The position numbers and the translations under genes were made by a program. Under the pieces are notes generated by a model, which saw only the letters and a list, made by a program, of their open reading frames with translations, was not told the DNA's origin and ran no database searches. This document shows, piece after piece, positions 1 to 64,000 of a stretch of DNA of 64,000 nucleotides; position 1 is the stretch's first letter, and the number at the start of each line of letters is the position of its first letter. Source of the DNA: an uncultured Porphyromonadaceae bacterium (GTDB lineage Bacteria; Bacteroidota; Bacteroidia; Bacteroidales; Muribaculaceae); the NCBI GenBank assembly GCA_947175295.1, contig CAMWMK010000004.1, forward strand, positions 1 through 64,000, given 5' to 3'.

Positions 1-52
1 ACCTTGTAACGCCGATGGTACTGCGAAAGCGGGAGAGTAGGTAATCGCCGCC
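1..52 (+). rRNA. rrf: 5S ribosomal RNA, 3' end (partial)
   Basis: The first ~52 bases match the conserved 3' part of bacterial 5S rRNA, including the GCCGATGGTACTGC block and the GGGAGAGTAGGT stretch. The 5' part lies outside the window. A rho-independent terminator follows at once. Assemblies often break in rRNA operons, so this is probably a contig edge. Confidence 0.88.
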
Positions 53-56
53 TTAG

Positions 57-88
57 AAGACACACAGAAATGTGTGTCTTTTTTTTAT
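57..88 (+). terminator. rRNA operon terminator
   Basis: Perfect 10-bp stem (57-66 with 71-80), GAAA loop, then a run of T. It sits directly after the 5S rRNA and ends only about 15 bases before the next start codon. Confidence 0.9.
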
Positions 89-102
89 TTATATTTTGTG
101 AT

Positions 103-1215
103 ATGAAAAGATTTATGATGTGGGGCTTGGCGCTGATGGCGCTGGCCGCTTGTAATTCGAATTCCGATGAACCGGTAAACGGCGGCGAGGAGCCCCCTTT
201 GGTGAGTGATGAGACTCTGTATGTGGTCAATTCCGGTTCGTTCAATTACTCTAATTCCTCGCTGACCGTCTGGAGTCAGGACAATGGGGCTAAGAACGAG
301 GCTTTCGTCAAGGCCAACGGTTTCAAGCTTGGCGATGTAGCACAGTCGGCTACTTTATATGGAGACAACCTCTGGGTGGTGGTCAACAACTCCAATGTGA
401 TCTTTGCTCTTGATAAGAAGACCTGTAAGGAGGTAGGCCGCATCGACAAGAATCTGGTCAGTCCGCGTTATATCCATTTCGTCTCGGAGCAGAAGGCCTA
501 CGTGAGCCAGATGTATTCGTCGAAAATCGCCGTAGTTGATCCGCGCATCTTCACCGTAACCGGATATATCGATGTGCCGGACGGTACGATTCCCGAAAGC
601 TCCGGAAGTACGGAGGAGATGGTGCAGATAGGTGATTATGTCTACGTAAATCTCTGGAGCTACGACAACAGGATCCTGAAGATCGATACGAAGACCGATA
701 AGGTGGTAGACAGCCTGACAGTCGGTATTCAGCCGAACTCTTTAGTGGTTGACAAGAATTTCGACCTCTGGACAATATGCGATGGCGGCGGTTGGGAGGA
801 AAATCCCGCCGGATACGAGGCTCCTTCATTGGTATGCATCAATGTGATGGACATGAAGGTGAAGAATACTATGAGCCTTATGCTTAAAGATGACGTTTCG
901 AAACTTGCAATCGACGGCAGCCGCACCCGCCTCTATTGGAATATCAACCGCTACAACAGCGTAGGCGACAACATCGGGGGTGTATATTCGATGGATGTCT
1001 CGCGCACTACGCTTCCGGCAACTCCGACGGTTGCGGCCAACGGCAAGAACTTCTATTCACTGACTGTCTCGCCCTTGAAAGAGGATATTTTCGCAGCAGA
1101 TGCCCTCGACTATCAGCAGAACGGAGTGATATACCGGTATAATTCCGACGGCGATCTTATAGGACAGTTTGAAGCCGGAATCATCCCTACGGCTTATGCC
1201 TGGGACATAGAATGA
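103..1215 (+). CDS. YncE-like beta-propeller surface lipoprotein (DUF5074 type)
   Basis: A 370-residue protein with a short signal peptide ending in a lipobox (LAAC, Cys near residue 17), so it is probably a lipoprotein on the outer membrane. The rest is built of repeated beta-propeller blades of the YncE/DUF5074 kind (patterns such as ..VVNNSNVIFALDKKT.. and ..ILKIDTKTDKVVDSL..). In Bacteroides, lipoproteins of this fold include BtuG, which binds vitamin B12, but no B12 transporter lies nearby, so the ligand is unknown. I chose the ATG at 103 because the upstream ATG at 70 lies in the rRNA terminator and gives a non-signal N-terminus. The GH43 gene follows after 22 bp and is probably co-transcribed. 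No promoter fits between the terminator and this start. Confidence 0.75.
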   Translation: MKRFMMWGLALMALAACNSNSDEPVNGGEEPPLVSDETLYVVNSGSFNYSNSSLTVWSQDNGAKNEAFVKANGFKLGDVAQSATLYGDNLWVVVNNSNVIFALDKKTCKEVGRIDKNLVSPRYIHFVSEQKAYVSQMYSSKIAVVDPRIFTVTGYIDVPDGTIPESSGSTEEMVQIGDYVYVNLWSYDNRILKIDTKTDKVVDSLTVGIQPNSLVVDKNFDLWTICDGGGWEENPAGYEAPSLVCINVMDMKVKNTMSLMLKDDVSKLAIDGSRTRLYWNINRYNSVGDNIGGVYSMDVSRTTLPATPTVAANGKNFYSLTVSPLKEDIFAADALDYQQNGVIYRYNSDGDLIGQFEAGIIPTAYAWDIE

Positions 1216-1237
1216 GAAAATACAATTAACCGACATC

Positions 1238-3358
1238 ATGAAACACATAAACCACAGAATAGCCATTATGGCGGGAGTCGCGCTTCTCGGGGCGACTCCC
1301 TTCATGCTTTCAGCAAGTGAGGCCGCGAAGGGTGAGCCAATCAAGTCGTGGAGTGCGGACAACGGCAACGGAACCTATACCAATCCTCTTTTCTACGATG
1401 AATTCTCGGATCCCGACGTAATCAGGGTCGGCGAGGACTATTACCTTGCCGGCACTACGATGCACAGCGTGCCGGGACTCGTCATCCTTCACTCGAAAGA
1501 CCTCGTCAACTGGGAAAACGTATCGTATTGCTTCGACCGCTTCGATTTCGACGACGATGCCTTCTCGCTCAAGAACGGCAAGGAGATCTACGGCCAGGGC
1601 ATATGGGCGCCATGCATACGGCATCACGACGGAAAGTTCTATCTCTACAGCAATATCAACGGCAAAGGGCTTCAATGCTTCGTCAGCGACAAAATCGAGG
1701 GTCCGTGGAAGCACATCAACATGAAGGGGCGCATCTACGACCTCGGGGTCATCTTCGACGACGACGGCAAGGTGTATGCCGTGCATGGCTACGACGAAGT
1801 GAAATGCACCGAGCTCAAGCCCGATATGTCGGGCCCGATCGAAGATACGGAGCGCGTCATAATTCCGAAGGGCTCGGGAGTGGGGGAAGGACACCACATC
1901 TACAAGATCGACGGCCGCTACTACATCGTTTCGGCCGACTACGCGCCCAACGGACGGCTTACCTGCTCGAGGGCCGACAACATATGGGGCCCTTACGAGA
2001 CCCGCGTAATAACGGCTGACGAGACATTCGGCTACCATCAGCCTCCCATGACTCAGATCAAGGGGAGGATAATGCCCGATACGCACCCCGTAAAGGTAGC
2101 GATGTCCGACCCGAACCAGACAGGAGCCTGCAACATACATCAGGGGGGTATCGTAGACACCCCCGACGGACAGTGGTGGGCACTGCAGATGCAGGATTTC
2201 CATTCGCTGGGACGCACCACATGCCTCGTGCCCGTGACGTGGAAAGACGGCTGGCCGATGATAGGACTCGAGGGGAACACCGGGCGTGCGCCACGCACCT
2301 GGCTTAAGCCGGAGACCGCGGCACGCGACACGGAACCCATACACGCTCCATATGAGCGCAACGAAGACTTCAACGGCAAGCAGCTCGGACGCGTCTGGCA
2401 GTGGAACCATAATCCCGACGACAGCAAATGGAAGCTCACGAAGGGACGCCTGCGGCTCAACACCATGCCGGCGGAACAGCTCATGTGGGCGCGCAACACC
2501 CTTACGCAACGCTCCATCGGTCCGGAATCAGACGCGACGGTAGAACTCTATACATCAGGAATGAAGGATGGCGATGTAGCCGGACTCTGCAACATCAATG
2601 TGCCGTGCAGTTGGATCGGAGTGGTAAAGGAGGGCGATAAGCTCACCTTGCGACGCTTTGAGCAGCTCAAGAACGATACGCTCGACGTGGCGCTCCCTGC
2701 GAAGACCGACAGGATATGGCTCCGCCTTCACGGCGACTACGACGCAGACAGGGCAAGATACTGCTACTCTACCGACGGCGAGAACTTCAAGCCGCTCGGC
2801 GACGACATGACGCTCAGCTATCAGCTCATCACCTTCCAGGGGTCGCGCCCGGGACTCTTCGCCTTCAACAAGAACGGGAAGAACGGCGGCTATGCGGAAT
2901 TTGACAATTTTACGGTCGACGAACTCAAGGCGGACCGCAGCGGAAACATTCCTTTAGGCAGGAAGGTGCGCATCATCAACCTGGCTACGGAAAAGCCGAT
3001 GCACGCCACGCCGCATGGCGTGGTGCACGACGCGGCATTCGGAACCCACAATCCACAGACGGAGTTCAAGGTGATAGACAGGGGCAACGGCAAGGTGATC
3101 CTTCAATGTGGCGACGGCCGCTATGTGTTTACGGCAGGAGACGGACTGCCCGGAGATGTGCGTCTGACCTACGACGAGTCGAAGGCGGAGGAATTCATGT
3201 GGCAGGACTATCTGGACCGGGAATTCATGCTGATGTCGATGCGGACACATAAGTACGTAGGTAAGAGTCCGACTACGGGGAGCCCATATTCGATGGACTA
3301 TACCGGAGCGGATCCCGCCCGCAGGAACGGTGCCGTGTTCCGTTGGGAGGAGCTCTGA
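1238..3358 (+). CDS. Glycoside hydrolase family 43 beta-xylosidase/arabinofuranosidase-like enzyme
   Basis: 706 residues with a signal peptide (~1-29). The N-terminal ~300 residues are a GH43 five-bladed propeller. The expected catalytic acids are at fitting places: Asp58 in FSDPDVIRVG, Asp168 before GVIFDDDGK, and Glu217 in GEGHHIYK. From ~370 to 560 there is a concanavalin-like C-terminal beta-sandwich, typical of GH43 beta-xylosidases. The last ~130 residues look like a beta-trefoil or fascin-like module, possibly carbohydrate binding. The family cleaves beta-xylosides or alpha-arabinosides; substrate cannot be fixed from sequence. The enzyme should act in the periplasm or at the surface. 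It probably shares a transcript with the upstream lipoprotein. No SusC/SusD pair is adjacent, so this is not a full polysaccharide utilisation locus. Confidence 0.85.
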   Translation: MKHINHRIAIMAGVALLGATPFMLSASEAAKGEPIKSWSADNGNGTYTNPLFYDEFSDPDVIRVGEDYYLAGTTMHSVPGLVILHSKDLVNWENVSYCFDRFDFDDDAFSLKNGKEIYGQGIWAPCIRHHDGKFYLYSNINGKGLQCFVSDKIEGPWKHINMKGRIYDLGVIFDDDGKVYAVHGYDEVKCTELKPDMSGPIEDTERVIIPKGSGVGEGHHIYKIDGRYYIVSADYAPNGRLTCSRADNIWGPYETRVITADETFGYHQPPMTQIKGRIMPDTHPVKVAMSDPNQTGACNIHQGGIVDTPDGQWWALQMQDFHSLGRTTCLVPVTWKDGWPMIGLEGNTGRAPRTWLKPETAARDTEPIHAPYERNEDFNGKQLGRVWQWNHNPDDSKWKLTKGRLRLNTMPAEQLMWARNTLTQRSIGPESDATVELYTSGMKDGDVAGLCNINVPCSWIGVVKEGDKLTLRRFEQLKNDTLDVALPAKTDRIWLRLHGDYDADRARYCYSTDGENFKPLGDDMTLSYQLITFQGSRPGLFAFNKNGKNGGYAEFDNFTVDELKADRSGNIPLGRKVRIINLATEKPMHATPHGVVHDAAFGTHNPQTEFKVIDRGNGKVILQCGDGRYVFTAGDGLPGDVRLTYDESKAEEFMWQDYLDREFMLMSMRTHKYVGKSPTTGSPYSMDYTGADPARRNGAVFRWEEL

Positions 3359-3386
3359 TTGATTTTACATCCTATTTTAGAAATTT

Positions 3387-3427
3387 CGGCCGCACCGGGA
3401 GGAAACTCCTGCAGTGCGGCCGCTTTA
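3387..3427 (+). terminator. Hairpin after GH43 gene
   Basis: 9-bp GC-rich arms (3387-3395 and 3414-3422) with an inner GGAG-GAAA-CTCC hairpin. The T tract is weak (CTTTAGG). It is the only terminator candidate after the GH43 gene. Confidence 0.55.
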
Positions 3428-3452
3428 GGTATAGGAAAATGTATTAAGTGGT

Positions 3453-3509
3453 AATGCATAATTAGCTACGCTCAAGCTAAAGCAAGTCACAATGCATAAT
3501 TCATAATTA
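3453..3509. repeat. Dispersed AATGCAT/AATTCAT repeat with GCTACGC spacer
   Basis: AATGCAT units flank a 31-base spacer holding AGCTACGCTCAAGCTAAAGC, followed by AATTCAT. The same ~50 bases recur inverted at 51,109-51,157, and shorter relatives occur elsewhere in this window. It lies between convergent genes. The remaining gap to 3595 shows nothing else. Confidence 0.8.
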
Positions 3510-3595
3510 TTTGCCGCTGGATTTCAGCTTAAAATATTTTGATGATACTATGCATTTAATTTGAATAGCTACTTAAGGTAGTAGTTGTCGTCGAT

Positions 3596-5050
3596 TTAGA
3601 ATGAGAACTGGGCCATGAGGCCGAGGCGGTCGGCTCGGCGCGATGCGCCGTCCCAGTTCTTGCGCACTCCGGTGTCGAATTCCAGACCGGCCTGAATGCG
3701 GGGGGTGAGGTTCCAGAATACGTTTGCCGTAAGAATGTTGCCGTAGCGGTATTCCGAATCCTCGCGAGGACGGCGCGGCAGGTAGCGGCTGTCGGAGTAT
3801 GAGACGGAGGCGAAGAGGTTTGGACGGAAGTTATACTGCACTCCGGCACACCATCCGAGGGCGAATGGCGCATACATGTCGGTGGGATTGCCGGGAGAGG
3901 GCACGAGGTCGTAGTTGCCTACCTGAAGGTCGCCTGCGGTGCTTTCGTGTCCGCGTCCGCAGTTGAAGGTGCCGTAGAGTGTCACCGGCGATATCGGATG
4001 CACCACCGTGGAAAGCTGCAGGCCCCAGCCGAACTTGTGATGGCGCGTATGGCTTAGAAGGTCTTCATATGGCAGGGAGCGGGTAAGGGCCGCGAGGCGT
4101 ACGTGTTCGCTCTTTCCCCACGCATACTGGATGAAGGCTGCGAAATCAGGCATTGTCTGGCTTGCGGTGCCGATCTTACCGGCTACAGTAGAGACGGCGG
4201 CGCTTTTTGGAAGTTCCACCGAACCCGCCACGGTCCAGCGTGTCTTATACGTATTCATCCATCTTACGAGCACGGATGTAGGTGAGATCTTATTGGAGGG
4301 GCCGTTGGCGTCGACGGTAGGAGGAAGCGCGGCAGGGTCGGAGAATGTGGAGGAAGCGTAGCCTACGGTCACGTTGTTGAGTTGGGCGTATGCCTTCTTC
4401 AGGTGGAAGTCGGAGCCTCCGTAGCCGTTGAAATTTGCCTCTATGTAGAGCTGATAGTTGCCGAAGGTCTTGTTTTTGCCGATCACGCGGAAGAAGAGTG
4501 TGGAGCCGGCGGGGGTGGCGCCGATCTTGCTGTTGTTGGCGGGATCCTTCACCATAGGAATCAGGTAGGGGGTGAAGCTGTTGGCGGGAATCGCGGCATC
4601 CATGTCATACCATCCCCGGATGCGCACGCATCCTCCTATGCCCATTGCGAGGTCGGCGTCGCGGCTCATGAATAGGAAGTAGGGGGCTGCGGGGTCGGAG
4701 AAGCTCTGAAACTGATCGTAGAAGAAGTTTTCCACGATATCGCGTATGGAGTCCTGATGCTGAGGGGCGTCGGCGTTGGCCGGGCGGCCGTCGATATAGA
4801 TTATCTTATGGTCGGAGAGGAGGGCTTCCTTCTGCTCGTCGACGAGGGAGCGTGACGGAAGGGTCTGCACAGTCTCGGACTCTGGCGATTCCTCTGCTAT
4901 CGGCGTCGGAATGGAATCCTTCGGTTGTGTCTTCTGGCGGCTCTTTCTTGCGGGAGCGGAGAAGGACATGGCTTTGTGATGGTCTTGCGCGAAAGCGGGC
5001 ATGCAGACGGTCAAAGCAAAAATGGCGGCGAGTAGGGAAGTGTATTTCAT
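3596..5050 (-). CDS. Outer-membrane porin, DcaP-like
   Basis: 484 residues; signal peptide at 1-20 (cleavage after AFA), then a charged, Pro-rich linker with a possible short coiled coil, then a beta-barrel from ~130 to the end. The last residue is Phe (QFSF), the usual signal for barrel insertion by Bam. The barrel pattern, beginning with a GGCVRIRGWYDMDAAI-like strand and a central SSTFSDPAALPPTVD loop, resembles DcaP-type trimeric porins. The predicted role is diffusion of small solutes across the outer membrane; the substrate is unknown. I took the ATG at 5050, since the alternative 12 bases upstream only adds four non-signal residues. It stands alone, convergent with the GH43 gene. Confidence 0.65.
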   Translation of the reverse strand: MKYTSLLAAIFALTVCMPAFAQDHHKAMSFSAPARKSRQKTQPKDSIPTPIAEESPESETVQTLPSRSLVDEQKEALLSDHKIIYIDGRPANADAPQHQDSIRDIVENFFYDQFQSFSDPAAPYFLFMSRDADLAMGIGGCVRIRGWYDMDAAIPANSFTPYLIPMVKDPANNSKIGATPAGSTLFFRVIGKNKTFGNYQLYIEANFNGYGGSDFHLKKAYAQLNNVTVGYASSTFSDPAALPPTVDANGPSNKISPTSVLVRWMNTYKTRWTVAGSVELPKSAAVSTVAGKIGTASQTMPDFAAFIQYAWGKSEHVRLAALTRSLPYEDLLSHTRHHKFGWGLQLSTVVHPISPVTLYGTFNCGRGHESTAGDLQVGNYDLVPSPGNPTDMYAPFALGWCAGVQYNFRPNLFASVSYSDSRYLPRRPREDSEYRYGNILTANVFWNLTPRIQAGLEFDTGVRKNWDGASRRADRLGLMAQFSF

Positions 5051-5253
5051 AGTCGGAATCATTTAGTATGTCAGATAAACCTTAAAGTAGGTTAAAAAGT
5101 TCGATGATGTGTGAATTTTTTTTGAGATACCCTATGGCGGATATTTCGCACTGCGTGCTCAACACAGTGTAGACGACATGAGTGAGAGGATGACCGCGAA
5201 AAGATAGATAAATGAAAGAGCTGCGACGCAAGATTGATTTTTGAGAGGTGGAA

Positions 5254-5285
5254 TTTGGAGAAGTGGGGAATTTGAGTTATCTTTG
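5254..5285 (+). promoter_or_regulatory. Sigma-ABfr promoter of the BNR propeller gene
   Basis: TTTG at 5254-5257, 20-base spacer, TATCTTTG at 5278-5285. This matches the Bacteroidetes -33/-7 pattern exactly. Start codon is 29 bases downstream. Confidence 0.8.
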
Positions 5286-5313
5286 CATTCAGATACTTAA
5301 ACTAACCGCAGAC

Positions 5314-6624
5314 ATGAATCGAAACTCGGGTAAATACATACTGGCAGCATTCGTGGTGCTGCCTTACCTATTCTCTTCCGGGAAGAACATAGAGGGGAAA
5401 CTGGTGAAGGTCGGCGACGGATATGCCGCTACTTCGGTGAATACGGCGGTGTTCCGCGGCAGTTCCCTTGCCACCCACGGCGATACGCAATACATAGCGT
5501 ATTACGATGGCGACGGGTATGTGACGCTCGGAAAGCGTAAGCTCGGCAGCGACGACTGGACGCTGCAGCGCACACAATACAAGGGCAAGGTGACCGACGG
5601 CCACAATGTGATAAGCATAGGAGTGGACGGCGACGGATATGTCCACGCCTCCTTCGACCATCACGGACATCCGTTGCGCTATGCGAAGTCGACGGCGCCG
5701 GGAAGTCTGGAACTGGGCGACATGATTCAGATGATAGGCGACGGCGAGCAGGACGTGACCTATCCTGAATTCTACACACTGGCAGACGGCGACATGATCT
5801 TCGCCTATCGGTCGGGCGCTTCAGGCCGGGGCAACCTCGTGCTCAACCGATACGACACCGAGTCGAAGACATGGAGCAGGGTGCACGACGTGCTCATCGA
5901 CGGGGAAGGGGAGCGCAACGCCTACTGGCAGATGTATGCCGACCCGAAGGGGACGCTGCATCTATCATGGGTATGGCGCGAGACATGGCTTGTGGAGACC
6001 AACCATGACCTCTGCTACGCCCGCTCAGACGACGGCGGCAAGACCTGGAAACGCAGCGACGGGACGCCCTATCAACTGCCCATCACTCAGGCTACCGCTG
6101 AAAAGGCATGGGAAATCCCGCAGAACTCCGAACTAATCAACCAGACCAGCATGACGGCCGACGCAAAGGGACATCCCTTCATAGCTACTTACTGGAGGGA
6201 TCAGGAGAGCCGGACTCCGCAGTACCGCCTCGTATGGCACGACGGAAAGAAATGGCGGATGAGCACCGTAGGGGAGCGGAAGACTCCCTTCTCGCTGGCT
6301 GGCGGCGGCACGAAGATGATACCCATCGCGAGGCCCCGCATAGTATCAGACGGCAGGAAGGCCTGCTATATATTCAGGGATGAGGAAAGGGGAAGCAAGG
6401 TGAGTGTGGCCTATACCCCGCAGCTCGGCAAGAAGGACTGGACAGTGACGGACATGACCGACTTCAGCGTGGACGCCTGGGAGCCTTCGCACGACCTCAA
6501 CCTCTGGAACCAGCGGCGGCAGCTTCACGTATTCGTGCAGCCCAGCCATCAGGGCGACGGAGAGAAAGTGGCGGATACGGGAAAAAACACCGAGCCGGTG
6601 TATGTCATGGAGGTGGAGTTTTAA
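5314..6624 (+). CDS. BNR_4-family seven-bladed propeller protein, possible polysaccharide lyase/hydrolase
   Basis: 436 residues with a signal peptide (~1-20). It has the hallmark of the BNR_4 family: an HNVISIGVDGDGYVHASFD motif near residue 95 followed by HHGHPLRY. Related secreted proteins in Bacteroidetes include GH145/PL42 enzymes acting on rhamnose-glucuronate linkages and PL25 ulvan lyases, all with this propeller fold and catalytic His residues. I cannot tell which, or whether this one is catalytic. The start at 5314 is set by the promoter at 5254-5285, whose transcript would begin near 5291, after the longer ORF's first codon. The stop codon directly abuts a heptamer repeat. Confidence 0.7.
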   Translation: MNRNSGKYILAAFVVLPYLFSSGKNIEGKLVKVGDGYAATSVNTAVFRGSSLATHGDTQYIAYYDGDGYVTLGKRKLGSDDWTLQRTQYKGKVTDGHNVISIGVDGDGYVHASFDHHGHPLRYAKSTAPGSLELGDMIQMIGDGEQDVTYPEFYTLADGDMIFAYRSGASGRGNLVLNRYDTESKTWSRVHDVLIDGEGERNAYWQMYADPKGTLHLSWVWRETWLVETNHDLCYARSDDGGKTWKRSDGTPYQLPITQATAEKAWEIPQNSELINQTSMTADAKGHPFIATYWRDQESRTPQYRLVWHDGKKWRMSTVGERKTPFSLAGGGTKMIPIARPRIVSDGRKACYIFRDEERGSKVSVAYTPQLGKKDWTVTDMTDFSVDAWEPSHDLNLWNQRRQLHVFVQPSHQGDGEKVADTGKNTEPVYVMEVEF

Positions 6625-6652
6625 GTCATAATGCATAAAGCATAATCGGCTA
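6625..6652. repeat. Heptamer array (4 units)
   Basis: GTCATAA, TGCATAA, AGCATAA and TCGGCTA follow each other in strict 7-base register directly after the stop codon at 6622-6624. Same family as the arrays at 20,465 and 44,618. Confidence 0.7.
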
Positions 6653-6678
6653 TAAAGCAAATAAATCAAAATAAAGAT

Positions 6679-7428
6679 ATGGACGGGAGACCTTTGATAT
6701 CGGTGATTACGATCACCTATAATGCAGCTGAGACTCTGCCCCTGACGATGGAGTCGGTAGCGGAACAGACCTTCAGGGACTTCGAGCACATCGTGGTGGA
6801 CGGAGCATCTTCCGACGACACCATATCGATCGCGCGGCGTATGGGAAGGCGGGATCTCCGAATCATCAGCGAGCCTGACGAGGGCCTTTACGACGCGATG
6901 AACAAAGGATTGAAGACTGCCCGTGGACGCTATCTGATATTCCTTAATTCGGGCGACCGGCTGCATGGCCCGGATGCGCTTCAGGCTTATGCGGATGCAA
7001 TCGAGAAGCGTGATCCCGACATAATATACGGTGAGACCGATATCGTGGACATCGAAGGAAAGCGTATCGGTCCGCGCCATCTGTCGGTGCCGGAGATCCT
7101 TACGGTAGACAGTTTCAGCAAAGGGATGCTGATATGCCATCAGGCCTTCATGGTCAAGAAGGACATAGCGCCGCTGTATGATACCGACTATCGGTTTTCG
7201 GCCGACTATGACTGGTGTATCCGTTGCATAAAGGCTTCGAGGGCGGGCGATCGGTTGAATCTGCACCGCGTGACGATCGACTATCTCGCCGACGGCCTGA
7301 CCGACAGGAACAAGAAGGCGTCGCTCATGGAGAGGTTCAGGATCATGTCGGCCCATTACGGGGCGATGAAGGCAATCGCGCAGCATTTAAGTTTTATACC
7401 GCGGGCCATCAAGAGGGGGAAGCTCTGA
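6679..7428 (+). CDS. Family 2 glycosyltransferase
   Basis: 249 residues, a single GT2 domain (GT-A fold) of the WcaA/putative colanic-acid type. Visible motifs are LISVITITYNA at the N-terminus, the DGASSDDT nucleotide-binding stretch (~42-49), and a GDR motif in LNSGDR (~94-98) in place of the DxD metal site. It transfers a sugar from an NDP-sugar, probably onto a lipid-linked or surface glycan at the cytoplasmic membrane face. No membrane helices. No other surface-glycan genes lie nearby, so acceptor and pathway are unknown. Confidence 0.8.
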   Translation: MDGRPLISVITITYNAAETLPLTMESVAEQTFRDFEHIVVDGASSDDTISIARRMGRRDLRIISEPDEGLYDAMNKGLKTARGRYLIFLNSGDRLHGPDALQAYADAIEKRDPDIIYGETDIVDIEGKRIGPRHLSVPEILTVDSFSKGMLICHQAFMVKKDIAPLYDTDYRFSADYDWCIRCIKASRAGDRLNLHRVTIDYLADGLTDRNKKASLMERFRIMSAHYGAMKAIAQHLSFIPRAIKRGKL

Positions 7429-7518
7429 CGCGGGCTGACGCACCGGGCGTGCGTCCCTGCCGAAGAGGGTGGATCCCGGGGAGGCATAATGAAGGAAAAA
7501 AATTAAATTTTAATATAA

Positions 7519-9666
7519 ATGAAGAAAATCTTGGCAATGGCCGCTTCGGCAATGATAGCGGCCTCAACGATGACAGCTATGGCAGGAAATCCTCTCGTGG
7601 AGCCTTATACGTCGAAGTATGAGATTCCGCCTTTCGAGCAGATCAAGACGTCTGACTTCATTCCGGCTATAAAGGCCGGAATCGAGGAGCAGGAGCAAAA
7701 CCTTGCGAACATACTCCGCAACCGCGCTACTCCAGACTTCGACAACACCATCCTTCCGCTTGAGAACATCTCTCCGATACTCGAGAAGGTGGCAAGCGTA
7801 TTCTACCACTACGACAGCTGCATGAAGACACCGGAATTCGCGGCTATGGCGGAGGAGGCGATTCCTTTGCTGAATGACGCGCAGAACAAGGTGATGCTCA
7901 ACCAGCAGCTCTTCGACCGCATCAAGCAGGTCTACGACATGCGCGACAAGATGAAGCTTACTCCGGTGCAGAAGCGACTGGTGGAGAAATACTACCGTCA
8001 GTTCTCGGAGCAAGGGGCCGCCCTTTCTCCCGAGAAGAAGGAGCAGCTCGTGAAGATCAACGACGAACTCTCCAACCTTTTCATCCAGTTTAACAAGAAC
8101 CTTCTGAACGCCACCAACGAATTCTTCGTGACGGTATACGACAAGGCAGACCTTGCGGGACTTCCCGACAATGTAGTGGCCGCAGCGGCCGAGGAGGCTA
8201 CGGCCCGCGGGCTTGACGGACTCTGGGTGTTCACTCTGCGCGCTCCGAGCCGTCTGCCGGTGCTTGAGTCGGCCGACAACCGCGGACTCCGCGAGGCCAT
8301 CTACAAGGGCTATACCAACCTTGCGAGCTATGGCGCCAACAGCAACTATCCCGTAATCGAGAAGATCGTGAAGCTCCGGGCCGAGAAGGCCAAACTGATG
8401 GGCTTCGACAACTTCGCCCAGATGCAGACGGCCAAGGTGATGGCCAAGACACCGGAGGCGGCCGAGGAACTGCTGCTGCAGGTGTTTGAGCCGGCTGTGA
8501 AGCGTTCGCAGGAGGAAGTGGCCGACATGCAGGCGTATGTAGACGCCAACGGCGGCGGATTCAAGATCGCTCCGTGGGACTATTATTATTATGCGGGAAA
8601 GGTGAAGGAGCAGAAGTTCGGACTCAGCGACGCCGATATTCAGCCTTACTTCTCGCTTGATAACGTGAAGGACGGCCTTTTCTACTGCGCCGAGAAGCTC
8701 TACGGCATCAAGCTCGTGGAGATGCCTGACGCTCCGAAGTATATGGATGAAGTGACGGTCTATGACGTGCAGGACGCCAAGACCGGCGAGCATATCTCAG
8801 TGTTCATGACGGATTACTTCCCGCGCAACTCGAAGGTGCAGGGGGCATGGATGGAGCAGATGCAGTCGGCGGGTACGTATTCGGGGGGCGAGATGAAGCG
8901 TCCGATCGTCTACAACGTATGCAACTTCTCGCGTCCGGCCGGTGATGTGCCGGCTCTTCTCACTCTGGATGAGGTGGAGACGATGTTTCATGAGTTCGGC
9001 CATGGCCTGCAGGGCATGCTTGGACGTTCGCAATACAAGACGCTGGCCGGCACCAATGTAGACCGCGATGCAGTTGAGCTTCCTTCGCAGCTCAACGAGC
9101 ACTGGGCCACTTCGCCGGAAGTGCTCCGCTACTACGCCAAGCATTACAAGACGGGCGAACCGATTAGCGAGGAGATGATTCAGAAGATACAGGATGCCTC
9201 CAAGTTCAACCAGGGCTTCATGACGACAGAGCTCGCGGGGGCTGCGCTCCTCGACCTTGCCTGGGGCAAGACCGACGGTGAGGGTGTTGACGTGCCGGGC
9301 TTCGAGGCTGCCTTCGCGGAGAAGATCGGAATGCCGGAGGAGATAACCTACCGTTACCGTTCGCCTTACTTCAAGCATATCTTCGGCGATGACGGTTATG
9401 CGTCGGGCTACTATACATATCTCTGGGCGCAGGTGCTTGAGGCCGACGCGTGGGAGATGTTCCAGGAGAAAGGCATCTTCGATAAGAAGACGGCTGAGAT
9501 TTACAAGAAGAACATCCTTGAGGGCGGCGACGACCAGGACGCCACGGTGCTCTTCAAGAACTTCCGCGGCCATGCTCCCGACGCCAAGGCGCTGCTCCGC
9601 CTCCGCGGATTCGAGGATGAGCCTCAGAAGCAGAAAGACATCAAGGTCTACAAGGACAAGCACTGA
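7519..9666 (+). CDS. dcp: M3 family peptidyl-dipeptidase (Dcp-like)
   Basis: 715 residues, the full length for Dcp/oligopeptidase A-type M3 metallopeptidases, with an added N-terminal signal peptide (~1-22, cleavage after AMA). The zinc motif HEFGH is at residues 491-495 (MFHEFGHGLQG), and the third zinc ligand Glu is expected in the following DAVELPSQLNEHWA block. The enzyme removes C-terminal dipeptides from short peptides; the signal peptide puts it in the periplasm, as for several Bacteroidetes homologues. No obvious operon partners; a terminator-like hairpin follows. Confidence 0.9.
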   Translation: MKKILAMAASAMIAASTMTAMAGNPLVEPYTSKYEIPPFEQIKTSDFIPAIKAGIEEQEQNLANILRNRATPDFDNTILPLENISPILEKVASVFYHYDSCMKTPEFAAMAEEAIPLLNDAQNKVMLNQQLFDRIKQVYDMRDKMKLTPVQKRLVEKYYRQFSEQGAALSPEKKEQLVKINDELSNLFIQFNKNLLNATNEFFVTVYDKADLAGLPDNVVAAAAEEATARGLDGLWVFTLRAPSRLPVLESADNRGLREAIYKGYTNLASYGANSNYPVIEKIVKLRAEKAKLMGFDNFAQMQTAKVMAKTPEAAEELLLQVFEPAVKRSQEEVADMQAYVDANGGGFKIAPWDYYYYAGKVKEQKFGLSDADIQPYFSLDNVKDGLFYCAEKLYGIKLVEMPDAPKYMDEVTVYDVQDAKTGEHISVFMTDYFPRNSKVQGAWMEQMQSAGTYSGGEMKRPIVYNVCNFSRPAGDVPALLTLDEVETMFHEFGHGLQGMLGRSQYKTLAGTNVDRDAVELPSQLNEHWATSPEVLRYYAKHYKTGEPISEEMIQKIQDASKFNQGFMTTELAGAALLDLAWGKTDGEGVDVPGFEAAFAEKIGMPEEITYRYRSPYFKHIFGDDGYASGYYTYLWAQVLEADAWEMFQEKGIFDKKTAEIYKKNILEGGDDQDATVLFKNFRGHAPDAKALLRLRGFEDEPQKQKDIKVYKDKH

Positions 9667-9694
9667 TAGGAGCGAGTTATAGCACATCATATGC

Positions 9695-9735
9695 ACTCCC
9701 GGCTGAGAAAATCTCAGTCGGGAGCTTTGTTTCTT
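9695..9735 (+). terminator. Terminator of dcp
   Basis: 13-bp stem (9695-9707 region with 9712-9724, one G-T pair), A-rich loop, then CTTTGTTTCTTTT. From here to the promoter at 9914 I see no gene or repeat. Confidence 0.7.
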
Positions 9736-9913
9736 TTCCTGGGGCAACACAGCACTCGGAGCGAATGGAGCCGGGGATGGCATCGCTACGTTGGCTGCTG
9801 ACTGCGAATGCTGAATGTAGGAAGCGGTTCCTCTCGGAAAGGAATGTGGATTCCCATAAGTATTTAGACAATGTCTAAATTAAGGGCGGAAGGTGCGATT
9901 TTGGGGCGGAATG

Positions 9914-9945
9914 TTTGGTGGATTGCAGTTTTAGGTTTAAATTTG
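9914..9945 (+). promoter_or_regulatory. Promoter of the ferredoxin gene
   Basis: TTTG at 9914-9917, 20-base spacer, TAAATTTG at 9938-9945. Exact match to the Bacteroidetes pattern. The leader is about 55 bases and A-rich. Confidence 0.85.
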
Positions 9946-10006
9946 CATCGTGAATCAACCGAATAACAATTTAACAAAATAATAAACCTTTAAAAGAATT
10001 ACAATT

Positions 10007-10174
10007 ATGGCTTATGTAATTGGCGACAACTGCGTCGCATGTGGCACTTGCCAGAGCGTATGCCCCACAGACTCCATCACAGAGGGCGATATCTACCACA
10101 TCAACCCGGACACCTGCATCGATTGCGGCAGCTGCGCACAGGTTTGCCCGAGCGACGCTATCTCTGAAGGCTAA
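10007..10174 (+). CDS. 2[4Fe-4S] ferredoxin
   Basis: A 55-residue protein with two copies of CxxCxxCxxxCP: Cys9, 12, 15, 19 and Cys37, 40, 43, 47. This is the clostridial-type bacterial ferredoxin, a low-potential electron carrier in the cytoplasm, used for example by pyruvate:ferredoxin oxidoreductase and the Rnf complex in anaerobes. The gene stands alone between its own promoter and a strong terminator, which fits a highly expressed single-gene unit. Confidence 0.93.
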   Translation: MAYVIGDNCVACGTCQSVCPTDSITEGDIYHINPDTCIDCGSCAQVCPSDAISEG

Positions 10175-10200
10175 TCTTCGCCTTTCGGACTTAGGAAACA

Positions 10201-10240
10201 AAATCCTCCTTTCACGCCAGCGTGAAAGGAGGATTTTTTT
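10201..10240 (+). terminator. Terminator of the ferredoxin gene
   Basis: Perfect 16-bp stem (10201-10216 with 10221-10236), 4-base loop, then T7. Very strong intrinsic terminator. Confidence 0.95.
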
Positions 10241-10250
10241 AATTCTCAAA

Positions 10251-10282
10251 TTTGCGAATTATGGGAATTATTACTAATTTTG
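10251..10282 (+). promoter_or_regulatory. Promoter of the TPR-DUF4292-EnvC unit
   Basis: TTTG at 10251-10254, 20-base spacer, TAATTTTG at 10275-10282. The leader to the start codon at 10400 is about 110 bases, with no clear structure. Confidence 0.85.
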
Positions 10283-10399
10283 TATCCGATTGGACAAAAA
10301 GAAATTAATAAGCAGGTGGCGAAATCAGATCCGACTTTCCTTGCAAGGCTGGCCGGAATACGTCAGGTAGCGGCATTTCTATAAATCGAATGAAAGACT

Positions 10400-12217
10400 A
10401 TGAAGAAAGGATATATAAGGATGGCTATGGCCATCGCGATGGCCATATTGGCCGGGACTATAGGAGGGATGGCTGGCAGACCCGCCAAGGATCCTGCCTC
10501 TGACAGGGCCAAGGCACGCTACTACTATGTAGAGGGAAGCGTGGCGCTCTCGGAAGGCAGACAGGCGGAAGCGTATGAGCTCTTCAAGAAGGCAGCCAGG
10601 ACCGACCCCTCGTATGCCGAGGCCAACTACTCTTACGCCCTCATGCGCATGACCCTGCGCAACGACACGCTTGCCACTCCAACAGAGATAGGACGGAGCG
10701 TCGCGATGATGAAGCCTTACGTAGACCAATATCCCGGTGAGACAGAGGAGGCGATGAACTATTCCTTTCTCGCGGCGCGTACCGGCAATCTCGATGAAGC
10801 CATACGTGTAGCCGAACGAAGCGATACACTGACAGGCAACCAGCCCAATATCCTTCTCCAGCTCGCTCAATACTATGCCGGCAAGCAAGACTTCGATAAG
10901 GCCATCTCCACCCTCGAGCGCTTTGAGCGCATAGAGGGCAGCAATCCCGACATCGCGCTCAGGAAATTCTCCTTCATGTATATGAAAGGAGACACGGCGG
11001 CCCTCATCAGCGAGAGCGCGCGGCTCGTAAGGGAGAATCCGCTGAGCACGGACTACCTTATAATCCGCGGCAACACCTTTGAGGCCATCGAGATGCAGGA
11101 CTCCGCCCTGATGTGCTATCAGAAGGCCGAGGCCCTCGACCCTGACGACGGCAGAGTGAAGCTGACACTCGCCGACTTCTACCTCGAGCGCGGCGACTCC
11201 GCCGCCTACGACCAGAAGAGCACGGAAGCCATGCTGAGCGAGAACATCATGCTCGACGAAAAACTGGAGATGATGACACGCTACATGAAGAACATAATCG
11301 CAGACACCACAGCCGACTCGCGCCGCGGCGCGCGCCTTTTCGACGGACTCCTTAAGCAGTATCCCCACGAACCGAAGGTGCTCGACCTCGGCGCGCAGTA
11401 TGCCGCCGCCGTGGGCGACCCCAAGAGGGCCCAGGAACTGATGGCATATGCCACCGACCTCGAACCCGAGAACCCCGACTACTGGACCCGCCTCGCAAAT
11501 TTCTACCTGCTCGACGATGAATACGCCAAAGCGATGGCCGCATGCGAGAAGGGAATGGAGAAGCTTCAGGAGACTCCGAAAGGACTGCTCTTCGTCTACG
11601 CCATGGCCGCTTCGCTTTCGGAAGACTTCGGGAAGGCACGCGACATCTATCAGCAGCTCCTCGAGATGGAGCTGCCCGGTGCTTCGCTGACCGACGACGC
11701 GCAGACCATACTGCAGAAAGCCGGGAATCTTCCGTATGACGGCCTGATGAGGGTGGCGCGCATCTTCGAGATGGTGGGCGACGGAAGTTTCAAGACCGGC
11801 GACGTGGAGCGCAGCGCGAAGGAATACGACGTGGTGCTGGCCCTGAATCCGGACGACATGATGGCGCTCAACAACTACGCCTACTATCTCGCCATAGGGG
11901 GAGGCGACCTTGACAAAGCAGAGGAGATGAGCCGCAGGACTGTGGCCGACCAACCCGACAATGCCACATATCTCGACACCCTCGCCTGGATACTCTACCT
12001 TAAGGGACAGTATGCCGAGGCTCTGGAGCTGCAGGAGAAGACGATGGACGTAATCTCGACCGATGCCGAATCGACCGGGGAATACTGGGACCATATGGGC
12101 GACATCCAGTATATGAACGGACAGAAGGACAAGGCCGTGGAGAGCTGGAAGAAAGCCTTGGAGCGCGACAAGGGAAACAAGAAGATAGAGGAAAAAATCA
12201 AACATAGAAAAATATGA
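10400..12217 (+). CDS. Exported tetratricopeptide-repeat protein
   Basis: 605 residues: signal peptide (~1-24), then TPR helices along the whole length, recognisable from repeated patterns such as AEAYELFKKAARTDPSYAEA, SALMCYQKAEALDPDDG and AEALELQEKTMDV. TPR solenoids are protein-binding scaffolds. In Bacteroidales a protein of this size commonly precedes a DUF4292 lipoprotein and an EnvC-like factor, as here, suggesting a shared role in the cell envelope. It overlaps the next gene by four bases (ATGA), implying translational coupling. The exact function is not known. Confidence 0.8.
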   Translation: MKKGYIRMAMAIAMAILAGTIGGMAGRPAKDPASDRAKARYYYVEGSVALSEGRQAEAYELFKKAARTDPSYAEANYSYALMRMTLRNDTLATPTEIGRSVAMMKPYVDQYPGETEEAMNYSFLAARTGNLDEAIRVAERSDTLTGNQPNILLQLAQYYAGKQDFDKAISTLERFERIEGSNPDIALRKFSFMYMKGDTAALISESARLVRENPLSTDYLIIRGNTFEAIEMQDSALMCYQKAEALDPDDGRVKLTLADFYLERGDSAAYDQKSTEAMLSENIMLDEKLEMMTRYMKNIIADTTADSRRGARLFDGLLKQYPHEPKVLDLGAQYAAAVGDPKRAQELMAYATDLEPENPDYWTRLANFYLLDDEYAKAMAACEKGMEKLQETPKGLLFVYAMAASLSEDFGKARDIYQQLLEMELPGASLTDDAQTILQKAGNLPYDGLMRVARIFEMVGDGSFKTGDVERSAKEYDVVLALNPDDMMALNNYAYYLAIGGGDLDKAEEMSRRTVADQPDNATYLDTLAWILYLKGQYAEALELQEKTMDVISTDAESTGEYWDHMGDIQYMNGQKDKAVESWKKALERDKGNKKIEEKIKHRKI

Positions 12218-13119
12218 AAGCCATAAAGATACTGCTGCTGGCAGCTTCGATGGCCGGCTGCGCCGCAGGAGCCTTCGGACAGTCGGCTCCGGATTCGATA
12301 GCGGTGTGTCCGCCGGGAGAGCCTGCGGAGATGATCATCATCCAGCCGGATGAGGTGGTCGCTTCGGAGCCGGAAGAGGAGCAGGATGCCTCCAACGCTT
12401 CACGGCTCATGACAGTCGAGGAGATATCGGAAGCCGCCGACAGCATCGCCGCCAATTACGACACCGACTGGACCGACCTTTCGATGCAGGGAAAACTGAC
12501 GCTCGACGGGCTTCCGATGTCGGTCAGCGTAAAGGTATATATGAAGCGGGGCGAGGCCGTGATCCTCTCGGCGCGTGCTCCGATCTTCGGGGAAGTGGCG
12601 CGCATGGAGGCCACTCAGGACTCCATCACCTTCATCAACAAGCATACGCGCTGCTACAACACACAGCCACTCCAAGAACTTGGAGTGGATCCTGAAGCCT
12701 ATATCTCCGACCTTCAGGACGTATTGTTAGGGCAGGTGGCCTTCCCTGGCCACGGGCGGCTTACGACAGACAACGCCCTGCTCTCGCAATGGATCGCGCT
12801 CCCTACAGCGGAAGTGCTGCTCTATCCGGGCCTGGAACTGCAGACAGCCGGCACGGAGTATGGATTCGTGATGGATCCGGCGGGATGGCAGCTGCGGTCG
12901 TTCGTACTGATGCTGCAGAAGACCGGGACCGTGATAGAGACAAAATACCTCTATGGCGACAAGGGCTGGACGCTCGGGCTTGAGATAAACCTTCCGAAAA
13001 AGAAGATGGAAGGGGAAGTGCAGCTGTCTTATCCCGACTACAACCCTTCTCCGCTGCAGATGACGGAGATAGGAGGGAAATACAGGAAAGTGGATTTCAA
13101 GCAGCTGATGAAATTCTGA
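12214..13119 (+). CDS. DUF4292 envelope protein (LolB-like fold suspected)
   Basis: 301 residues with an N-terminal signal and a Cys at ~16 (MAGC) that could be a lipobox. The body fits DUF4292: the LSMQGKLTLDGLPMSVSVKVYMKRG region (read in parts around residues 90-115), MKRGEAVILSARAPIFGEVARM, and a C-terminal YPDYNPSPLQMTEIGGKYRKV segment. The family has a half-barrel fold like LolA/LolB and is thought to handle lipids or lipoproteins, but this is unproven. Start overlaps the TPR gene stop by four bases. An acidic insert (EPEEEQD) lies between signal and domain. Confidence 0.75.
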   Translation: MKAIKILLLAASMAGCAAGAFGQSAPDSIAVCPPGEPAEMIIIQPDEVVASEPEEEQDASNASRLMTVEEISEAADSIAANYDTDWTDLSMQGKLTLDGLPMSVSVKVYMKRGEAVILSARAPIFGEVARMEATQDSITFINKHTRCYNTQPLQELGVDPEAYISDLQDVLLGQVAFPGHGRLTTDNALLSQWIALPTAEVLLYPGLELQTAGTEYGFVMDPAGWQLRSFVLMLQKTGTVIETKYLYGDKGWTLGLEINLPKKKMEGEVQLSYPDYNPSPLQMTEIGGKYRKVDFKQLMKF

Positions 13120-13131
13120 GTCAATCCAAAG

Positions 13132-13152
13132 TGCATAATTCATAATTCACAC
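13132..13152. repeat. Short heptamer array (3 units)
   Basis: TGCATAA, TTCATAA and TTCACAC in 7-base register in the 43-base gap before the EnvC-like gene. Confidence 0.6.
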
Positions 13153-13162
13153 GATAAAGACG

Positions 13163-15154
13163 ATGAAGCGATTCTTTGATGTCGATAATATTGGAAGATC
13201 ACTGGCCATACTGACGGTAGCGGGGGCGATGGTCGCTGTAGCGCCGGCGTTTGACGTGGACCGGGGCATGGCGGCGCAGACCAAGACCGCAACCGCGAAG
13301 AAGAAATCCGCCGCTGCTTCCGGCTCGCAGAAGAAGGCGTCTTCGCCAAAGAAGGCATCTCCGCAGAAAAATGCGTCTTCGCCGAAGAAAGCGTCGGGCA
13401 GCCAGAAGAAAGGAACGCAGAGTCAGAAAAAAACATCGGCCACAGGGAAAAAGCAGTCTGGCCGGAGCAATGGAAAATCCACACAGCCGTCGGGACCGAA
13501 ATCGTCGGCCGAGGCAAAGAAAATGCAGGAGGCCACTCAGCGCGACATACAGCAGACCAAAGAGAAACTGCGCCTCAACGAGCAGCAGATAAAGACAGGG
13601 CTCTCCGACCTCAACCGCCTTTCCTCGGAAATCGCTGCGGGGCGCACGCAAGTGGCGGGGCTACAGAAGAAGGTGGCGGGACTGAATACGCAGATCTCCA
13701 ACTTAGGCACGGAGATAACGAAAAACGAGGCGGAACTGAGGCTCATGCGCGATGAATACCTGAAGGCTGTGAAGAAGATGAGGCTGACTAAGAAAAACCA
13801 GTCGACGCTCGCCTTCATCTTCGCTTCTGAAAACTTCAACCAGGCCATGCGCAGGATACGCTACATGCGGCAGTTTTCCGCCTGGAAGGAGAGGAAGAGC
13901 GCAGACATCGACGGCAAGATAGAGCAGCTTGGCAAGGAAAGGGAAAACCTCGCGAAGGCCAAGGACGCGCAGACCGTAGCGCTCGGACAGCTGACCAAAT
14001 CGCAGGAAGAACTGGAGGCCAACCATAAGAAGCAGGAGACGCTCGTAGCCACGTTGCGCCAGAACGGCGACGCGCTGCAGACCCACCTCACGGCTAAGCA
14101 GAACGAGGCCAACAGGCTGAAGGAGACCATATCCAACCTCATAGCCCAGGAACAGGCCAAAGCTGAAGCCGAGCGACGCGCCCGCGAGAAGGCTGAGGCC
14201 GAACGGAAAGCGAAGGCCGAAGCCGAACGCCTGGCCCGGGAGAAGGCCGAGGCCGAAAGATTGGCTGCCGAGAAGGCTGCGGCTGAAAAGGCGTTGGCCG
14301 AGAAGATAGCGGCGGAAAAAGCCGCGGCAGAGAAGGCCGCAGCGGAGAAAGCGGCAGCCGAAAAGGCGGCCGAGAAAGCACTTAAGGAGAAACTCGCGGC
14401 TGAGAAAGCCTTGGCTGAGAAATCGGCGGCTGAAAAGGCCGCGGCCGAGAAAGAAGCGGCCGAGAAGGCCAAGGCATACAGGAAAGCGCAGGAAGACAAG
14501 GAAAAGGCCGACAGGAAGTTTGCCGAAGCAAAAGCCAAGGCCGATGAGAAAGCCCGCAAGGAGCAGGAGAAACTCGACAAGAAGAAGTTTGAAGACAGTC
14601 AACGGACAGCCCGCAGGAAGGGCGACCGCCGCCTGAAGAACTCGGTTGAGGTGAAGGAAGCGGCCAAAGCTGCGGATCCGGTAGCTGTAGCGACTCCGAA
14701 AACCGTAGAGAAGAAAGCAGTGAAGGAAACCGTCTCGAAGGTCAACTTCGCAAGCCTGCGGGGAAGCCTGCCGAGGCCGGTAGACGGCAGCTGGAGGATC
14801 ACCAATCAGTTCGGACGCCACGCCATGCCGGAGATGCCGGAGATACAATACGACAATCCGGGCATTGACGCCGAAGTGGCCAAAGGCGCTACCGTAAAGT
14901 CGGTATGCGGAGGCAAGGTGTCGGGCGTATACAAGCTGTCGGGTTACGGCAATGTGGTCATAGTCAATCATGGCGATTACTATACCGTCTACGGCAACCT
15001 CGGCTCCACCAACGTATCGGTAGGAACGCAGGTGGGGAGCGGCACGGCACTTGGCACTGCCGGCAGCGACCCTGACGACCCGCGACGCGGATCGGTGCAT
15101 TTTGAAGTCTGGAAAGGACGCGAGAAGCAGAATCCGAGCGCATGGCTCCGCTGA
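13163..15154 (+). CDS. EnvC-like murein hydrolase activator with degenerate LytM domain
   Basis: 663 residues. N-terminal signal or anchor (~5-30), then a Lys/Ser-rich low-complexity stretch (~40-115), then coiled coil (~120-330), then a strikingly regular Ala/Glu/Lys helix (~330-480, repeated AEKAA), and a C-terminal M23/LytM domain (~530-663). In active M23 enzymes the metal ligands are HxxxD and HxH. Here the first His is Asn (NPGID), and the central block reads YTVYGNLG without the usual His; only the late VHFEVW His remains. The domain is therefore probably not catalytic, as in E. coli EnvC, which activates amidases at the division septum. Same order as in other Bacteroidales (TPR-DUF4292-EnvC). 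Confidence 0.85.
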   Translation: MKRFFDVDNIGRSLAILTVAGAMVAVAPAFDVDRGMAAQTKTATAKKKSAAASGSQKKASSPKKASPQKNASSPKKASGSQKKGTQSQKKTSATGKKQSGRSNGKSTQPSGPKSSAEAKKMQEATQRDIQQTKEKLRLNEQQIKTGLSDLNRLSSEIAAGRTQVAGLQKKVAGLNTQISNLGTEITKNEAELRLMRDEYLKAVKKMRLTKKNQSTLAFIFASENFNQAMRRIRYMRQFSAWKERKSADIDGKIEQLGKERENLAKAKDAQTVALGQLTKSQEELEANHKKQETLVATLRQNGDALQTHLTAKQNEANRLKETISNLIAQEQAKAEAERRAREKAEAERKAKAEAERLAREKAEAERLAAEKAAAEKALAEKIAAEKAAAEKAAAEKAAAEKAAEKALKEKLAAEKALAEKSAAEKAAAEKEAAEKAKAYRKAQEDKEKADRKFAEAKAKADEKARKEQEKLDKKKFEDSQRTARRKGDRRLKNSVEVKEAAKAADPVAVATPKTVEKKAVKETVSKVNFASLRGSLPRPVDGSWRITNQFGRHAMPEMPEIQYDNPGIDAEVAKGATVKSVCGGKVSGVYKLSGYGNVVIVNHGDYYTVYGNLGSTNVSVGTQVGSGTALGTAGSDPDDPRRGSVHFEVWKGREKQNPSAWLR

Positions 15155-15186
15155 ATTGAGAAAAATTAAATAAAATTGCTGTAAGA

Positions 15187-15218
15187 TTTGGCTGTTTGAA
15201 TTAAAAAGTGTAATTTTG
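15187..15218 (+). promoter_or_regulatory. Promoter of the ilv operon
   Basis: TTTG at 15187-15190, 20-base spacer, TAATTTTG at 15211-15218. The leader is only about 15 bases, so there is no room for a leader-peptide attenuator or T-box. Confidence 0.87.
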
Positions 15219-15239
15219 TGCTTTTAACAGGAAAATCTT

Positions 15240-17069
15240 ATGGCAAATAAGTTGAGAAGCGCGGCAGTGACCGAGGGGCGACGGATGGCCGGAGCCCGTG
15301 CGCTCTGGAGGGCCAACGGCATGAAGGAGGAGCAGTTCGGTAAGCCAATCATAGCGATCGTGAATTCATTCACCCAATTCGTGCCGGGACATACCCACCT
15401 GCATGAAATAGGGCAGATCATAAAGAAAGAGATAGAGGCCCTCGGCTGCTATGCGGCTGAGTTCAACACGATAGCCATCGACGACGGTATCGCGATGGGG
15501 CACGACGGCATGCTCTACTCGCTGCCCTCGCGCGACCTGATAGCCGACTCGGTGGAATATATGGTAAACGCCCACAAGGCCGACGCCATGATATGCATCA
15601 GCAACTGCGACAAAATCACCCCCGGCATGCTCATGGCCGCCATGCGCCTCAACATCCCGAGCCTCTTCGTATCGGGAGGACCGATGGAGGCCGGACGCGC
15701 CGGCAGCCGTCGGCTCGACCTCATCGACATAATGATCGACGCCGCCGACCCGACTGTAGGCGACAGCGAGGTGGAGGTGCTTGAGAAAGAGGGATGCCCT
15801 ACGTGCGGAAGCTGCTCCGGAATGTTTACGGCCAACTCGATGAACTCGCTCAACGAGGCGATAGGTTTCGGACTTCCGGGCAACGGGTCGGTGCTCGCCA
15901 CGCATGCCAACCGCATCGCGCTCTTCAAGAAGGCTGCCGGGAAGATAGTGGAGATGGCCTACAGATACTACCGCGACGGCGATGACTCCGTATTGCCGCG
16001 CAACATCGCCACTAAGGAAGCCTTCCTCAACGCCATGGCCCTTGACATAGCCATGGGTGGAAGCACCAACACGGTGCTCCATCTTCTCGCCATCGCCAAC
16101 GAAGGGGGTGTAGACTTCACACTCGACGACATCGACGCCCTTTCGCGCCGTGTGCCGGTGCTTTGCAAGGTGGCGCCCAATTCTCATTACCATATGGAAG
16201 ACGTGAACCGCGCCGGAGGCATCCTCACGATAATGAAACAGCTTGCCGACAAAGGTCTTATCGACACGGGCGTAAGACGAGCCGACGGCCTGACGCTCGC
16301 CGAAGCCATCTCGCGCTACGCCATAGGGGGCGGGGAATACTGCGAGGACGCCGACACGCTATGGCGCTCCGCTCCGGGACTCGTGCACACCACGGAGGCC
16401 GGAAGCCAGACGGCCATGTACCGCGACCTTGACATGGACCGCCAGGAGGGCTGCATCCGCGACTGCGAACATGCCTATGTGAAAGACGGCGGGCTGGCCG
16501 TATTGAAAGGAAACATCGCAAAAGACGGCTGTGTGGTCAAGACGGCCGGAGTGGACGAAAGCATCTTCCGTTTCTCGGGTCCGGCGAAGGTATTCCACAG
16601 TCAGGACGAAGCCGTAGAGGGAATCCTCGGCGGCCGGGTGAAGAGCGGCGACGTGGTGGTCATCACCTTCGAGGGCCCGAAAGGGGGACCCGGCATGCAG
16701 GAGATGCTTTATCCCACGAGCTACATCAAGAGCATGCACCTCGGCAAGGAATGCGCGCTTCTGACCGACGGCCGCTTCTCGGGAGGCACATCGGGCCTCT
16801 CGATCGGGCATATCTCGCCTGAGGCCGCCGCCGGAGGAGAGATAGGACTGGTGAGGGACGGCGACATCATCGACATAGACATACCTGCGAGAAGCATCAG
16901 CGTAAGGCTCAGCGACGAGGAGCTTGCTCAGCGCCGAAAGGAGGAGGAAGCCTACGGAAAGGAGGCCTTCACGCCGAGGGGACGCGACAGGCAGGTGAGC
17001 CGCGCGCTCAGGGCCTACGCGGCTAATGTCACTTCGGCCGACAAAGGGGGAGTCAGGACTGAAATCTAA
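15240..17069 (+). CDS. ilvD: Dihydroxy-acid dehydratase
   Basis: 609 residues, the full length for IlvD/Edd-family dehydratases. It converts 2,3-dihydroxy-3-methylbutanoate (and the isoleucine analogue) to the 2-oxo acid in valine, leucine and isoleucine synthesis. Iron-sulfur cluster cysteines are visible in SNCDKITPG and in the [11 protein letters not shown] block (~185-195), as is the conserved [11 protein letters not shown] near residue 480. First gene of ilvD-ilvB-ilvN-ilvC; all four intergenic gaps are short (54, 15 and 22 bp), and the operon has its own promoter 22 bases upstream. Confidence 0.96.
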
Positions 17070-17085
17070 TGGTATAGGCTTTTAA

Positions 17086-17120
17086 ACTCCCAAACCAAAC
17101 AACCAAACAACTCAACAACC
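17086..17120. repeat. ACCAAACA octamer-like array
   Basis: About three 8-base units (ACCAAACA, ACCAAACA, ACTCAACA) end four bases before the ilvB start codon. Unlike the other arrays here, the period is 8. Confidence 0.6.
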
Positions 17121-17123
17121 TAT

Positions 17124-18845
17124 ATGGAAGAGATGATAACGGGATCGGAGATACTCATACGCTCGCTTGCCGACAACGGAGCCGACTGCATGTTCGGCTA
17201 TCCCGGCGGCCAGATAATGCCGGTCTACGACAAGATATACAATAATCTGTATGGAGTGCGCCATTATCTGGCGCGCCATGAGCAGGGAGCCATACATGCC
17301 GCAGAAGGATATGCCCGCGCCACGGGAAAGACCGGAGTGGTGGTCACCACTTCGGGCCCCGGAGCCATGAACCTGCTGACGGGCCTGGCCGACGCGCTTA
17401 TGGACAGCACTCCGATAGTGGCCATAAGCGGCCAGGTGGGATGCTCCATGCTCGGCAAGGATGCCTTTCAGGAGAGCGACGTGATTTCGAGCGTGCTTCC
17501 GGTGACGAAATGGGCGCTCCAGGTACGCCGTGCGGAAGACATCGCTCCCGCCATCAGCAGGGCATTCTTCATAGCCAACTCGGGAAGGCCGGGGCCGGTG
17601 GTGATCGACCTCGCCCGCGACGCGCAGATAGGCACGGCGGCATATGAAAAGCAGGAAGCCCCATTCATACGCAGCTACGACTCCGATCCGGAGCCGGAGG
17701 AGGGAGCCATCGAAGAAGCCGCGCGGCTGCTCAACGCCGCGGAGCGTCCGCTCGTGCTTGCCGGACACGGCATCATGATCTCGGGCGCGGAGAAAGCGCT
17801 CGCAGAGCTCGTAGAAAAGGCCGGGCTTCCGGTGGGATGCACCATGCTCGGACTCTCCGGCATCCCCAGCGACCATCCGCAGTATGTAGGCATGCTCGGC
17901 ATGCACGGCAACCTCGGGCCGAACATCAATACCAACCGCGCAGACGTGATCCTTGCGGTCGGTATGCGTTTTGACGACCGCGTGACGGGCGATGTGCGTA
18001 AATACGCCCCCGACGCCAAAATCATCCATATCGACATCGATGCAAGCGAATTCGACAAGATGATAAAGTGCGACCTCCACGTGCATTCCGACGCCAAGAA
18101 GGCCCTTGAGGCATTGCTGCCGCTTGCGGAGAGGAAAGACCGCAAGGCATGGCGGGCGTCGTTTGACAAGCACCGGAAGATAGAGGAGGAAAGGGTGATG
18201 GCCCGTGAACTCGCCTGCAACGCTCCCGACGGTAAGATGCTCATGGGGGGAGTGGTGAGGAAGGTATGCGAGGCATTCGGCAACGACGCCATCGTAGTCA
18301 CCGACGTAGGGCAGAACCAGATGTTTGCCGTGAAATACTCCAGGTTCAACAAGTCGCGCAGCCTTATATCCTCGGGCGGCCTGGGCACGATGGGCTACGG
18401 CCTTCCGGCTGCCATAGGCGCCAAAATAGGAGAGCCGGAGCGCCCTGTAGTGCTCTTCTGCGGCGACGGAGGCCTGCAGATGACCATAGAGGAACTCGGA
18501 ATGATAATGGAATACGGGGTAGACGTAAAGATAGTGCTGCTCAACAACAATTTCCTGGGCAATGTCAGGCAGTGGCAGCATCTCTTCTTCAGCGGGCGCT
18601 ACAGCAGCACTCCGATGGTGAATCCCGACTTCCGGATGCTCGCCGGAGCCTACGGCATAGGAGCGGCCGACGTAGCCGACGCCTCGCAGCTCGACGCCGC
18701 AATCGGGGAGATGAAGGCCCACAAGGGAGCATTTCTGCTCAATGTCAACATCGACGAGACCGATATGGTGTTTCCGATGACGCCGGGGGGCAACGGAGTG
18801 GACGAGATACTGCTTAACGAAAGCGAATACTATAAACCGGTCTGA
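17124..18845 (+). CDS. ilvB: Acetolactate synthase large subunit
   Basis: 573 residues with the three domains of TPP-dependent acetohydroxyacid synthases: N-terminal pyrimidine-binding (with the catalytic Glu in RHEQGAIHAAEGYA, ~residue 52), central Rossmann/FAD, and C-terminal PP domain with GDGG...NNN (~449-475). It condenses pyruvate with pyruvate or 2-oxobutyrate in branched-chain amino acid synthesis. The regulatory subunit ilvN follows after 15 bp, and together they form the holoenzyme. Confidence 0.96.
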   Translation: MEEMITGSEILIRSLADNGADCMFGYPGGQIMPVYDKIYNNLYGVRHYLARHEQGAIHAAEGYARATGKTGVVVTTSGPGAMNLLTGLADALMDSTPIVAISGQVGCSMLGKDAFQESDVISSVLPVTKWALQVRRAEDIAPAISRAFFIANSGRPGPVVIDLARDAQIGTAAYEKQEAPFIRSYDSDPEPEEGAIEEAARLLNAAERPLVLAGHGIMISGAEKALAELVEKAGLPVGCTMLGLSGIPSDHPQYVGMLGMHGNLGPNINTNRADVILAVGMRFDDRVTGDVRKYAPDAKIIHIDIDASEFDKMIKCDLHVHSDAKKALEALLPLAERKDRKAWRASFDKHRKIEEERVMARELACNAPDGKMLMGGVVRKVCEAFGNDAIVVTDVGQNQMFAVKYSRFNKSRSLISSGGLGTMGYGLPAAIGAKIGEPERPVVLFCGDGGLQMTIEELGMIMEYGVDVKIVLLNNNFLGNVRQWQHLFFSGRYSSTPMVNPDFRMLAGAYGIGAADVADASQLDAAIGEMKAHKGAFLLNVNIDETDMVFPMTPGGNGVDEILLNESEYYKPV

Positions 18846-18860
18846 AGCAATTGTTGATTT

Positions 18861-19397
18861 ATGGAAGAACAGTTATTTACAATATCGGTCTTTACCGAAA
18901 ACAGAGTGACACTTCTGCATCAGATATCGATGATCTTCAGCCGTCGCTGCCTCAACATAGACAGCCTGACGGTGAGCGCCTGCTCGATAGAGGGAGTGCA
19001 TAAATTCACCATCACCTGCTACTCTACGCGCCCGATGATGGAGCACGTGGTGAAGCAGATAGAGAAGCGCATCGACGTGATCAAGGCATTCCTGCTGACC
19101 GACAGCGAGATACTCTTTCAAGAAGTGGCGCTCTACAAAGTGCCGACCGAAAGCGTGGTCAATACCGACATCGAAGACATCGTCAGGCGTCACGGCGCCA
19201 GGGTGCTTGAGATACATCCGGAATACACCGTATTCGAGAAGACCGGACACACCGACGAGATAATGGAGCTTTATGCGCATCTCAAGCCGCTCGGCATCCG
19301 CCAGTTCGTGAGGTCGGGGCGTGTGGTCGTCACGCGCTCTTCGCGCGAGCTCGTAGATGAGTTCCTTGAAAAGAGAATGAAGAAACTACAAGATTAA
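18861..19397 (+). CDS. ilvN: Acetolactate synthase small (regulatory) subunit
   Basis: 178 residues. An ACT domain occupies the first ~80 residues (FTISVFTENRVTLLHQIS, then SIEGVHKFTI), followed by the C-terminal ALS_ss domain (KTGHTDEIMELYAHLKPLG). It binds the large subunit and mediates feedback inhibition by valine in characterised relatives. The length matches the usual 160-180. Lies between ilvB and ilvC. Confidence 0.94.
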   Translation: MEEQLFTISVFTENRVTLLHQISMIFSRRCLNIDSLTVSACSIEGVHKFTITCYSTRPMMEHVVKQIEKRIDVIKAFLLTDSEILFQEVALYKVPTESVVNTDIEDIVRRHGARVLEIHPEYTVFEKTGHTDEIMELYAHLKPLGIRQFVRSGRVVVTRSSRELVDEFLEKRMKKLQD

Positions 19398-19419
19398 CAA
19401 TCCAAAAAAATACATAGAT

Positions 19420-20463
19420 ATGGCAAAAATGAAATTCGGTGAGGTCGAGGAGACCGTAGTCACCAGAGAGGAATTCCCTCTCGAGAAAGCCCGTGAGATA
19501 CTTAAGGATGAGACCATCGCCGTGATCGGCTATGGCGTGCAGGGCCCCGGCCAGAGCCTCAACCTGCGCGACAACGGATTCAACGTGATCGTAGGGCAGC
19601 GCGAAGGCAAGACCTACGACAAGGCGGTGGCCGACGGATGGGTGCCGGGCGAGACCCTCTTCTCTATTGAAGAGGCATGCGAGAAGGGCAGCATCATCAT
19701 GTGTCTTCTCTCGGATGCCGCCGTGCTTTCAGTATGGCCTACCATCAAGAAGCACCTCACGGCTGGCAAGGCCCTCTATTTCTCGCATGGGTTCGCCATC
19801 GCATGGCCCGAGCGTACTGGAGTCGTACCTCCGGCCGACGTAGACGTAATCCTCGTAGCCCCCAAGGGGAGCGGCACATCGCTCCGTACGATGTTTCTTG
19901 AAGGGCGCGGCCTGAATTCCAGCTACGCCATCGAGCAGGACTATACCGGACGTGCGCTCGACCGCACGCTGGCGCTCGCCATCGGTATCGGCTCAGGCTA
20001 TATCTTCGAGACCACATTCAAGCGCGAGGCTTACAGCGACCTCACCGGCGAGCGCGGCAGCCTCATGGGTGCAATCCAGGGTCTGTTTCTGGCTCAGTAT
20101 GAGGTGCTCCGCGAAAACGGCCATACACCCTCCGAGGCCTTCAACGAGACAGTTGAGGAGCTGACCCAGTCGCTTATGCCGCTCGTAGCCAAGAACGGTA
20201 TGGACTGGATGTATGCCAACTGCTCCACTACCGCACAGCGCGGCGCCCTCGACTGGATGACTCCCTTCCACGACGCCATCAAGCCCGTAGTGGAAAGACT
20301 CTACAAGAGCGTAGCCGACGGAGTGGAGGCCCAGAACTCCATCGACAGCAACTCCAAGCCTGACTACCGTGAAGGGCTTGAGAAGGAACTCAAGGAGCTC
20401 CGCGAGAGCGAGATGTGGCAGGCCGGCGCCACCGTACGCAGCCTCCGCCCGGAAGGCAACTGA
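19420..20463 (+). CDS. ilvC: Ketol-acid reductoisomerase
   Basis: 347 residues, class I KARI. The Rossmann motif GYGVQGPGQSLNLRDNG begins near residue 37, and the VGQREG loop after the second beta strand points to NADPH as cofactor. It isomerises and reduces acetolactate to 2,3-dihydroxyisovalerate with Mg2+; the acidic metal ligands lie in the C-terminal knotted helical domain (for example SDLTGERGSLMGAIQG and AFNETVEEL). Last gene of the operon; its stop codon is followed after one base by a heptamer array. Confidence 0.95.
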   Translation: MAKMKFGEVEETVVTREEFPLEKAREILKDETIAVIGYGVQGPGQSLNLRDNGFNVIVGQREGKTYDKAVADGWVPGETLFSIEEACEKGSIIMCLLSDAAVLSVWPTIKKHLTAGKALYFSHGFAIAWPERTGVVPPADVDVILVAPKGSGTSLRTMFLEGRGLNSSYAIEQDYTGRALDRTLALAIGIGSGYIFETTFKREAYSDLTGERGSLMGAIQGLFLAQYEVLRENGHTPSEAFNETVEELTQSLMPLVAKNGMDWMYANCSTTAQRGALDWMTPFHDAIKPVVERLYKSVADGVEAQNSIDSNSKPDYREGLEKELKELRESEMWQAGATVRSLRPEGN

Positions 20464-20464
20464 A

Positions 20465-20548
20465 TTCTCAATGCATAATTCATAATGCATAATTCATAAT
20501 TGGCTACGCATTTGATTATGCATTATGCATTGAGCATTATGCATTAAT
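20465..20548. repeat. Heptamer array, 12 units
   Basis: 84 bases read in exact 7-base register. The first half alternates TGCATAA and TTCATAA; a middle TTGGCTA/CGCATTT/GATTATG block follows; the second half is CATTATG-type, roughly the reverse complement of the first. It starts two bases after ilvC and runs into the 3' end of ribD, supplying that gene's stop codon at 20537-20539. Confidence 0.85.
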
Positions 20549-21406
20549 TGTGGGGGCCGGGAGACCGGTTCCCATTTTTTTTTCTGAGACTTCTATCTTC
20601 AGGTCGTCGTAGAGGCCGAGGTCGATGAAGCTCTGGAGAAGGGTGGGGCCTCCTTCCACCATCAGGGAGGTCACACCCTCTTTGTATAGTTCGCGCATCT
20701 GGGTCTCGAGGTCGTGGCGAGGCTCGACGCGGCGTGGCGCACGTCCGGGCCAATGGCGGCAGTCGAGGCGTGGACGGTCGATCTCAAGCGTATTCTTCCC
20801 TACCATGATGGCATCCACCATCGAACGCCGGCGATGCATCCATACCGAGGATACGGGGGTGGAGAACTTCACCGGGAAGGGTCGGCCGTCGTCTCCGACG
20901 CCTGCCATGAATCCGTCGGCGCTCTGGGCCCATTTCAGCTGAATCCAGGGGCGACCGAGACGGTGGGCGGTAAGGAAACGTACGTTTAGCGCGTCACACT
21001 CGTCGCGCAGCACGTCTTCCACCACTTCCACTCCTGCTTCGCGGAGCATTCGGATGCCGCGACCGCTCACTTCCGGAAAGGGATCGGCGCTTCCTACCAC
21101 CACGCGTGGAATGCCGGTGTCGATAATGAGCTTGGAGCAAGGCGGGGTCTTGCCGTAATGGGAGCATGGCTCAAGAGTAACGTAGATGGTGGAGTCGGAG
21201 AGTAGCGGCCTGTCGGCTTCCCTGACGGAGCGCACGGCGCAGACCTCCGCATGGGGGCCTCCGTAGCGATGATGGTAGCCTTCGCCGATTATCCGGCCGT
21301 CGGCCGACACGATTACGGCGCCCACCATCGGGTTGGGGGAGACGAGTCCTTCGCCGAGACGTGCGAGCTGAAGGGCCCGGCGCATGTATTTTTCTTCTAT
21401 ATGCAT
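20537..21406 (-). CDS. ribD: Bifunctional riboflavin biosynthesis protein RibD, shortened reductase domain
   Basis: 289 residues; RibD is usually 340-370. The N-terminal deaminase domain is intact: HAEVCAV and PCSHYGKTPPC give the zinc ligands. The reductase domain starts normally (QLKWAQSADGFMAG..) and ends normally (SLMVEGGPTLLQSFIDLGLYDDL), but the segment joining them, which in homologues contains a VVLDR..LRIP-like stretch of ~35-45 residues, is missing between APRRV and EPRHDLETQM. The last residues (INA) and stop come from a heptamer array. It should catalyse two steps of riboflavin synthesis, but reductase activity is doubtful. Stands alone on the minus strand. Confidence 0.85.
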   Translation of the reverse strand: MHIEEKYMRRALQLARLGEGLVSPNPMVGAVIVSADGRIIGEGYHHRYGGPHAEVCAVRSVREADRPLLSDSTIYVTLEPCSHYGKTPPCSKLIIDTGIPRVVVGSADPFPEVSGRGIRMLREAGVEVVEDVLRDECDALNVRFLTAHRLGRPWIQLKWAQSADGFMAGVGDDGRPFPVKFSTPVSSVWMHRRRSMVDAIMVGKNTLEIDRPRLDCRHWPGRAPRRVEPRHDLETQMRELYKEGVTSLMVEGGPTLLQSFIDLGLYDDLKIEVSEKKMGTGLPAPTINA

Positions 21407-21631
21407 GGCAGAATTAGCTTTTCTGCAAATTTAAGCAAAATACGGGATATGTGCAAATCAAAGAGCGCTTATCGGGCGGGGAAAGAGGCATCGCATAAGG
21501 CTATGGACTTAAAAGTTGTTAAAAACGTAGAGTTAGGGTATAAAAGTTGGGTGTCAATGCGGTATTATTTGGCAAATAATGTTAATTTTGCAAGTTGAAA
21601 CTACGCGCCAATGCGATAAAAACATACGTTT

Positions 21632-23155
21632 GTGAATATAAAGAGCTCATTATTAAGTGGTTTGATACTGTCGGCATGCCTTGCCATGCTGATGGGGACA
21701 CTGTCGTCGTGCAATAAGAAGACGGAAACTGAAGAGGAAGTATATATGCCGGCGTCGTCGGTGGCCGTCACCGGCTTCAGCCTGAAGTCGAAGAGCGGCA
21801 CCTCGGTGAGGCTTGACTCCGTATTTTTCTCGATCGACCTCAACAAGGGTGTGATATTCAATGCCGATTCTCTTCCCATGGGGACCGATATCACTAAACT
21901 TGTGCCTGTGATCAGCTATACGTCTTCCGCCTCCGCTGTGACGCTTACCCAGAGCGGCGGTAAGTATACGGGAGAGATCGACTATAAGACCAACCCGTCT
22001 GACTCCGTCGACTTCTCGGGCAAGGTGGTGCTGAAGATCACGGCCGAAGACAAGGAGACTACGCGCTCCTACTCCATCAAGGTCAACGTGCATCAATGCG
22101 AGCCTGACTCCCTGGTGTGGGACCAGCTCGCCGTCACTCCGATGCCGTCACGTCTCCGCTCACCGAAGCAGCAGAAGACGGTAGGATATAAAGACACATC
22201 GTATACACTTCTTCAGGAATCGGACGACAGCTACACGCTGGCCGTGGCGACCGACCTTATCGCCGGCGAATGGACGAAAAGCACTCCGGCATTCGACTTC
22301 GAACCTGAGGTCAGGACGCTTAACGCTACCTCCGACAGGCTTTTCGTGCTTGATAAGGCAGGTGTGCTCCACACATCGGCCGACGGACTGACATGGGAAA
22401 GCACCGGCAGCGTATGGACCAATATCATCGGCGCTTATGGCGACTCGATGCTCGGCATGCGCAGCGAGGGAGGACAGCTCGTGCATACTTGCTGGCCTGC
22501 CGACGCAGGATATGCAGAGCAGCCGGTAAGCAGCGATTTCCCGGTGGCAGAATACTCGGGTTTCGTGCAGTTCAGCAACCGCTGGACCACTCTTCCGATA
22601 GGCTTCATGGTAGGCGGACGGCTTGCCGACGGTACATATACAAGCAAGACATGGGGCTACGACGGCGACCATTGGGCGGTGTTGTCGGAAGACATGACGC
22701 CTGCCATAGCCGGCGCCACACTCGTGCCCTACTACGTCTACCGCAAGACGACCTCCTCTTTGGTGCAGACTGAATTCTCGGTATGGATGCTGATCGGCGG
22801 CCAATGCTCCGACGGCGATAGCAACCGCACCATCTACGTGTCGTATGACAATGGAGTGAACTGGTATGCGGCTGAGAAGCAGATGCAGCTTCCCGACCAT
22901 TTCCCGGGCCTTAAGAACCTTGACGGCATCATGGCCGAATGGCCGAAGCAGGCGTCGCTGAAAGACAACTGGACCGATACCGCCAGCCGCGCGCTGCCGG
23001 GAATGGCCAGAGTGAAGTATGAGGTGGAAGACTATGAGGTATACTGGGACTGCCCCTACATCTACATCTTCGGCGGAGCGAAAGACAACGGTGCGCTCAA
23101 CGATGAGATCTGGCGCGGAGTACTCAACCGCATGACATTCGTACCGCAGTTCTGA
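21632..23155 (+). CDS. DUF6242-type lipoprotein
   Basis: 507 residues starting at GTG. A signal peptide ends in LSSC (Cys ~27), so this is a lipoprotein. The next ~110 residues form an Ig-like domain (VTGFSLKSKSGTSVRLDSVFFSIDL..), and the remainder looks like a Kelch/BNR-type propeller. This architecture fits DUF6242, an outer-membrane-associated Bacteroidetes family of unknown function. A TAATTTTG -7 box lies at 21583-21590, but its -33 partner is poor. It is followed after 7 bp by the DUF6089 gene and probably heads the transcript that runs to murI. Confidence 0.72.
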   Translation: MNIKSSLLSGLILSACLAMLMGTLSSCNKKTETEEEVYMPASSVAVTGFSLKSKSGTSVRLDSVFFSIDLNKGVIFNADSLPMGTDITKLVPVISYTSSASAVTLTQSGGKYTGEIDYKTNPSDSVDFSGKVVLKITAEDKETTRSYSIKVNVHQCEPDSLVWDQLAVTPMPSRLRSPKQQKTVGYKDTSYTLLQESDDSYTLAVATDLIAGEWTKSTPAFDFEPEVRTLNATSDRLFVLDKAGVLHTSADGLTWESTGSVWTNIIGAYGDSMLGMRSEGGQLVHTCWPADAGYAEQPVSSDFPVAEYSGFVQFSNRWTTLPIGFMVGGRLADGTYTSKTWGYDGDHWAVLSEDMTPAIAGATLVPYYVYRKTTSSLVQTEFSVWMLIGGQCSDGDSNRTIYVSYDNGVNWYAAEKQMQLPDHFPGLKNLDGIMAEWPKQASLKDNWTDTASRALPGMARVKYEVEDYEVYWDCPYIYIFGGAKDNGALNDEIWRGVLNRMTFVPQF

Positions 23156-23162
23156 CAAGGAT

Positions 23163-23849
23163 ATGAAGAAGACCATCATGTCGATATTGCTTGGCGCGCT
23201 CTGCCTCGGACTCCCGCAAGGAGCCTCAGCGCAGGAAGACTACCGGTTTGACGCCGGCGGCGGAATCGGCATGACCGGATATCTCGGCGACGCCAATACC
23301 GCCAACCTCTGGAGCCATCCGGGAGTGGACGGCATGCTGCTCTTCCGCTATATAAAGAGCCCGAGGATAGCGTTCAAGACAGGCTTCTACGTAGGCACGC
23401 TTTCGGGCAACAGCGCCGACATGACAGACGTACTCCCCGATGGAGCCCAGTTCAAGTTCTCGACCACATTCTTCGAACTCAGCGAGATGTTTGAGTTCAA
23501 TTTCTTCAACTACGGGATAGGGGAGCGCTACCGGAAGCTGAAGCGCTGGAGCCCCTATATCACCGGAGGATTGGGCGCGACGGTGTGGACTACCGACGGC
23601 TATACCGGAGCGGCGTTCACGATCCCATTCGGCATCGGCGCCAAATACAAGATCAACGAGCGACTCAACCTGGGGCTTGAGTTCCTGATGAAAAAGACAT
23701 TTTCCGACCGCCTCGACGGCCGACTCCTCTCCGACCCCCACGCCATAAAGTCGGGTTTCGCTAAAAACACCGACTGGTATTCAACACTCTCCGTGACGCT
23801 GAGCTATGAGTTCTCAAAGCGATGCGCCACTTGCAACTACAAAGACTAA
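23163..23849 (+). CDS. DUF6089 (PorG-like) outer-membrane beta-barrel protein
   Basis: 228 residues with a signal peptide (~1-23, cleavage after ASA). It reads as an eight-stranded barrel beginning YRFDAGGGIGMTGYLGD, matching DUF6089. One characterised relative is PorG of the Porphyromonas type IX secretion system. No other T9SS gene is nearby; location in front of uppS-bamA is common in Bacteroidales. An unusual short tail after the last strand contains two Cys (RCATCNYKD). Confidence 0.75.
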   Translation: MKKTIMSILLGALCLGLPQGASAQEDYRFDAGGGIGMTGYLGDANTANLWSHPGVDGMLLFRYIKSPRIAFKTGFYVGTLSGNSADMTDVLPDGAQFKFSTTFFELSEMFEFNFFNYGIGERYRKLKRWSPYITGGLGATVWTTDGYTGAAFTIPFGIGAKYKINERLNLGLEFLMKKTFSDRLDGRLLSDPHAIKSGFAKNTDWYSTLSVTLSYEFSKRCATCNYKD

Positions 23850-23859
23850 GCAGCTAACA

Positions 23860-24627
23860 ATGACTCCTGAAATGGAAACACTTGACGACATACTCAGCAG
23901 ACTCGACATGGAGCGCATCCCGCGCCATGTAGCCATGATCATGGACGGCAACGGACGCTGGGCCAAGAACCGCGACAAAGTGCGGAGCGACGGCCACTAC
24001 GAAGGCATCACGAGCGTACACAACGTCACGGCCCTATCCTCCGACCTCGGAATGGAATACCTGACACTCTACGCATTCAGCACCGAGAACTGGAACCGCC
24101 CGAAGGAAGAGGTGGACACGCTGATGACCCTCATCGGCTGGGCAATAGCCCGCGAACTGCCGGAACTTCTTCAGAACAACGTGAGGATCAATCTGCTGGG
24201 CGATATAGAAAGGGTGCCGGAGGGTCCGCGCGCCGAACTCTATGACTCGCGCGACAAGACAGCCCACTGCACAGGCCTGCAGCTCAACATCTGCATCAGC
24301 TACTCCTCGAGATGGGAGATAGCCGACGCGGCGCGAAGGCTCGCACGCGAGACCGCGGAAGGCAGGCTCAATCCCGACGATATAGATGAGAACGTATTCG
24401 CCTCCCATCTCGCTACCGCCGGCATGCCCGATCCCGACCTGCTCATCCGTACAGGAGGAGAGGAGCGCATCAGCAACTATCTGCTATGGCAGATAGCCTA
24501 CAGCGAACTCTACTTCACTCCGACCCTCTGGCCCGACTTCGGAAAGAAGGAGTATGCCGAGGCCCTCGTAGACTATCAGCAGAGGGAACGCCGCTTCGGC
24601 AAGACATCGGAGCAAGTGGCCAAGTGA
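23860..24627 (+). CDS. uppS: Isoprenyl transferase (undecaprenyl diphosphate synthase)
   Basis: 255 residues from the ATG at 23860; an in-frame ORF extends upstream into the DUF6089 gene but is not plausible. Cis-prenyltransferase motifs: MIMDGNGRWAKNR (catalytic Asp and phosphate loop), YLTLYAFSTENWNRP, and the C-terminal DLLIRTGGEERISNYLLWQIAYSELYF block. It makes the C55 lipid carrier for peptidoglycan and surface glycans. Upstream of bamA as in many Bacteroidales and other bacteria. Confidence 0.94.
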   Translation: MTPEMETLDDILSRLDMERIPRHVAMIMDGNGRWAKNRDKVRSDGHYEGITSVHNVTALSSDLGMEYLTLYAFSTENWNRPKEEVDTLMTLIGWAIARELPELLQNNVRINLLGDIERVPEGPRAELYDSRDKTAHCTGLQLNICISYSSRWEIADAARRLARETAEGRLNPDDIDENVFASHLATAGMPDPDLLIRTGGEERISNYLLWQIAYSELYFTPTLWPDFGKKEYAEALVDYQQRERRFGKTSEQVAK

Positions 24628-24663
24628 TTTCAGACTATTCAGACAAATTCAGACAACTAAGAT

Positions 24664-27306
24664 ATGACTTTGACAAGAACGCTAAGACGGATCATGCTTG
24701 CAGTCGCTGCAGTCGCCGCGACCATGCCCGTGCTTGCACAGACGCCTACAAACGACACCATATACAATCCCGACATAATCTACAGCCCGATCCCGAAAGT
24801 GTATGAGATCGCCGGCATCAAGGTGACGGGAGTGCCTGATGTGGAAGACTACGTCATCATCGGATATTCGGGCCTCTCGGTAGGGGAGCGCATCGAGATT
24901 CCCGGTGAGGCCATATCCACGGCCGTCAAGCGCTTCTACCGTCAAGGCCTCTACTCCAAGGTGGAGATCAATCTGGAGAAGACCGTAGGCGACAAGGCCT
25001 GGCTTGAGATCTCGCTCAAGCAGCAGCCCCGTATGGCAGAGCTGCGCTTCAACGGAGTGAAGGGGGGCGAGAAGAAAGACCTCCTCGAGCGTCTCGGCGT
25101 GGAGAAGGGCCAGCAGCTTACTCCAAACATCGTAGCGCGAATAGTGCAGGTCGTAAAGCAGTATTATAACGACAAGGGTTTTAAGAACGTCATCGTCACT
25201 TCCTCACAGCAGCCCGACCTCTCTCAGGAAAACTACAACTACCTGACCATTAATGTGGACAGGCAGAACAAAGTGAAGGTACACAAGATCTACATCAACG
25301 GCAACGAGGTGCTTTCCGACCGCAAGGTGAAAAACGCCATGAAGAAGACCAATGAGAACCACGACATACTCAATCTCTTCAAGCAGAAGAAATTCGTGGA
25401 CTCAGACTATGCCGACGACAAGATCCGCATCATAGAGAAATACAACGAGCTCGGCTACCGCGACGCCGAGATCCTCAGCGACTCAATCGCGAAATACGAC
25501 GACAAGGAGATAGACATCTACCTTAACATCGACGAGGGCGACCGATACTTCATCAAAGACATCAACTGGGTGGGCAATACCATCTATTCCACCGACTTCC
25601 TCAACCAGGTGCTCGGTATGTATCCCGGCGACGTCTACAACCAGAAGCGCCTCAACAAGCGCACGATGGAAGACGATGACGCAGTGGGCAACCTCTATCT
25701 CGACAACGGCTACCTTTTCTTCCAGCTCGTGCCGATCGAGCAGCAGGTGGAGGGCGACAGCATCTCGCTGCTCATGCGTGTCTACGAAGGGCAGCCGGCG
25801 AAGATCAACAAGGTGGTGATCAACGGTAACGACCAGCTCTATGAGAAGGTGATCCGTCGCGAGCTGCGCGTGAAGCCGGGCGACCTCTTCTCGAAGCGCG
25901 CGCTTATGAACTCGGCGCGTGAGATCGCCGCCAGCGGACACTTCGACCCTGAGACCATGGGAGTCAACCCGATCACCAACGATGCGGACGGCACCGTAGA
26001 CATCGTATTCGACCTTGAGCAGAAAGCCAACGACAAGGTGCAGCTCTCGCTCGGATGGGGCCAGACCGGCGTCACCGGCCAGGTGGCACTCTCATTTTCC
26101 AACTTCTCGATCAAGAACCTCTTCAACCCGTCGAGCTACCGAGGCATCATCCCGCGCGGCGACGGACAGACCTTCTCGATCTCAGCCCAGACCAACGCCA
26201 AATACTATCAGAGCTACAACATCAGCTTCTTCGATCCATGGCTCGGCGGCAAGCGACCGAACTCATTCTCCTTCTCCGTAGACTACAGCCGTTCGACAGG
26301 CATCAACAGCAGGTTCTATAACAACAGCTACTTCAATGCCTTCAACAACTCGTATCTCTATTCCGGCGGCAGCTCCTACTATAATGACTATGCCGGCTAC
26401 AGCTATCAGAACGCCTACGACCCCAACAAGGTGCTTCAGCTCGCGGGTGTGTCGGCGGCATATGGTACGCGCCTGACCTGGCCCGACGATATGTTCCAGT
26501 TCCAGGTGTCGCTCGCCTACCGCTGGTATTACCTCAAGAACTGGGAATATCTCCGATTCATGAACACCGGCTCGGCCAACTCCATTGTGCTCGGCCTGAC
26601 GCTCAGCCGCAACACCACCGACCAGCCCATCTATCCGCGTACGGGCTCCAGCTTCGCCCTCTCTCTGCAGATGACTCCCCCATGGACTTCGATACGTAAA
26701 GGCCATGACTGGAAGAAACTCTCCGAGGAGGCTAACTCCAGAGACGTGAAGGCTCAGGCCGAACTCTACAAATGGATTGAATACTGGAAGCTGAAGTTCC
26801 AGTCGAAGACCTTCACCCCGCTTTCCGATCCGGATGGCAACTGGACACTCGTGATGATGACGAAGGCTGACTTCGCTCTCTTGGGTTCATACAATAAATA
26901 TGTAAAGTCGCCCTTCGAGACATTCTATTTCGGTGGCGACGGTATGACGGGAAGCTACACCTATGCTACAGAGACAGTAGGCATGCGAGGCTATGAGAAC
27001 GGCCAGTTCACCCCCTACTACTATGAGGCATATGCCTACTCGAAGTTCACCTTCGAGCTTCGCTTTCCCTTCATGCTGCAGCCCAACACTACAATCTTCG
27101 CGCTTGCCTTCGCTGAGGCCGGCAACGCATGGACCGATATCAAGCAGTTCGCACCCTTCAACCTGAAGCGCTCCGCCGGAGTCGGCATCCGCCTCTATCT
27201 CTCCATGCTCGGCTTCCTCGGCATAGACTGGGGTTACGGCTTCGACAATGTATGGGGCAAACGCGGCGGCGGCAACCTCCACTTCGTGCTTGGACAGGAG
27301 TTCTAA
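24664..27306 (+). CDS. bamA: Outer membrane protein assembly factor BamA
   Basis: 880 residues: signal peptide (~1-26), five POTRA domains (~40-460), then a 16-strand Omp85 barrel to the C-terminus (HFVLGQEF, terminal Phe). Barrel insertions are rich in Tyr/Asn/Ser (for example around residues 550-580). It is the central component that folds proteins into the outer membrane. Flanked by uppS and two Skp/OmpH chaperones, which deliver its substrates. The stop codon abuts a ten-unit heptamer array. Confidence 0.95.
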   Translation: MTLTRTLRRIMLAVAAVAATMPVLAQTPTNDTIYNPDIIYSPIPKVYEIAGIKVTGVPDVEDYVIIGYSGLSVGERIEIPGEAISTAVKRFYRQGLYSKVEINLEKTVGDKAWLEISLKQQPRMAELRFNGVKGGEKKDLLERLGVEKGQQLTPNIVARIVQVVKQYYNDKGFKNVIVTSSQQPDLSQENYNYLTINVDRQNKVKVHKIYINGNEVLSDRKVKNAMKKTNENHDILNLFKQKKFVDSDYADDKIRIIEKYNELGYRDAEILSDSIAKYDDKEIDIYLNIDEGDRYFIKDINWVGNTIYSTDFLNQVLGMYPGDVYNQKRLNKRTMEDDDAVGNLYLDNGYLFFQLVPIEQQVEGDSISLLMRVYEGQPAKINKVVINGNDQLYEKVIRRELRVKPGDLFSKRALMNSAREIAASGHFDPETMGVNPITNDADGTVDIVFDLEQKANDKVQLSLGWGQTGVTGQVALSFSNFSIKNLFNPSSYRGIIPRGDGQTFSISAQTNAKYYQSYNISFFDPWLGGKRPNSFSFSVDYSRSTGINSRFYNNSYFNAFNNSYLYSGGSSYYNDYAGYSYQNAYDPNKVLQLAGVSAAYGTRLTWPDDMFQFQVSLAYRWYYLKNWEYLRFMNTGSANSIVLGLTLSRNTTDQPIYPRTGSSFALSLQMTPPWTSIRKGHDWKKLSEEANSRDVKAQAELYKWIEYWKLKFQSKTFTPLSDPDGNWTLVMMTKADFALLGSYNKYVKSPFETFYFGGDGMTGSYTYATETVGMRGYENGQFTPYYYEAYAYSKFTFELRFPFMLQPNTTIFALAFAEAGNAWTDIKQFAPFNLKRSAGVGIRLYLSMLGFLGIDWGYGFDNVWGKRGGGNLHFVLGQEF

Positions 27307-27376
27307 GTTTTACGTTGTACGTTTTACGTTTTACGTTTTACGTTTTACGATTTGCGTTTTGCGTATTGCGTTTTGG
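27307..27376. repeat. GTTTTAC heptamer array, 10 units
   Basis: Ten consecutive 7-base units with consensus GTTTTAC in the first six and GTTTTGC in the last four, beginning at the base after the bamA stop codon. A 78-base gap to the ompH gene follows. Confidence 0.92.
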
Positions 27377-27454
27377 GACGTGGGGTTGGAAATTTAAACT
27401 TTAAAGGCACTGCATTGTCTTTAAAGTAGTAGTAACTTTAAAAATAGGAATAAC

Positions 27455-27970
27455 ATGAAGAAACTTATCATATCGCTGGCTGTAGCGCTTTTCGCAGCCG
27501 CCGGAGCCTATGCACAGAAGTTCGCGCTTGTCGACATGGACTATATCCTCCGCAACGTGCCGAGCTACGAGATGGCCAACGAGCAGCTCAACCAGGTTTC
27601 ACAGCGATGGGAGCGTGAGGTCACCGAGCTTTCCAAGGAGGCCGAGACCATGTATAAGAACTATCAGGCCGAGATGATCTTCCTGACCGACGACCAGAAG
27701 AAGAGCCGCGAAGAGGAACTCGTAGCCAAGGAAAAACAGGTCACCGACCTCCGCTACAAATACTTCGGGCCTGAGGGAGAACTCTTCAAGAAGCGTCAGA
27801 GCCTTATGAAGCCGATTCAGGAAGACGTCTACAACGCCGTGAAGGCCGTAAGCGAGGAGAAAGGCTATCAGGTGATTTTCGACCGCGCTTCGTCGCAGAG
27901 CATCGTGTTCGCTTCCCCGAAGATCGATGTAAGCAACGACGTGCTGGCCAAACTCGGATATTCGAAATAA
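27455..27970 (+). CDS. OmpH/Skp-family periplasmic chaperone (1)
   Basis: 171 residues: signal peptide (~1-20, cleavage after AYA), a FALVDMDYILRNVPSYEMA start typical of OmpH, then a long charged coiled coil (~45-125) and a C-terminal hydrophobic strand pattern (YQVIFDRASSQSIVFASPKIDVS). Skp trimers hold unfolded outer-membrane proteins in the periplasm for BamA. Directly downstream of bamA and upstream of a second copy. Confidence 0.9.
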   Translation: MKKLIISLAVALFAAAGAYAQKFALVDMDYILRNVPSYEMANEQLNQVSQRWEREVTELSKEAETMYKNYQAEMIFLTDDQKKSREEELVAKEKQVTDLRYKYFGPEGELFKKRQSLMKPIQEDVYNAVKAVSEEKGYQVIFDRASSQSIVFASPKIDVSNDVLAKLGYSK

Positions 27971-28010
27971 GAAAAAATAAACAATAACAAATAAATCAAA
28001 CAAAAAAGAA

Positions 28011-28517
28011 ATGATCAAGAAAGTACTTTTAGCCATCGCGCTCATCTGCCCGATGCTTCTGTCTGCCCAGACCCTCAAGATCGGTCTCGTAGACTTCGGC
28101 TCGATACTCCAGGCCATGCCGGAGACTACAGCCGCTCAGAACCAGCTCAAGGAAGTGAGCGATAAATATGAAGCCGAATATAAGAAACTCGGCGAGGAGA
28201 TGAATCGTCTTGTGGAGGAGTATCAGAAAATGGCGGAAAACGAACTCCCCGCCATCAGGGAGCGCAAGACCCGTGAGCTCAGCGATTATCAGGTGAAGCT
28301 CCAGCAGTTTGAGCAGACCGCAGGCAATGACCTTCAGAAGATGCATGCCGATCTCATGGGCCCCATCCAGCAGAAGATCGGCCAGGCGGTGGAAAGCGTA
28401 GGACGCGAAGGCAACTACTCGCTCATCCAGATGTATGACCCGCAGCTTACGCTCTATTACGCAGCTCCGGTAGAAGACATCACTCCCATAGTGAAGGCTA
28501 AGCTCGGTGTGAAATAA
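28011..28517 (+). CDS. OmpH/Skp-family periplasmic chaperone (2)
   Basis: 168 residues; paralogue of the preceding gene with the same plan: signal peptide (~1-18), LKIGLVDFGSILQAMPE, coiled coil (~40-115), and a C-terminal VEDITPIVKAKLGV segment. Two tandem ompH genes after bamA are usual in Bacteroidales. Gap to the first copy is 40 bp. Confidence 0.9.
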   Translation: MIKKVLLAIALICPMLLSAQTLKIGLVDFGSILQAMPETTAAQNQLKEVSDKYEAEYKKLGEEMNRLVEEYQKMAENELPAIRERKTRELSDYQVKLQQFEQTAGNDLQKMHADLMGPIQQKIGQAVESVGREGNYSLIQMYDPQLTLYYAAPVEDITPIVKAKLGVK

Positions 28518-28549
28518 TACGGATTCATACATGTGTTGAAGACGACACT

Positions 28550-29422
28550 ATGAATGACTGTAACGCATATGGAATGGCGGAGGCTGAGGCTTCCGCCATT
28601 TCGTTAGGTCCCATTGGGGTGTTCGACTCCGGCTATGGAGGCCTGACTATCCTGCGGGAGCTCAGGAAGACACTGCCGGAATATGACTATCTGTATCTGG
28701 GCGACAATGCCCGCGCTCCGTATGGATCGAGAAGCTTCGAAGTGATCTACCGCTATACCCTTGAAGCCGTCAGGGAACTCTTCGCGAGAGGGTGTCCGCT
28801 CGTGATCCTGGCGTGCAACACGGCCTCGGCGAAGGCCCTTCGAAGCATTCAGCAGAGGGATCTTCCCGCCATTGATCCGTCGAGGAGGGTGTTGGGTGTG
28901 ATAAGGCCTACGGTGGAGATATTGGATAAGGTGTCGGAGTCAGGACATATCGGAGTGCTCGGAACTCCCGGCACTGTAGCGAGTGAATCATACGTAATAG
29001 AGACCCGCAAGCTTTTTCCGGAGATGAAGGTGTCTCAGCAGGCTTGTCCGCTTTGGGTCCCGATAGTGGAGAATTCTGAGGCGGACGGCGACGGAGCCGA
29101 TTATTTCGTCAGGAAATATATCGACGGGCTCATGGAGAAGGATCCGGCGATCGATACCTTCGTGCTTGCATGCACTCACTATCCCTTGCTTATCGATAAG
29201 ATACGCCGCTACGCTCCTGCGGGCGTGCGGATACTTGAGCAGGGCAGTCTGGTGGCGGAGTCGCTGAAAGATTATCTGCGGCGTCATCCTGAGATGGAGC
29301 GCAGGCTGAGCAAGGGAGGAGAGGCCGACTTCCTGACGAGTGAGAATCCGGATAAGTTTGACGCGCTGGCGTCGATGTTCACGCATGGCAGCGTGGTGTC
29401 GGAGCATTGCGCCCTTGATTGA
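28550..29422 (+). CDS. murI: Glutamate racemase
   Basis: 290 residues. The two catalytic cysteines are in ILACNTASAKALR (~90) and VLACTHYPLL (~205), and the N-terminal PIGVFDSGYGGLTIL motif is intact. It supplies D-glutamate for peptidoglycan. The start is uncertain: ATG 28550 or ATG 28574; the real domain begins near residue 21. Bases 28573-28600 form a 9-bp hairpin that would bury the second ATG. End of the bamA-ompH unit. Confidence 0.92.
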   Translation: MNDCNAYGMAEAEASAISLGPIGVFDSGYGGLTILRELRKTLPEYDYLYLGDNARAPYGSRSFEVIYRYTLEAVRELFARGCPLVILACNTASAKALRSIQQRDLPAIDPSRRVLGVIRPTVEILDKVSESGHIGVLGTPGTVASESYVIETRKLFPEMKVSQQACPLWVPIVENSEADGDGADYFVRKYIDGLMEKDPAIDTFVLACTHYPLLIDKIRRYAPAGVRILEQGSLVAESLKDYLRRHPEMERRLSKGGEADFLTSENPDKFDALASMFTHGSVVSEHCALD

Positions 29423-29429
29423 ATTGTAT

Positions 29430-29684
29430 ATGAAAATGGAAAGCATACCGGAAGAGAGCGCTGCAAGACTGAGGAGTCTTGATGCGCGTATAGCTGCCGA
29501 TGGCGGCGATGAGGAAGCTCTGATAGAGCGGGGACGCCTTTACTGGGCGCTTGGACGGCGGAGCGAGGCAATCGGCGACTATCTGGCGGCCCGGCAGATC
29601 AATCCGTCGGGTAAGGCCACTCAGTTGCTGAAGGCTACATATGAGATATTGAACTTCTATAATAAGGACCTATACAACCCTTAG
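29430..29684 (+). CDS. Small TPR protein
   Basis: 84 residues from ATG 29430, seven bases after murI. One or two TPR units are visible (EEALIERGRLYWALGRRSEAIGDYLAARQINPSG). No signal peptide, so probably cytoplasmic. Function unknown; likely co-transcribed with murI. It converges with, and overlaps by four bases, the next gene on the other strand. Confidence 0.65.
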   Translation: MKMESIPEESAARLRSLDARIAADGGDEEALIERGRLYWALGRRSEAIGDYLAARQINPSGKATQLLKATYEILNFYNKDLYNP

Positions 29685-30052
29685 AAATCCCAGGGAAAGA
29701 ACATCGGCACCTGCACGGCCTTCGGTCGCTGTGCGGGTGCTTGTCTTTTCTGGGGATAGAGCATGATGTGGCGCTCGCGAGCCCATCCGCGGTCATGGTT
29801 GCGCACGTATACTGTAGCAAGTCCGCGCATGCCGCGTGTGCGTCGGCGTAGGTCGGCTATCAGGTCGGTCATGTCGGCTGCCTGGCGTGTCTCATACTGC
29901 ATGGCCGGCTGCCCGTCGATTGTCACGCGGACCGACATTCGGTCGCCGTAGCTCATGAGGGAATCGGCGCGTCCTACTGCTACGCGGCGTACGGAACGGG
30001 GGGTGAAGATGGGCCCTCCTAATGATTGGGTAGTGTAATGGTTGGTATTCAT
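29681..30052 (-). CDS. Hypothetical basic protein
   Basis: 123 residues, Arg-rich, no signal peptide or membrane segment. I do not recognise the family. The middle (MSVRVTIDGQPAMQYE.. ADLRRRTRGMRGLATVYVRNHDRGW) reads as an alternating beta/alpha domain, and the C-terminus is Pro/Gln-rich. A -7 box (TAAATTTG on the minus strand, 30114-30121) lies 60 bases upstream without a standard -33 element; instead two 19-bp dyads are located there, suggesting regulated expression. Confidence 0.5.
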   Translation of the reverse strand: MNTNHYTTQSLGGPIFTPRSVRRVAVGRADSLMSYGDRMSVRVTIDGQPAMQYETRQAADMTDLIADLRRRTRGMRGLATVYVRNHDRGWARERHIMLYPQKRQAPAQRPKAVQVPMFFPWDF

Positions 30053-30130
30053 ATCCGGTGTCTTTTATTGCGTTCAGGCCTCCGCAAGGGTCGCCTTTGA
30101 TGTTTTCATAGTGCAAATTTAACCGGAATG

Positions 30131-30191
30131 ACTGCCTAATTCAGGCAGTAGATTGTTAAATGAAGTTAATCGACTGCCTGATCCGTGCAGT
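30131..30191. promoter_or_regulatory. Two 19-bp dyad operators, 42 bp apart
   Basis: ACTGCCTAATTCAGGCAGT at 30131-30149 and ACTGCCTGATCCGTGCAGT at 30173-30191. Both have the ACTGC..GCAGT dyad; their spacing is four helical turns. They lie upstream of the -7 box of the minus-strand gene at 29681-30052. Similar dyads occur at 53,281 and 54,484. Confidence 0.6.
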
Positions 30192-30196
30192 GAATA

Positions 30197-30227
30197 AAAA
30201 AGGCTTCGCTGAAAAGCGAAGCCTTTT
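30197..30227 (-). terminator. Terminator of tRNA-Leu
   Basis: 13-bp stem with GAAA/TTTC loop and A/T runs on both sides, immediately after the tRNA on the minus strand. Confidence 0.88.
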
Positions 30228-30231
30228 AAAG

Positions 30232-30315
30232 TACAGGAAATGGGACTCGAACCCACACAGCCTCAACGGCCAGGGGATTTTAAGTCCCCCGTGTCTACCA
30301 TTCCACCATTCCTGC
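30232..30315 (-). tRNA. tRNA-Leu (anticodon TAA)
   Basis: 84 nt on the minus strand, folding as a class II tRNA: acceptor GCAGGAA pairing with TTCCTGT (a G-T first pair), D-arm GGTGGAATGGTAGACAC, anticodon loop CTTAAAA with anticodon TAA (reads UUA), a long variable arm (TGGCCGTTGAGGC), and GGTTCGAGTCC T-arm. CCA is not encoded. It has its own promoter and terminator. Confidence 0.95.
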
Positions 30316-30353
30316 AACAGGGAGCCGTATGATGTGGACGGGCGTTCCGAATG

Positions 30354-30385
30354 CAAAGTTAATGAAATTTTCACTTGTGTCCAAA
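30354..30385 (-). promoter_or_regulatory. Promoter of tRNA-Leu
   Basis: On the minus strand TTTG (30385-30382), 20 bases, TAACTTTG (30361-30354). Exact consensus, about 35 bases before the tRNA. Confidence 0.88.
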
Positions 30386-30403
30386 TTTTTCAGGATAAAA
30401 AAG

Positions 30404-30437
30404 AGAAAAAATGATGCCCCGCTTGGAGCGGGGCATC
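30404..30437 (-). terminator. Terminator of the OmpA-like gene
   Basis: Perfect 10-bp GC-rich stem (30413-30422 with 30428-30437), TCCAA loop, then ATTTTTTC on the minus strand. Confidence 0.92.
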
Positions 30438-30479
30438 CGTTTCCGCCGTTCTCACGGCAGTCACTAACCTAAAGTTATA

Positions 30480-31652
30480 TTATTTTCTAACGGTGGTTTC
30501 AGTGGATACAGGCACGTCATTGTCAAGGATGCAGACTGCTACGCGGTTCCAGCTTTCTTCCTCAAACATGTGTCCTACGCCGAGGCCTTCAGCCTTGATG
30601 CGGTCGGCGGGGATACCGTATTTCTTAACGAGCATGTTCTTGACGGATTCAGCACGCTGGTTGGCGAGACGTTCGTTGACTTCGATCGGGCCGTCCTGGG
30701 AAGCGTAACCCTTGATGTTGACGGTAGCCTTCGGGTGGTTCTTAAGATAAGAAGCCACAGCTGCTACGTTGGGGAGCTGGTCGGCAGGCACATTGTATTT
30801 GCCTAAGCCGAAGTTGACGTATCTTACAGTGCTGAGGAAGTCCTGAGTCTCCTTTACTACGACGGGCTTCTGGTTTTTCAGTCTTTGGAGTTCGTTGGCG
30901 AGTGCCATGTTCTCGTTCTGGCTTGCATTGAGGGCGTCGCCTGCAGCTGCGAGGTCTGCGCGGAGGTTATCTACCTTTGCGTTGAGGGCTGCGATCTCAT
31001 CAAGGTTGTAGTTAGGCACTGTATACTTGAATCCCTGACCGAGCCTTACAGATACGCCTGCTGCGATGTTGAAGGTAGCCTTCTCTACGTTGTAGGCTGC
31101 GGAAGTCTGGCTGACGCCTGCATCGCTCATGTCCCAGAGTACGCTCGGACGGAGTGAAAGTGTCACGGCGTCGCTTACGTTGAAGTTGAAGTTGAGGCCG
31201 GCCTTTGTGCCGAAGAAATTATGGTCGTTGCCCTTACCGTTCTGGTAGTTGTGGCCCCAACCGGCGCCTGCCACTGCTTCGATGTCGAATACATTCTGAG
31301 TTCCGTAAGGCTGGAAAAGCTTGAAGAGGTTGACGGCTCCGTAAGCGCCTACATAAGATGCGTCGAATGCTGTAGTGGAGTGAGTCTGGCCTTTCCAGCT
31401 GGAAGTGTTGACGGCTGCGTCGCCCTCAATGCCGACTCCGAAAGCGGGAGTGATCTGTTTGCGGATATCGAGGCCTGCTGCTCCGCGCATGTCCTTGAAG
31501 AACTTGGAGCCATGGCTGAGAGGTGTTGTTGCGCCACCCTGTACGCCAATGGAGATGTTGTCGAAGAAACCGGGTTTCTGGAGTGACTCCTGGGCCATCG
31601 TGGTTGCCGCTCCTGCTGTGAGGACTGCTGCGGCGAGTAAAGTCTTTTTCAT
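30480..31652 (-). CDS. OmpA-family outer-membrane protein
   Basis: 390 residues from the ATG at 31652, which starts a standard signal peptide (MKKTLLAAAVL.., cleavage after TMA); an in-frame ATG 18 bases upstream adds only a charged stretch. N-terminal eight-strand barrel (~25-220), a coiled-coil link (~225-270, LNAKVDNLRADLAAAGDALN), and a C-terminal OmpA domain (~290-385) that binds peptidoglycan: VNIKGYASQDGPIEVNERLANQRAESV and WNRVAVCIL. This is a major structural porin-like protein in Bacteroidales. Single-gene unit with a strong terminator; the 264-base gap upstream holds no clear promoter. Confidence 0.9.
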   Translation of the reverse strand: MKKTLLAAAVLTAGAATTMAQESLQKPGFFDNISIGVQGGATTPLSHGSKFFKDMRGAAGLDIRKQITPAFGVGIEGDAAVNTSSWKGQTHSTTAFDASYVGAYGAVNLFKLFQPYGTQNVFDIEAVAGAGWGHNYQNGKGNDHNFFGTKAGLNFNFNVSDAVTLSLRPSVLWDMSDAGVSQTSAAYNVEKATFNIAAGVSVRLGQGFKYTVPNYNLDEIAALNAKVDNLRADLAAAGDALNASQNENMALANELQRLKNQKPVVVKETQDFLSTVRYVNFGLGKYNVPADQLPNVAAVASYLKNHPKATVNIKGYASQDGPIEVNERLANQRAESVKNMLVKKYGIPADRIKAEGLGVGHMFEEESWNRVAVCILDNDVPVSTETTVRK

Positions 31653-31845
31653 AATCGTGCGTTTTTTCAAGTTATTAAATAAGATATTTGTTATGCGGTT
31701 TACAGCTTCAATGAAGTCATGTCCGCTTCAGTGAAATTGTACCTTTAAAACACGCATCAAAGGAAAATGGCACAATGGAAATGTGCAAAAAATTTAATTT
31801 TAACATTTGTTAAGTTAAAACAGAATGGCTCTGGATTGATAAAAC

Positions 31846-31875
31846 AAGTGTCTGCCTATTGATAGACAGACACTT
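31846..31875 (-). terminator. Terminator of the EEP phosphatase unit
   Basis: 9-bp perfect arms (31846-31854, 31867-31875) with an inner 4-bp CTAT/ATAG pairing, followed by TTGTTTT on the minus strand. Confidence 0.75.
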
Positions 31876-31916
31876 ATCTTGGATTTTGAATCGAAATGAC
31901 GGATGAATGGTCGGAG

Positions 31917-33041
31917 TCACGGAATAAGCTCGAAAGTAGCTTCCACCGGGTAGTGGTCGGAGGTATTGATCCTGTAGCGCTTGGTCTTAAGCGCCTGCAG
32001 GTGGGGCCCGCGGTAGAAGATCTGGTCGATATGGAAAAGGAAGAGAAACTGGTTGAAGGTGTTTGTCGGGCCGAAGCTGGTCTCAGGATACGCATCCCGG
32101 AATCCTGCCTTTCTCATGAGTCCGTAGCTCCAGCTGGCCGGAACGTCGTTGAAGTCGCCGCATGCGATAAGGGTCTTATAGCCGGAAGTGGTCGAGATCA
32201 TCTCCTTTACGTTTTGCGCGCGCGTGCGGAAGGCTTCGCCGAGTTTCGGGAATATCTCATAGCGGAACTCCTTGAAGCTGTTTTTTGCGGAGTTTACTCC
32301 CTTGATGTCCGTCACCACCACGCGCTCCGTATCGGAAAGATTGTAAGAGGTCATATGGAAATTCAGAATGGGAATCTTCATGCCCTTTATCTCCACTTCG
32401 AATAGTGCCCAGCGACGGCGTTTGTGCCAATATTCGGCATCTTCGGCATCTTGGCATGCCAACGGTATGTATTCCACCGGATACTTTGACAGCACCTTGA
32501 GGTCGTCAGCCTGCGGCTCCGGACTGGCCGCCCTGTAGGGATACACCTTATATAGCGAATCCATCAGAGTGCGGCTCCAGTGGTGGATTTCGTTTGGATC
32601 CTCGAAGTTGTCAAGCTCCTGCAGGCAGATCACGTCGGCTCCGCACTCAGTCAGAAACCTGATGGCGCGGTTGCCCGGAAGGTCGCGCTTTGTAGTGTCG
32701 GCCAGATGCAGGGAATTGAAGGTGAGGAGCGTGAAGGTGCGGCGTGGGTCTTGAGGTTGCTTGGAGAAAGAGAGGGGAGTGACGTCCTTGAGGCTACCCC
32801 AGCCGGCGAAAAGGGTAAGGCCGGCGAGAGCCGCCATGATGAGGCGCCCTGAAAGGAGCCATCCGATTCCTGTCAGCAATGTGGCGATGGCGAGATAGGG
32901 GAGGGCGAGCACCATGATGGAGGGTACGGTCATGTATTCAGGATTGACCTTGCCTCCGTAGGCGGCTGCGAGGGTTACTAAGAAAAGCACTATCGACGCT
33001 ATCTTGAGCGCCAGGCGTATAAGCGGGGAAATGATGATCAC
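31917..33041 (-). CDS. Membrane-anchored endonuclease/exonuclease/phosphatase (EEP) family protein
   Basis: 374 residues. Three hydrophobic helices (~4-25, ~38-62, ~65-85) anchor it in the inner membrane; the EEP domain follows (~100-374). Catalytic motifs: LTFNSLH, CLQELDN (metal Glu), NFHMTSYN, ACGDFNDVP, and the final SDHYPV with the catalytic His. The family includes DNases, sphingomyelinases and inositol phosphatases, so the substrate is not predictable. It lies 48 bp downstream of two rhomboid genes on the same strand and probably shares their transcript. Confidence 0.85.
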   Translation of the reverse strand: MIIISPLIRLALKIASIVLFLVTLAAAYGGKVNPEYMTVPSIMVLALPYLAIATLLTGIGWLLSGRLIMAALAGLTLFAGWGSLKDVTPLSFSKQPQDPRRTFTLLTFNSLHLADTTKRDLPGNRAIRFLTECGADVICLQELDNFEDPNEIHHWSRTLMDSLYKVYPYRAASPEPQADDLKVLSKYPVEYIPLACQDAEDAEYWHKRRRWALFEVEIKGMKIPILNFHMTSYNLSDTERVVVTDIKGVNSAKNSFKEFRYEIFPKLGEAFRTRAQNVKEMISTTSGYKTLIACGDFNDVPASWSYGLMRKAGFRDAYPETSFGPTNTFNQFLFLFHIDQIFYRGPHLQALKTKRYRINTSDHYPVEATFELIP

Positions 33042-33089
33042 TTTTATAGTGGATTAAAGGGTTAATGTAGTTAAAAAAGGTCTATGCGG

Positions 33090-33905
33090 CTATTTCTTCA
33101 GGCGCGCGGAAAGCTCGTTGAGCTCTTTGCGCTCCTTGCCGGAGAGGGAGCCATAGCCTGAAAGGCGAATTTTGTCGAGGAGTTCGTCGAGGCGTCGGAT
33201 GTCTTCCTGTCGGTCGCGGAGCACGCGCACCATTCTGTCGGGCTGCCGCTTGGGCTCCTTTTGTCTATTTTGGCTGAAGTCAAACCATCGGGATGGGTCG
33301 ATGCCCCGGCTGAGCATAAGTCCGAACGCCACTCCCCATAGCAGACCTCCGATATGGGCCGCTTGGTTGCCTCCTCCTCCTATGAAGGTCAGTACGCAGC
33401 AGGCTATCGCCACCCATTTGAGCTTCACTTCTCCTATCAGGAAGAGATTGACGGGATGGTCGGGGAGGCGTATGGCTGTGGCGCACATCACCGCTATCAC
33501 CGCTGCGCTGCATCCGCAGAGCCAGCCAGACCCATATCCGAGCGCGGCGGAGGCGAGGAAGAGCACTCCGCCGGCCAGCCCTCCTCCTGCGAAAGCCACG
33601 GCGAGATGTCGGTCTGATAGCGTGATGAGCATAATCCGGCCAAACCAATAGAGCCATAGCACATTGAAGAGCATATGGAGGAAATCGAAGTGCACTCCCA
33701 TATAGGTCAGTAGGGTCCAGGGGCGGGTGAGGAAGATGGAAAATATGGATGGCAGGGTGAGCCAGTCGGCCACCGGCACATAGAAATGCATAGCGCTCCC
33801 TACGAGGGATATGACCGTCACACCCAACCATATGGCTGCCTCTCCGAGGGTGAGCCATGCAAGCAGCAGACTGCCGCCGCAATATGATCTCCACTTATCG
33901 AGCAT
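33090..33905 (-). CDS. Rhomboid family intramembrane protease (2)
   Basis: 271 residues from ATG 33905; a TTG three codons upstream would overlap the preceding gene's stop. Six or seven membrane helices. The catalytic Ser region reads GCSAAVIA instead of the usual GASGA, and the His partner is in QAAHIGGLLWG. The C-terminal ~65 residues form a basic, soluble helical tail (..RQPDRMVRVLRDRQEDIRRLDELLDKIR..). It cleaves membrane-spanning segments if active. Second of two tandem rhomboids, five bases after the first. Confidence 0.85.
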   Translation of the reverse strand: MLDKWRSYCGGSLLLAWLTLGEAAIWLGVTVISLVGSAMHFYVPVADWLTLPSIFSIFLTRPWTLLTYMGVHFDFLHMLFNVLWLYWFGRIMLITLSDRHLAVAFAGGGLAGGVLFLASAALGYGSGWLCGCSAAVIAVMCATAIRLPDHPVNLFLIGEVKLKWVAIACCVLTFIGGGGNQAAHIGGLLWGVAFGLMLSRGIDPSRWFDFSQNRQKEPKRQPDRMVRVLRDRQEDIRRLDELLDKIRLSGYGSLSGKERKELNELSARLKK

Positions 33906-33910
33906 GATTC

Positions 33911-34678
33911 TCAATTATATCGGTGCAGTATCCCTTTCTTTTTCCAATACAGGAGCATGAGTATGCCGAAGAGCATGCCGCCGAGATGGGCGAAATGGGC
34001 CACTGTGCTCATGCTGCCGCTCACTCCGAGGAAGAACTCGATCACTCCGTAGCCTATCACCATATACTTGGCCTTTATGGGCACCGGAATGAAGAAGAGA
34101 TAGAGCGGCATGTCGGGGAAAGTGAATGCGAATCCGAGCAGAATGCCGAAGATGGCTCCGGAAGCTCCGATAGTGACCATCTGCGATTTGAATCCCGCTA
34201 TTGCATCCGCTATAGTCGGATCGCCGGAGGCTATGGCGGAGTTGACTATGGATGCCATATGGTCGAGCGTCATGCCGTTTTGGCGCGCGAGCGCATTGAT
34301 GTAGTCAGACTTCCAGGTCAGTTCCCAGACTCCCTCCTGCACGAGGGCAGCCCCTACGCCGCATACCAGATAGAACACCAGAAACCGGCGCGAACCCCAT
34401 ACCTGCTCGAGAATACGTCCGAACATCCATAGTGAAAACATATTGAAGAAAATATGTGCCGGGCTGTGGGAGTCGTGCATGAACATATAGGTGAATATCT
34501 GGGCCGGATTGAAGAGCGTGCTTCCGAAGAGGTGAAGCCCGAGCACATTCACGAGAGTCGTCGAGAAGCGGGGGATGAGAATCTCCGCCAGCCAGACGAT
34601 GAGGTTGATGAGGATGAGGTTTTTTGTCACGGGCGGGATGGCGCTCCACCAGCTGCCCGACGATGAGCCGTTGTACAT
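33911..34678 (-). CDS. Rhomboid family intramembrane protease (1)
   Basis: 255 residues from ATG 34678. Six transmembrane helices; catalytic Ser in TIGASGAIFGILLG and His in HFAHLGGMLFG, both textbook. HxxxN-like oxyanion residues occur in HIFFNMFSLWMFG. A larger insertion of ~45 residues (LTWKSDYINALARQNG..) lies between helices 3 and 4. First gene of the rhomboid-rhomboid-EEP unit. On the minus strand a -7 box (TAAATTTG, 34722-34715) lies 36 bases upstream. Confidence 0.9.
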   Translation of the reverse strand: MYNGSSSGSWWSAIPPVTKNLILINLIVWLAEILIPRFSTTLVNVLGLHLFGSTLFNPAQIFTYMFMHDSHSPAHIFFNMFSLWMFGRILEQVWGSRRFLVFYLVCGVGAALVQEGVWELTWKSDYINALARQNGMTLDHMASIVNSAIASGDPTIADAIAGFKSQMVTIGASGAIFGILLGFAFTFPDMPLYLFFIPVPIKAKYMVIGYGVIEFFLGVSGSMSTVAHFAHLGGMLFGILMLLYWKKKGILHRYN

Positions 34679-34804
34679 TGTATCCGTTTTTGGGTTGGTT
34701 ACTGATTCAGAGTGCAAATTTAGCAAAATTCGTCCGCATTTAAGGAGGGAAAAAGGTAAAATCGCAATTTTTTATAATTTTTTTAATTTTTTTTCATTGA
34801 AAAG

Positions 34805-34835
34805 TTTGCTGATATTGTTTTTAACACTAAATTTG
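34805..34835 (+). promoter_or_regulatory. Promoter of the HU gene
   Basis: TTTG at 34805-34808, 19-base spacer, TAAATTTG at 34828-34835. Leader ~52 bases. Confidence 0.8.
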
Positions 34836-34893
34836 CGTCTTGAAAATTGTTAGAATAGATAGAATGTAGTAACCCTAAATTAAATTTGGAATT

Positions 34894-35157
34894 ATGAATA
34901 AGACAGATCTTATCAATGAAGTAGCCGCCAAGGCCGGTCTCAGCAAGGTAGACGCTAAGAAGGCCGTAGACGCGGTGTTCGAGTCAATCGAACAGGCCAT
35001 TGCCAACGAAGACAAGGTGCAGCTCATCGGTTTCGGCACATTCGCCGTTCAGGAGAAGCCGGCCCGTGAAGGCATCAATCCCCGCACGAAAGAGAAAATC
35101 CAGATCGAAGCCAAGAAGGTGGTGAAGTTCAAGGCCGCCGACAATCTCGGCAAATGA
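34894..35157 (+). CDS. HU-family DNA-binding protein
   Basis: 87 residues, the full HU length. N-terminal helices (MNKTDLINEVAAKAGLSK), the GFGTFAVQEKPAREGINPRTKEKI arm with the Pro-containing loop that inserts into the minor groove, and a VVKFKAADNLGK end. It bends and packages DNA. Single gene between promoter and strong terminator. Confidence 0.94.
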   Translation: MNKTDLINEVAAKAGLSKVDAKKAVDAVFESIEQAIANEDKVQLIGFGTFAVQEKPAREGINPRTKEKIQIEAKKVVKFKAADNLGK

Positions 35158-35188
35158 CAGAGGATTTCTTCCTTATATAAGAAGACAC

Positions 35189-35231
35189 CCGGTTTCGCGC
35201 ATGGCGTTGCGCGAAACCGGCATTTTTTATT
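35189..35231 (+). terminator. Terminator of the HU gene
   Basis: 12-bp perfect stem (35189-35200 with 35209-35220), then CATTTTTTATTTTTA. Confidence 0.93.
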
Positions 35232-35235
35232 TTTA

Positions 35236-35267
35236 TTTGTATATATCGGTATTTATTGTTAAATTTG
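35236..35267 (+). promoter_or_regulatory. Promoter of argS
   Basis: TTTG at 35236-35239, 20-base spacer, TAAATTTG at 35260-35267; it starts within the T-rich tail of the HU terminator. It rules out the longer ORF start at 35201. Confidence 0.87.
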
Positions 35268-35293
35268 CATACCTAAACGCACAAAATACTGAA

Positions 35294-37075
35294 ATGAAAA
35301 TCGAATCGATAATCACGCAGGGCGTAAGCGACGCCGTAAAGGCCCTATACGCCCTCGATTTCCCAGCTGACAAGATACAGCCACAGCAGACGAAAAAGGA
35401 ATTTGAAGGCAACCTCACCATCATGGCCTTCCCCTTCCTCAAGGCCTCACGCAAGAGCCCGGAAGCCACCGCCACTGAGATTGGCGCATGGCTTGTGGAG
35501 AATGTGCCGGCCGTAGAGAAATTCAATGTAGTGAAGGGATTCCTCAATATCTCCGTCAATCCTACATTCTGGCTGACTACGCTCCACGGCATAGCCGAGG
35601 ATCCTGAATTCGGCATCCGCCACGCCGACGAGAATTCCGACCTCGTGATGGTGGAATACTCCAGCCCCAACACCAATAAGCCCCTCCATCTCGGCCACGT
35701 GCGCAACAACCTCCTCGGTTACTCACTCTCGCTCATTCTGGAGGCCAACGGACACAAAGTGGTGAAGACCAACATCGTCAACGACCGCGGCATCCACATC
35801 TGCAAGTCGATGCTGGCCTGGAAGAAATGGGGCGACGGCGCCACTCCGGAATCAACCGGCAAGAAGGGCGACCACCTCATCGGCGACTTCTATGTGCTCT
35901 TCGACAAGCATTTCAAAGACGAAGTGAAGCAGCTCATGGATAAGGAAGGTCTCAGTGAAGACGAAGCCAAGGCTAAGTCTCCCCTGATGCTCGAGGCCCG
36001 CGAGATGCTCCGCAAGTGGGAGGCTGGCGACAAGGAGGTGCGCGACCTATGGCGGATGATGAACGAATGGGTCTATGCCGGTTTCGACGAGACCTACAAG
36101 CGCCTTGGCGTAGGATTCGATAAGATCTATTATGAAAGCGACACGTATCTTCAGGGCAAGGACCTCGTGCTGAAAGGTCTCGACGAAGGAATCATGTATC
36201 GCAAGGAAGACGGCTCCGTCTGGGCCGACCTGACTCCCGATGGCCTTGACCATAAGCTCCTGCTCCGTGCCGACGGCACCTCCGTCTATATGACCCAGGA
36301 CATAGGCACCGCCAAGCTCCGCTATCAGGACTATCCGATCGACAAGATGATATATGTGGTGGGCAACGAACAGAACTATCACTTCCAGGTGCTTTCGCTG
36401 CTGCTCGATAAGCTCGGCTTCAAGTGGGGCAAAGACCTTACCCATTTCTCCTACGGCATGGTGGAGCTCCCCGAAGGGAAGATGAAGAGCCGCGAGGGCA
36501 CGGTGGTCGACGCCGACGACCTCATCGACAAGATGATCTCCGACGCCGCCGAGACCGGAGCCGAACGCTTCGCGGATATGCCGGAAGACGAGCGCAGGGA
36601 AGTGGCCCGCATAGTGGGAATGGGTGCGCTGAAGTATTTCCTGCTTAAGGTGGATCCCCGCAAGAACATGCTTTTCAATCCGAAGGAGTCGATCGACTTC
36701 AACGGCAACACCGGGCCTTTCCTTCAGTATACTTACGCTCGCGTGCAGTCGGTGCTTCGCAGGGCCGGCGACGACTTCGATCCCCTCTACATGCCGACGG
36801 CCATCCCCAACGAGGTGGAGAGCGCCCTCATACAGAAGGTGGCCGACTTCCCGGAAGTGGTGAAGGAGGCAGGACGCACCTACAGCCCATCGCTTATAGC
36901 CAACTACTGCTTCGAACTCGCCAAAGACTACAACCGTTTCTATCATGACTTCAGCATCCTGAAGGAAGAGAATCCGGCGGTGCGCCAGCTGCGTCTGCTG
37001 CTCAGCTATGTAGTGGCCCGCACGCTGAAGACGGGCGTGGCGCTTCTCGGCATGGAGATGCCGGAGAGGATGTAA
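35294..37075 (+). CDS. argS: Arginyl-tRNA synthetase
   Basis: 593 residues. Class I synthetase: HLGH signature in NKPLHLGHVRNN (~125) and the KMSKS-equivalent KMKSREGTVVDADDL (~400). The N-terminal Add-1 domain (~1-100) and C-terminal DALR anticodon-binding domain (~470-593) are complete. Charges tRNA-Arg in the cytoplasm. Start at ATG 35294, set by the promoter just upstream. Confidence 0.96.
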   Translation: MKIESIITQGVSDAVKALYALDFPADKIQPQQTKKEFEGNLTIMAFPFLKASRKSPEATATEIGAWLVENVPAVEKFNVVKGFLNISVNPTFWLTTLHGIAEDPEFGIRHADENSDLVMVEYSSPNTNKPLHLGHVRNNLLGYSLSLILEANGHKVVKTNIVNDRGIHICKSMLAWKKWGDGATPESTGKKGDHLIGDFYVLFDKHFKDEVKQLMDKEGLSEDEAKAKSPLMLEAREMLRKWEAGDKEVRDLWRMMNEWVYAGFDETYKRLGVGFDKIYYESDTYLQGKDLVLKGLDEGIMYRKEDGSVWADLTPDGLDHKLLLRADGTSVYMTQDIGTAKLRYQDYPIDKMIYVVGNEQNYHFQVLSLLLDKLGFKWGKDLTHFSYGMVELPEGKMKSREGTVVDADDLIDKMISDAAETGAERFADMPEDERREVARIVGMGALKYFLLKVDPRKNMLFNPKESIDFNGNTGPFLQYTYARVQSVLRRAGDDFDPLYMPTAIPNEVESALIQKVADFPEVVKEAGRTYSPSLIANYCFELAKDYNRFYHDFSILKEENPAVRQLRLLLSYVVARTLKTGVALLGMEMPERM

Positions 37076-37189
37076 TCCGCGGCGGATTAAACCGAAAGCC
37101 ATATATCATTGTCTATATTATAGAAAGATCATAAAAAGGATCATAAAGTAGGCAACATAGAATGATATAAACTTTAAACTATATTAGCA

Positions 37190-37915
37190 ATGTATCCAGA
37201 TTACAATAACCCCCAGCAGACTCCTCCTCCCTACTATGGCCAGTCTGCAGTGAAGACACAGACCAACTCGGTCATGAAGCGTGTCTATGTGAGGATGTTC
37301 ATCGGACTCCTCGTGTCGGCGTTCTGCGCCCTTGGCGTGGCTTCGAGCCCTGCAGCGCTCAACTTCGTATTCGGCAACGCCATCATGAGATGGGGCATCC
37401 TCATCGCCATGTTTGCCATGGCTATCCTCATTCCGGTGAGGATGTTGAAGATGTCGAGCAGCACCGTGCTGGCCCTATTCCTTGTATATTCCGCGCTTAT
37501 GGGCACATGGCTCAGCGCTATCTTCGTAGTGTATAAAATGACGGCCATCGTGGCTACTTTCTTCATTACGGCCGGTACGTTCGGAGCGATGTCTGTCTAT
37601 GGATATGTCACAAAGACCGACCTTACCAAGATGGGGTCTTTCCTGATGATGGCGCTCTTCGGACTCGTCATCGCCATGCTGGTCAATCTCTTCCTCCACA
37701 GCAGCACGATGAGCTATGTGATCTCCATCATAGGAGTGCTTATCTTTACAGGCCTTACGGCCTGGGACACCCAGCAGGTGAAGCAGTTGGCGGCTGCCAA
37801 CCTTGATCCTGCGCTTGCCGACAAGCTCGCCACAATGGGCGCGATGAACCTCTATCTTGACTTTGTCAATCTCTTCCTCTTCATCCTGCGCATCTTCGGC
37901 GGCAACCGCGACTGA
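37190..37915 (+). CDS. Bax inhibitor-1/YccA family membrane protein
   Basis: 241 residues with seven hydrophobic helices after a Pro/Tyr/Gln-rich N-terminal tail (~1-25). Family signatures: MKRVYVRMFIGLLVSAFCALGV, and the C-terminal TGLTAWDTQQVKQLA with conserved Asp, then LYLDFVNLFLFILRIFG. Bacterial homologues (YccA, BsYetJ) are pH-dependent calcium leak channels or FtsH modulators. Single gene ending at a strong terminator. Confidence 0.9.
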   Translation: MYPDYNNPQQTPPPYYGQSAVKTQTNSVMKRVYVRMFIGLLVSAFCALGVASSPAALNFVFGNAIMRWGILIAMFAMAILIPVRMLKMSSSTVLALFLVYSALMGTWLSAIFVVYKMTAIVATFFITAGTFGAMSVYGYVTKTDLTKMGSFLMMALFGLVIAMLVNLFLHSSTMSYVISIIGVLIFTGLTAWDTQQVKQLAAANLDPALADKLATMGAMNLYLDFVNLFLFILRIFGGNRD

Positions 37916-37929
37916 AAGAATATTCCAAG

Positions 37930-37965
37930 GGCCTGCAGCGTGACTCCCACGCTGCAGGCCTTTTT
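37930..37965 (+). terminator. Terminator of the BI-1 gene
   Basis: 13-bp perfect stem (37930-37942 with 37948-37960), ACTCC loop, T5. Confidence 0.93.
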
Positions 37966-38006
37966 CGTCTTAATAATAACAATTCAAACAACTACCTGAA
38001 AAACTT

Positions 38007-39785
38007 ATGTCAAACTACCCTAAAATCGGTATACGCCCTACTATCGACGCCCGTCAGGGCGGAGTGCGTGAAAGTCTTGAAGACAAAACCATGAACCTCG
38101 CGAAAGCAGTGGCAGACCTCATCTCCACCAATCTCCGCTACCCGGACGGCACCCCGGTGGAGTGCGTGATAGCCGACGGCACCATAGGCCGTTTCCCGGA
38201 GACTGCGGCATGCGCCGAGAAGTTCGAGCGCGAGGGAGTAGGGGCTACCATCACAGTCACTTCATGCTGGTGCTATGGCTCGGAGACCATGGACATGCAC
38301 CCCCACTGGCCGAAGGCCGTATGGGGCTTCAACGGCACGGAGCGCCCGGGTGCCGTATATCTCGCAGCCGTACTCGCCGCCCACGCTCAGAAGGGACTTC
38401 CCGCATTCGGCATCTACGGCCATAACGTGCAGGACCTCGACGACAATTCCATCCCCGCTGACGTGCAGGAGAAACTCCTGCGTTTCGCACGCGCCGCACT
38501 CGCCGTGGCCCTCATGCGCGGCAGATCATATCTTTCCATCGGCTCCGTATCGATGGGCATCGCAGGCTCGATCGTAAATCCCGACTTCTTCCAGGAATAC
38601 CTCGGCATGCGCACCGAGTCGGTAGACGCTACCGAACTCATACGCCGCATGACGGAGGGTATCTACGACAAGGAGGAGTATGAGAAGGCCATGGCCTGGA
38701 CCGAGAAATACTGCAAGACCCGCGAAGGAGAGGATTTCAAGAACCGCGAGGAGAAGAAGAAGACCCGCGAGCAGAAAGACGCCGACTGGGAGTTCGTAGT
38801 GAAGATGACATTGATCGTGCGCGATCTCCTTCAGGGAAATCCGAAGCTCAAGGAGATGGGCTTCAAGGAGGAGGCTCTTGGCCACAACGCCATCGCGGGT
38901 GGATTCCAGGGCCAGCGCCAATGGACCGATTTCTATCCCAACGGAGACTTCACAGAAGCGCTGCTCAATACTTCTTTCGACTGGAACGGCATACGCGAGG
39001 CTTTCGTGCTCGCCACCGAGAACGATGCATGCAACGGAGTGGCCATGCTTTTCGGCCATCTGCTGACGGGTCGCGCCCAGTTCTTCAGCGACGTTCGCAC
39101 TTATTGGAGCCCTGAAGCCGTATATCGCGTGACCGGCAAGGAACTCACGGGCCGCGCAGCAGGGGGCATGATACATCTCATCAACTCCGGCGCCACCACA
39201 CTCGACGGAACCGGCCAGGCCTCCGGAGAAGACGGCGCTCCGGTGATGAAGCCGCATTGGGAGATGACCGATGAGGATATGGAGAAATGCCTTGGAGCCA
39301 CTACATGGTATCCGGCCGACCGTGACTATTTCCGCGGTGGTGGGTTCTCTTCCAATTTCCTTACGAAGGAGGGTATGCCGGTCACTATGATGAGGCTCAA
39401 TCTCGTGAAGGGGCTCGGTCCGGTGCTTCAGATTGCCGAGGGCTGGACTGCCGACGTGGATCCCGAGATCAATAAGGTGCTCGACATGCGTACCGACCCC
39501 ACATGGCCCACCACATGGTTCGTACCACGCCTGTGTCCGGACCGCGATGCCTTCAAGGACGTATACTCGGTGATGAACAACTGGGGTGCCAACCACGGCG
39601 CCATCTCCTACGGCCACATCGGCCAGGACCTCATCACCCTTGCCTCCATATTGCGCATACCGGTGTGCATGCACAATGTAGAGGAAGAGAAGATATTCCG
39701 CCCGGCTTCGTGGAACGCTTTCGGTATGGACAAGGAAGGCGCCGACTACCGTGCCTGCGCGGCCTACGGACCGATTTATAAGTAA
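38007..39785 (+). CDS. fucI: L-fucose isomerase
   Basis: 592 residues, the normal size. It converts L-fucose to L-fuculose, the first step of fucose catabolism in gut bacteria that use host mucin glycans. Conserved features: [21 protein letters not shown] at the start, the metal-binding Glu/Asp in the C-terminal half ([24 protein letters not shown]) and the final [14 protein letters not shown]. fucP follows after 5 bp. No regulator (fucR), fuculokinase or aldolase gene is adjacent. Confidence 0.95.
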
Positions 39786-39790
39786 AGGCC

Positions 39791-41113
39791 ATGAAAGACC
39801 ATGTAAAGGGAGCCGCTTTCGGCGGTTCCCTCCTCAGTCTTGACGGCGTGAGCTATCTCGTGCCGTTCATACTGATCACGAGCTGCTTCGCATTGTGGGG
39901 ATTCGCCAATGATATCACCAACCCGATGGTGAAGGCCTTTTCGAAGATCTTCCGCATGAGCGTCACCGACGGAGCCCTCGTGCAGGTGGCGTTCTACGGC
40001 GGATATTTCGCCATGGCTTTCCCGGCTGCGATCTTCATACGCCGCTTCTCCTATAAGGCCGGTGTGCTTCTCGGGCTTGGCCTCTATGCGTGCGGGGCGT
40101 TCCTCTTCTATCCGGCTATGCTTACGGGGAGCTACTATCCCTTCCTTATAGCCTACTTCATCCTGACGTGCGGTCTTTCCTTCCTTGAGACGAGCTGCAA
40201 CCCCTATATCCTTTCGATGGGACCGGAGTCGACGGCCACTCGACGTTTGAATATGGCCCAGTCGTTCAATCCCTTAGGTTCGCTTATGGGCATGTGGGTC
40301 GCGATGAATTTCATCCAGGCTCGCCTCAATCCGCTTGAGACGGAGGAGCGTGCCCGGCTTTCCGACGCTGAGTTTGAGGCAGTGCGCGACGCCGACCTGC
40401 TGACGCTCATCACTCCCTATGTCTTCATCGGCATAGTAGTGGTGTTGATGTTTGTGGTCATCGCTGTGGTGAGGATGCCGAAAAACGGTGACAAGTCGCA
40501 TTCCATCGACTTCTTCCCTACGCTGAAGAGGATCTTTTCCAAGGCGCGCTACCGCGAGGGCGTCGTAGCCCAGTTCTTCTATGTCGGGGCGCAGATCATG
40601 TGCTGGACATTCATCATCCAGTACGGTACCCGCATCTTCATGCTTGAGGGAATGGGAGAGAAGGCTGCGGAGGTGCTCTCGCAGAGATACAACATCATCG
40701 CCATGGCCATCTTCTGCGGCAGCCGCTTCGTCTGCACCTATCTTCTGCGCTACGTCAATGCCGGGCGTCTGCTGGCCATCCTTGCGGTGGCAGCGGCGGT
40801 GCTTACGGTGGGCGTGATTCTTTTCCACGACCGCATGGGGCTCTATTGCCTTGTCGGGGTGTCGGCATGCATGTCGCTGATGTTTCCTACCATCTACGGC
40901 ATAGCGCTCGACGGCATGGGCGACGACGCAAAGTTTGGCGCGGCGGGTCTTATAATGGCCATTCTGGGCGGTTCGGTGCTTCCACCCCTTCAGGCAAGCA
41001 TCATCGATTGCGGCGAGATAGGAGGGTTTCCGGCAGTCAATCTGTCGTTTGTGCTTCCGCTCGTCTGCTTCCTCGTCATCATCGCCTACGGCCTGCGAAG
41101 CTCACGCGGGTAG
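39791..41113 (+). CDS. fucP: L-fucose:proton symporter
   Basis: 440 residues, twelve membrane helices, MFS superfamily of FHS type. Signatures: FILITSCFALWGFANDITNPMV in helix 1, LFYPAMLTGSYYPFLIAYFI, and ETSCNPYILSMGPESTATRRLNMAQSFNPLGSLMG in the helix 4-5 region, as in FucP. Imports L-fucose across the inner membrane for FucI. Its stop is followed after three bases by a heptamer array, with no terminator hairpin. Confidence 0.92.
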   Translation: MKDHVKGAAFGGSLLSLDGVSYLVPFILITSCFALWGFANDITNPMVKAFSKIFRMSVTDGALVQVAFYGGYFAMAFPAAIFIRRFSYKAGVLLGLGLYACGAFLFYPAMLTGSYYPFLIAYFILTCGLSFLETSCNPYILSMGPESTATRRLNMAQSFNPLGSLMGMWVAMNFIQARLNPLETEERARLSDAEFEAVRDADLLTLITPYVFIGIVVVLMFVVIAVVRMPKNGDKSHSIDFFPTLKRIFSKARYREGVVAQFFYVGAQIMCWTFIIQYGTRIFMLEGMGEKAAEVLSQRYNIIAMAIFCGSRFVCTYLLRYVNAGRLLAILAVAAAVLTVGVILFHDRMGLYCLVGVSACMSLMFPTIYGIALDGMGDDAKFGAAGLIMAILGGSVLPPLQASIIDCGEIGGFPAVNLSFVLPLVCFLVIIAYGLRSSRG

Positions 41114-41116
41114 GCA

Positions 41117-41158
41117 TTTGACGTTTGACGTACAACTTACAACGTACAACGTACAACT
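41117..41158. repeat. TACAACG/TTTGACG heptamer array, 6 units
   Basis: Two TTTGACG units followed by four TACAACG or TACAACT units in exact 7-base register. It supplies the last codons and the stop (41137-41139) of the minus-strand helicase-nuclease gene. Confidence 0.88.
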
Positions 41159-44100
41159 TCCCCGAGGCTTACATACCATATGTAGGCCTCGCATTTTTTC
41201 GCTATGCCGGTCTTCAGAAGGGTGTAGGCGTAGCGTATTGCCTGGTTGCAATAGTCTTCGTCGTTGCGATGCTCTCCGAATTTATAGTCTACTATCACTG
41301 CCGAGCCGTCGGGGCGCAGTAAGATCCTGTCAGGACGTTGCACTTTCCCGTCTACCGCGATGCCGCGCTCGTTGATCACCCTGCATCCGGGGGCGAACCA
41401 TCCGTATGGCTCCACATCCGCTATGGCTCGGGCGAGCATGGGCTGCATCTCCTCCATTTCCCGACGTGTGATATGGCCTGTGCTCTTTGCCTTCAGCAGG
41501 GCGCATGGAAGATCGGCGGCTATGATTATATTCTCCATGATGGAGTGCATCAGTTCGCCATAGCGGCGGCTTTCTTCCGATTCTTCCTCTTCGGGAGTCT
41601 CCTCTTTGAGGTCGGAGGGCAACGTGTCAGTATCCGGACTTGAGGGATCGGAACATATGATGGCGGGTAGATGCTCGCTGCATCGGTAGTCGGTGATGAC
41701 GCTGTCTTCAGGTCCGGCTTCTTTCTTTTTCCGGCCGGCTTCTATTTCCTGACGGGTGAGGGGAGTTCCGAAACTCCAGGTCAGATTCTCCTCGTCGACG
41801 GTGATTTCCTCTGGTGAGGGAATGAGGTCGGCCACATTGCCGTCTGTCCCGTTGATGTTCGGGATGATGTCTTGCGCCTCGGCTCCGCATCTCCATAAGA
41901 AATGACCTATGAGGCTGGTTTCAGGGTTTTTACGGGTGTAGGGACTTGGTGTGAAGATGTAGAGTTCGTCTACCGCGCGTGTATAGGCCACATAAGCATT
42001 GTTGACATTATCGGTAAGGAAGTTTTCCAGATATTCCCCGTAGGTCTTGGCGTGAGGGGTGTCTGCGAGGCGGTCATGGCTCCAGACCGGTATCCAGGGA
42101 ATGGCCGGTATGTCTTCCGCTTCCGATAGGTCCGGCTCCACCCATAGCCACTCCTTTTTCTTATCCTTTGAGGGCTTTAGGGTCTGCTCGGAGTGAGGCA
42201 CGATGACGCATCTGAATTCAAGGCCTTTGGATTTATGCACTGTCATGATGCTGACTGCGTCAGACCCTTCGGGCGATGCTATTGACGTGAACCGGCCTTT
42301 GGCGTCCCACCATCTCAGGAATGACCCGAGGTCGGCTGTGTGTCCTTCGCAGTAGTCGGCCGTGATGTCCTGAAGGGCAGCCAGGAAAGCGGCTTCCGAC
42401 TGCCGGGCATGAGGCGATATGAAGTTGCGGATTATGTTTTCCACAAGAGCCGGAAGCACGGTGGTGCTCATGCCGGCGAGCATGACGCGGATGGCGTCGG
42501 GGTCGTATTCACCTTCCAGAAATCTTGAGAGGGCATCCTGAAGGGAAAGTTCAGGATGGCTCATGGCGAAGAAGCTGAAGTCGGCCTTCAGCCGGCTCCA
42601 GTCGCCCGCTCCTTTGTCTTTACGTTCTTCTTCAGGGTTGAGGCGCGCTTCTGTTCCGTTGTTGATGGCCTCCAGGATCGAGATTACGGTCTGTACGGCC
42701 GGAGATTCTCCGGCCTTGAGCGAGTCCGCGCTGATGAAATTGATTTTTCGCTTGGCTTCAGAGCTGTTGTTGTAGGCCATCAGGCTCTCTATGATCTGCG
42801 AGCCCTGTATGCGGGTATTGACAAGCACGGCTATCTCGCTCATCCTGTATCCGCGGTCGAGCATGTCTGCGATGAGTCCGGGAATCTCGTCGAAGTGGGC
42901 GGGCGCCTTGTCGTCGTTTTTCTCTTTGCCGAAGAGAGAGACCCTTACGTAGCCTATATCCTCCTTGTGCGAGTATGGCTGCATCGTATTGGAGTATAGG
43001 CTTTCCATGCGCTGCCCGAGTTCGTTGGAAAAGAAGCGGAAAAACAGGTTGTTGAATTTCACTATCCTTTTGCTGCTCCTCCAGTTGGTGTTTTCCGCCG
43101 GAGTGTTGCCGCACTCCCGGCAACTGTCTTTAAACCAGGCCGGCACTTCTGCCGTGATGAGGGATGGGTCGGCGTTTCTGAAGCGGTAGATGCTCTGCTT
43201 GGCATCGCCTATGATGAGGTTGTCGTGGCCGTTACCGTCGCTTTCGGAAAGGAGCGGACGAAGGTTAAGCCATTGCAGGCGGCTTGTGTCCTGAAATTCG
43301 TCGATGAGGAAATGCTCCAGCTTTGAGCCGAGTCTCTCGTAGATGAAGGGGGCGTCGTCTTTGCCGATTATGCGGTGGAGTATGGAGTTGGTCTCGCCGA
43401 GCTCCACTGTATTGCTGTCGGTCAGGAAGAGGCGTGAGTTTTCGCGTACGCTCTGCAGGATTCCGACATAAGGCATCGTCTCGCGGTAGATCAGCCAGCG
43501 GCGCCAGCGGTCAGACATGGCCTCGGCCTTCCAGGCGTCAAAGCACCGGTACATTTCCTCCGCAAGTTCCTGTATGTGGTCTTCCACCGTGGTATTGAGG
43601 TAAGGATTTTCCTTTTTAGGGTCGAATACCCTTGTCTGGGTGCCCTTGCGCGTGAATTCAGGAATCGAGAATGTGGCTCCCTTCTCTATGGGATGGTCCC
43701 ATCTCCATGTGACGGCCATATTGTTGACGCGGCCGGCGAGATATTGTCCGGCCGTCTTCTCCATGTCGAGTCCGGCCTTAAGGAATGCGTCGCGCACTGC
43801 GCGGGCACTCTCCCGCATGCGGTCGAAGGCCTCGCGTAGAGGAGTCTCGTAGATCTGGCAGAGCTTAAGGTATGTCGCGTGGAAGTCGGGATTCTTCTCA
43901 AAATAGGCATCGAGTTTTTCCCGTATTTCCTTGAAATCCTCTTTCTCAAGGTTTTTGCTGGCGTCAAGTATTTCCTTGTAGACGTTGTAGTTGCTCTGAC
44001 TTTTCTGAAATATGTTCCATCCTTTGTTTGATGCCGCCTTCTGCTTCATCATACTGCTGATCCACTCGCTTCCTTGAGTAGATTTAAGATCCGAGTCTAT

Positions 44101-44601
44101 TTCGTCGAGTGTCGTGTCGAGTCCCATCTGGGTCACGTAGTTGGAGTCGAGTTCGAGCTGGTAGGTGTCGTCGAGGTCGGCCTCGTAAGCGAAAGTGCGG
44201 AGCACTGTCTGGAAGAAGGAGTCGATGGTAGACACCTTGAAGTCGCCGTAGTCGGTCAGAAGCACCTTGAGCGCGTATCGGCATAGGGAGGCGATTTCCT
44301 GCGGGGAGCAGGAGAATTCTTCGGTGAATCCGTCAAGATAGTCTACATCCTTGGTCTTTATGGCCGGTGTCCAGGAGGCGATGGCATTGAGTTTCTCCAC
44401 TATCCTCAGCTTCATCTCGTTGGTGGCCTTGTTGGTGAATGTTATGGCCAGGATATGCTGCAGCGACTCGCGCAGCGCGCGTGCTGGGCGTAGCTGACGT
44501 CCTCCCTTGCCGTCGGGCTGGGAGATATAGAATTCGATGAATTTTCTGGCCAGCGTGTAAGTCTTTCCTGACCCGGCTGAGGCTCTTTGAAGCTGAAGCA
44601 C
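41137..44601 (-). CDS. AddA-like UvrD helicase with C-terminal nuclease domain
   Basis: 1154 residues starting at GTG. Superfamily I helicase: Walker A in ASAGSGKTYTLARK (residues ~8-21), motif II DEFQDTSRLQW (~430), motif V-like SIMTVHKSKGLEF (~750) and a YVAYTRAVDELYIF block (~885). A RecB-type PD-(D/E)XK nuclease domain ends the protein (RPDRILLRPDGSAVIVDYKFGE). It should process double-strand DNA ends for recombination. In relatives the AddB partner is often adjacent; here the neighbour is a SUI1 gene instead. The last residues (VVRCTL) and stop are encoded by a heptamer array. Confidence 0.87.
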   Translation of the reverse strand: MLQLQRASAGSGKTYTLARKFIEFYISQPDGKGGRQLRPARALRESLQHILAITFTNKATNEMKLRIVEKLNAIASWTPAIKTKDVDYLDGFTEEFSCSPQEIASLCRYALKVLLTDYGDFKVSTIDSFFQTVLRTFAYEADLDDTYQLELDSNYVTQMGLDTTLDEIDSDLKSTQGSEWISSMMKQKAASNKGWNIFQKSQSNYNVYKEILDASKNLEKEDFKEIREKLDAYFEKNPDFHATYLKLCQIYETPLREAFDRMRESARAVRDAFLKAGLDMEKTAGQYLAGRVNNMAVTWRWDHPIEKGATFSIPEFTRKGTQTRVFDPKKENPYLNTTVEDHIQELAEEMYRCFDAWKAEAMSDRWRRWLIYRETMPYVGILQSVRENSRLFLTDSNTVELGETNSILHRIIGKDDAPFIYERLGSKLEHFLIDEFQDTSRLQWLNLRPLLSESDGNGHDNLIIGDAKQSIYRFRNADPSLITAEVPAWFKDSCRECGNTPAENTNWRSSKRIVKFNNLFFRFFSNELGQRMESLYSNTMQPYSHKEDIGYVRVSLFGKEKNDDKAPAHFDEIPGLIADMLDRGYRMSEIAVLVNTRIQGSQIIESLMAYNNSSEAKRKINFISADSLKAGESPAVQTVISILEAINNGTEARLNPEEERKDKGAGDWSRLKADFSFFAMSHPELSLQDALSRFLEGEYDPDAIRVMLAGMSTTVLPALVENIIRNFISPHARQSEAAFLAALQDITADYCEGHTADLGSFLRWWDAKGRFTSIASPEGSDAVSIMTVHKSKGLEFRCVIVPHSEQTLKPSKDKKKEWLWVEPDLSEAEDIPAIPWIPVWSHDRLADTPHAKTYGEYLENFLTDNVNNAYVAYTRAVDELYIFTPSPYTRKNPETSLIGHFLWRCGAEAQDIIPNINGTDGNVADLIPSPEEITVDEENLTWSFGTPLTRQEIEAGRKKKEAGPEDSVITDYRCSEHLPAIICSDPSSPDTDTLPSDLKEETPEEEESEESRRYGELMHSIMENIIIAADLPCALLKAKSTGHITRREMEEMQPMLARAIADVEPYGWFAPGCRVINERGIAVDGKVQRPDRILLRPDGSAVIVDYKFGEHRNDEDYCNQAIRYAYTLLKTGIAKKCEAYIWYVSLGEVVRCTL

Positions 44602-44617
44602 TTATTTAAATTTTAGT

Positions 44618-44701
44618 GATTGATAATCAATGTATAATGCATAATTCACAATGCATAAGCGTTAGTCTTAACCCTTAACCCTTAACCCTTAACCCTTAAC
44701 C
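44618..44701. repeat. Heptamer array, 12 units
   Basis: 84 bases in exact 7-base register: on the minus strand five GGTTAAG units, then ACTAACG and CTTATGC, then ATTGTGA/ATTATGC-type units, up to 17 bases before the AddA-like start. The SUI1 stop codon (44689-44691) is inside it. Two unrelated unit types thus share one register. Confidence 0.87.
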
Positions 44702-45042
44702 TTGAATCCCATTTCCTTCAGGAGTCGGATCACGTCGGCCTTGCGGTCGCCCTGGATGAGGATTTCGCCCCCGCGAGAGCTGCCTCCGGTGCCGAGCTTT
44801 TTCTTGAGTTTCTGGGCAATCTCGTCGATTTCTTCGTCGGAGATCTCGAAACCCTCGATGATGGTGGCTGTCTTCCCTCCACGTCCTTTCTTCTCGATCA
44901 GTACGTGGAGGGGAGATTTCTGACTTGCGGTAGCTGAGGATGCAGTCCTCAGCATGGTATTGTCATCGGTCGGGGTGTCGGCGGCTCCTTCCGGGAGTCC
45001 TGAGAGTGAGGCGAGAGCGTCTTTCCAGTCCATAATGCTCAT
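44689..45042 (-). CDS. SUI1/YciH-family translation factor
   Basis: 117 residues (114 if the ATG at 45033 is used). The C-terminal ~80 residues are an eIF1/SUI1 domain: VLIEKKGRGGKTATIIEGFE, the TGGSSRGGEILIQGD loop, and VIRLLKEMGFKVKG. Bacterial YciH acts on start-codon fidelity. The first ~40 residues are a polar tail. Lies between the AddA-like gene and a lipoprotein gene, 14 bp after the latter. Its last three codons and stop coincide with the first heptamer of the downstream array. Confidence 0.88.
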   Translation of the reverse strand: MSIMDWKDALASLSGLPEGAADTPTDDNTMLRTASSATASQKSPLHVLIEKKGRGGKTATIIEGFEISDEEIDEIAQKLKKKLGTGGSSRGGEILIQGDRKADVIRLLKEMGFKVKG

Positions 45043-45056
45043 AACACTTAAACTTC

Positions 45057-46139
45057 TTACAGATTCTCACGGATCTCCTTGACGCTCATGCAGCGTGCGG
45101 TGAGGTCGCCGTTGGCGTTATAGATGAAGAATGTCGGGAGCTGGCCTACGTTATACTGAAGAAATACCTTGTCCTGTCCGGCAGACGGATCGAGCACTGT
45201 GGTCCAGGGCAGGTTGGATGCTGCTTCTCGCCATCCGTATTGGTCACGGTCGGGGCTGACGTTGTAGATGTCTACCCGTCCCGCCTTATAGAGTTCGGCG
45301 AGCTGTCGGTTGATTTCGGGAGTGGCGCCGTCGCGCATAAGGGTGAAGGCTACGACTACCGGTTTTCCTTTGCCCACCAGGTCTGTGAGTTTCCTTTCTT
45401 TGCCGTTCTCATCGTTGAGGGCTATTTCGAGCACCTTTATTTCCTCGGCATTGATTACGGTGCGTATGCCGTTCTGGTCGTTATGATGGCGCTGTGCGGC
45501 ACGGGCGAGGTTGATCAGGAAGGGGGTGTGGGCGTCGTCGGGACGGAACTGCTGAAAGTTGTTGGCTACCGCCACGATGTAGCGGAAATCCTCGGTAGTC
45601 GGGTCGAAGAGTGCGCGGTTACCGATTGTCTTGGTGAGGATATAGTATGTCATCACGTTGCCCCGGCCGTCATGGATGTATTGGTTGTAGACGCGGCGCT
45701 TGAAGTTTGAGAGAGAGTCGGCGTTGTCGATGTAAGGCGAGAATGCGATCAGGTCTTTTTCAAACTGCGCCATGCGTGTCGCCTGCTCGGTTCCGGAGAC
45801 TGTGAACTCATGGCCGAAGTTCTGCTTGGAGCTGCTTACGGTGAGGGTCTCTGTGGAGTCTACGGGCAGGTAGATGTATTTGTCGTCGAGCGAAAGACGG
45901 AAGATTTCAGGGCCGCTTTGCTGGGGCTGGGAGAATGAAAACTGCCCCTTGCTGTCGGTTCGGGTTGAGTCTACGATGGTCCAATAGCCCGAAAAGTCGG
46001 CCTTTTCGAGCAGCACTTTGTCGCCGTCGCTGTCGGCGAGCTGTCCTTCTATCTTGAATCCCTTTTCGCCGCATCCTCCGGCGAGCGCGATGGCTGCCAC
46101 TGAAGCGGCAGCCGCGAAGTATCTTGCTATCTTGTTCAT
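45057..46139 (-). CDS. DUF4369 lipoprotein with thioredoxin-like domain lacking CXXC
   Basis: 360 residues. Signal peptide with lipobox (LAGGC, Cys ~23). Residues ~28-125 match DUF4369 (FKIEGQLADSDGDKVLLEKAD.. ). The C-terminal ~130 residues have an AhpC/TlpA-type thioredoxin fold (GKGKPVVVAFTLMRDGATPEINRQLAEL, then QLPTFFIYNANGDL with the cis-Pro), but the redox CXXC is absent, replaced by RDGATP. It is probably a periplasmic binding or structural protein rather than an oxidoreductase. Confidence 0.82.
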   Translation of the reverse strand: MNKIARYFAAAASVAAIALAGGCGEKGFKIEGQLADSDGDKVLLEKADFSGYWTIVDSTRTDSKGQFSFSQPQQSGPEIFRLSLDDKYIYLPVDSTETLTVSSSKQNFGHEFTVSGTEQATRMAQFEKDLIAFSPYIDNADSLSNFKRRVYNQYIHDGRGNVMTYYILTKTIGNRALFDPTTEDFRYIVAVANNFQQFRPDDAHTPFLINLARAAQRHHNDQNGIRTVINAEEIKVLEIALNDENGKERKLTDLVGKGKPVVVAFTLMRDGATPEINRQLAELYKAGRVDIYNVSPDRDQYGWREAASNLPWTTVLDPSAGQDKVFLQYNVGQLPTFFIYNANGDLTARCMSVKEIRENL

Positions 46140-46173
46140 GCTTCAATCAATTCTTAATGCATAATTCATAATG

Positions 46174-46205
46174 CAAAATTAGTGAAAAGTGAGCGGATAA
46201 GCAAT
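46174..46205 (-). promoter_or_regulatory. Promoter of the DUF4369 lipoprotein gene
   Basis: Minus strand ATTG (46205-46202), 20 bases, TAATTTTG (46181-46174). The -7 box overlaps the last unit of a four-unit heptamer array at 46151-46178 (TTCTTAA, TGCATAA, TTCATAA, TGCAAAA). Confidence 0.65.
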
Positions 46206-46236
46206 TATAAGGGCGATAAAATTTAGATTTTATGTA

Positions 46237-46707
46237 TTAATCCGGATTGGATTTCTTGAGTCGGCGGGCGGCTTTAGCCTCGTAATCGCGCAGGAGCTGA
46301 TTATATTGCTCAATTTGCTGCTCCGCATCAGGATTGTCCTTGTCCCAGAGCAGATGGTCGATCCACTCATTGACCCTGACGAACTCCTCGTCATTCCGGA
46401 TCTTACCTCGAGTCAGGACTCCGGCCATTCTCTTTGCCATACCGGACATCAGATCCTCCCCGAACTTCTCCATGAGAATCTGGTTTAGCTTTATCAGATA
46501 CTTAGATTCTATACCCTGCAGCATTTCTTTCGTATCTCCGATAAACATTCTCATCTCACGCAGTCGTCCTATCTCTACGCATTTATCGAAAATTTGACGG
46601 TACTCTTTCGAATAATCTTCATCAAAGTAGGGTGATTCTGATATGAATGTCAGCATTGTCTCGCCCCATTCCTGAAGTTTGGTAAACTCTTCACTTTTTT
46701 TTCTCAT
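46237..46707 (-). CDS. Tandem unknown protein, copy 1
   Basis: 156 residues, no signal peptide, highly charged and predicted helical. I do not recognise the family. Residues 1-17 are identical to copy 2; residues ~18-75 differ strongly; ~76-150 are nearly identical in all three copies (ILMEKFGED.., LTRGKIRNDEEFVRVNEWID, then HLLWDKDNPDAEQQIEQYNQ). It ends in KKSNPD, unlike the RKKQS of the others. Third gene of the array in transcription order, separated from copy 2 by 66 bp. Likely cytoplasmic; function unknown. Confidence 0.7.
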   Translation of the reverse strand: MRKKSEEFTKLQEWGETMLTFISESPYFDEDYSKEYRQIFDKCVEIGRLREMRMFIGDTKEMLQGIESKYLIKLNQILMEKFGEDLMSGMAKRMAGVLTRGKIRNDEEFVRVNEWIDHLLWDKDNPDAEQQIEQYNQLLRDYEAKAARRLKKSNPD

Positions 46708-46773
46708 CGTATAGTAGTCGTATTAAGAAGTTTATAATGAGAAGCACATCTATCTCAAGTCTCATCCATAATT

Positions 46774-47244
46774 TCAAGACTGTTTCTTGCGGAGACGTCG
46801 CGCAGCTCTTTCCTCATAATCGCGCAGGAGCTGGTTGTACTGTTCGATCTGCTGCTCCGCATCGGGGTTGTCTTTGTCCCAAAGCAGATGGTCGATCCAC
46901 TCATTGACCCTGACAAACTCATCGTCATTCCGGATCTTGCCGCGAGTCAGGACTCCTGCCATCCTCTTTTCCATACCGGACATCAGATCCTCCCCGAACT
47001 TCTCCATGAGAATTCGATTAATTCCTATTATATCTTTTTGATTCAATCCCATAACCATTTCATTCAGATCTCCAATTAACATTTTCATAATCGATAATCT
47101 GCCTATTTTTATGCATTTGTTGAGTGATTTCAGCCAACTTTCGGCTATGAAAATGTTTCCCTTATCGTTTGACTCAAGCAGATACATGAGTATAGTTTCT
47201 CCCCATTCCTGAAGTTTGGTAAACTCTTCACTTTTTTTTCTCAT
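46774..47244 (-). CDS. Tandem unknown protein, copy 2
   Basis: 156 residues, same layout as copy 1: constant N-terminus, a variable middle here with a GNIFIAESWLKSLNKCIKIG-like helix, and a constant C-terminal half. The C-terminal end (ERAARRLRKKQS) equals that of copy 3. Start codon context and the following 66-bp spacer are the same as for copy 1. The variable middle is more A/T-rich than the constant part. Confidence 0.7.
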   Translation of the reverse strand: MRKKSEEFTKLQEWGETILMYLLESNDKGNIFIAESWLKSLNKCIKIGRLSIMKMLIGDLNEMVMGLNQKDIIGINRILMEKFGEDLMSGMEKRMAGVLTRGKIRNDDEFVRVNEWIDHLLWDKDNPDAEQQIEQYNQLLRDYEERAARRLRKKQS

Positions 47245-47310
47245 CGTATAGTAGTCGTATTAAGAAGTTTATAATGAGAAGCACATCTATCTCAAGTCTC
47301 ATCCATAATT

Positions 47311-47781
47311 TCAAGACTGTTTCTTGCGGAGACGTCGCGCAGCTCTTTCCTCATAATCGCGCAGGAGCTGATTATATTGCTCGATTTGCTGCTCCGCGTC
47401 GGGATTGCCCTTGTCCCAGAGCAGATGGTCGATCCACTCATTGACTCTGACGAACTCCTCGTCATTCCGGATTTTTCCTCGAGTCAGGATGGCTGCCATG
47501 TCCTTGATTTTCTTGGAGCTGATGTCTTCCCCGAACTTCTCCATCAGAATATCATCTAACGCTTTGAGATGTGTTAAAGACATGTCTTCCACAATCCATT
47601 TAACATCATTCACTGCAATCCTCATTTGAACTAAACTGTTATGTTCAAAACTGACTCTGATTCCTTCGTTAAACATTTCATATATATTGCTGGACATCTC
47701 TCCTGATTCATATGCATATGAAAGAATTGTTTCTCCGAAGGATTTCAGTCTTTCCATTTCGAGTTGTTTTTTATTTTTCAT
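47311..47781 (-). CDS. Tandem unknown protein, copy 3
   Basis: 156 residues. It differs from the others from the start (MKNKKQLEMERLKSFGETIL) and in the middle, but rejoins them from ILMEKFGED on, with ISSKKIKDMAAI in place of LMSGMAKRMAGV. At DNA level its last ~58 codons are a mosaic: the extreme 3' end equals copy 2, while the next stretch (around 47,360-47,470) follows copy 1. Promoter-proximal of the three. Confidence 0.7.
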   Translation of the reverse strand: MKNKKQLEMERLKSFGETILSYAYESGEMSSNIYEMFNEGIRVSFEHNSLVQMRIAVNDVKWIVEDMSLTHLKALDDILMEKFGEDISSKKIKDMAAILTRGKIRNDEEFVRVNEWIDHLLWDKGNPDAEQQIEQYNQLLRDYEERAARRLRKKQS

Positions 47782-47798
47782 TGTAACGATAAAATAAT

Positions 47799-47888
47799 TT
47801 ATATAAAAAGGTTAAATAATAATATGGTGTAGGCACTTGCATAGAGTGCAGAAAGTGATGATAGTAAAAATGTAATTAACGTTTTCAT
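47799..47888 (-). CDS. Small hydrophobic peptide upstream of the tandem array
   Basis: 29 residues, MKTLITFLLSSLSA then mostly hydrophobic residues to LLFNLFI; one probable membrane helix or a bare signal peptide. It starts ~30 bases after a good promoter and lies 17 bases before copy 3, so it would be the first cistron. It could be a membrane peptide, a leader peptide, or chance. Confidence 0.35.
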   Translation of the reverse strand: MKTLITFLLSSLSALYASAYTILLFNLFI

Positions 47889-47925
47889 GATATTTTTATA
47901 TTTGTAAGGATTTTGTTTATGCGGC

Positions 47926-47957
47926 TAAAGTTAAAATTCTTTTTTGAGATATACAAA
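47926..47957 (-). promoter_or_regulatory. Promoter of the tandem array
   Basis: Minus strand TTTG (47957-47954), 20 bases, TAACTTTA (47933-47926). One mismatch from the -7 consensus. Transcript would run through the small ORF into copies 3, 2 and 1. From here to 48,031 I see nothing else. Confidence 0.7.
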
Positions 47958-48031
47958 TTTTTTGGCTTATTTTTTAAGAATTTGTTAATCTGTACCCACA
48001 TTTTTGATTATAGACCAATCTTAATGAATAG

Positions 48032-48067
48032 AAAAGAGGACTCACCTGCCGGGTGAGTCCTCTTTTT
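48032..48067. terminator. Bidirectional terminator after the Ala-rich gene
   Basis: 15-bp perfect stem (48032-48046 with 48052-48066), 5-base loop, A and T runs on either side. It ends the minus-strand gene at 48105. Confidence 0.93.
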
Positions 48068-48104
48068 CAAAAATTTGAAGCTGTCAATAATTTATCATTG
48101 ATCA

Positions 48105-48569
48105 TTAGTCTGAAAGGTCTTTTGCCTTCTTTGCAGCGGCTTCGGATGCTTTTGAAGCTAATTCCGACACCTTGCTGAATGCTTTGGCGGCAAAGCCCTG
48201 GATAGTGTCTTTCGCATCGTCGACTTTATCGCCGAGGGCATCTTTGGCGTCGGCGAGCTTGTCCTGAAGGTTGTCTTTCAGATCGGCGGCCTTGTCCTGA
48301 GCCTGAGCTGCCGCCTGCTGAGCTGCAGTCTTAGCGTCGGCGAGCTTTTCGGCTGCCGCTTCTTTTGCTTCAGCAAGCTTTTCAGCAGCCGCATCTTTGG
48401 CATCGGCAGCCGCATCTTTGGCCTGAGTGAGTTTGTCGGCTGCCGCGTCTTTGGCTGCCGCCATTCCGGATTCGGCTGCGATTTTTGCTGATTCAGATGA
48501 AATTTCCGCTGCTGTCTTAGATACTTCCGCCGCCGCTTTCGCTGCGGCCATATTCAAATTGTTTTCCAT
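48105..48569 (-). CDS. Ala/Lys/Asp-rich LEA-like amphipathic helix protein
   Basis: 154 residues, about half Ala. Repeats of the form AAAEKLAEAKEAA and DAKDAAADKL run the length, an 11-residue-type amphipathic periodicity like group 3 late-embryogenesis-abundant proteins and apolipoprotein-like bacterial proteins. No signal peptide. Such proteins are mostly disordered in solution and protect membranes or proteins in stress; that role is inference. Single gene; the stop lies in a four-unit heptamer array (48081-48108) before the terminator. Confidence 0.65.
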   Translation of the reverse strand: MENNLNMAAAKAAAEVSKTAAEISSESAKIAAESGMAAAKDAAADKLTQAKDAAADAKDAAAEKLAEAKEAAAEKLADAKTAAQQAAAQAQDKAADLKDNLQDKLADAKDALGDKVDDAKDTIQGFAAKAFSKVSELASKASEAAAKKAKDLSD

Positions 48570-48678
48570 AGTTTTATAAGTTTAAGGGGTTTAATTGGTT
48601 TAGGGGGGACTGTGTTAAAGGGTTTTTAGGGCCTTAAGGGTAATCCCTATTGAATAAACACTCGTATCGGTTTCTTGG

Positions 48679-48720
48679 TTCAATTCCTTACGTTGCGTAG
48701 CCGATTATGAATTATGCATT
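48679..48720. repeat. Heptamer array, 6 units
   Basis: On the minus strand AATGCAT, AATTCAT, AATCGGC, TACGCAA, CGTAAGG, AATTGAA in 7-base register. The first two units encode the last residues (MHNS) and stop (48705-48707) of dapL. The GGCTACGC element also seen at 20,502 and 3,464 is included. Confidence 0.75.
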
Positions 48721-49928
48721 CGATTAAGGGCTTCCCTTGTGGCTTCATGGGTATTGAAGGCAGTCAGGCGGAGATAGCCTTCCCCTTCGGCGCCGAAGCC
48801 TGATCCGGGAGTGCCGACTATGCCGTGGGTCTTCAGCAGATGGTCGAAGAATTCCCATGAAGTCATTCCGTCGGGTGTCTTAAGCCATATATAAGGAGAG
48901 TCGACGCCTCCGGCTGTCTCGTATCCGGCTGCCGACAGGGCATCGCGCATCATACGGGCATTTTCCATGTAATATTCCACAGTCTCCATGATTTGCGCCC
49001 GTCCTTCCGGCGAGTAGACAGCCTCGGCCGCGCGCTGCGAGATGTATGACGCTCCGTTGAACTTTGTGCACTGGCGGCGGTTCCAAAGTCGGTTGAGGCA
49101 GACTTCGTTTCCTTCGGAATCATTCCCCTTCAGAGCTTTCGGAACCACGGTATACCCACAGCGGACACCCGTAAAACCGACTGTCTTTGAGAAACTTCGG
49201 AATTCCACAGCCACTTCCTTGGCTCCCTCGATCTCGTAGATGCTGTGTGGCACGTCTGCGCTGTGGATATACGCCTCATAGGCGGAATCGAAGAGTATGA
49301 GGCAGCCGTTATCCCGTGCGTAATCCACCCATTTCTTCAGTTCGTCGCGGGTCATGGCTGTACCCGTAGGATTATTGGGGCTGCAGAGGTAGATTACGTC
49401 GGGTCGCTCCTCCGGCAACTGTGGCACATATCCGTTGGCCTTATTGACAGGAATATATATTATCCCCTCATGGTGCTCGCCATGGCGCCTTCCCCCGCGT
49501 CCTCCCATCACGTTGGTGTCAACGTAGACGGGATATACAGGATCCGTCACAGCTACCTTTAGGTCTTGCGCCAGTATGTCGAAGAAGTTTCCGAGGTCGC
49601 TCTTGGCTCCGTCGCCGATGAATATCTCGTCGGCCTTGATGTCAAGACCGAGGCGGCCATAGTCACAGTCGGCTATTTTGTCACGCAGGAATGCATAGCC
49701 CTGCTCGGGACCGTAGCCATGGAAGGTTTCGGTGGCGCCCTCATCGTCTACGGCGCGGTGCATGGCCTCGATGGCTGCCCGGCAAAGCGGGCGTGTCACA
49801 TCACCGATGCCCATGCGGATTATCTTAACGTCAGGATTGGCATCCTGGAAATCCTTTACCCGTCTGGCCACTTCCGAAAATAGATATGACTCAGGGAGGA
49901 GGAGGAAATTATCGTTTATCCTTATCAT
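48705..49928 (-). CDS. dapL: LL-diaminopimelate aminotransferase
   Basis: 407 residues, class I/II PLP aminotransferase of the DapL type. N-terminal INDNFLLLPESYLFSEVARRV and IRMGIGDVTRPL are diagnostic; the PLP lysine is in FRSFSKTVGFTGVRCGY (~240). It makes LL-diaminopimelate from tetrahydrodipicolinate in one step, bypassing the succinylase route, for lysine and peptidoglycan. The next enzyme, DapF, is encoded just upstream, so the pair forms an operon. C-terminus (MHNS) is array-derived. Confidence 0.95.
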   Translation of the reverse strand: MIRINDNFLLLPESYLFSEVARRVKDFQDANPDVKIIRMGIGDVTRPLCRAAIEAMHRAVDDEGATETFHGYGPEQGYAFLRDKIADCDYGRLGLDIKADEIFIGDGAKSDLGNFFDILAQDLKVAVTDPVYPVYVDTNVMGGRGGRRHGEHHEGIIYIPVNKANGYVPQLPEERPDVIYLCSPNNPTGTAMTRDELKKWVDYARDNGCLILFDSAYEAYIHSADVPHSIYEIEGAKEVAVEFRSFSKTVGFTGVRCGYTVVPKALKGNDSEGNEVCLNRLWNRRQCTKFNGASYISQRAAEAVYSPEGRAQIMETVEYYMENARMMRDALSAAGYETAGGVDSPYIWLKTPDGMTSWEFFDHLLKTHGIVGTPGSGFGAEGEGYLRLTAFNTHEATREALNRMHNS

Positions 49929-49932
49929 TTTT

Positions 49933-49995
49933 GAATTGAGAATTGAGAATTGAGAATTGGGAATTGATCTTTAATCATTGATAATTAATCATTGA
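49933..49995. repeat. Heptamer array filling the dapF-dapL gap, 9 units
   Basis: On the minus strand nine contiguous 7-base units: TCAATGA, TTAATTA, TCAATGA, TTAAAGA, then five TCAATTC-type units, ending four bases before the dapL ATG. It contains the dapF stop (49985-49987). Confidence 0.9.
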
Positions 49996-50794
49996 CTTCC
50001 CCATGGAAGACGGTTGTGGCAGGCCCGGTCATCAGTACGTGTCCTCGGTCATCGAGTGAGATGCGGAGGTCGCCTCCGCGGAGATGGACTGTCACGTCGC
50101 ATCCGGTGAGGCCTTTGGCGATGGCGGCCACAGCTGTGGCGCAGGCGCCGGTGCCGCAGGCCATCGTCTCGCCGCTGCCCCGTTCCCAAACGCGCATCTC
50201 CACTTCGTCGTTGCCCGCAAGTCGTGCGAATTCTATATTGGAGCGGTCGGGAAAGCGGTCATGCTTCTCGGCCATCGGACCTTTGCCGAGCACCATCTCG
50301 TCGGTCAGCGGCTCATCGGCGTAGCATACGAAGTGAGGATTGCCCATTGAGATGACGCTTCCGGAAAGGCGGGAGCCGTCTGGTAGTTCGATTGTCTCTT
50401 CAGTCGTTTCTATTTCCGGCTTTCCCATGTCTACCGTGACCCAAGTCTCAGCATCCCCCGGTTTGGCATCCGGATCGATGTCTATGATTTTGACTCCGGA
50501 AAGAGTGTCGATTTCCAGATGATGCTTGTCAGTGAGGCCTTTGTCGAATACAAATTTAGCTACGCAGCGTATGCCGTTGCCGCACATTCGGCCTTCCGAA
50601 CCGTCGGCGTTGAAAATCCGCATGAGGAAATCAGCTTTATCGGAAGAGCAGATGAGGATGATGCCGTCGCCGCCGATACCCTTATGTCGGTCGCTTAGCC
50701 GTACGGCAAGATCAGCTACGTTTTCAGGTAGTTCGTTGCGACAGTCGATATAGACATAGTCGTTGCCGCAACCGTGCATTTTCGTGAATTTCAT
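49985..50794 (-). CDS. dapF: Diaminopimelate epimerase
   Basis: 269 residues. The two catalytic cysteines are in GRMCGNGIRC (~71) and MACGTGACATAV (~213). Converts LL- to meso-diaminopimelate for peptidoglycan and lysine. N-terminus KFTKMHGCGNDYVYID is canonical. First gene of dapF-dapL. The last residues (VND) and stop are in the heptamer array. Confidence 0.96.
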   Translation of the reverse strand: MKFTKMHGCGNDYVYIDCRNELPENVADLAVRLSDRHKGIGGDGIILICSSDKADFLMRIFNADGSEGRMCGNGIRCVAKFVFDKGLTDKHHLEIDTLSGVKIIDIDPDAKPGDAETWVTVDMGKPEIETTEETIELPDGSRLSGSVISMGNPHFVCYADEPLTDEMVLGKGPMAEKHDRFPDRSNIEFARLAGNDEVEMRVWERGSGETMACGTGACATAVAAIAKGLTGCDVTVHLRGGDLRISLDDRGHVLMTGPATTVFHGEVND

Positions 50795-50825
50795 CTTTTA
50801 CCTGTTAGATTTATGTGTTTTGATT

Positions 50826-50859
50826 GCAAAGTTAGCAAAAATTCATCATACTTCATCAA
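50826..50859 (-). promoter_or_regulatory. Promoter of dapF-dapL
   Basis: Minus strand TTTG (50859-50856), 22 bases, TAACTTTG (50833-50826). Spacer slightly long. The rest of the 380-base gap to 51,175 holds only the repeat at 51,081 and A/T-rich sequence. Confidence 0.65.
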
Positions 50860-51080
50860 AAATATGGAATTTTTATTTTTGTTGTGGCTCATTAAATTGT
50901 CAGGATAAGGTGGTAAGGATTTTCTTATGTAGTAACTTTACGCAAAAAAATATGCCTTCGCGCATCCCCCTAAGGTTGACGCTTTACGCGTCATTTTAGG
51001 TGAAATTTAAATTAAGTATCTGTTTAAATTAAATGTATGGTGTCATAAAGATATTTTCAGCTGAAATACAGCGACAAATA

Positions 51081-51157
51081 ATTATGCATTGTGAATTATG
51101 CATTGTGAATTATGCATTGTGACTTGCTTTAGCTTGAGCGTAGCTAATTATGCATTA
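51081..51157. repeat. ATTATGC/ATTGTGA heptamer array plus AGCGTAGCT element
   Basis: Six units alternate ATTATGC and ATTGTGA (51081-51122), followed by ~28 bases of CTTGCTTTAGCTTGAGCGTA sequence and another TGCATTA. From 51,109 on it is the inverted copy of the repeat at 3453-3509. It ends 18 bases before the GH108 gene. Confidence 0.88.
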
Positions 51158-51175
51158 ACACTAAATCATTAATCA

Positions 51176-51739
51176 ATGGCTCAACTTGAAAAAATGATTC
51201 CCTTCCTCATTTTATGGGAATCGGGAGTGGCGGATACTGCCGCCGACAATGAAACGCTATTTCTCAAGGCCCGCAGTAAGGGAGTGGCTAAAGATCCCGC
51301 TGATCGTGGCGGCGCGACACTCGCAGGAGTGACCATAGCCACTTATGGCGATTACAGCAAAAGGAAGGGGAGACGCAAACCCTCCGTGGCTGATTTGGCT
51401 CGGCTTGAATATGCGGAGTGGTTTGACATTCTTAAGACGATGTTCTGGAATCGCTGGCAGGCGGACAGTATCGCAGACCAAAGAGTAGCGCATATGCTTG
51501 TCGACTGGGTGTGGACGAGCGGCACCTACGGCATCACGATTCCGCAGAAACTGCTCGGAGTAAAGGCCGACGGCATAGTCGGACCGAAGACTTTGGAGGC
51601 TGTCAACGCCATGGTGCCTTCAGAACTGTTTCTGAATCTGAAGGCATCCCGCTCCGCCTACTTCGAACGCATCTGCCTACAGCGACCCGCCAACCGCCGT
51701 TTCCTCAACGGCTGGCTCCGCCGCCTCAATGCCATATGA
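51176..51739 (+). CDS. GH108-type endolysin with peptidoglycan-binding domain
   Basis: 187 residues. N-terminal GH108 domain (~1-90) with the catalytic Glu in ILWESGVAD (Glu15; the usual motif is EGG) and DRGGATLAGVT downstream. C-terminal PG_binding_3 domain (~95-187, VKADGIVGPKTLEAVNAM). This family (phage N4 endolysin, secretion activator protein) cleaves glycan strands as an N-acetylmuramidase. No signal peptide, which is usual for phage-type lysins. A fragment of a second copy lies at 55,227. No other phage genes are present. Confidence 0.85.
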   Translation: MAQLEKMIPFLILWESGVADTAADNETLFLKARSKGVAKDPADRGGATLAGVTIATYGDYSKRKGRRKPSVADLARLEYAEWFDILKTMFWNRWQADSIADQRVAHMLVDWVWTSGTYGITIPQKLLGVKADGIVGPKTLEAVNAMVPSELFLNLKASRSAYFERICLQRPANRRFLNGWLRRLNAI

Positions 51740-51806
51740 GGACCAATCGCTAACAGAAATGACTTCAAGTCCACGGCATTCGGGCAGAGACCGAATATTT
51801 AGAAGA

Positions 51807-51835
51807 AATCCCGGCTTTGATTGTAAGCCGGGATT
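51807..51835. terminator. Hairpin between GH108 gene and hicB
   Basis: Perfect 11-bp stem (51807-51817 with 51825-51835). T tract only moderate on the minus side (TTTCTTC), so mainly a terminator for hicB. Confidence 0.55.
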
Positions 51836-51861
51836 GAGGAGGGAGCGGTGTATTCTGTGCT

Positions 51862-52260
51862 TTATATTGAAGCCATGCTTAATTCTGAGACCATATCGCG
51901 TATCGCATGTCTGATCTTTTCATATTGTTTCGGGCCTGCCTTGGAGGATCCGGAAGCATACTGACGCATCAGGGATGGACTGATCCCAGATTTTTCTCCA
52001 ACTTTGCTTATGTTTAGGTATGAGAAATATGAGAAGAACGACTGTAGGTCGTAACAGAAGTCAAAGGACATCTCCGGCATCTCCTTACCTTCCTTTATCA
52101 TCAACTCGCGGGTCTCGTCAACGGCAGCCCGGAAATCATCAATGGCCTCTTTTGCCGACTCTCCGTAGCCTGCCAGTCCAAAATCCGGCATATCATCCTC
52201 CATATAGGCTGAGTAAGTTCCATCTGAACTCTTCTCTACAATTACTGTCATTTTCATCAT
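51862..52260 (-). CDS. hicB: HicB-family antitoxin
   Basis: 132 residues (start at 52260 or one of two Met within the next 10 bases). N-terminal HicB fold (MTVIVEKSSDGTYSAYMEDDMPDFGLAGYGESAKEAIDDF) and a C-terminal helix-turn-helix (ISKVGEKSGISPSLMRQYASGSSKAG) for operator binding. Neutralises the HicA RNase and should autoregulate the operon. A hairpin separates it from hicA. Confidence 0.85.
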   Translation of the reverse strand: MMKMTVIVEKSSDGTYSAYMEDDMPDFGLAGYGESAKEAIDDFRAAVDETRELMIKEGKEMPEMSFDFCYDLQSFFSYFSYLNISKVGEKSGISPSLMRQYASGSSKAGPKQYEKIRHAIRDMVSELSMASI

Positions 52261-52287
52261 TCCTTCAATTTAAATTTTATTATCAAA

Positions 52288-52332
52288 AAAGCAAGGGTGT
52301 TGGGGTTAAATCCCCAACACTTTTCTTGCTTT
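52288..52332 (-). terminator. Terminator-like hairpin overlapping the hicA stop
   Basis: 9-bp perfect core (52297-52305 with 52312-52320) extended by AAAGCAAG/CTTGCTTT outer arms, followed by TTTTTTGATAA on the minus strand. The hicA stop codon (52306-52308) is in the loop. Would reduce read-through from hicA into hicB. Confidence 0.7.
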
Positions 52333-52488
52333 GCATTCCAAACCTTTTCCCAGTTCCTGGGAAGGATGCCGAGGTATCTGGAAAGTCTTATTGGTAATTG
52401 GACTGAACCAGGTATCGTGGCGGCCTCCATGTGAAACAACAAAGCATCCTTTTGCGGAAAGCTCCGCGCAGAATTGTCTTGTCTTCAT
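52306..52488 (-). CDS. hicA: HicA-family toxin
   Basis: 60 residues from ATG 52488. Fits HicA, a double-stranded-RNA-binding-fold mRNA interferase: MKTRQFCAELSAKGC, then SHGGRHDTWFSP with the catalytic His, and FQIPRHPSQELGKG. The strong promoter at 52513-52544 fixes this start and excludes the longer ORF. Usual hicA-hicB order on the minus strand. Confidence 0.85.
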   Translation of the reverse strand: MKTRQFCAELSAKGCFVVSHGGRHDTWFSPITNKTFQIPRHPSQELGKGLECKARKVLGI

Positions 52489-52512
52489 GATATAAAGTCT
52501 TAGAATACGGTG

Positions 52513-52544
52513 CAAAGATAGCGAATCTGCAATAAATATGCAAA
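52513..52544 (-). promoter_or_regulatory. Promoter of hicAB
   Basis: Minus strand TTTG (52544-52541), 20 bases, TATCTTTG (52520-52513). Exact consensus. Confidence 0.87.
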
Positions 52545-52561
52545 TTTTTTCATCTAATTTT

Positions 52562-53185
52562 TCAAATTGAAGCATCTGATAGCATCTTTTGATTCAGGTT
52601 TAAGACATTCGGCTCATTGAGACGGGTGTAATCGTCGTTCATGATGGCTCCGTTTGAATAGACGCTGCCATTCATCGTAAGGATTCCGTGCCGGGCATGC
52701 ACATGGCCGAACAGATGATATTTCGGCCTGATCATCATTATCCTTTCAAGTAGCTCCTCGGATCCATAACGGACATTGTCGTCTTCGTCGAGAATCCCAT
52801 ATGCAGGAGAGTGGGTTATGAGTACATCCGTGTCCTCAGGTATTTCTGCGTAGTTCCGGCTTTGCCGTCCATAAGCGCAATCATCCATAAACATAGGCAC
52901 TCCATAAAACTTCACGCCATCTATCTCCAGGCTGGAATTGCGAAGATAATGCACATTATTGTCAAGTCCATCAATGTTTGAGTCATACAGGCATTCGTCA
53001 TGGTTGCCGCAGATGAATATCTTATGGCGATAAGGAAGGTCGCAGAGCCAGTTTAGGAAATCAAGTGCTTCCGATTCGGTCCCTGTCATAGTAAAATCAC
53101 CTGAGTGAACCAAAACATCAGCTTCCGGAAGATTGCGTAGCCTGTGATGACAGCCGTGGGTGTCGGAAAGGTGGAGTATTTTCAT
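52562..53185 (-). CDS. Calcineurin-like metallophosphoesterase
   Basis: 207 residues from ATG 53185; the longer ORF adds an unlikely N-terminus. Complete metallophosphatase motif set: LSDTHGCH, HSGDFT, CGNHDE, THSPAYG and GHVHARHG. It resembles the small Mre11-unlike YfcE/Icc-type phosphodiesterases found beside mobile regions. Substrate unknown. No signal peptide. Divergent from the HTH gene at 53569, across a 383-base gap with notable structure. Confidence 0.85.
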   Translation of the reverse strand: MKILHLSDTHGCHHRLRNLPEADVLVHSGDFTMTGTESEALDFLNWLCDLPYRHKIFICGNHDECLYDSNIDGLDNNVHYLRNSSLEIDGVKFYGVPMFMDDCAYGRQSRNYAEIPEDTDVLITHSPAYGILDEDDNVRYGSEELLERIMMIRPKYHLFGHVHARHGILTMNGSVYSNGAIMNDDYTRLNEPNVLNLNQKMLSDASI

Positions 53186-53279
53186 ATGATATAAAGAATT
53201 GGTAAGCGTTTGTGTTTCGATATAACAACGAGAAACCAGAATCGGATATGCTTTTTGCACTTTTTGCAATTTTATTTTT

Positions 53280-53317
53280 CACTGACAGATTTTGGCAGTC
53301 ACATGCGCTAACTTTGC
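53280..53317 (+). promoter_or_regulatory. Promoter-operator element, copy 1
   Basis: 38 bases almost identical to 54483-54520: a 19-bp dyad ACTGACAGATTTTGGCAGT, a short spacer and a TAACTTTG -7 box (53309-53316). No normal -33 element; the dyad is in its place. Confidence 0.6.
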
Positions 53318-53336
53318 GGCCTAAATTAATTTTTTT

Positions 53337-53531
53337 AAGTAGCTCGCAGAAATTAATTATATGATAAATGTGAGATGATTTTGAGGCAGCTTGGCTGCGG
53401 AGCAAACGAGCTTAGCGAGCTAAGTGAGTGAGCGACAATGCCAAGATGGCCAAAATCAGCCGCATTTATCATATAAAGATCTTTACTTATCATATGTTTT
53501 AATATATCGTTTAATTTTTGTGAGCTACTTA
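53337..53531. repeat. Nested inverted-repeat element
   Basis: Outer imperfect arms AAGTAGCTC..AAATTAA (53337-53356) and its inverse (53510-53529). Inside, a perfect 13-bp pair (53358-53370 with 53463-53475), an 8-bp pair (53376-53383 with 53451-53458), a 6-bp pair (53390-53395 with 53440-53445) and an apical 5-bp hairpin (53411-53424), all properly nested. No ORF. Confidence 0.65.
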
Positions 53532-53568
53532 TTAATTTTGCAGTTAAATCAAAATAACCTTAGAATCA

Positions 53569-54378
53569 ATGGCACCCAATCAACTCAAACGCTCCCTATG
53601 GATGATGAACGAACTCATATCAGCCGGACCAACTGGCATAACACGTGAGGAATTAAGCCGGAAATGGATGGACTCCAGATTTAACGATGCGAAAGAACCA
53701 GAATTGCCGGAACGTACTTTCTTCCGTATCCGCAAGTCGCTACAGGAGCTTTTCGAAGTTGAGATAATCTGCCGGATAAGCGGTGGAGTAAAACGGTATT
53801 CTGTTGAGCAGACCGATTACTCCGTATTCCTCGGTATGCTTTGCGGACTGGTGTCTGACAATTCCAAACGCAACCTCAGTCTGAAGGATCTGATGCTCCA
53901 GGTCCTCAACGATGTTGAGATTACAGAAGAAGAGAAGCGCATGCTCGACGACATTTCCTTCAAGATCGGTAAGGAAGCATACGAGTGTGGCAAGTGGCTT
54001 ATTAAAGAGGCGGAGGAAGGGAGAATCAAAGGCGCCGACAGAGGTCAATGGTCGGAACACAGGAAATATCATCTATCCATCTGGCTTGAGGAGGAGTATC
54101 AACGCCTGAAGTCATGGGTCGGTATCCACATCAACCGCAAGGCATCCGACGGCAGGGGAGAGGTACGCTTCTATATAGTCTGCGAGTCGCAGGATGAGGA
54201 TCTGCATGCCCTTCTGATGGAAAAGCTCCAACTTCTTCCCGGAGAAAAGCGGGAAGGTGACTATTGGTGGTTTGCGCCAAATGACGATGCTCTTCACGTG
54301 ATGAGCTACGTCTCAATGCCTGACCGCAACGCCATACGCGCACGCATAGAGACACTCCTTTCCTCTCTTAACCGATGA
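53569..54378 (+). CDS. Winged-helix regulator related to WYL-family proteins
   Basis: 269 residues. The N-terminal ~80 residues read as the helix-turn-helix found in WYL-type regulators (LKRSLWMMNELISAGPTGITREELSRKW, then ERTFFRIRKSLQELFEVEI). The remaining part has the size and alternating pattern of a WYL domain but no clear WYL residue triplet, so ligand binding may have changed. A TAATTTTG -7 box lies at 53533-53540. The C-terminal segment (..VSMPDRNAIRARIETLLSSL) resembles the WCX tail. Neighbour genes suggest a regulator of the accessory island. Confidence 0.65.
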   Translation: MAPNQLKRSLWMMNELISAGPTGITREELSRKWMDSRFNDAKEPELPERTFFRIRKSLQELFEVEIICRISGGVKRYSVEQTDYSVFLGMLCGLVSDNSKRNLSLKDLMLQVLNDVEITEEEKRMLDDISFKIGKEAYECGKWLIKEAEEGRIKGADRGQWSEHRKYHLSIWLEEEYQRLKSWVGIHINRKASDGRGEVRFYIVCESQDEDLHALLMEKLQLLPGEKREGDYWWFAPNDDALHVMSYVSMPDRNAIRARIETLLSSLNR

Positions 54379-54482
54379 CAACGAACTGATGGCTGTGCTT
54401 GTTACCTGCTTAGGTAACGATTTTGATTGTTCGTGGAAGTATGCCGTAGAGATAATACTATTCTATGGTGTTTTTAATCTAT

Positions 54483-54520
54483 CACTGACATATTTTGGCA
54501 GTCGGATGAGCTAACTTTGC
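54483..54520 (+). promoter_or_regulatory. Promoter-operator element, copy 2
   Basis: Dyad ACTGACATATTTTGGCAGT (54484-54502) and TAACTTTG (54512-54519), spaced as in copy 1. It drives the short gene starting at 54546. Confidence 0.65.
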
Positions 54521-54545
54521 ATCGAACTTTTAAACATCAAAAATT

Positions 54546-54677
54546 ATGCAAGTCTGGAAAGCAACAGCCGTCAAGACCAATAATGACGGAAAAAGAAAGA
54601 TCACTCCCGGGATGAGTGTGGAGTTCACTACCGACTATAACTCGGATCCCAAAAGCGAAGTTTCTTATGCACTCTAA
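54546..54677 (+). CDS. Short protein, probable truncated DUF6140-like
   Basis: 43 residues: MQVWKATAVKTNNDGKRKI, then TPGMSVEFTTDYNSDP. The lead resembles small Bacteroidetes DUF6140-type proteins, which normally go on for another 20-40 residues with a ..NKYGID.. end; here the frame stops at YAL just where that would begin. It is likely a truncated gene. The proximity of a regulated promoter (start 26 bases after the -7 box) supports expression. Confidence 0.45.
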   Translation: MQVWKATAVKTNNDGKRKITPGMSVEFTTDYNSDPKSEVSYAL

Positions 54678-55014
54678 GCCAACAGATATGGTATCTGACG
54701 AGAGATTGGTTATGATGCGTAAGCGTCATGCATTTCTTTCGGAATCCATTAAAGGTTACACATCGCTTGACGATTATGTAAAGAATAAGAAGGATTGGTT
54801 TGCCGTCTTAGGAATTGATCTGACATTAGAACGTAACCGTATTTGTATTCACTTCTCCTTTGATAATAATGATTATGAAGATTATTTCATTGTGCAGGGG
54901 GCTGAAGACCTCTTGACTGTGAGCCCGTTTATCTGGTGTCAAAACGATTTCTGTGCTAATGATATCCTAAATGTATTTTCCGGAAAGCCAGCGTCTGCCA
55001 AGGTATCGTTCTGA
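54667..55014 (+). CDS. Hypothetical protein overlapping the truncated gene
   Basis: 115 residues from ATG 54667, which overlaps the preceding stop by 11 bases in another frame. Acidic, with aromatic-rich segments (RICIHFSFDNNDYEDYFIV, SPFIWCQNDFCANDILNVF). No signal peptide or known domain. Codon use is A/T-richer than core genes. It may be translationally coupled to the upstream gene. Could be an immunity-type or phage-derived protein, but nothing proves it. Confidence 0.5.
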   Translation: MHSKPTDMVSDERLVMMRKRHAFLSESIKGYTSLDDYVKNKKDWFAVLGIDLTLERNRICIHFSFDNNDYEDYFIVQGAEDLLTVSPFIWCQNDFCANDILNVFSGKPASAKVSF

Positions 55015-55103
55015 CTGTCTATTGACATAATTCTTCTTTATTTACATATGTAATGAGTCTGTAAGTTATCTAAAGGATTAGCCCATTGATTTTATTTGAA
55101 AAT

Positions 55104-55222
55104 GTCACCCTTTAGGGGAAAGAAATTAAGAAAACTTTCCCCTAAAGGGTGACATTTCTGTGAAAGTATGGTGTGATACCGGAATTTTTCATTAAATTTG
55201 CATCTATAATCATATTTGCAAG
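55104..55222 (+). repeat. Duplicated promoter module, copy A
   Basis: 119 bases, ~92% identical by eye to 56782-56900 with no indels. It starts with a 23-bp perfect inverted repeat (55100-55122 with 55135-55157) and ends with a TAAATTTG -7 box (55193-55200). Copy A leads only into a gene fragment. The surrounding gap 55,015-55,445 holds, besides this, the GH108 remnant and a palindrome. Confidence 0.85.
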
Positions 55223-55226
55223 CCCA

Positions 55227-55316
55227 ACAGGAGTGACCATATCCACTTATGTCGGTTACTGCATGAGTAAAGGGAGACGCGAACCCTCAGTCTGGGATGT
55301 TTCCGCGTCATACGCT
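55227..55316 (+). pseudogene. GH108 endolysin fragment
   Basis: About 30 codons (TGVTISTYVGYCMSKGRREP..) align with residues 50-80 of the GH108 protein at 51176, with no frameshift in the fragment but neither start nor end. It is fused to the duplicated promoter module and followed by unrelated sequence. A remnant of a deleted second copy. Confidence 0.75.
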
Positions 55317-55363
55317 CCAAGGGCGAGACCCAATTTACGATTAACAAAACCTCAAATTTTTGA

Positions 55364-55429
55364 TTTTTGTTAATCATACCAAATAAAATCATATATTCCG
55401 GCGATTTTGTTTGGTATGATTAACAAAAA
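55364..55429. promoter_or_regulatory. 27-bp palindrome over the ATPase promoter
   Basis: Arms 55364-55390 and 55403-55429, 27 bp with one mismatch, 12-base centre. The right arm contains the -33 TTTG of the promoter at 55410. A further GATTAACAAAA copy stands at 55339. Confidence 0.8.
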
Positions 55430-55441
55430 ACATTATCTTTG
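55410..55441 (+). promoter_or_regulatory. Promoter of the first DUF4143-type ATPase
   Basis: TTTG at 55410-55413, 20 bases, TATCTTTG at 55434-55441. The ATG lies only five bases after the -7 box, so the mRNA would be leaderless or nearly so. Confidence 0.8.
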
Positions 55442-55445
55442 CACT

Positions 55446-56657
55446 ATGAATATAATTAACAGGCAAAAATATATCGACCATATATTCCGATTTATCGATA
55501 AAGGAATGATTTTGGCCTTAACAGGACAGCGACGCGTTGGCAAGAGCTATATCCTTAAGCAGACAGCTATCGAAATCCAAAAGAAAAATCCTGAAGCAAA
55601 CATTGTGTATATAAACAAGGAGAAAAAGAAATTCGTCGACATCCGTACCGACGATGATCTCTTTGCATACCTCGAAGGAAAATTTTCTGATGACAAAGAC
55701 AATTACCTGCTGATTGATGAAGTTCAGGATATAGACGGATTTGAAAATACATTGAGGAGCCTCAATGCCGATGAGGAATGCCAGATAATAGTGACCGGAA
55801 GCAATGCAAAGATGCTTTCCTCTGAACTTTCAACCTACCTTGGAGGACGCTATATCGACATCCACATACAAAGCTTGTCTTACAAGGAATTTCTGAGTTT
55901 CCACAATCTCGTTGATTCCCCTTCGAGTCTTGATGGATATCTTTCTTTTGGAGGTCTGCCTCATCTTTACAGACTTGGGCTTGAAAACGAAGATATGGTG
56001 TGGGAATACATCCACAACATCTATAATACCATCGTGCTTAAGGATGTAGTGGAAAGAGAGGGACTCAGGAATGTTACTCTTTTTGAAAATATAATGTCGT
56101 TTATAAGCGACAATACGGGCCAGCTTGTTTCGGCCACTTCCATATCAAAGTATCTCAAATCCCAGAAAATAGACCTTACTCCTTTGACAGCCATCAACTA
56201 TCTTAAGTCAGCAGGCAACGCATACATTGTCAATAAGGTTCCACGCTATGATATCCATGGAAAGAAACTGCTCGAGACCAACGATAAATATTATTTCGAG
56301 GATCTGGGCTTGCGTAATTCCCTCGTAGGAAGCAATCGGATGAAAGACATAGAGAAAGTAATGGAAAATGCCGTATACCTCCATTTGAAAAACCTAAACT
56401 ATAAAGTTTATATAGGAATGCTGCCAAACGGTGAAGTTGACTTTGTAGCGGAGCAGAATGGAAAGACTGTATATTTTCAAGTCGCGTACCTTCTGACCGA
56501 CGAGAAGACAATAGAGCGTGAGTTCGGCAATCTTTCGGCCATTAAGGACAATTACCCTAAATACGTAGTGTCTATGGATCCGATGTCCAAGTCGAAAGAC
56601 TACTGCGGGATTACACATCTTTCCCTACGCCAGATGCTTATGATGGATTCATTCTGA
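55446..56657 (+). CDS. AAA ATPase with DUF4143 C-terminal domain (1)
   Basis: 403 residues. Walker A LTGQRRVGKSYILKQ (~24-38), Walker B LLIDEVQDIDGF (~98), sensor VTGSNAKML, then the DUF4143 region with FGGLPHLYRLG and a C-terminal nuclease-like stretch (NGEVDFVAEQNGKTVYFQVAYLL, near a PD-(D/E)XK pattern). These are common in gut bacteria; function is undetermined, and many occur in defence or mobile contexts. Start at 55446 set by the promoter. A second family member follows, behind promoter module B. Confidence 0.85.
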   Translation: MNIINRQKYIDHIFRFIDKGMILALTGQRRVGKSYILKQTAIEIQKKNPEANIVYINKEKKKFVDIRTDDDLFAYLEGKFSDDKDNYLLIDEVQDIDGFENTLRSLNADEECQIIVTGSNAKMLSSELSTYLGGRYIDIHIQSLSYKEFLSFHNLVDSPSSLDGYLSFGGLPHLYRLGLENEDMVWEYIHNIYNTIVLKDVVEREGLRNVTLFENIMSFISDNTGQLVSATSISKYLKSQKIDLTPLTAINYLKSAGNAYIVNKVPRYDIHGKKLLETNDKYYFEDLGLRNSLVGSNRMKDIEKVMENAVYLHLKNLNYKVYIGMLPNGEVDFVAEQNGKTVYFQVAYLLTDEKTIEREFGNLSAIKDNYPKYVVSMDPMSKSKDYCGITHLSLRQMLMMDSF

Positions 56658-56781
56658 ATTAAAAAGAGTCCTGTCCAGCGGTCTGGTTGCTGATTCAACA
56701 GTATTATCCTCGGAGTATGGTGAATGCCATGTAGGCGATGTAGAGGCCGACGAGGCAGACTCCGAATTTGAATCTTAATAA

Positions 56782-56900
56782 GTCACCCTTTAGGGGAAAG
56801 AATTTAAAAGAACTTTCCCCTAAAAGGTGACATTTCTATGAAAATATGGTGCCGTATCGGAATTTTTCATTAAATTTGCATCTATAATCATATTTGCAAG
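56782..56900 (+). repeat. Duplicated promoter module, copy B
   Basis: 119 bases homologous to 55104-55222. Hairpin arms 56782-56800 and 56813-56831 (one mismatch), -7 box TAAATTTG at 56871-56878. It ends four bases before the second ATPase gene and is evidently its promoter. Confidence 0.87.
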
Positions 56901-56903
56901 ACC

Positions 56904-58079
56904 ATGACAGACTTCAACCTTATCACATACATGAACGAGGAGTTGCGCAGGATTCCTACCGCCTTTCGCCGCTATATGTACGACCGCATACTGTGGGAAG
57001 ACCGTATGATCGGTCTTGTCGGTCCGCGTGGCGTAGGCAAGTCCACCATGGTGAAGCAGCATATCCTCCTTCAACCCGACAGGGAGCAGTGGCTCTACGT
57101 GTCTGCCGACAATTCTTATTTCTATAACCATACGCTCATCGGACTTGCCGACGAATGGGTGAAGGAAAACGGACGGCATCTCATAATCGACGAGGTGCAT
57201 AAGTATAAGGGATGGTCGCGTGAACTCAAACAGATATATGACACCCATCCCGAACTTCAGGTGATATTTACCGGCAGCTCCGTTCTCGACATACATCAGG
57301 GTGTAGCGGATCTAAGCCGTCGGGTATTGATGTTCCATATGCAGGGACTCTCTTTCCGCGAATACCTTAAAATGTCGAAGGAGGTGGATTTTCCGGTTTA
57401 TTCGCTCGAAGATATCCTGCACCATAAAGTTGAACTGCCTCTCGATTTCCATCCTCTTCCACTTTTCAGGGAATATCTGGCCAAAGGGTATTATCCGTTC
57501 AGTCATCTTCCCGGATATGAACTGCGCCTCCAGCAGGTGATGACCCAGACCCTTGAGGTCGACATCCCGCAGTATGCCGGAATGAATGTCTCTACATCCA
57601 GGAAACTTGCACGACTTCTCGCCATCCTTTCGGAATCCGCACCCTACAAACCCAATATGGGAAATCTTACAGTTGAATTGAGTGTGAGCAAGAATGACCT
57701 ACCGGATTATCTGGTATATCTTGAAAAGGCCGGGCTGATAGCACAGCTCCGAGATGAGACAGGTGGTTTAAGAAGCTTGGGAAAGGTAGAGAAGATATTT
57801 ATCGACAATACCAACTTAATGTATGCGTTGAAAGGACGGAATACCAATATCGGAAGTGTGCGCGAGACTTTCTTCTATAACCAGATGCGTGTCAACAACG
57901 ACGTTATCGCTGCCAAGAGCACTGATTTCCGCATAGCGGATTATATTTTCGAAGTAGGAGGAGCGAAGAAAGGGCAGAGGCAGTTGGATAATAATCCCAA
58001 CGGCATAGTAGTGCGCGATGATATCGAATATGGCCATGCCAACATTATCCCCCTCTGGCACTTCGGTCTCAATTACTGA
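56904..58079 (+). CDS. AAA ATPase with DUF4143 C-terminal domain (2)
   Basis: 391 residues. Walker A VGPRGVGKSTMVKQH (~39-53), Walker B LIIDEVHKYKGW (~93), TGSSVLDI sensor; DUF4143-type second half (LFREYLAKGYYPF, LPDYLVYLEKAGLIAQLRDE), and a late FRIADYIFEVGGAKKGQRQL nuclease-like motif. Distant paralogue of the previous gene. Single gene behind module B; next gene starts 42 bp downstream and may be co-transcribed. Confidence 0.85.
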   Translation: MTDFNLITYMNEELRRIPTAFRRYMYDRILWEDRMIGLVGPRGVGKSTMVKQHILLQPDREQWLYVSADNSYFYNHTLIGLADEWVKENGRHLIIDEVHKYKGWSRELKQIYDTHPELQVIFTGSSVLDIHQGVADLSRRVLMFHMQGLSFREYLKMSKEVDFPVYSLEDILHHKVELPLDFHPLPLFREYLAKGYYPFSHLPGYELRLQQVMTQTLEVDIPQYAGMNVSTSRKLARLLAILSESAPYKPNMGNLTVELSVSKNDLPDYLVYLEKAGLIAQLRDETGGLRSLGKVEKIFIDNTNLMYALKGRNTNIGSVRETFFYNQMRVNNDVIAAKSTDFRIADYIFEVGGAKKGQRQLDNNPNGIVVRDDIEYGHANIIPLWHFGLNY

Positions 58080-58121
58080 TATAATTTCGTTGGAGTTTCT
58101 CCTAAGCTTCTGTCAAAAACT

Positions 58122-59147
58122 ATGCCACTGAATCGCGCTACATTGATACGCATCTCGACCATCGACCGTTGTCTGCAGAACCGATACCGGCGCTGGACCA
58201 TCAACGACCTGATAGATGCCTGCTCCGACGCGCTCGCCGAATATGAGGGAAGGACGACTCCCGTAAGCCGTCGGACATTCCAGAACGATCTGGCTCTCAT
58301 GCGCAGCGACCGCCTCGGATATAATGCCCCGATTGTTGTAAGGGAAAACAAATATTACGAATATGAGGATCCCGATTTCAGCATCACTCATCTGCCGCTG
58401 AACGAGGAAGGTCTCGACGCCCTCAATTCTGCTCTGGATATACTGCGCCAGCTCCAGGTGTTTCCCCAGCTCGCTTCCTCCATCGAAATAATAAGTAAGC
58501 TAAACGAGCAGATATCTCGCCAGACAGGTACGTCCGTCCCTGCTATGGACATGGAGCATGTCCCGGGCTATCGCGGCGCTGAGTTCATCGGAAAAATCTA
58601 TGAGGCAGTCCGTAAGAAGCAGACTCTGATAATAGAGTATCGGTCGTTCAAGGCACGAAAGGCGGATAAGATAGTTGTTTATCCTTATCTGTTGAAGGAA
58701 TACCGCAACCGATGGTTCCTGATCTGCGAGAAAGCGTCCAACAGGTCGCCCCAGGTCAACATATTCGCGCTCGACCGCATCCGTTCGGTGGAGATAGACC
58801 GGAAACATCCCTTTAAGAAATGCGTGAATTTCGATCCCGAGCATTTCTTCGAAGACACCATCGGAGTGACCAAAAGCATACACGACAAGGCTCAGCACGT
58901 AGTGATTAAGGTAGACCGTCAGCAGGCCCCCTATGTAGAGTCGAAACCATTCCACAAGTCGCAGAAAGTGGAGCGGCGTTTCTCAGACGGAAGCATAGAA
59001 ATCTCCCTCAACGTAGTGATCAACAACGAGCTTGAACGCCTGATCCTGAGCTACGGAGGCTTCGTAGAGGTGATGGCTCCTCCCGCATTCCGGGAGCGCG
59101 TAGCTGAAAGCGTCCGTATCGCCGCCTCCCGCTACATAACCCCTTAA
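58122..59147 (+). CDS. WYL-domain transcriptional regulator
   Basis: 341 residues: N-terminal winged helix (~1-75, SRRTFQNDLALMRS), linker, WYL domain (~165-245) with the core VVYPYLLKEYRNRWFLIC (WFL in place of WYL) followed by FALDRIRSVEI, and a WCX tail (~260-340). Such regulators sense nucleic acids or nucleotides and control DNA repair and defence genes. Adjacent to rtcB, but a terminator (59189-59223) separates them. The gene end coincides with a short ACCCAA-rich repeat. Confidence 0.87.
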   Translation: MPLNRATLIRISTIDRCLQNRYRRWTINDLIDACSDALAEYEGRTTPVSRRTFQNDLALMRSDRLGYNAPIVVRENKYYEYEDPDFSITHLPLNEEGLDALNSALDILRQLQVFPQLASSIEIISKLNEQISRQTGTSVPAMDMEHVPGYRGAEFIGKIYEAVRKKQTLIIEYRSFKARKADKIVVYPYLLKEYRNRWFLICEKASNRSPQVNIFALDRIRSVEIDRKHPFKKCVNFDPEHFFEDTIGVTKSIHDKAQHVVIKVDRQQAPYVESKPFHKSQKVERRFSDGSIEISLNVVINNELERLILSYGGFVEVMAPPAFRERVAESVRIAASRYITP

Positions 59148-59188
59148 CCCAATAACCAAAAACCCAACGACCCAACAATCAACACCCC

Positions 59189-59223
59189 CACCTTTCGTAA
59201 AAAAATAAGCGAAAGGTGTTTTT
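59189..59223 (+). terminator. Terminator of the WYL gene
   Basis: 9-bp perfect stem (59189-59197 with 59210-59218), A-rich loop, then T5. It follows an ACCCAAC-type repeat (59145-59185, about 8-base period). Confidence 0.85.
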
Positions 59224-59292
59224 CCCCGAAGTACGCAACAAGATTGCGCACTGGCTTTATAACTTTGCGTCGTAATAAAAAACTCAAAGATT

Positions 59293-60546
59293 ATGAAGAC
59301 CATAGAAGGATACGACGTGAAGATTTTCACGGACAATGTGGAGGATGTGGCACTGGACCAGATAAGGAAGCTCCTCTCGATCGACGTTTTCTCCGACAGA
59401 AAGATTCGCATCATGCCCGACGTCCACGCCGGAGCGGGGTGTGTGATAGGGTTTACCGGTGATCTCGGTAACAAGGTGATTCCCAACATCGTAGGCGTCG
59501 ACATAGGCTGCGGCATGCGCGTACTCAATATCGGAAAACTCCGGGACATCGACTTTCATGCTTTCCACGAGCATATCCGGGCCAACGTCCCTTCCGGAAA
59601 GATCGTCAGAGAAGAGCGGTTCGGCTTCAAACCCCTCGTCGGCGAGGAAATGGATATATACCGCGAGGCGAAAAAGCTCGTCACCCAACTGCACTGCTAC
59701 CGTGCCATCAAGGATTCTCCAAGAATTAACCGCGCTATCGGATCGTTGGGTGGAGGCAACCACTTCATAGAACTTGACAGGGATGACGAAGGCAACGTCT
59801 ATCTTGTCATCCATACCGGTTCACGCAACCTCGGCAAGCAGGTGGCGGAGATCTATCAGGCCTGTGCCGTAAAGCATCTCACCGAGGGTGCCGATGATCT
59901 GGAGAATACAATCCGACGCACCATCGAGGAATACAAGGCCGCCGGCCGTCGGTCGGAACTGCAGGATGTCATCAAGAAAATGCGTCGTGAATTCAAGGCT
60001 GCGAAGCCGTCGCTTCCGGCGGAACTGTGCTATGTTGAAGGGGAGGCCCGGGAGCAGTATCTCCACGACATGCGCCTCTGCCAGCGCTGGGCTGTACTCA
60101 ATAGACAACTCATATCGCTCCTTCTTCTGAGGTTCTTTCCTGATGTCGAGGTGGTGGAGGAGTTCGAATCAATCCACAATTATATCAGCGACGACAACAT
60201 CATCCGTAAGGGCGCTATATCGGCGGCAGAAGGGGAGCGGTGTATAATTCCCCTTAACATGCGCGACGGTTCCTTGCTTTGTACCGGCAAGGGGAATGAT
60301 GACTGGAACCGCTCTGCGCCGCACGGAGCGGGACGCGTGATGAGCCGCAGCCAGGCCTATCAGAAGATTACGATGGCAGACTTCGAGGCATCCATGCAGG
60401 GAATTTACTCCGAGTCGGTCAACGACTTTACTCGCGACGAGTCTCCGATGGTCTACAAGCCGGCCGATGAGATAATCGCCAATATCGGCGATGCCGTCAG
60501 AATCGACACCATCATCCGTCCGATCTTCAACTTCAAGGCCAGCTGA
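59293..60546 (+). CDS. rtcB: RNA-splicing ligase RtcB
   Basis: 417 residues, typical of the short bacterial RtcB. Metal and GMP-site motifs: VGVDIGCGMRV with the Cys ligand, GSLGGGNHFIELD, HTGSRNLGKQ, and the SAPHGAGRVMSR loop with the guanylylated His. It joins 2',3'-cyclic-phosphate or 3'-phosphate RNA ends to 5'-OH ends with GTP, repairing RNAs cut by toxins or stress nucleases. A TAACTTTG -7 box (59260-59267) is 25 bases upstream; the -33 is weak, so an activator may be needed. No RtcA, archease or RtcR is adjacent. Confidence 0.95.
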   Translation: MKTIEGYDVKIFTDNVEDVALDQIRKLLSIDVFSDRKIRIMPDVHAGAGCVIGFTGDLGNKVIPNIVGVDIGCGMRVLNIGKLRDIDFHAFHEHIRANVPSGKIVREERFGFKPLVGEEMDIYREAKKLVTQLHCYRAIKDSPRINRAIGSLGGGNHFIELDRDDEGNVYLVIHTGSRNLGKQVAEIYQACAVKHLTEGADDLENTIRRTIEEYKAAGRRSELQDVIKKMRREFKAAKPSLPAELCYVEGEAREQYLHDMRLCQRWAVLNRQLISLLLLRFFPDVEVVEEFESIHNYISDDNIIRKGAISAAEGERCIIPLNMRDGSLLCTGKGNDDWNRSAPHGAGRVMSRSQAYQKITMADFEASMQGIYSESVNDFTRDESPMVYKPADEIIANIGDAVRIDTIIRPIFNFKAS

Positions 60547-60603
60547 ATCCTCACTATGGCGATTAAATATTGCCGTCAGTACAATATAATGGCGTTTTTC
60601 ATA

Positions 60604-60664
60604 GTTTTTTAGACAGGAAAACGGTTGGATCTTTATGTTCCTTCCGTGCTTCTGTCTAAAAAAC
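60604..60664. promoter_or_regulatory. 13-bp inverted repeat before the exonuclease gene
   Basis: GTTTTTTAGACAG (60604-60616) and its perfect inverse (60652-60664), 35 bases apart, ending six bases before the ATG at 60671. Could be an operator or an RNA hairpin masking the start. Confidence 0.6.
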
Positions 60665-60670
60665 ATCCGA

Positions 60671-61159
60671 ATGAAAGATTTTGCAGCAATAGATTTCGAG
60701 ACAGCCAACGGCAGCCGCTCCAGCGTATGCAGCGTCGGCATAGTGATAGTACGCGACGGAGAGATAGTAGACCGCTTCTACAGCCTCATACGTCCTACTC
60801 CCAACTACTACAGTCATTTCACCACCCGTATCCATGGCCTGACCCGTGAGGACACTGATTCCGCACCGGTATTTCCCGACGTGTGGGCTCAGGTGGCTGA
60901 CCGCCTTGAAGGGCTACCGCTCGTAGCCCACAACCGTCCCTTCGACGAAAGCTGCCTCAAGGCCGTCTTCAGGACCTATCAGATGGACTATCCAGACTAT
61001 GAATTCCACTGCACCCTTGCTGCTTCACGCCGCAGCCTACGGCTCCCCAGCCATCAGCTCCACGTAGTGGCAGCCGCCTGCGGCTACGACCTTGATCGCC
61101 ACCACCACGCCCTCGCCGACGCCGAAGCCTGCGCCGCCATCGCCCTCAAGCTCCTTTGA
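60671..61159 (+). CDS. DnaQ-like DEDDh 3'-5' exonuclease
   Basis: 162 residues from ATG 60671. ExoI: AAIDFETANGSRSSVCSVGIV with DxE; ExoII: PLVAHNRPFDESCL; ExoIII: DRHHHALADAEACAAIAL with catalytic His and Asp. A stand-alone proofreading-type domain; stand-alone members trim DNA or RNA ends. Follows rtcB after 124 bp, with possible co-regulation but no proof of a common transcript. Confidence 0.88.
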   Translation: MKDFAAIDFETANGSRSSVCSVGIVIVRDGEIVDRFYSLIRPTPNYYSHFTTRIHGLTREDTDSAPVFPDVWAQVADRLEGLPLVAHNRPFDESCLKAVFRTYQMDYPDYEFHCTLAASRRSLRLPSHQLHVVAAACGYDLDRHHHALADAEACAAIALKLL

Positions 61160-61171
61160 AGTGGCATAGCT

Positions 61172-61486
61172 ATGAAACTTGCTTGGGGAGAGTTGGCTTG
61201 TATGAATTTATTTAGACTGAAAGATCGGTATAGAAGATTTGAATTTCATGTGTTTAAGAAGAGATTTGAAGGACTCCAAAGGTTAATTAATGGCATCGTG
61301 GATCATGTTGAATTGATAATACTCTGTTGTGTGCTGTTTTTGATGGGTTTCTGTACACAGGATACTCCATCTGAGGAGTATGAGAAGCTAAATCTTCAAT
61401 GGGAATTTTCTGCATCAGCAATTTCACCGGCTATTCCTTCACTGCTCTTAAGTCAGGAGATTACTAAGGATTATTCAATGGGATGA
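61172..61486 (+). CDS. Hypothetical small membrane protein
   Basis: 104 residues from ATG 61172; ATG 61202 (MNLFRLKDRYRRFEF..) is an equally likely start. A basic amphipathic segment precedes one hydrophobic helix (VELIILCCVLFLMGFC). The base composition is much A/T-richer than the upstream exonuclease gene. No known domain. It lies 12 bases after the exonuclease stop and ends 92 bases before a bidirectional terminator. Confidence 0.45.
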   Translation: MKLAWGELACMNLFRLKDRYRRFEFHVFKKRFEGLQRLINGIVDHVELIILCCVLFLMGFCTQDTPSEEYEKLNLQWEFSASAISPAIPSLLLSQEITKDYSMG

Positions 61487-61578
61487 AATGTATAATTGGT
61501 CGTCTTGGAGGTGGGGAAAGCATATGATATGGTAAGCTCCATTAGTATACGCGATGCTCCACATCGGCTGGAGTTTGT

Positions 61579-61620
61579 AAAAAAAATAGGAGGTGAACAT
61601 TGTTTACCTCCTATTTTTTT
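61579..61620. terminator. Bidirectional terminator
   Basis: Arms AATAGGAGGT and ACCTCCTATT with long A and T runs outside. Serves the plus-strand unit and the minus-strand barrel gene. Confidence 0.88.
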
Positions 61621-61715
61621 ACCTGTTGATTAGTGGCTAAGTGTCTATATGAAAGGTTAGTTAGTTGCTCAAAAGCAATAGATACGTATGTATATCAGCT
61701 AAGCTTTCAATAAAT

Positions 61716-62465
61716 TCAGAAGGAATAGGCAAGGTTTATTTTCAAGCTACCGGTGTTTATTTTAGGTTTATCTCCGTCTTCGCTCATACTGAACGCAGGA
61801 ATAAAATCTGTACCGTACTGGACACCAAGATACATCTTGCTGTATTGGAAACCAACACCGATGTGCCAGCCCATCTGAAAACGGTTCCATGTGTCGATAT
61901 CTTCCATGTCATCCTTACTATAAAGGTTCACCCAGTCCTCTTCATTTTTTTCATACTCATCCTCTTCCCAGGCTTCCTCAACTCCTTTTACCTTACCGAT
62001 TAAGTTGAGTTTGAAGTTGAGTCCAACATAAGGAGCTACAGAAAAGTCATCAGCTACATTAAACCGATAGACATAATTTACCGGTACCTGAAGATTGATG
62101 GATTGCATTTTCGTTCTGTATTCATACTTGACACCTCTGTATTCCTCTTCGTCGGAGAATAGGTTGCCGAAGTTAAAGTTTACGTTGCCTCCTACCTCAA
62201 GAAACATGGGAAGTGATGAACTGATGCTGAATCCATGGATATAGTCTATCCCGAATCCATTGAGAGAAGCACCTTTTTCGGTGTCAAACCAGTCCTTGGC
62301 ATCTTTATTGAAACCATAGGAGTCATTATTGTACGAAAGGCCGATACGGTTGTAGCCTTTGTAGTCGCCTTCATGTTTGCTGAGATTGTATTCTCCAGCG
62401 AACTGGGCTTTTGCCACTCCACTGTATATGACAGCGAGGGCTGTTAAGGTCAGATACTTTTTCAT
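61716..62465 (-). CDS. Outer-membrane beta-barrel protein
   Basis: 249 residues from ATG 62465; signal peptide (~1-20, cleavage after AKA). An eight-strand barrel pattern of the general Bacteroidetes outer-membrane beta-barrel family ends in INLAYSF with terminal Phe. A strongly acidic loop (EEAWEEDEYEKNEEDW) near residue 165 stands out. Function unknown. Downstream of the PD40 protein gene, 60 bp apart on the same strand, so probably co-transcribed. Confidence 0.75.
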   Translation of the reverse strand: MKKYLTLTALAVIYSGVAKAQFAGEYNLSKHEGDYKGYNRIGLSYNNDSYGFNKDAKDWFDTEKGASLNGFGIDYIHGFSISSSLPMFLEVGGNVNFNFGNLFSDEEEYRGVKYEYRTKMQSINLQVPVNYVYRFNVADDFSVAPYVGLNFKLNLIGKVKGVEEAWEEDEYEKNEEDWVNLYSKDDMEDIDTWNRFQMGWHIGVGFQYSKMYLGVQYGTDFIPAFSMSEDGDKPKINTGSLKINLAYSF

Positions 62466-62525
62466 TTCATATTTATATAGAGTTGTTTGTAGCATAGCAA
62501 TATATTGTGGCTGAAAAGAGAGGTT

Positions 62526-63542
62526 TCAAAGATTGAAATCCATTTTCCAGACGTTGTATATGCCGTCTTTAGATCCACGTTGTGAGATGAAGAAAATGCT
62601 TTTTCCGTCAGGTGCCCATATTCCTGATATATCATTGCCTGGATGGTAGGTCAGTTGAGTGAATTGAGTTCCATCTGTACGAATTGCGAATAGGTCGGTA
62701 TTGATGTTTTTCCCTTTTTCATCCATGGAAGTCCCTGTCAAAAGAAGCCATTGCTTGTCAGGAGAAAGTCGTGGTGTAGTGAAGCTTCTTCCAGGTTGTG
62801 ACAACAGAATCTCCTCAACCCCCGTCTTCAGGTTTACGCGCCATATTTCGCTCTCGTATTTATCAGTGTATCGTGCGCAGTAAATCACATCAGGATCCCC
62901 TGGTATAAGGCAGGGGGTCATTCCTCGTGAATAGTTTGAGAAAAGATTCTTATTACGGTCGTAACTCCAGATGCTGAAGGTCCCGGCGCCTTCCCCTCGA
63001 TGGAAAAGTATTGTGTTGTTGTCATTAGTGATCTGCCCGGCAAAGTCATTGTCGTTACCGGTGCTGATTTGTCTGACGACATTGCCTTGTTCTGCCTCTA
63101 TCAAATATATACCAAAATGTCCGGAACGAAATTCCGTAAAGCATAAAGTCTGACCATCTGGACTCCAGTTGAAGTCAGTTACATTCGACCTGAAAGTTCT
63201 CTGTGTGCTCGCACCGCCTCTTGTCGCATCCTTTACCATGACATTGGATGTTTTGTTTTTCCAGTTAAGATATGCGATTTTCTTACCGTCTGGAGATATA
63301 GCTATTCTTGGATTAACCCACCAATCTATTTTTGAAAGGTTTTTTGCACCAAAGATACCTTTGGCTTTGGATACCAAATTTTCGGAATTTACACAGTCGG
63401 CATCGTCTGTGATTTTCTCAAACTTCACACCTCCTTCTTCCGGCACCTCAATTACAGAATAGTCGAGAGTTACTCTTTTAGCATAGATATGCCCTGAGAA
63501 ACAAACTGCCGTCAGCAACGATAACAATACTGATTTCTTCAT
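62526..63542 (-). CDS. Exported TolB-like PD40 propeller protein
   Basis: 338 residues from ATG 63542 (MKKSVLLSLLTAVCF), with a signal peptide ending near residue 21. At least five PD40/WD40-like blades are visible by the ISPDGKKIAYLNW, WSPDGQTLCFTEF, LSPDKQWLLLTG and WAPDGKSIFFISQ motifs. Related to TolB-type periplasmic propellers; with no catalytic domain it is probably a binding protein. A 384-base leader lies between the promoter at 63,933 and this gene. Confidence 0.8.
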   Translation of the reverse strand: MKKSVLLSLLTAVCFSGHIYAKRVTLDYSVIEVPEEGGVKFEKITDDADCVNSENLVSKAKGIFGAKNLSKIDWWVNPRIAISPDGKKIAYLNWKNKTSNVMVKDATRGGASTQRTFRSNVTDFNWSPDGQTLCFTEFRSGHFGIYLIEAEQGNVVRQISTGNDNDFAGQITNDNNTILFHRGEGAGTFSIWSYDRNKNLFSNYSRGMTPCLIPGDPDVIYCARYTDKYESEIWRVNLKTGVEEILLSQPGRSFTTPRLSPDKQWLLLTGTSMDEKGKNINTDLFAIRTDGTQFTQLTYHPGNDISGIWAPDGKSIFFISQRGSKDGIYNVWKMDFNL

Positions 63543-63635
63543 GAGATTCATAATTATATCCATAACTACAGAAGTTGCTTTCTGCAATCTGGGCGAATCT
63601 CTTCCCATGGATTTATGCTGTTAATATAAACAAAA

Positions 63636-63723
63636 GCGTGAGATCCATACTTATTGTCCATTCTTCATCTGGAGGCTCTGGAATGCCCATCGTAGTAGAA
63701 TGGACAACGCAGAGGCCTCACGC
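63636..63723 (-). ncRNA. Candidate structured leader or small RNA
   Basis: Nested arms GCGTGAG (63636-63642 with 63717-63723) and GTCCATTC (63656-63663 with 63698-63705), plus an alternative pairing AGGCCTCTG/CAGAGCCT inside. It lies in the 458-base gap 63,543-64,000, where I see no convincing ORF. Confidence 0.4.
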
Positions 63724-63932
63724 AGAATTATGTATGTAAATATTAGTCACACTCACGTGTGGCGTCAATTGTATACACAATCCACATAAGCATCTACATT
63801 GCCCTATCCTTGACTACGATTGAAATTTTCCAGATTTCCAGATGTCAAGAACAGCGCCAAGTAACGCTTTTATAATATGTCTGCATCCCACCCCAAAGCC
63901 CTTACCGGGCCTCTGCTAGACGGTTTGCTTTG

Positions 63933-63964
63933 CAAAGTTAATATATTCTCATCATATAAGCAAA
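63933..63964 (-). promoter_or_regulatory. Promoter of the leader and PD40-barrel unit
   Basis: Minus strand TTTG (63964-63961), 20 bases, TAACTTTG (63940-63933). Exact consensus, almost 400 bases from the next gene start. Confidence 0.82.
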
Positions 63965-64000
63965 TTTTTTTTCATAATTCTGATGATGTAGAATCAACTG

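What the first reader, a model, noticed from the sequence alone, without database searches (positions are those of the whole stretch)
3453..51157. Intergenic arrays that keep a 7-bp period although the unit sequence changes
Read directly, arrays at 6625-6652, 13132-13152, 20465-20548, 27307-27376, 41117-41158, 44618-44701, 46151-46178, 48081-48108, 48679-48720, 49933-49995 and 51081-51122 are contiguous 7-base units. The unit differs between them (GTTTTAC, TACAACG, GGTTAAG, TCAATTC, TGCATAA/TTCATAA and others). In 44618-44701 and 49933-49995 two unrelated unit types adjoin without breaking register. Unrelated sequences sharing one period suggest a dedicated 7-base copying or slippage process rather than one spreading element. 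Heptanucleotide STRRs are known from heterocystous cyanobacteria; I do not know of a described Bacteroidales equivalent.
Basis: seen in the sequence. Interest (0 to 1): 0.78.

Follow-up and report, generated by a model that had tools for sequence, protein, structure and literature searches.

The report
Outward-pointing heptamer repeats at gene ends
Short stretches of DNA built from about four 7-letter units sit right at the ends of many genes in this bacterium and mostly point away from the gene; the letters change between places and species while the layout stays, so the layout, not the sequence, is what needs explaining.

Summary
In detail: 9 of 11 listed arrays are far above chance, and period 7 with its multiple 14 stands out in the window and in 464 kb of this genome. 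(1) Most abut or overlap an ORF edge, chiefly a stop codon, and read outward from it: 88 of 109 for five unit families, 41 of 49 in stretches not seen when the sense was fixed. (2) Length peaks at four units (102 of 220). (3) Some form inverted pairs across a gap, and arms of one gap match each other better than arms of other gaps. (4) Orthologous gene ends carry arrays repeatedly, mostly with other units (same unit in 13 of 51). (5) Array-bearing gaps are longer than their orthologues (48 of 56). In one Parabacteroides the arm is a fixed 30-nt module (32 of 33 hits). A paper on Xanthomonas/Nostoc GGGAATC-type repeats reports most of this layout; here most units are AT-rich. I read the arrays as dispersed, REP/MITE-like four-heptad modules inserted at gene edges, some lengthened by slippage. 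How they are copied is unknown. New variant of a known kind.

The parts
3452..3508 (+). TGCATAA unit, hairpin module TTAGCTACGCTCAAGCTAAAGCAAGTC (3462-3488), then TGCATAA/TTCATAA units; between convergent genes, not at an ORF edge
   Evidence: module covariation
6625..6652 (+). GTCATAA/TGCATAA array directly after the stop codon of 5314-6624 (BNR_4 family protein)
   Evidence: the next gene starts 54 nt after this stop, while in the printed flanks of G014 and G075 the first ATG follows the stop after 11 and 22 nt and there is no array
13132..13152 (+). TGCATAA/TTCATAA array 12 nt after the stop of 12214-13119 (DUF4292)
   Evidence: orthologous ends in G078, G014, G067 have 3, 3 and 1 TTCATAA units
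20463..20501 (+). TGCATAA/TTCATAA arm outward from the stop of ketol-acid reductoisomerase (19420-20463)
20515..20546 (-). inverted TGCATAA arm outward from the stop of the RibD-like gene 20537-21406
27299..27375 (+). GTTTTAC array (about 10 units) from the stop of the POTRA-repeat protein gene ending at 27306
   Evidence: orthologues carry the same unit (G078), other heptads (G005, G014, G079, G081) or none (G067, G099)
41117..41157 (.). GTTTGAC units (read on +) and GTTGTAC units (read on -) between convergent ORF ends; the - ORF ends inside the array
41163..41191 (+). terminator-like hairpin next to the array 41117-41157
44634..44658 (+). TGCATAA-type arm reading outward from the start of the UvrD-like helicase gene (41137-44601, -); 32 nt from that edge and 30 nt from the other
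44667..44701 (-). GGTTAAG x5 outward from, and containing, the stop codon of 44689-45033 (-)
46149..46180 (+). TTCATAA/TGCATAA array reading outward from the start of 45057-46139 (-)
48081..48108 (-). weak heptad-like stretch overlapping the stop of 48105-48569 (-), followed by a terminator-like hairpin 48066-48032
48679..48720 (-). weak heptad-like stretch overlapping the stop of 48705-49928 (-); not clearly above chance
49933..49967 (+). GAATTGA x5 outward from the start of the aminotransferase gene 48705-49928 (-)
49968..49995 (-). TCAATGA/TTAATTA units outward from, and overlapping, the stop of diaminopimelate epimerase (49985-50794, -)
51080..51157 (-). GCATAAT/TCACAAT array plus the same hairpin module (51121-51147) in a divergent gap, 53 nt from the nearer ORF edge

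Best explanation
The arrays are dispersed extragenic repeat modules. The typical module is an arm of about four 7-nt units (28-33 nt), alone or as an inverted pair round a short centre, sometimes with an extra hairpin module. Copies are inserted in the spacer beside an ORF, most often at or over the stop codon, so that the arm reads outward from that ORF. Units then drift or expand in 7-nt steps by slippage, and new arrays of other unit families arise at the same permissive gene ends in other species. Shown here: period, position, polarity, length mode, inverted pairing, recurrence at orthologous ends, longer gaps, fixed-length copies in one genome. Inferred: that copies are made from copies, and that slippage does the lengthening. 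Unknown: the copying enzyme.
For: Polarity: for five unit families in 13 genomes, the ORF edge on the 5' side of the array is nearer in 88 of 109 (80 of 99 without the window, p 2e-10); within 12 nt, 57 arrays lie at the 5' edge against 10 at the 3' edge; 1 of 111 lies in coding DNA. The sense of each family was fixed, which had shown part of these data; in the stretches fetched afterwards it is 41 of 49 (p 1e-6; 26 of 27 where the 5' edge is a stop, 15 of 22 where it is a start). One unit in other genomes: G219 13 of 13, G285 23 of 26 in the opposite sense. Length: 102 of 220 arrays have four units, against 33 with three and 33 with five. In G285, 32 of 33 hits of a four-unit pattern end at the same GAG and 23 of 33 are identical. 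Pairs: 28 of 34 gaps with arrays at both edges have the same unit read outward (16.8 expected from each genome's pool); in the 29 pairs long enough to compare, arms of one gap are 0.885 identical against 0.744 for other gaps, reached by 0 of 200 draws. Added DNA: the gap is longer in the array carrier in 48 of 56 ortholog pairs, 16 of them against an array-free gap of 40 nt or less. At one operon gap of the Parabacteroides family, 2 of 20 loci read have heptad arms and 16 have gaps of -23 to +19 nt. Recurrence: both orthologous ends carry arrays in 49 of 450 pairs (15.5 expected), and in 25 of 185 (9.5 expected) where both gaps are >=60 nt.
Against: No copying enzyme was found: Y1 transposase genes (28 of 41 genomes) do not follow array richness where I know it (array-rich G014 has none, array-free G008, G015, G016 and G018 have three each), and the flanks of the one in this genome hold no 18-mer present three or more times in the 859 kb examined. 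Target-site duplications were not established. The excess gap length follows array length only loosely (correlation 0.25, slope 0.62). G046 and G187 show no clear polarity (3 to 1 and 1 to 1), and single antisense arrays in tandem gaps are nearer the start edge in only 13 of 24. Some arrays are long (27 units in G005; about 11 units in G219), which needs expansion. The same four-unit sequence occurs in many phyla, which a single spreading lineage explains poorly. Unit divergence along the arrays showed no clear gradient. Ortholog pairs are not independent: a few hot gene ends dominate.
Confidence: 0.55

Rival explanations
1. Ordinary heptanucleotide microsatellites: polymerase slippage favours 7-nt steps, and arrays survive only where harmless, mainly in 3' spacers.
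For: Period 7 dominance; 1 of 111 arrays in coding DNA; fewer in divergent gaps (8 of 146, against 137 of 764 tandem and 27 of 129 convergent gaps >=30 nt in 14 genomes); 7-nt step differences between orthologues of the gene ending at 13119; long arrays with drifting units; slippage with a 7-nt polymerase contact is credited to Mrazek 2007 in PMC4679880.
Against: Does not predict polarity, a mode at four units, a fixed 30-nt copy, matched inverted arms or arms in gaps that are tight in relatives.
Confidence: 0.25
2. RNA-level function kept by selection: the arms form 3' or intercistronic hairpins (mRNA end protection, processing or termination), or give stop codons in all three frames because 7 is not a multiple of 3.
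For: 20458-20552 folds with z -3.4; paired arms match; arrays are depleted in divergent gaps; 97 of 124 stop-edge arrays have stops in all three frames outward, against 70 of 124 inward, and 110 of 124 units hold a stop outward against 92.3 +- 4.3 with letters shuffled; terminator-like hairpins lie next to two arrays.
Against: 44590-44705 and 49925-49998 do not fold better than shuffles (z 0.63 and 0.18); 41110-41200 folds well (z -5.5), but its long stem is the neighbouring terminator-like hairpin. Polarity persists for arrays without an inverted partner (59 of 74). The stop-codon excess is not significant when each distinct unit is counted once (40 of 50, against 36.3 +- 2.4 shuffled).
Confidence: 0.13
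3. Templated or telomerase-like tailing of broken DNA ends inside gaps adds about four heptads to each 3' end, which would give outward polarity, inverted pairs with one unit, and unit changes between lineages.
For: Fits polarity, pairing of rare units (AGTAGTT, CAATTGA) within one gap and recurrence with new units.
Against: No enzyme identified; Ku absent in 41 of 41 genomes; identical 30-nt copies in G285 look like copying of an element; no clear unit-age gradient.
Confidence: 0.07

Closest known systems
GGGAATC / GGGGA(C/T)T heptamer repeats of Xanthomonas and Nostoc (PMC4692102; found passages and section 13 read)
   Same: Period 7; the majority have four units in the xanthomonads; arrays nearer to their 5'-side ORF than to the other; overlap of stop codons; in Xanthomonas many convergent inverted pairs.
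   Different: Units here are mostly AT-rich and of many families (of the common families only TTAAGGG has runs of three G), so G-quadruplexes cannot be the common cause; [quoted passage not shown]
TAACTGA heptamer repeats of Beggiatoaceae, Cyanobacteria and five Bacteroidetes (PMC4679880; abstract and sections 3, 10, 24 read)
   Same: Intergenic direct heptamer repeats, sporadic by species, mostly 7-nt indels between two Cyanothece strains.
   Different: One unit; in BOGUAY mostly just upstream of start codons in forward orientation, whereas here arrays sit mostly at stop codons.
Long simple sequence repeats of Mrazek et al. 2007 (not read; as described in PMC4679880 and PMC4692102)
   Same: Heptanucleotides the commonest class in most genomes studied there.
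   Different: Polarity, inverted pairing and fixed arm length are not in the descriptions I read.
REP/BIME palindromes and MITEs (recalled)
   Same: Dispersed extragenic palindromes, often after stop codons, rare in divergent gaps.
   Different: Arms made of heptads; no link to Y1 transposase genes seen; target duplications not shown.
Cyanobacterial STRR heptamers (recalled)
   Same: Intergenic tandem heptamers.
   Different: Not compared by sequence here.

Membership tests
Heptanucleotide simple sequence repeats | tandem 7-nt units beyond chance, other periods not | tested here: met
Heptanucleotide simple sequence repeats | open-ended, slippage-type length distribution | tested here: inconclusive
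   mode at four units and fixed 30-nt copies speak against it; long arrays and 7-nt steps for it
Xanthomonas/Nostoc GGGAATC-type repeats | unit GGGANTN | tested here: not met
   unit lists
Xanthomonas/Nostoc GGGAATC-type repeats | four-unit mode | tested here: met
   compared
Xanthomonas/Nostoc GGGAATC-type repeats | nearest ORF lies on the 5' side of the array | tested here: met
   compared
Xanthomonas/Nostoc GGGAATC-type repeats | convergent inverted pairs | tested here: met
   compared
TAACTGA repeats | unit TAACTGA just upstream of start codons | tested here: not met
REP elements with RAYT transposase | associated Y1 (RAYT) transposase | tested here: not met
REP elements with RAYT transposase | GTAG tetranucleotide at the hairpin foot (recalled) | not tested
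   none
MITE | terminal inverted repeats of fixed length | tested here: met
   met for G285 only: arms in inverted pairs and of fixed length; not shown for the window's families
MITE | target-site duplication and a parent transposon | tested here: inconclusive
   array-free sites read; no duplication established; no parent found

The most novel reading that the evidence does not exclude
A sequence-independent process, shared by distant phyla, that puts arms of about four heptads at gene edges, pointing away from the gene and often on both sides of a gap at once, with the unit set by something that changes between lineages: either a new class of mobile palindrome or a templated addition of heptads to DNA ends.
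Probability: 0.3. Interest if true: 0.87.

Novelty: new variant of a known kind. Interest (0 to 1): 0.66.

Why it matters
The Xanthomonas study read its heptamers as quadruplex-forming sequences. The same layout with mostly AT-rich, fast-changing units points to a common cause that lies in the way the arrays are made, not in their letters. That turns an old note (heptamers are the commonest long repeats in many bacteria) into a testable question: what makes or moves four-heptad arms, and why do they face away from genes? Parabacteroides sp. PF5-6, whose arms are near-identical, would be a practical starting point.

Tried and rejected
Y1/RAYT transposase as carrier: searched in 41 genomes; presence does not follow array richness where that is known, and the flanks of the one in this genome show no repeated 18-mer in the 859 kb examined. 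Ku-type end joining: absent in 41 of 41. Plasmids or phages carrying the 62-nt element: no match in either collection. RNA hairpin as general cause: two of four folded gaps do not fold better than shuffles. Three-frame stop codons as reason for period 7: the excess is not significant for distinct units. Growth gradient along arrays: none clear. Known RNA families in the window: only a tRNA. Pure slippage: kept as rival.

Weak points of my own tests: genes were called by a home-made caller (codon bias trained on the same DNA, or on this genome for small samples); start sites are less certain than stops. Arrays scoring under 12 were left out of the 220. Units were compared by column consensus. 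The sense of the five families was fixed after one search had shown part of the data, hence the separate count on later stretches. Ortholog pairs under 60% and 55% identity were dropped; one search counted all 552 and includes two pairs of 26% and 30%. The gap-type count used 14 of the 17 genomes (G030, G033, G099 left out). Relatives' stretches were partly chosen on contigs with known hits, so their array density is not a fair sample; own-genome stretches were taken by contig order. In one search I aligned 23 of the 29 distinct hairpin variants; repeated with all 29, the result is nearly the same. output was cut in the middle. Statements that no paper was found rest on seven searches of an open-access library; the lists were longer than what was shown.
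Full report
CHECK OF THE OBSERVATION. For nine of eleven none of 300 shuffles reaches the score; 48081-48108 and 48679-48720 are weak. In the window's intergenic DNA, periods 7 and 14 stand out from all others between 4 and 15, and they do so in 464 kb of this genome. Of the genomes sampled, the close relatives G005 and G014 are rich in such arrays, while G030 and G033, in the same genus, have almost none. Other periods occur in places: period 9 in G067, period 10 in G099 and at a few own loci.

WHERE THEY SIT AND HOW THEY POINT. The arrays tend to begin at ORF edges. Of 220 arrays scoring >=12 in 17 genomes examined (found in 15), 148 start between inside the ORF and 10 nt from its edge, 30 lie 11-30 nt and 42 more than 30 nt away; 147 have a stop as nearest edge and 73 a start, and 56 of the 147 overlap the ORF's 3' end by at least 4 nt. 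For five unit families, the array's 5' side is the side of the nearer ORF in 88 of 109 (80 of 99 without the window); 57 against 10 lie within 12 nt. I had fixed the sense of each family, which covered part of these data; in stretches fetched later the count is 41 of 49, with 26 of 27 where the 5' edge is a stop and 15 of 22 where it is a start. In sampled stretches of the Bacteroidales genome G219 the unit TTCATAA points outward in 13 of 13; in G285 it is the complementary strand, AATTATG, in 23 of 26; G046 (3 to 1) and G187 (1 to 1) are not informative. For single arrays without an inverted partner the rule still holds (59 of 74), but it comes mainly from stop edges; antisense arrays in tandem gaps are nearer the start in only 13 of 24. 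G285 is taken to be Parabacteroides sp. PF5-6 because its contig 4 has the same length, 433,779, as the named record, and two array positions agree in spacing; hence the window's order is Bacteroidales. No call named the window's species.

LENGTH AND PAIRING. Array length peaks at four units: 33 with three, 102 with four, 33 with five of 220. In G285, 33 places match a degenerate four-unit pattern; 32 end in the same GAG and 23 are identical, so the arm there is a 30-nt sequence of fixed length. In G219, 20 places match a similar pattern: four identical 32-mers with the same variant in the second unit lie in two gaps, and eight overlapping hits come from one array of about 11 units, so length is not fixed there. 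Thirty-four gaps have arrays near both edges; in 28 the two, both read outward, have the same unit, against 16.8 expected. In the 29 pairs long enough to compare, arms of one gap are more alike than arms of different gaps (0.885 against 0.744, 0 of 200 draws; G219, 6 pairs, 0.98 against 0.945; G285, 10 pairs, 0.93 against 0.74). Rare units such as AGTAGTT are paired within their gap too. In the window, 20463-20546 is such a pair, whereas 44618-44701 and 49933-49995 bring together arms of different units, each read outward from its own ORF.

ADDED DNA AND TURNOVER. In 56 ortholog pairs with the same downstream gene and array bases in only one gap, the array carrier has the longer gap in 48 (median difference 52 nt, median array 36 bp; 232 pairs without arrays differ by a median of 15.5 nt); the excess follows array length only loosely (correlation 0.25). 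In 16 pairs the array-free gap is 40 nt or less, for example 1 nt in G067 against 110 nt with a 107-bp array in G012. At the ilvN-thioesterase gap of the Parabacteroides family I read 20 of the 30 loci returned (gene names by my reading of the proteins): G285 (88 nt) and G391 (62 nt) hold heptad arms, 16 have gaps of -23 to +19 nt, G185 has a different 179-nt insert, and G379 shows no downstream hit. In the window's clade, arrays recur at orthologous 3' ends more than expected (49 of 450 pairs against 15.5; 25 of 185 against 9.5 with gaps >=60 nt), yet the unit is the same in only 13 of 51. The gene end at 27306 has GTTTTAC here and in G078, TTAAGAG in G079, ATTAAGT in G081, and none in G067 and G099. 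Pairs are not independent; two or three gene ends weigh heavily.

THE EMBEDDED HAIRPIN. TGCATAA arrays of this species often enclose TTAGCTACGCTCAAGCTAAAGCAAGTC: 22 copies within 3 mismatches in this genome; 6 of 61 genomes searched have it; backwards control none. Its inner stem varies as AGC/GCT, GGC/GCC, AAC/GTT: with all 29 distinct variants, 5 cells are changed on both sides (1 of 500 shuffles reaches that) and the covariation score beats 500 of 500, but the number of pairs with such changes is only 2 (122 of 500 shuffles reach it). It also occurs without heptads inside G+C-rich inverted flanks (L030, L058, L070). G219 has another inner module, GGCCATCCGG.

BREADTH. A 25-nt pattern of the TTCATAA/TGCATAA family is in 25 of 295 genomes of the order, in 22 of 184 genera, scattered over families; the backwards control is empty except in G175. 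In the 80 loci that were listed, no match was flagged as inside an ORF by a simple caller, and many lie within 10 nt of an edge; the outward strand differs between genomes, is mixed within a few (Ruminococcus, Lentisphaerae), and too few matches per genome were seen to test consistency.

WHAT IT IS. I take the arrays for dispersed repeat modules of about four heptads, inserted at gene edges, often as an inverted pair, and then changed by slippage and mutation. What is shown is the layout, the fixed-length copies in one genome and the longer gaps. That copies come from copies is inferred. The copying agent is not known: Y1 transposases and Ku do not fit. RNA function may exist for some (the 20463-20546 pair folds well) but is not general. 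The three-frame-stop idea, attractive because 7 is not a multiple of 3, has a weighted excess (110 of 124 against 92.3 +- 4.3) that is not significant once distinct units are counted (40 of 50 against 36.3 +- 2.4).

COMPARISON. The nearest described thing is the GGGAATC/GGGGA(C/T)T system of Xanthomonas and Nostoc (PMC4692102, passages and one section read): four-unit majority, nearest ORF on the 5' side, overlap of stop codons, convergent pairs in Xanthomonas (few in Nostoc). It is not the same family by sequence. TAACTGA repeats (PMC4679880) share period and sporadic spread but differ in unit and place. A survey of prokaryotic genomes scores three or more heptamers in a row as weakly over-represented in several habitat classes (PMC4060949, passages only). 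I found no paper describing these Bacteroidales arrays in the searches. Verdict: new variant of a known kind, with a sequence-independent layout as the interesting part.

Noticed in passing
window 46237-47781 (-): Three ORFs of 156 aa in a row with equal 66-nt spacers: probably a tandem triplication of a small gene.
   Followed up: no
window 14212-14470: Imperfect 15-base coding repeat (GCCGAGAAAGCCGCG) inside the ORF 13163-15154.
   Followed up: no
window 48349-48455: 54-base repeat, two copies, inside the ORF 48105-48569.
   Followed up: no
L131 11403-11485 and other G067 places: Period-9 arrays of GACTAATTR type in a relative with fewer period-7 arrays.
   Followed up: partly
L138 12831-12946 (G099): Period-10 array in which CATGA is mostly kept and the other five bases vary.
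   Followed up: no
L030 13834, L058 1501 and 1618, L070 1501: The hairpin module without heptads, inside G+C-rich inverted flanks that differ from place to place.
   Followed up: partly
L212 15239-15322, L206 17348-17423 (G285): Another dispersed repeat in Parabacteroides sp. PF5-6 with AAAAGGCCGCCGG-type units.
   Followed up: no
L352 (G185), gap after ilvN: A 179-nt gap with G+C-rich inverted repeats at the same operon position that holds heptad arms in G285 and G391.
   Followed up: no
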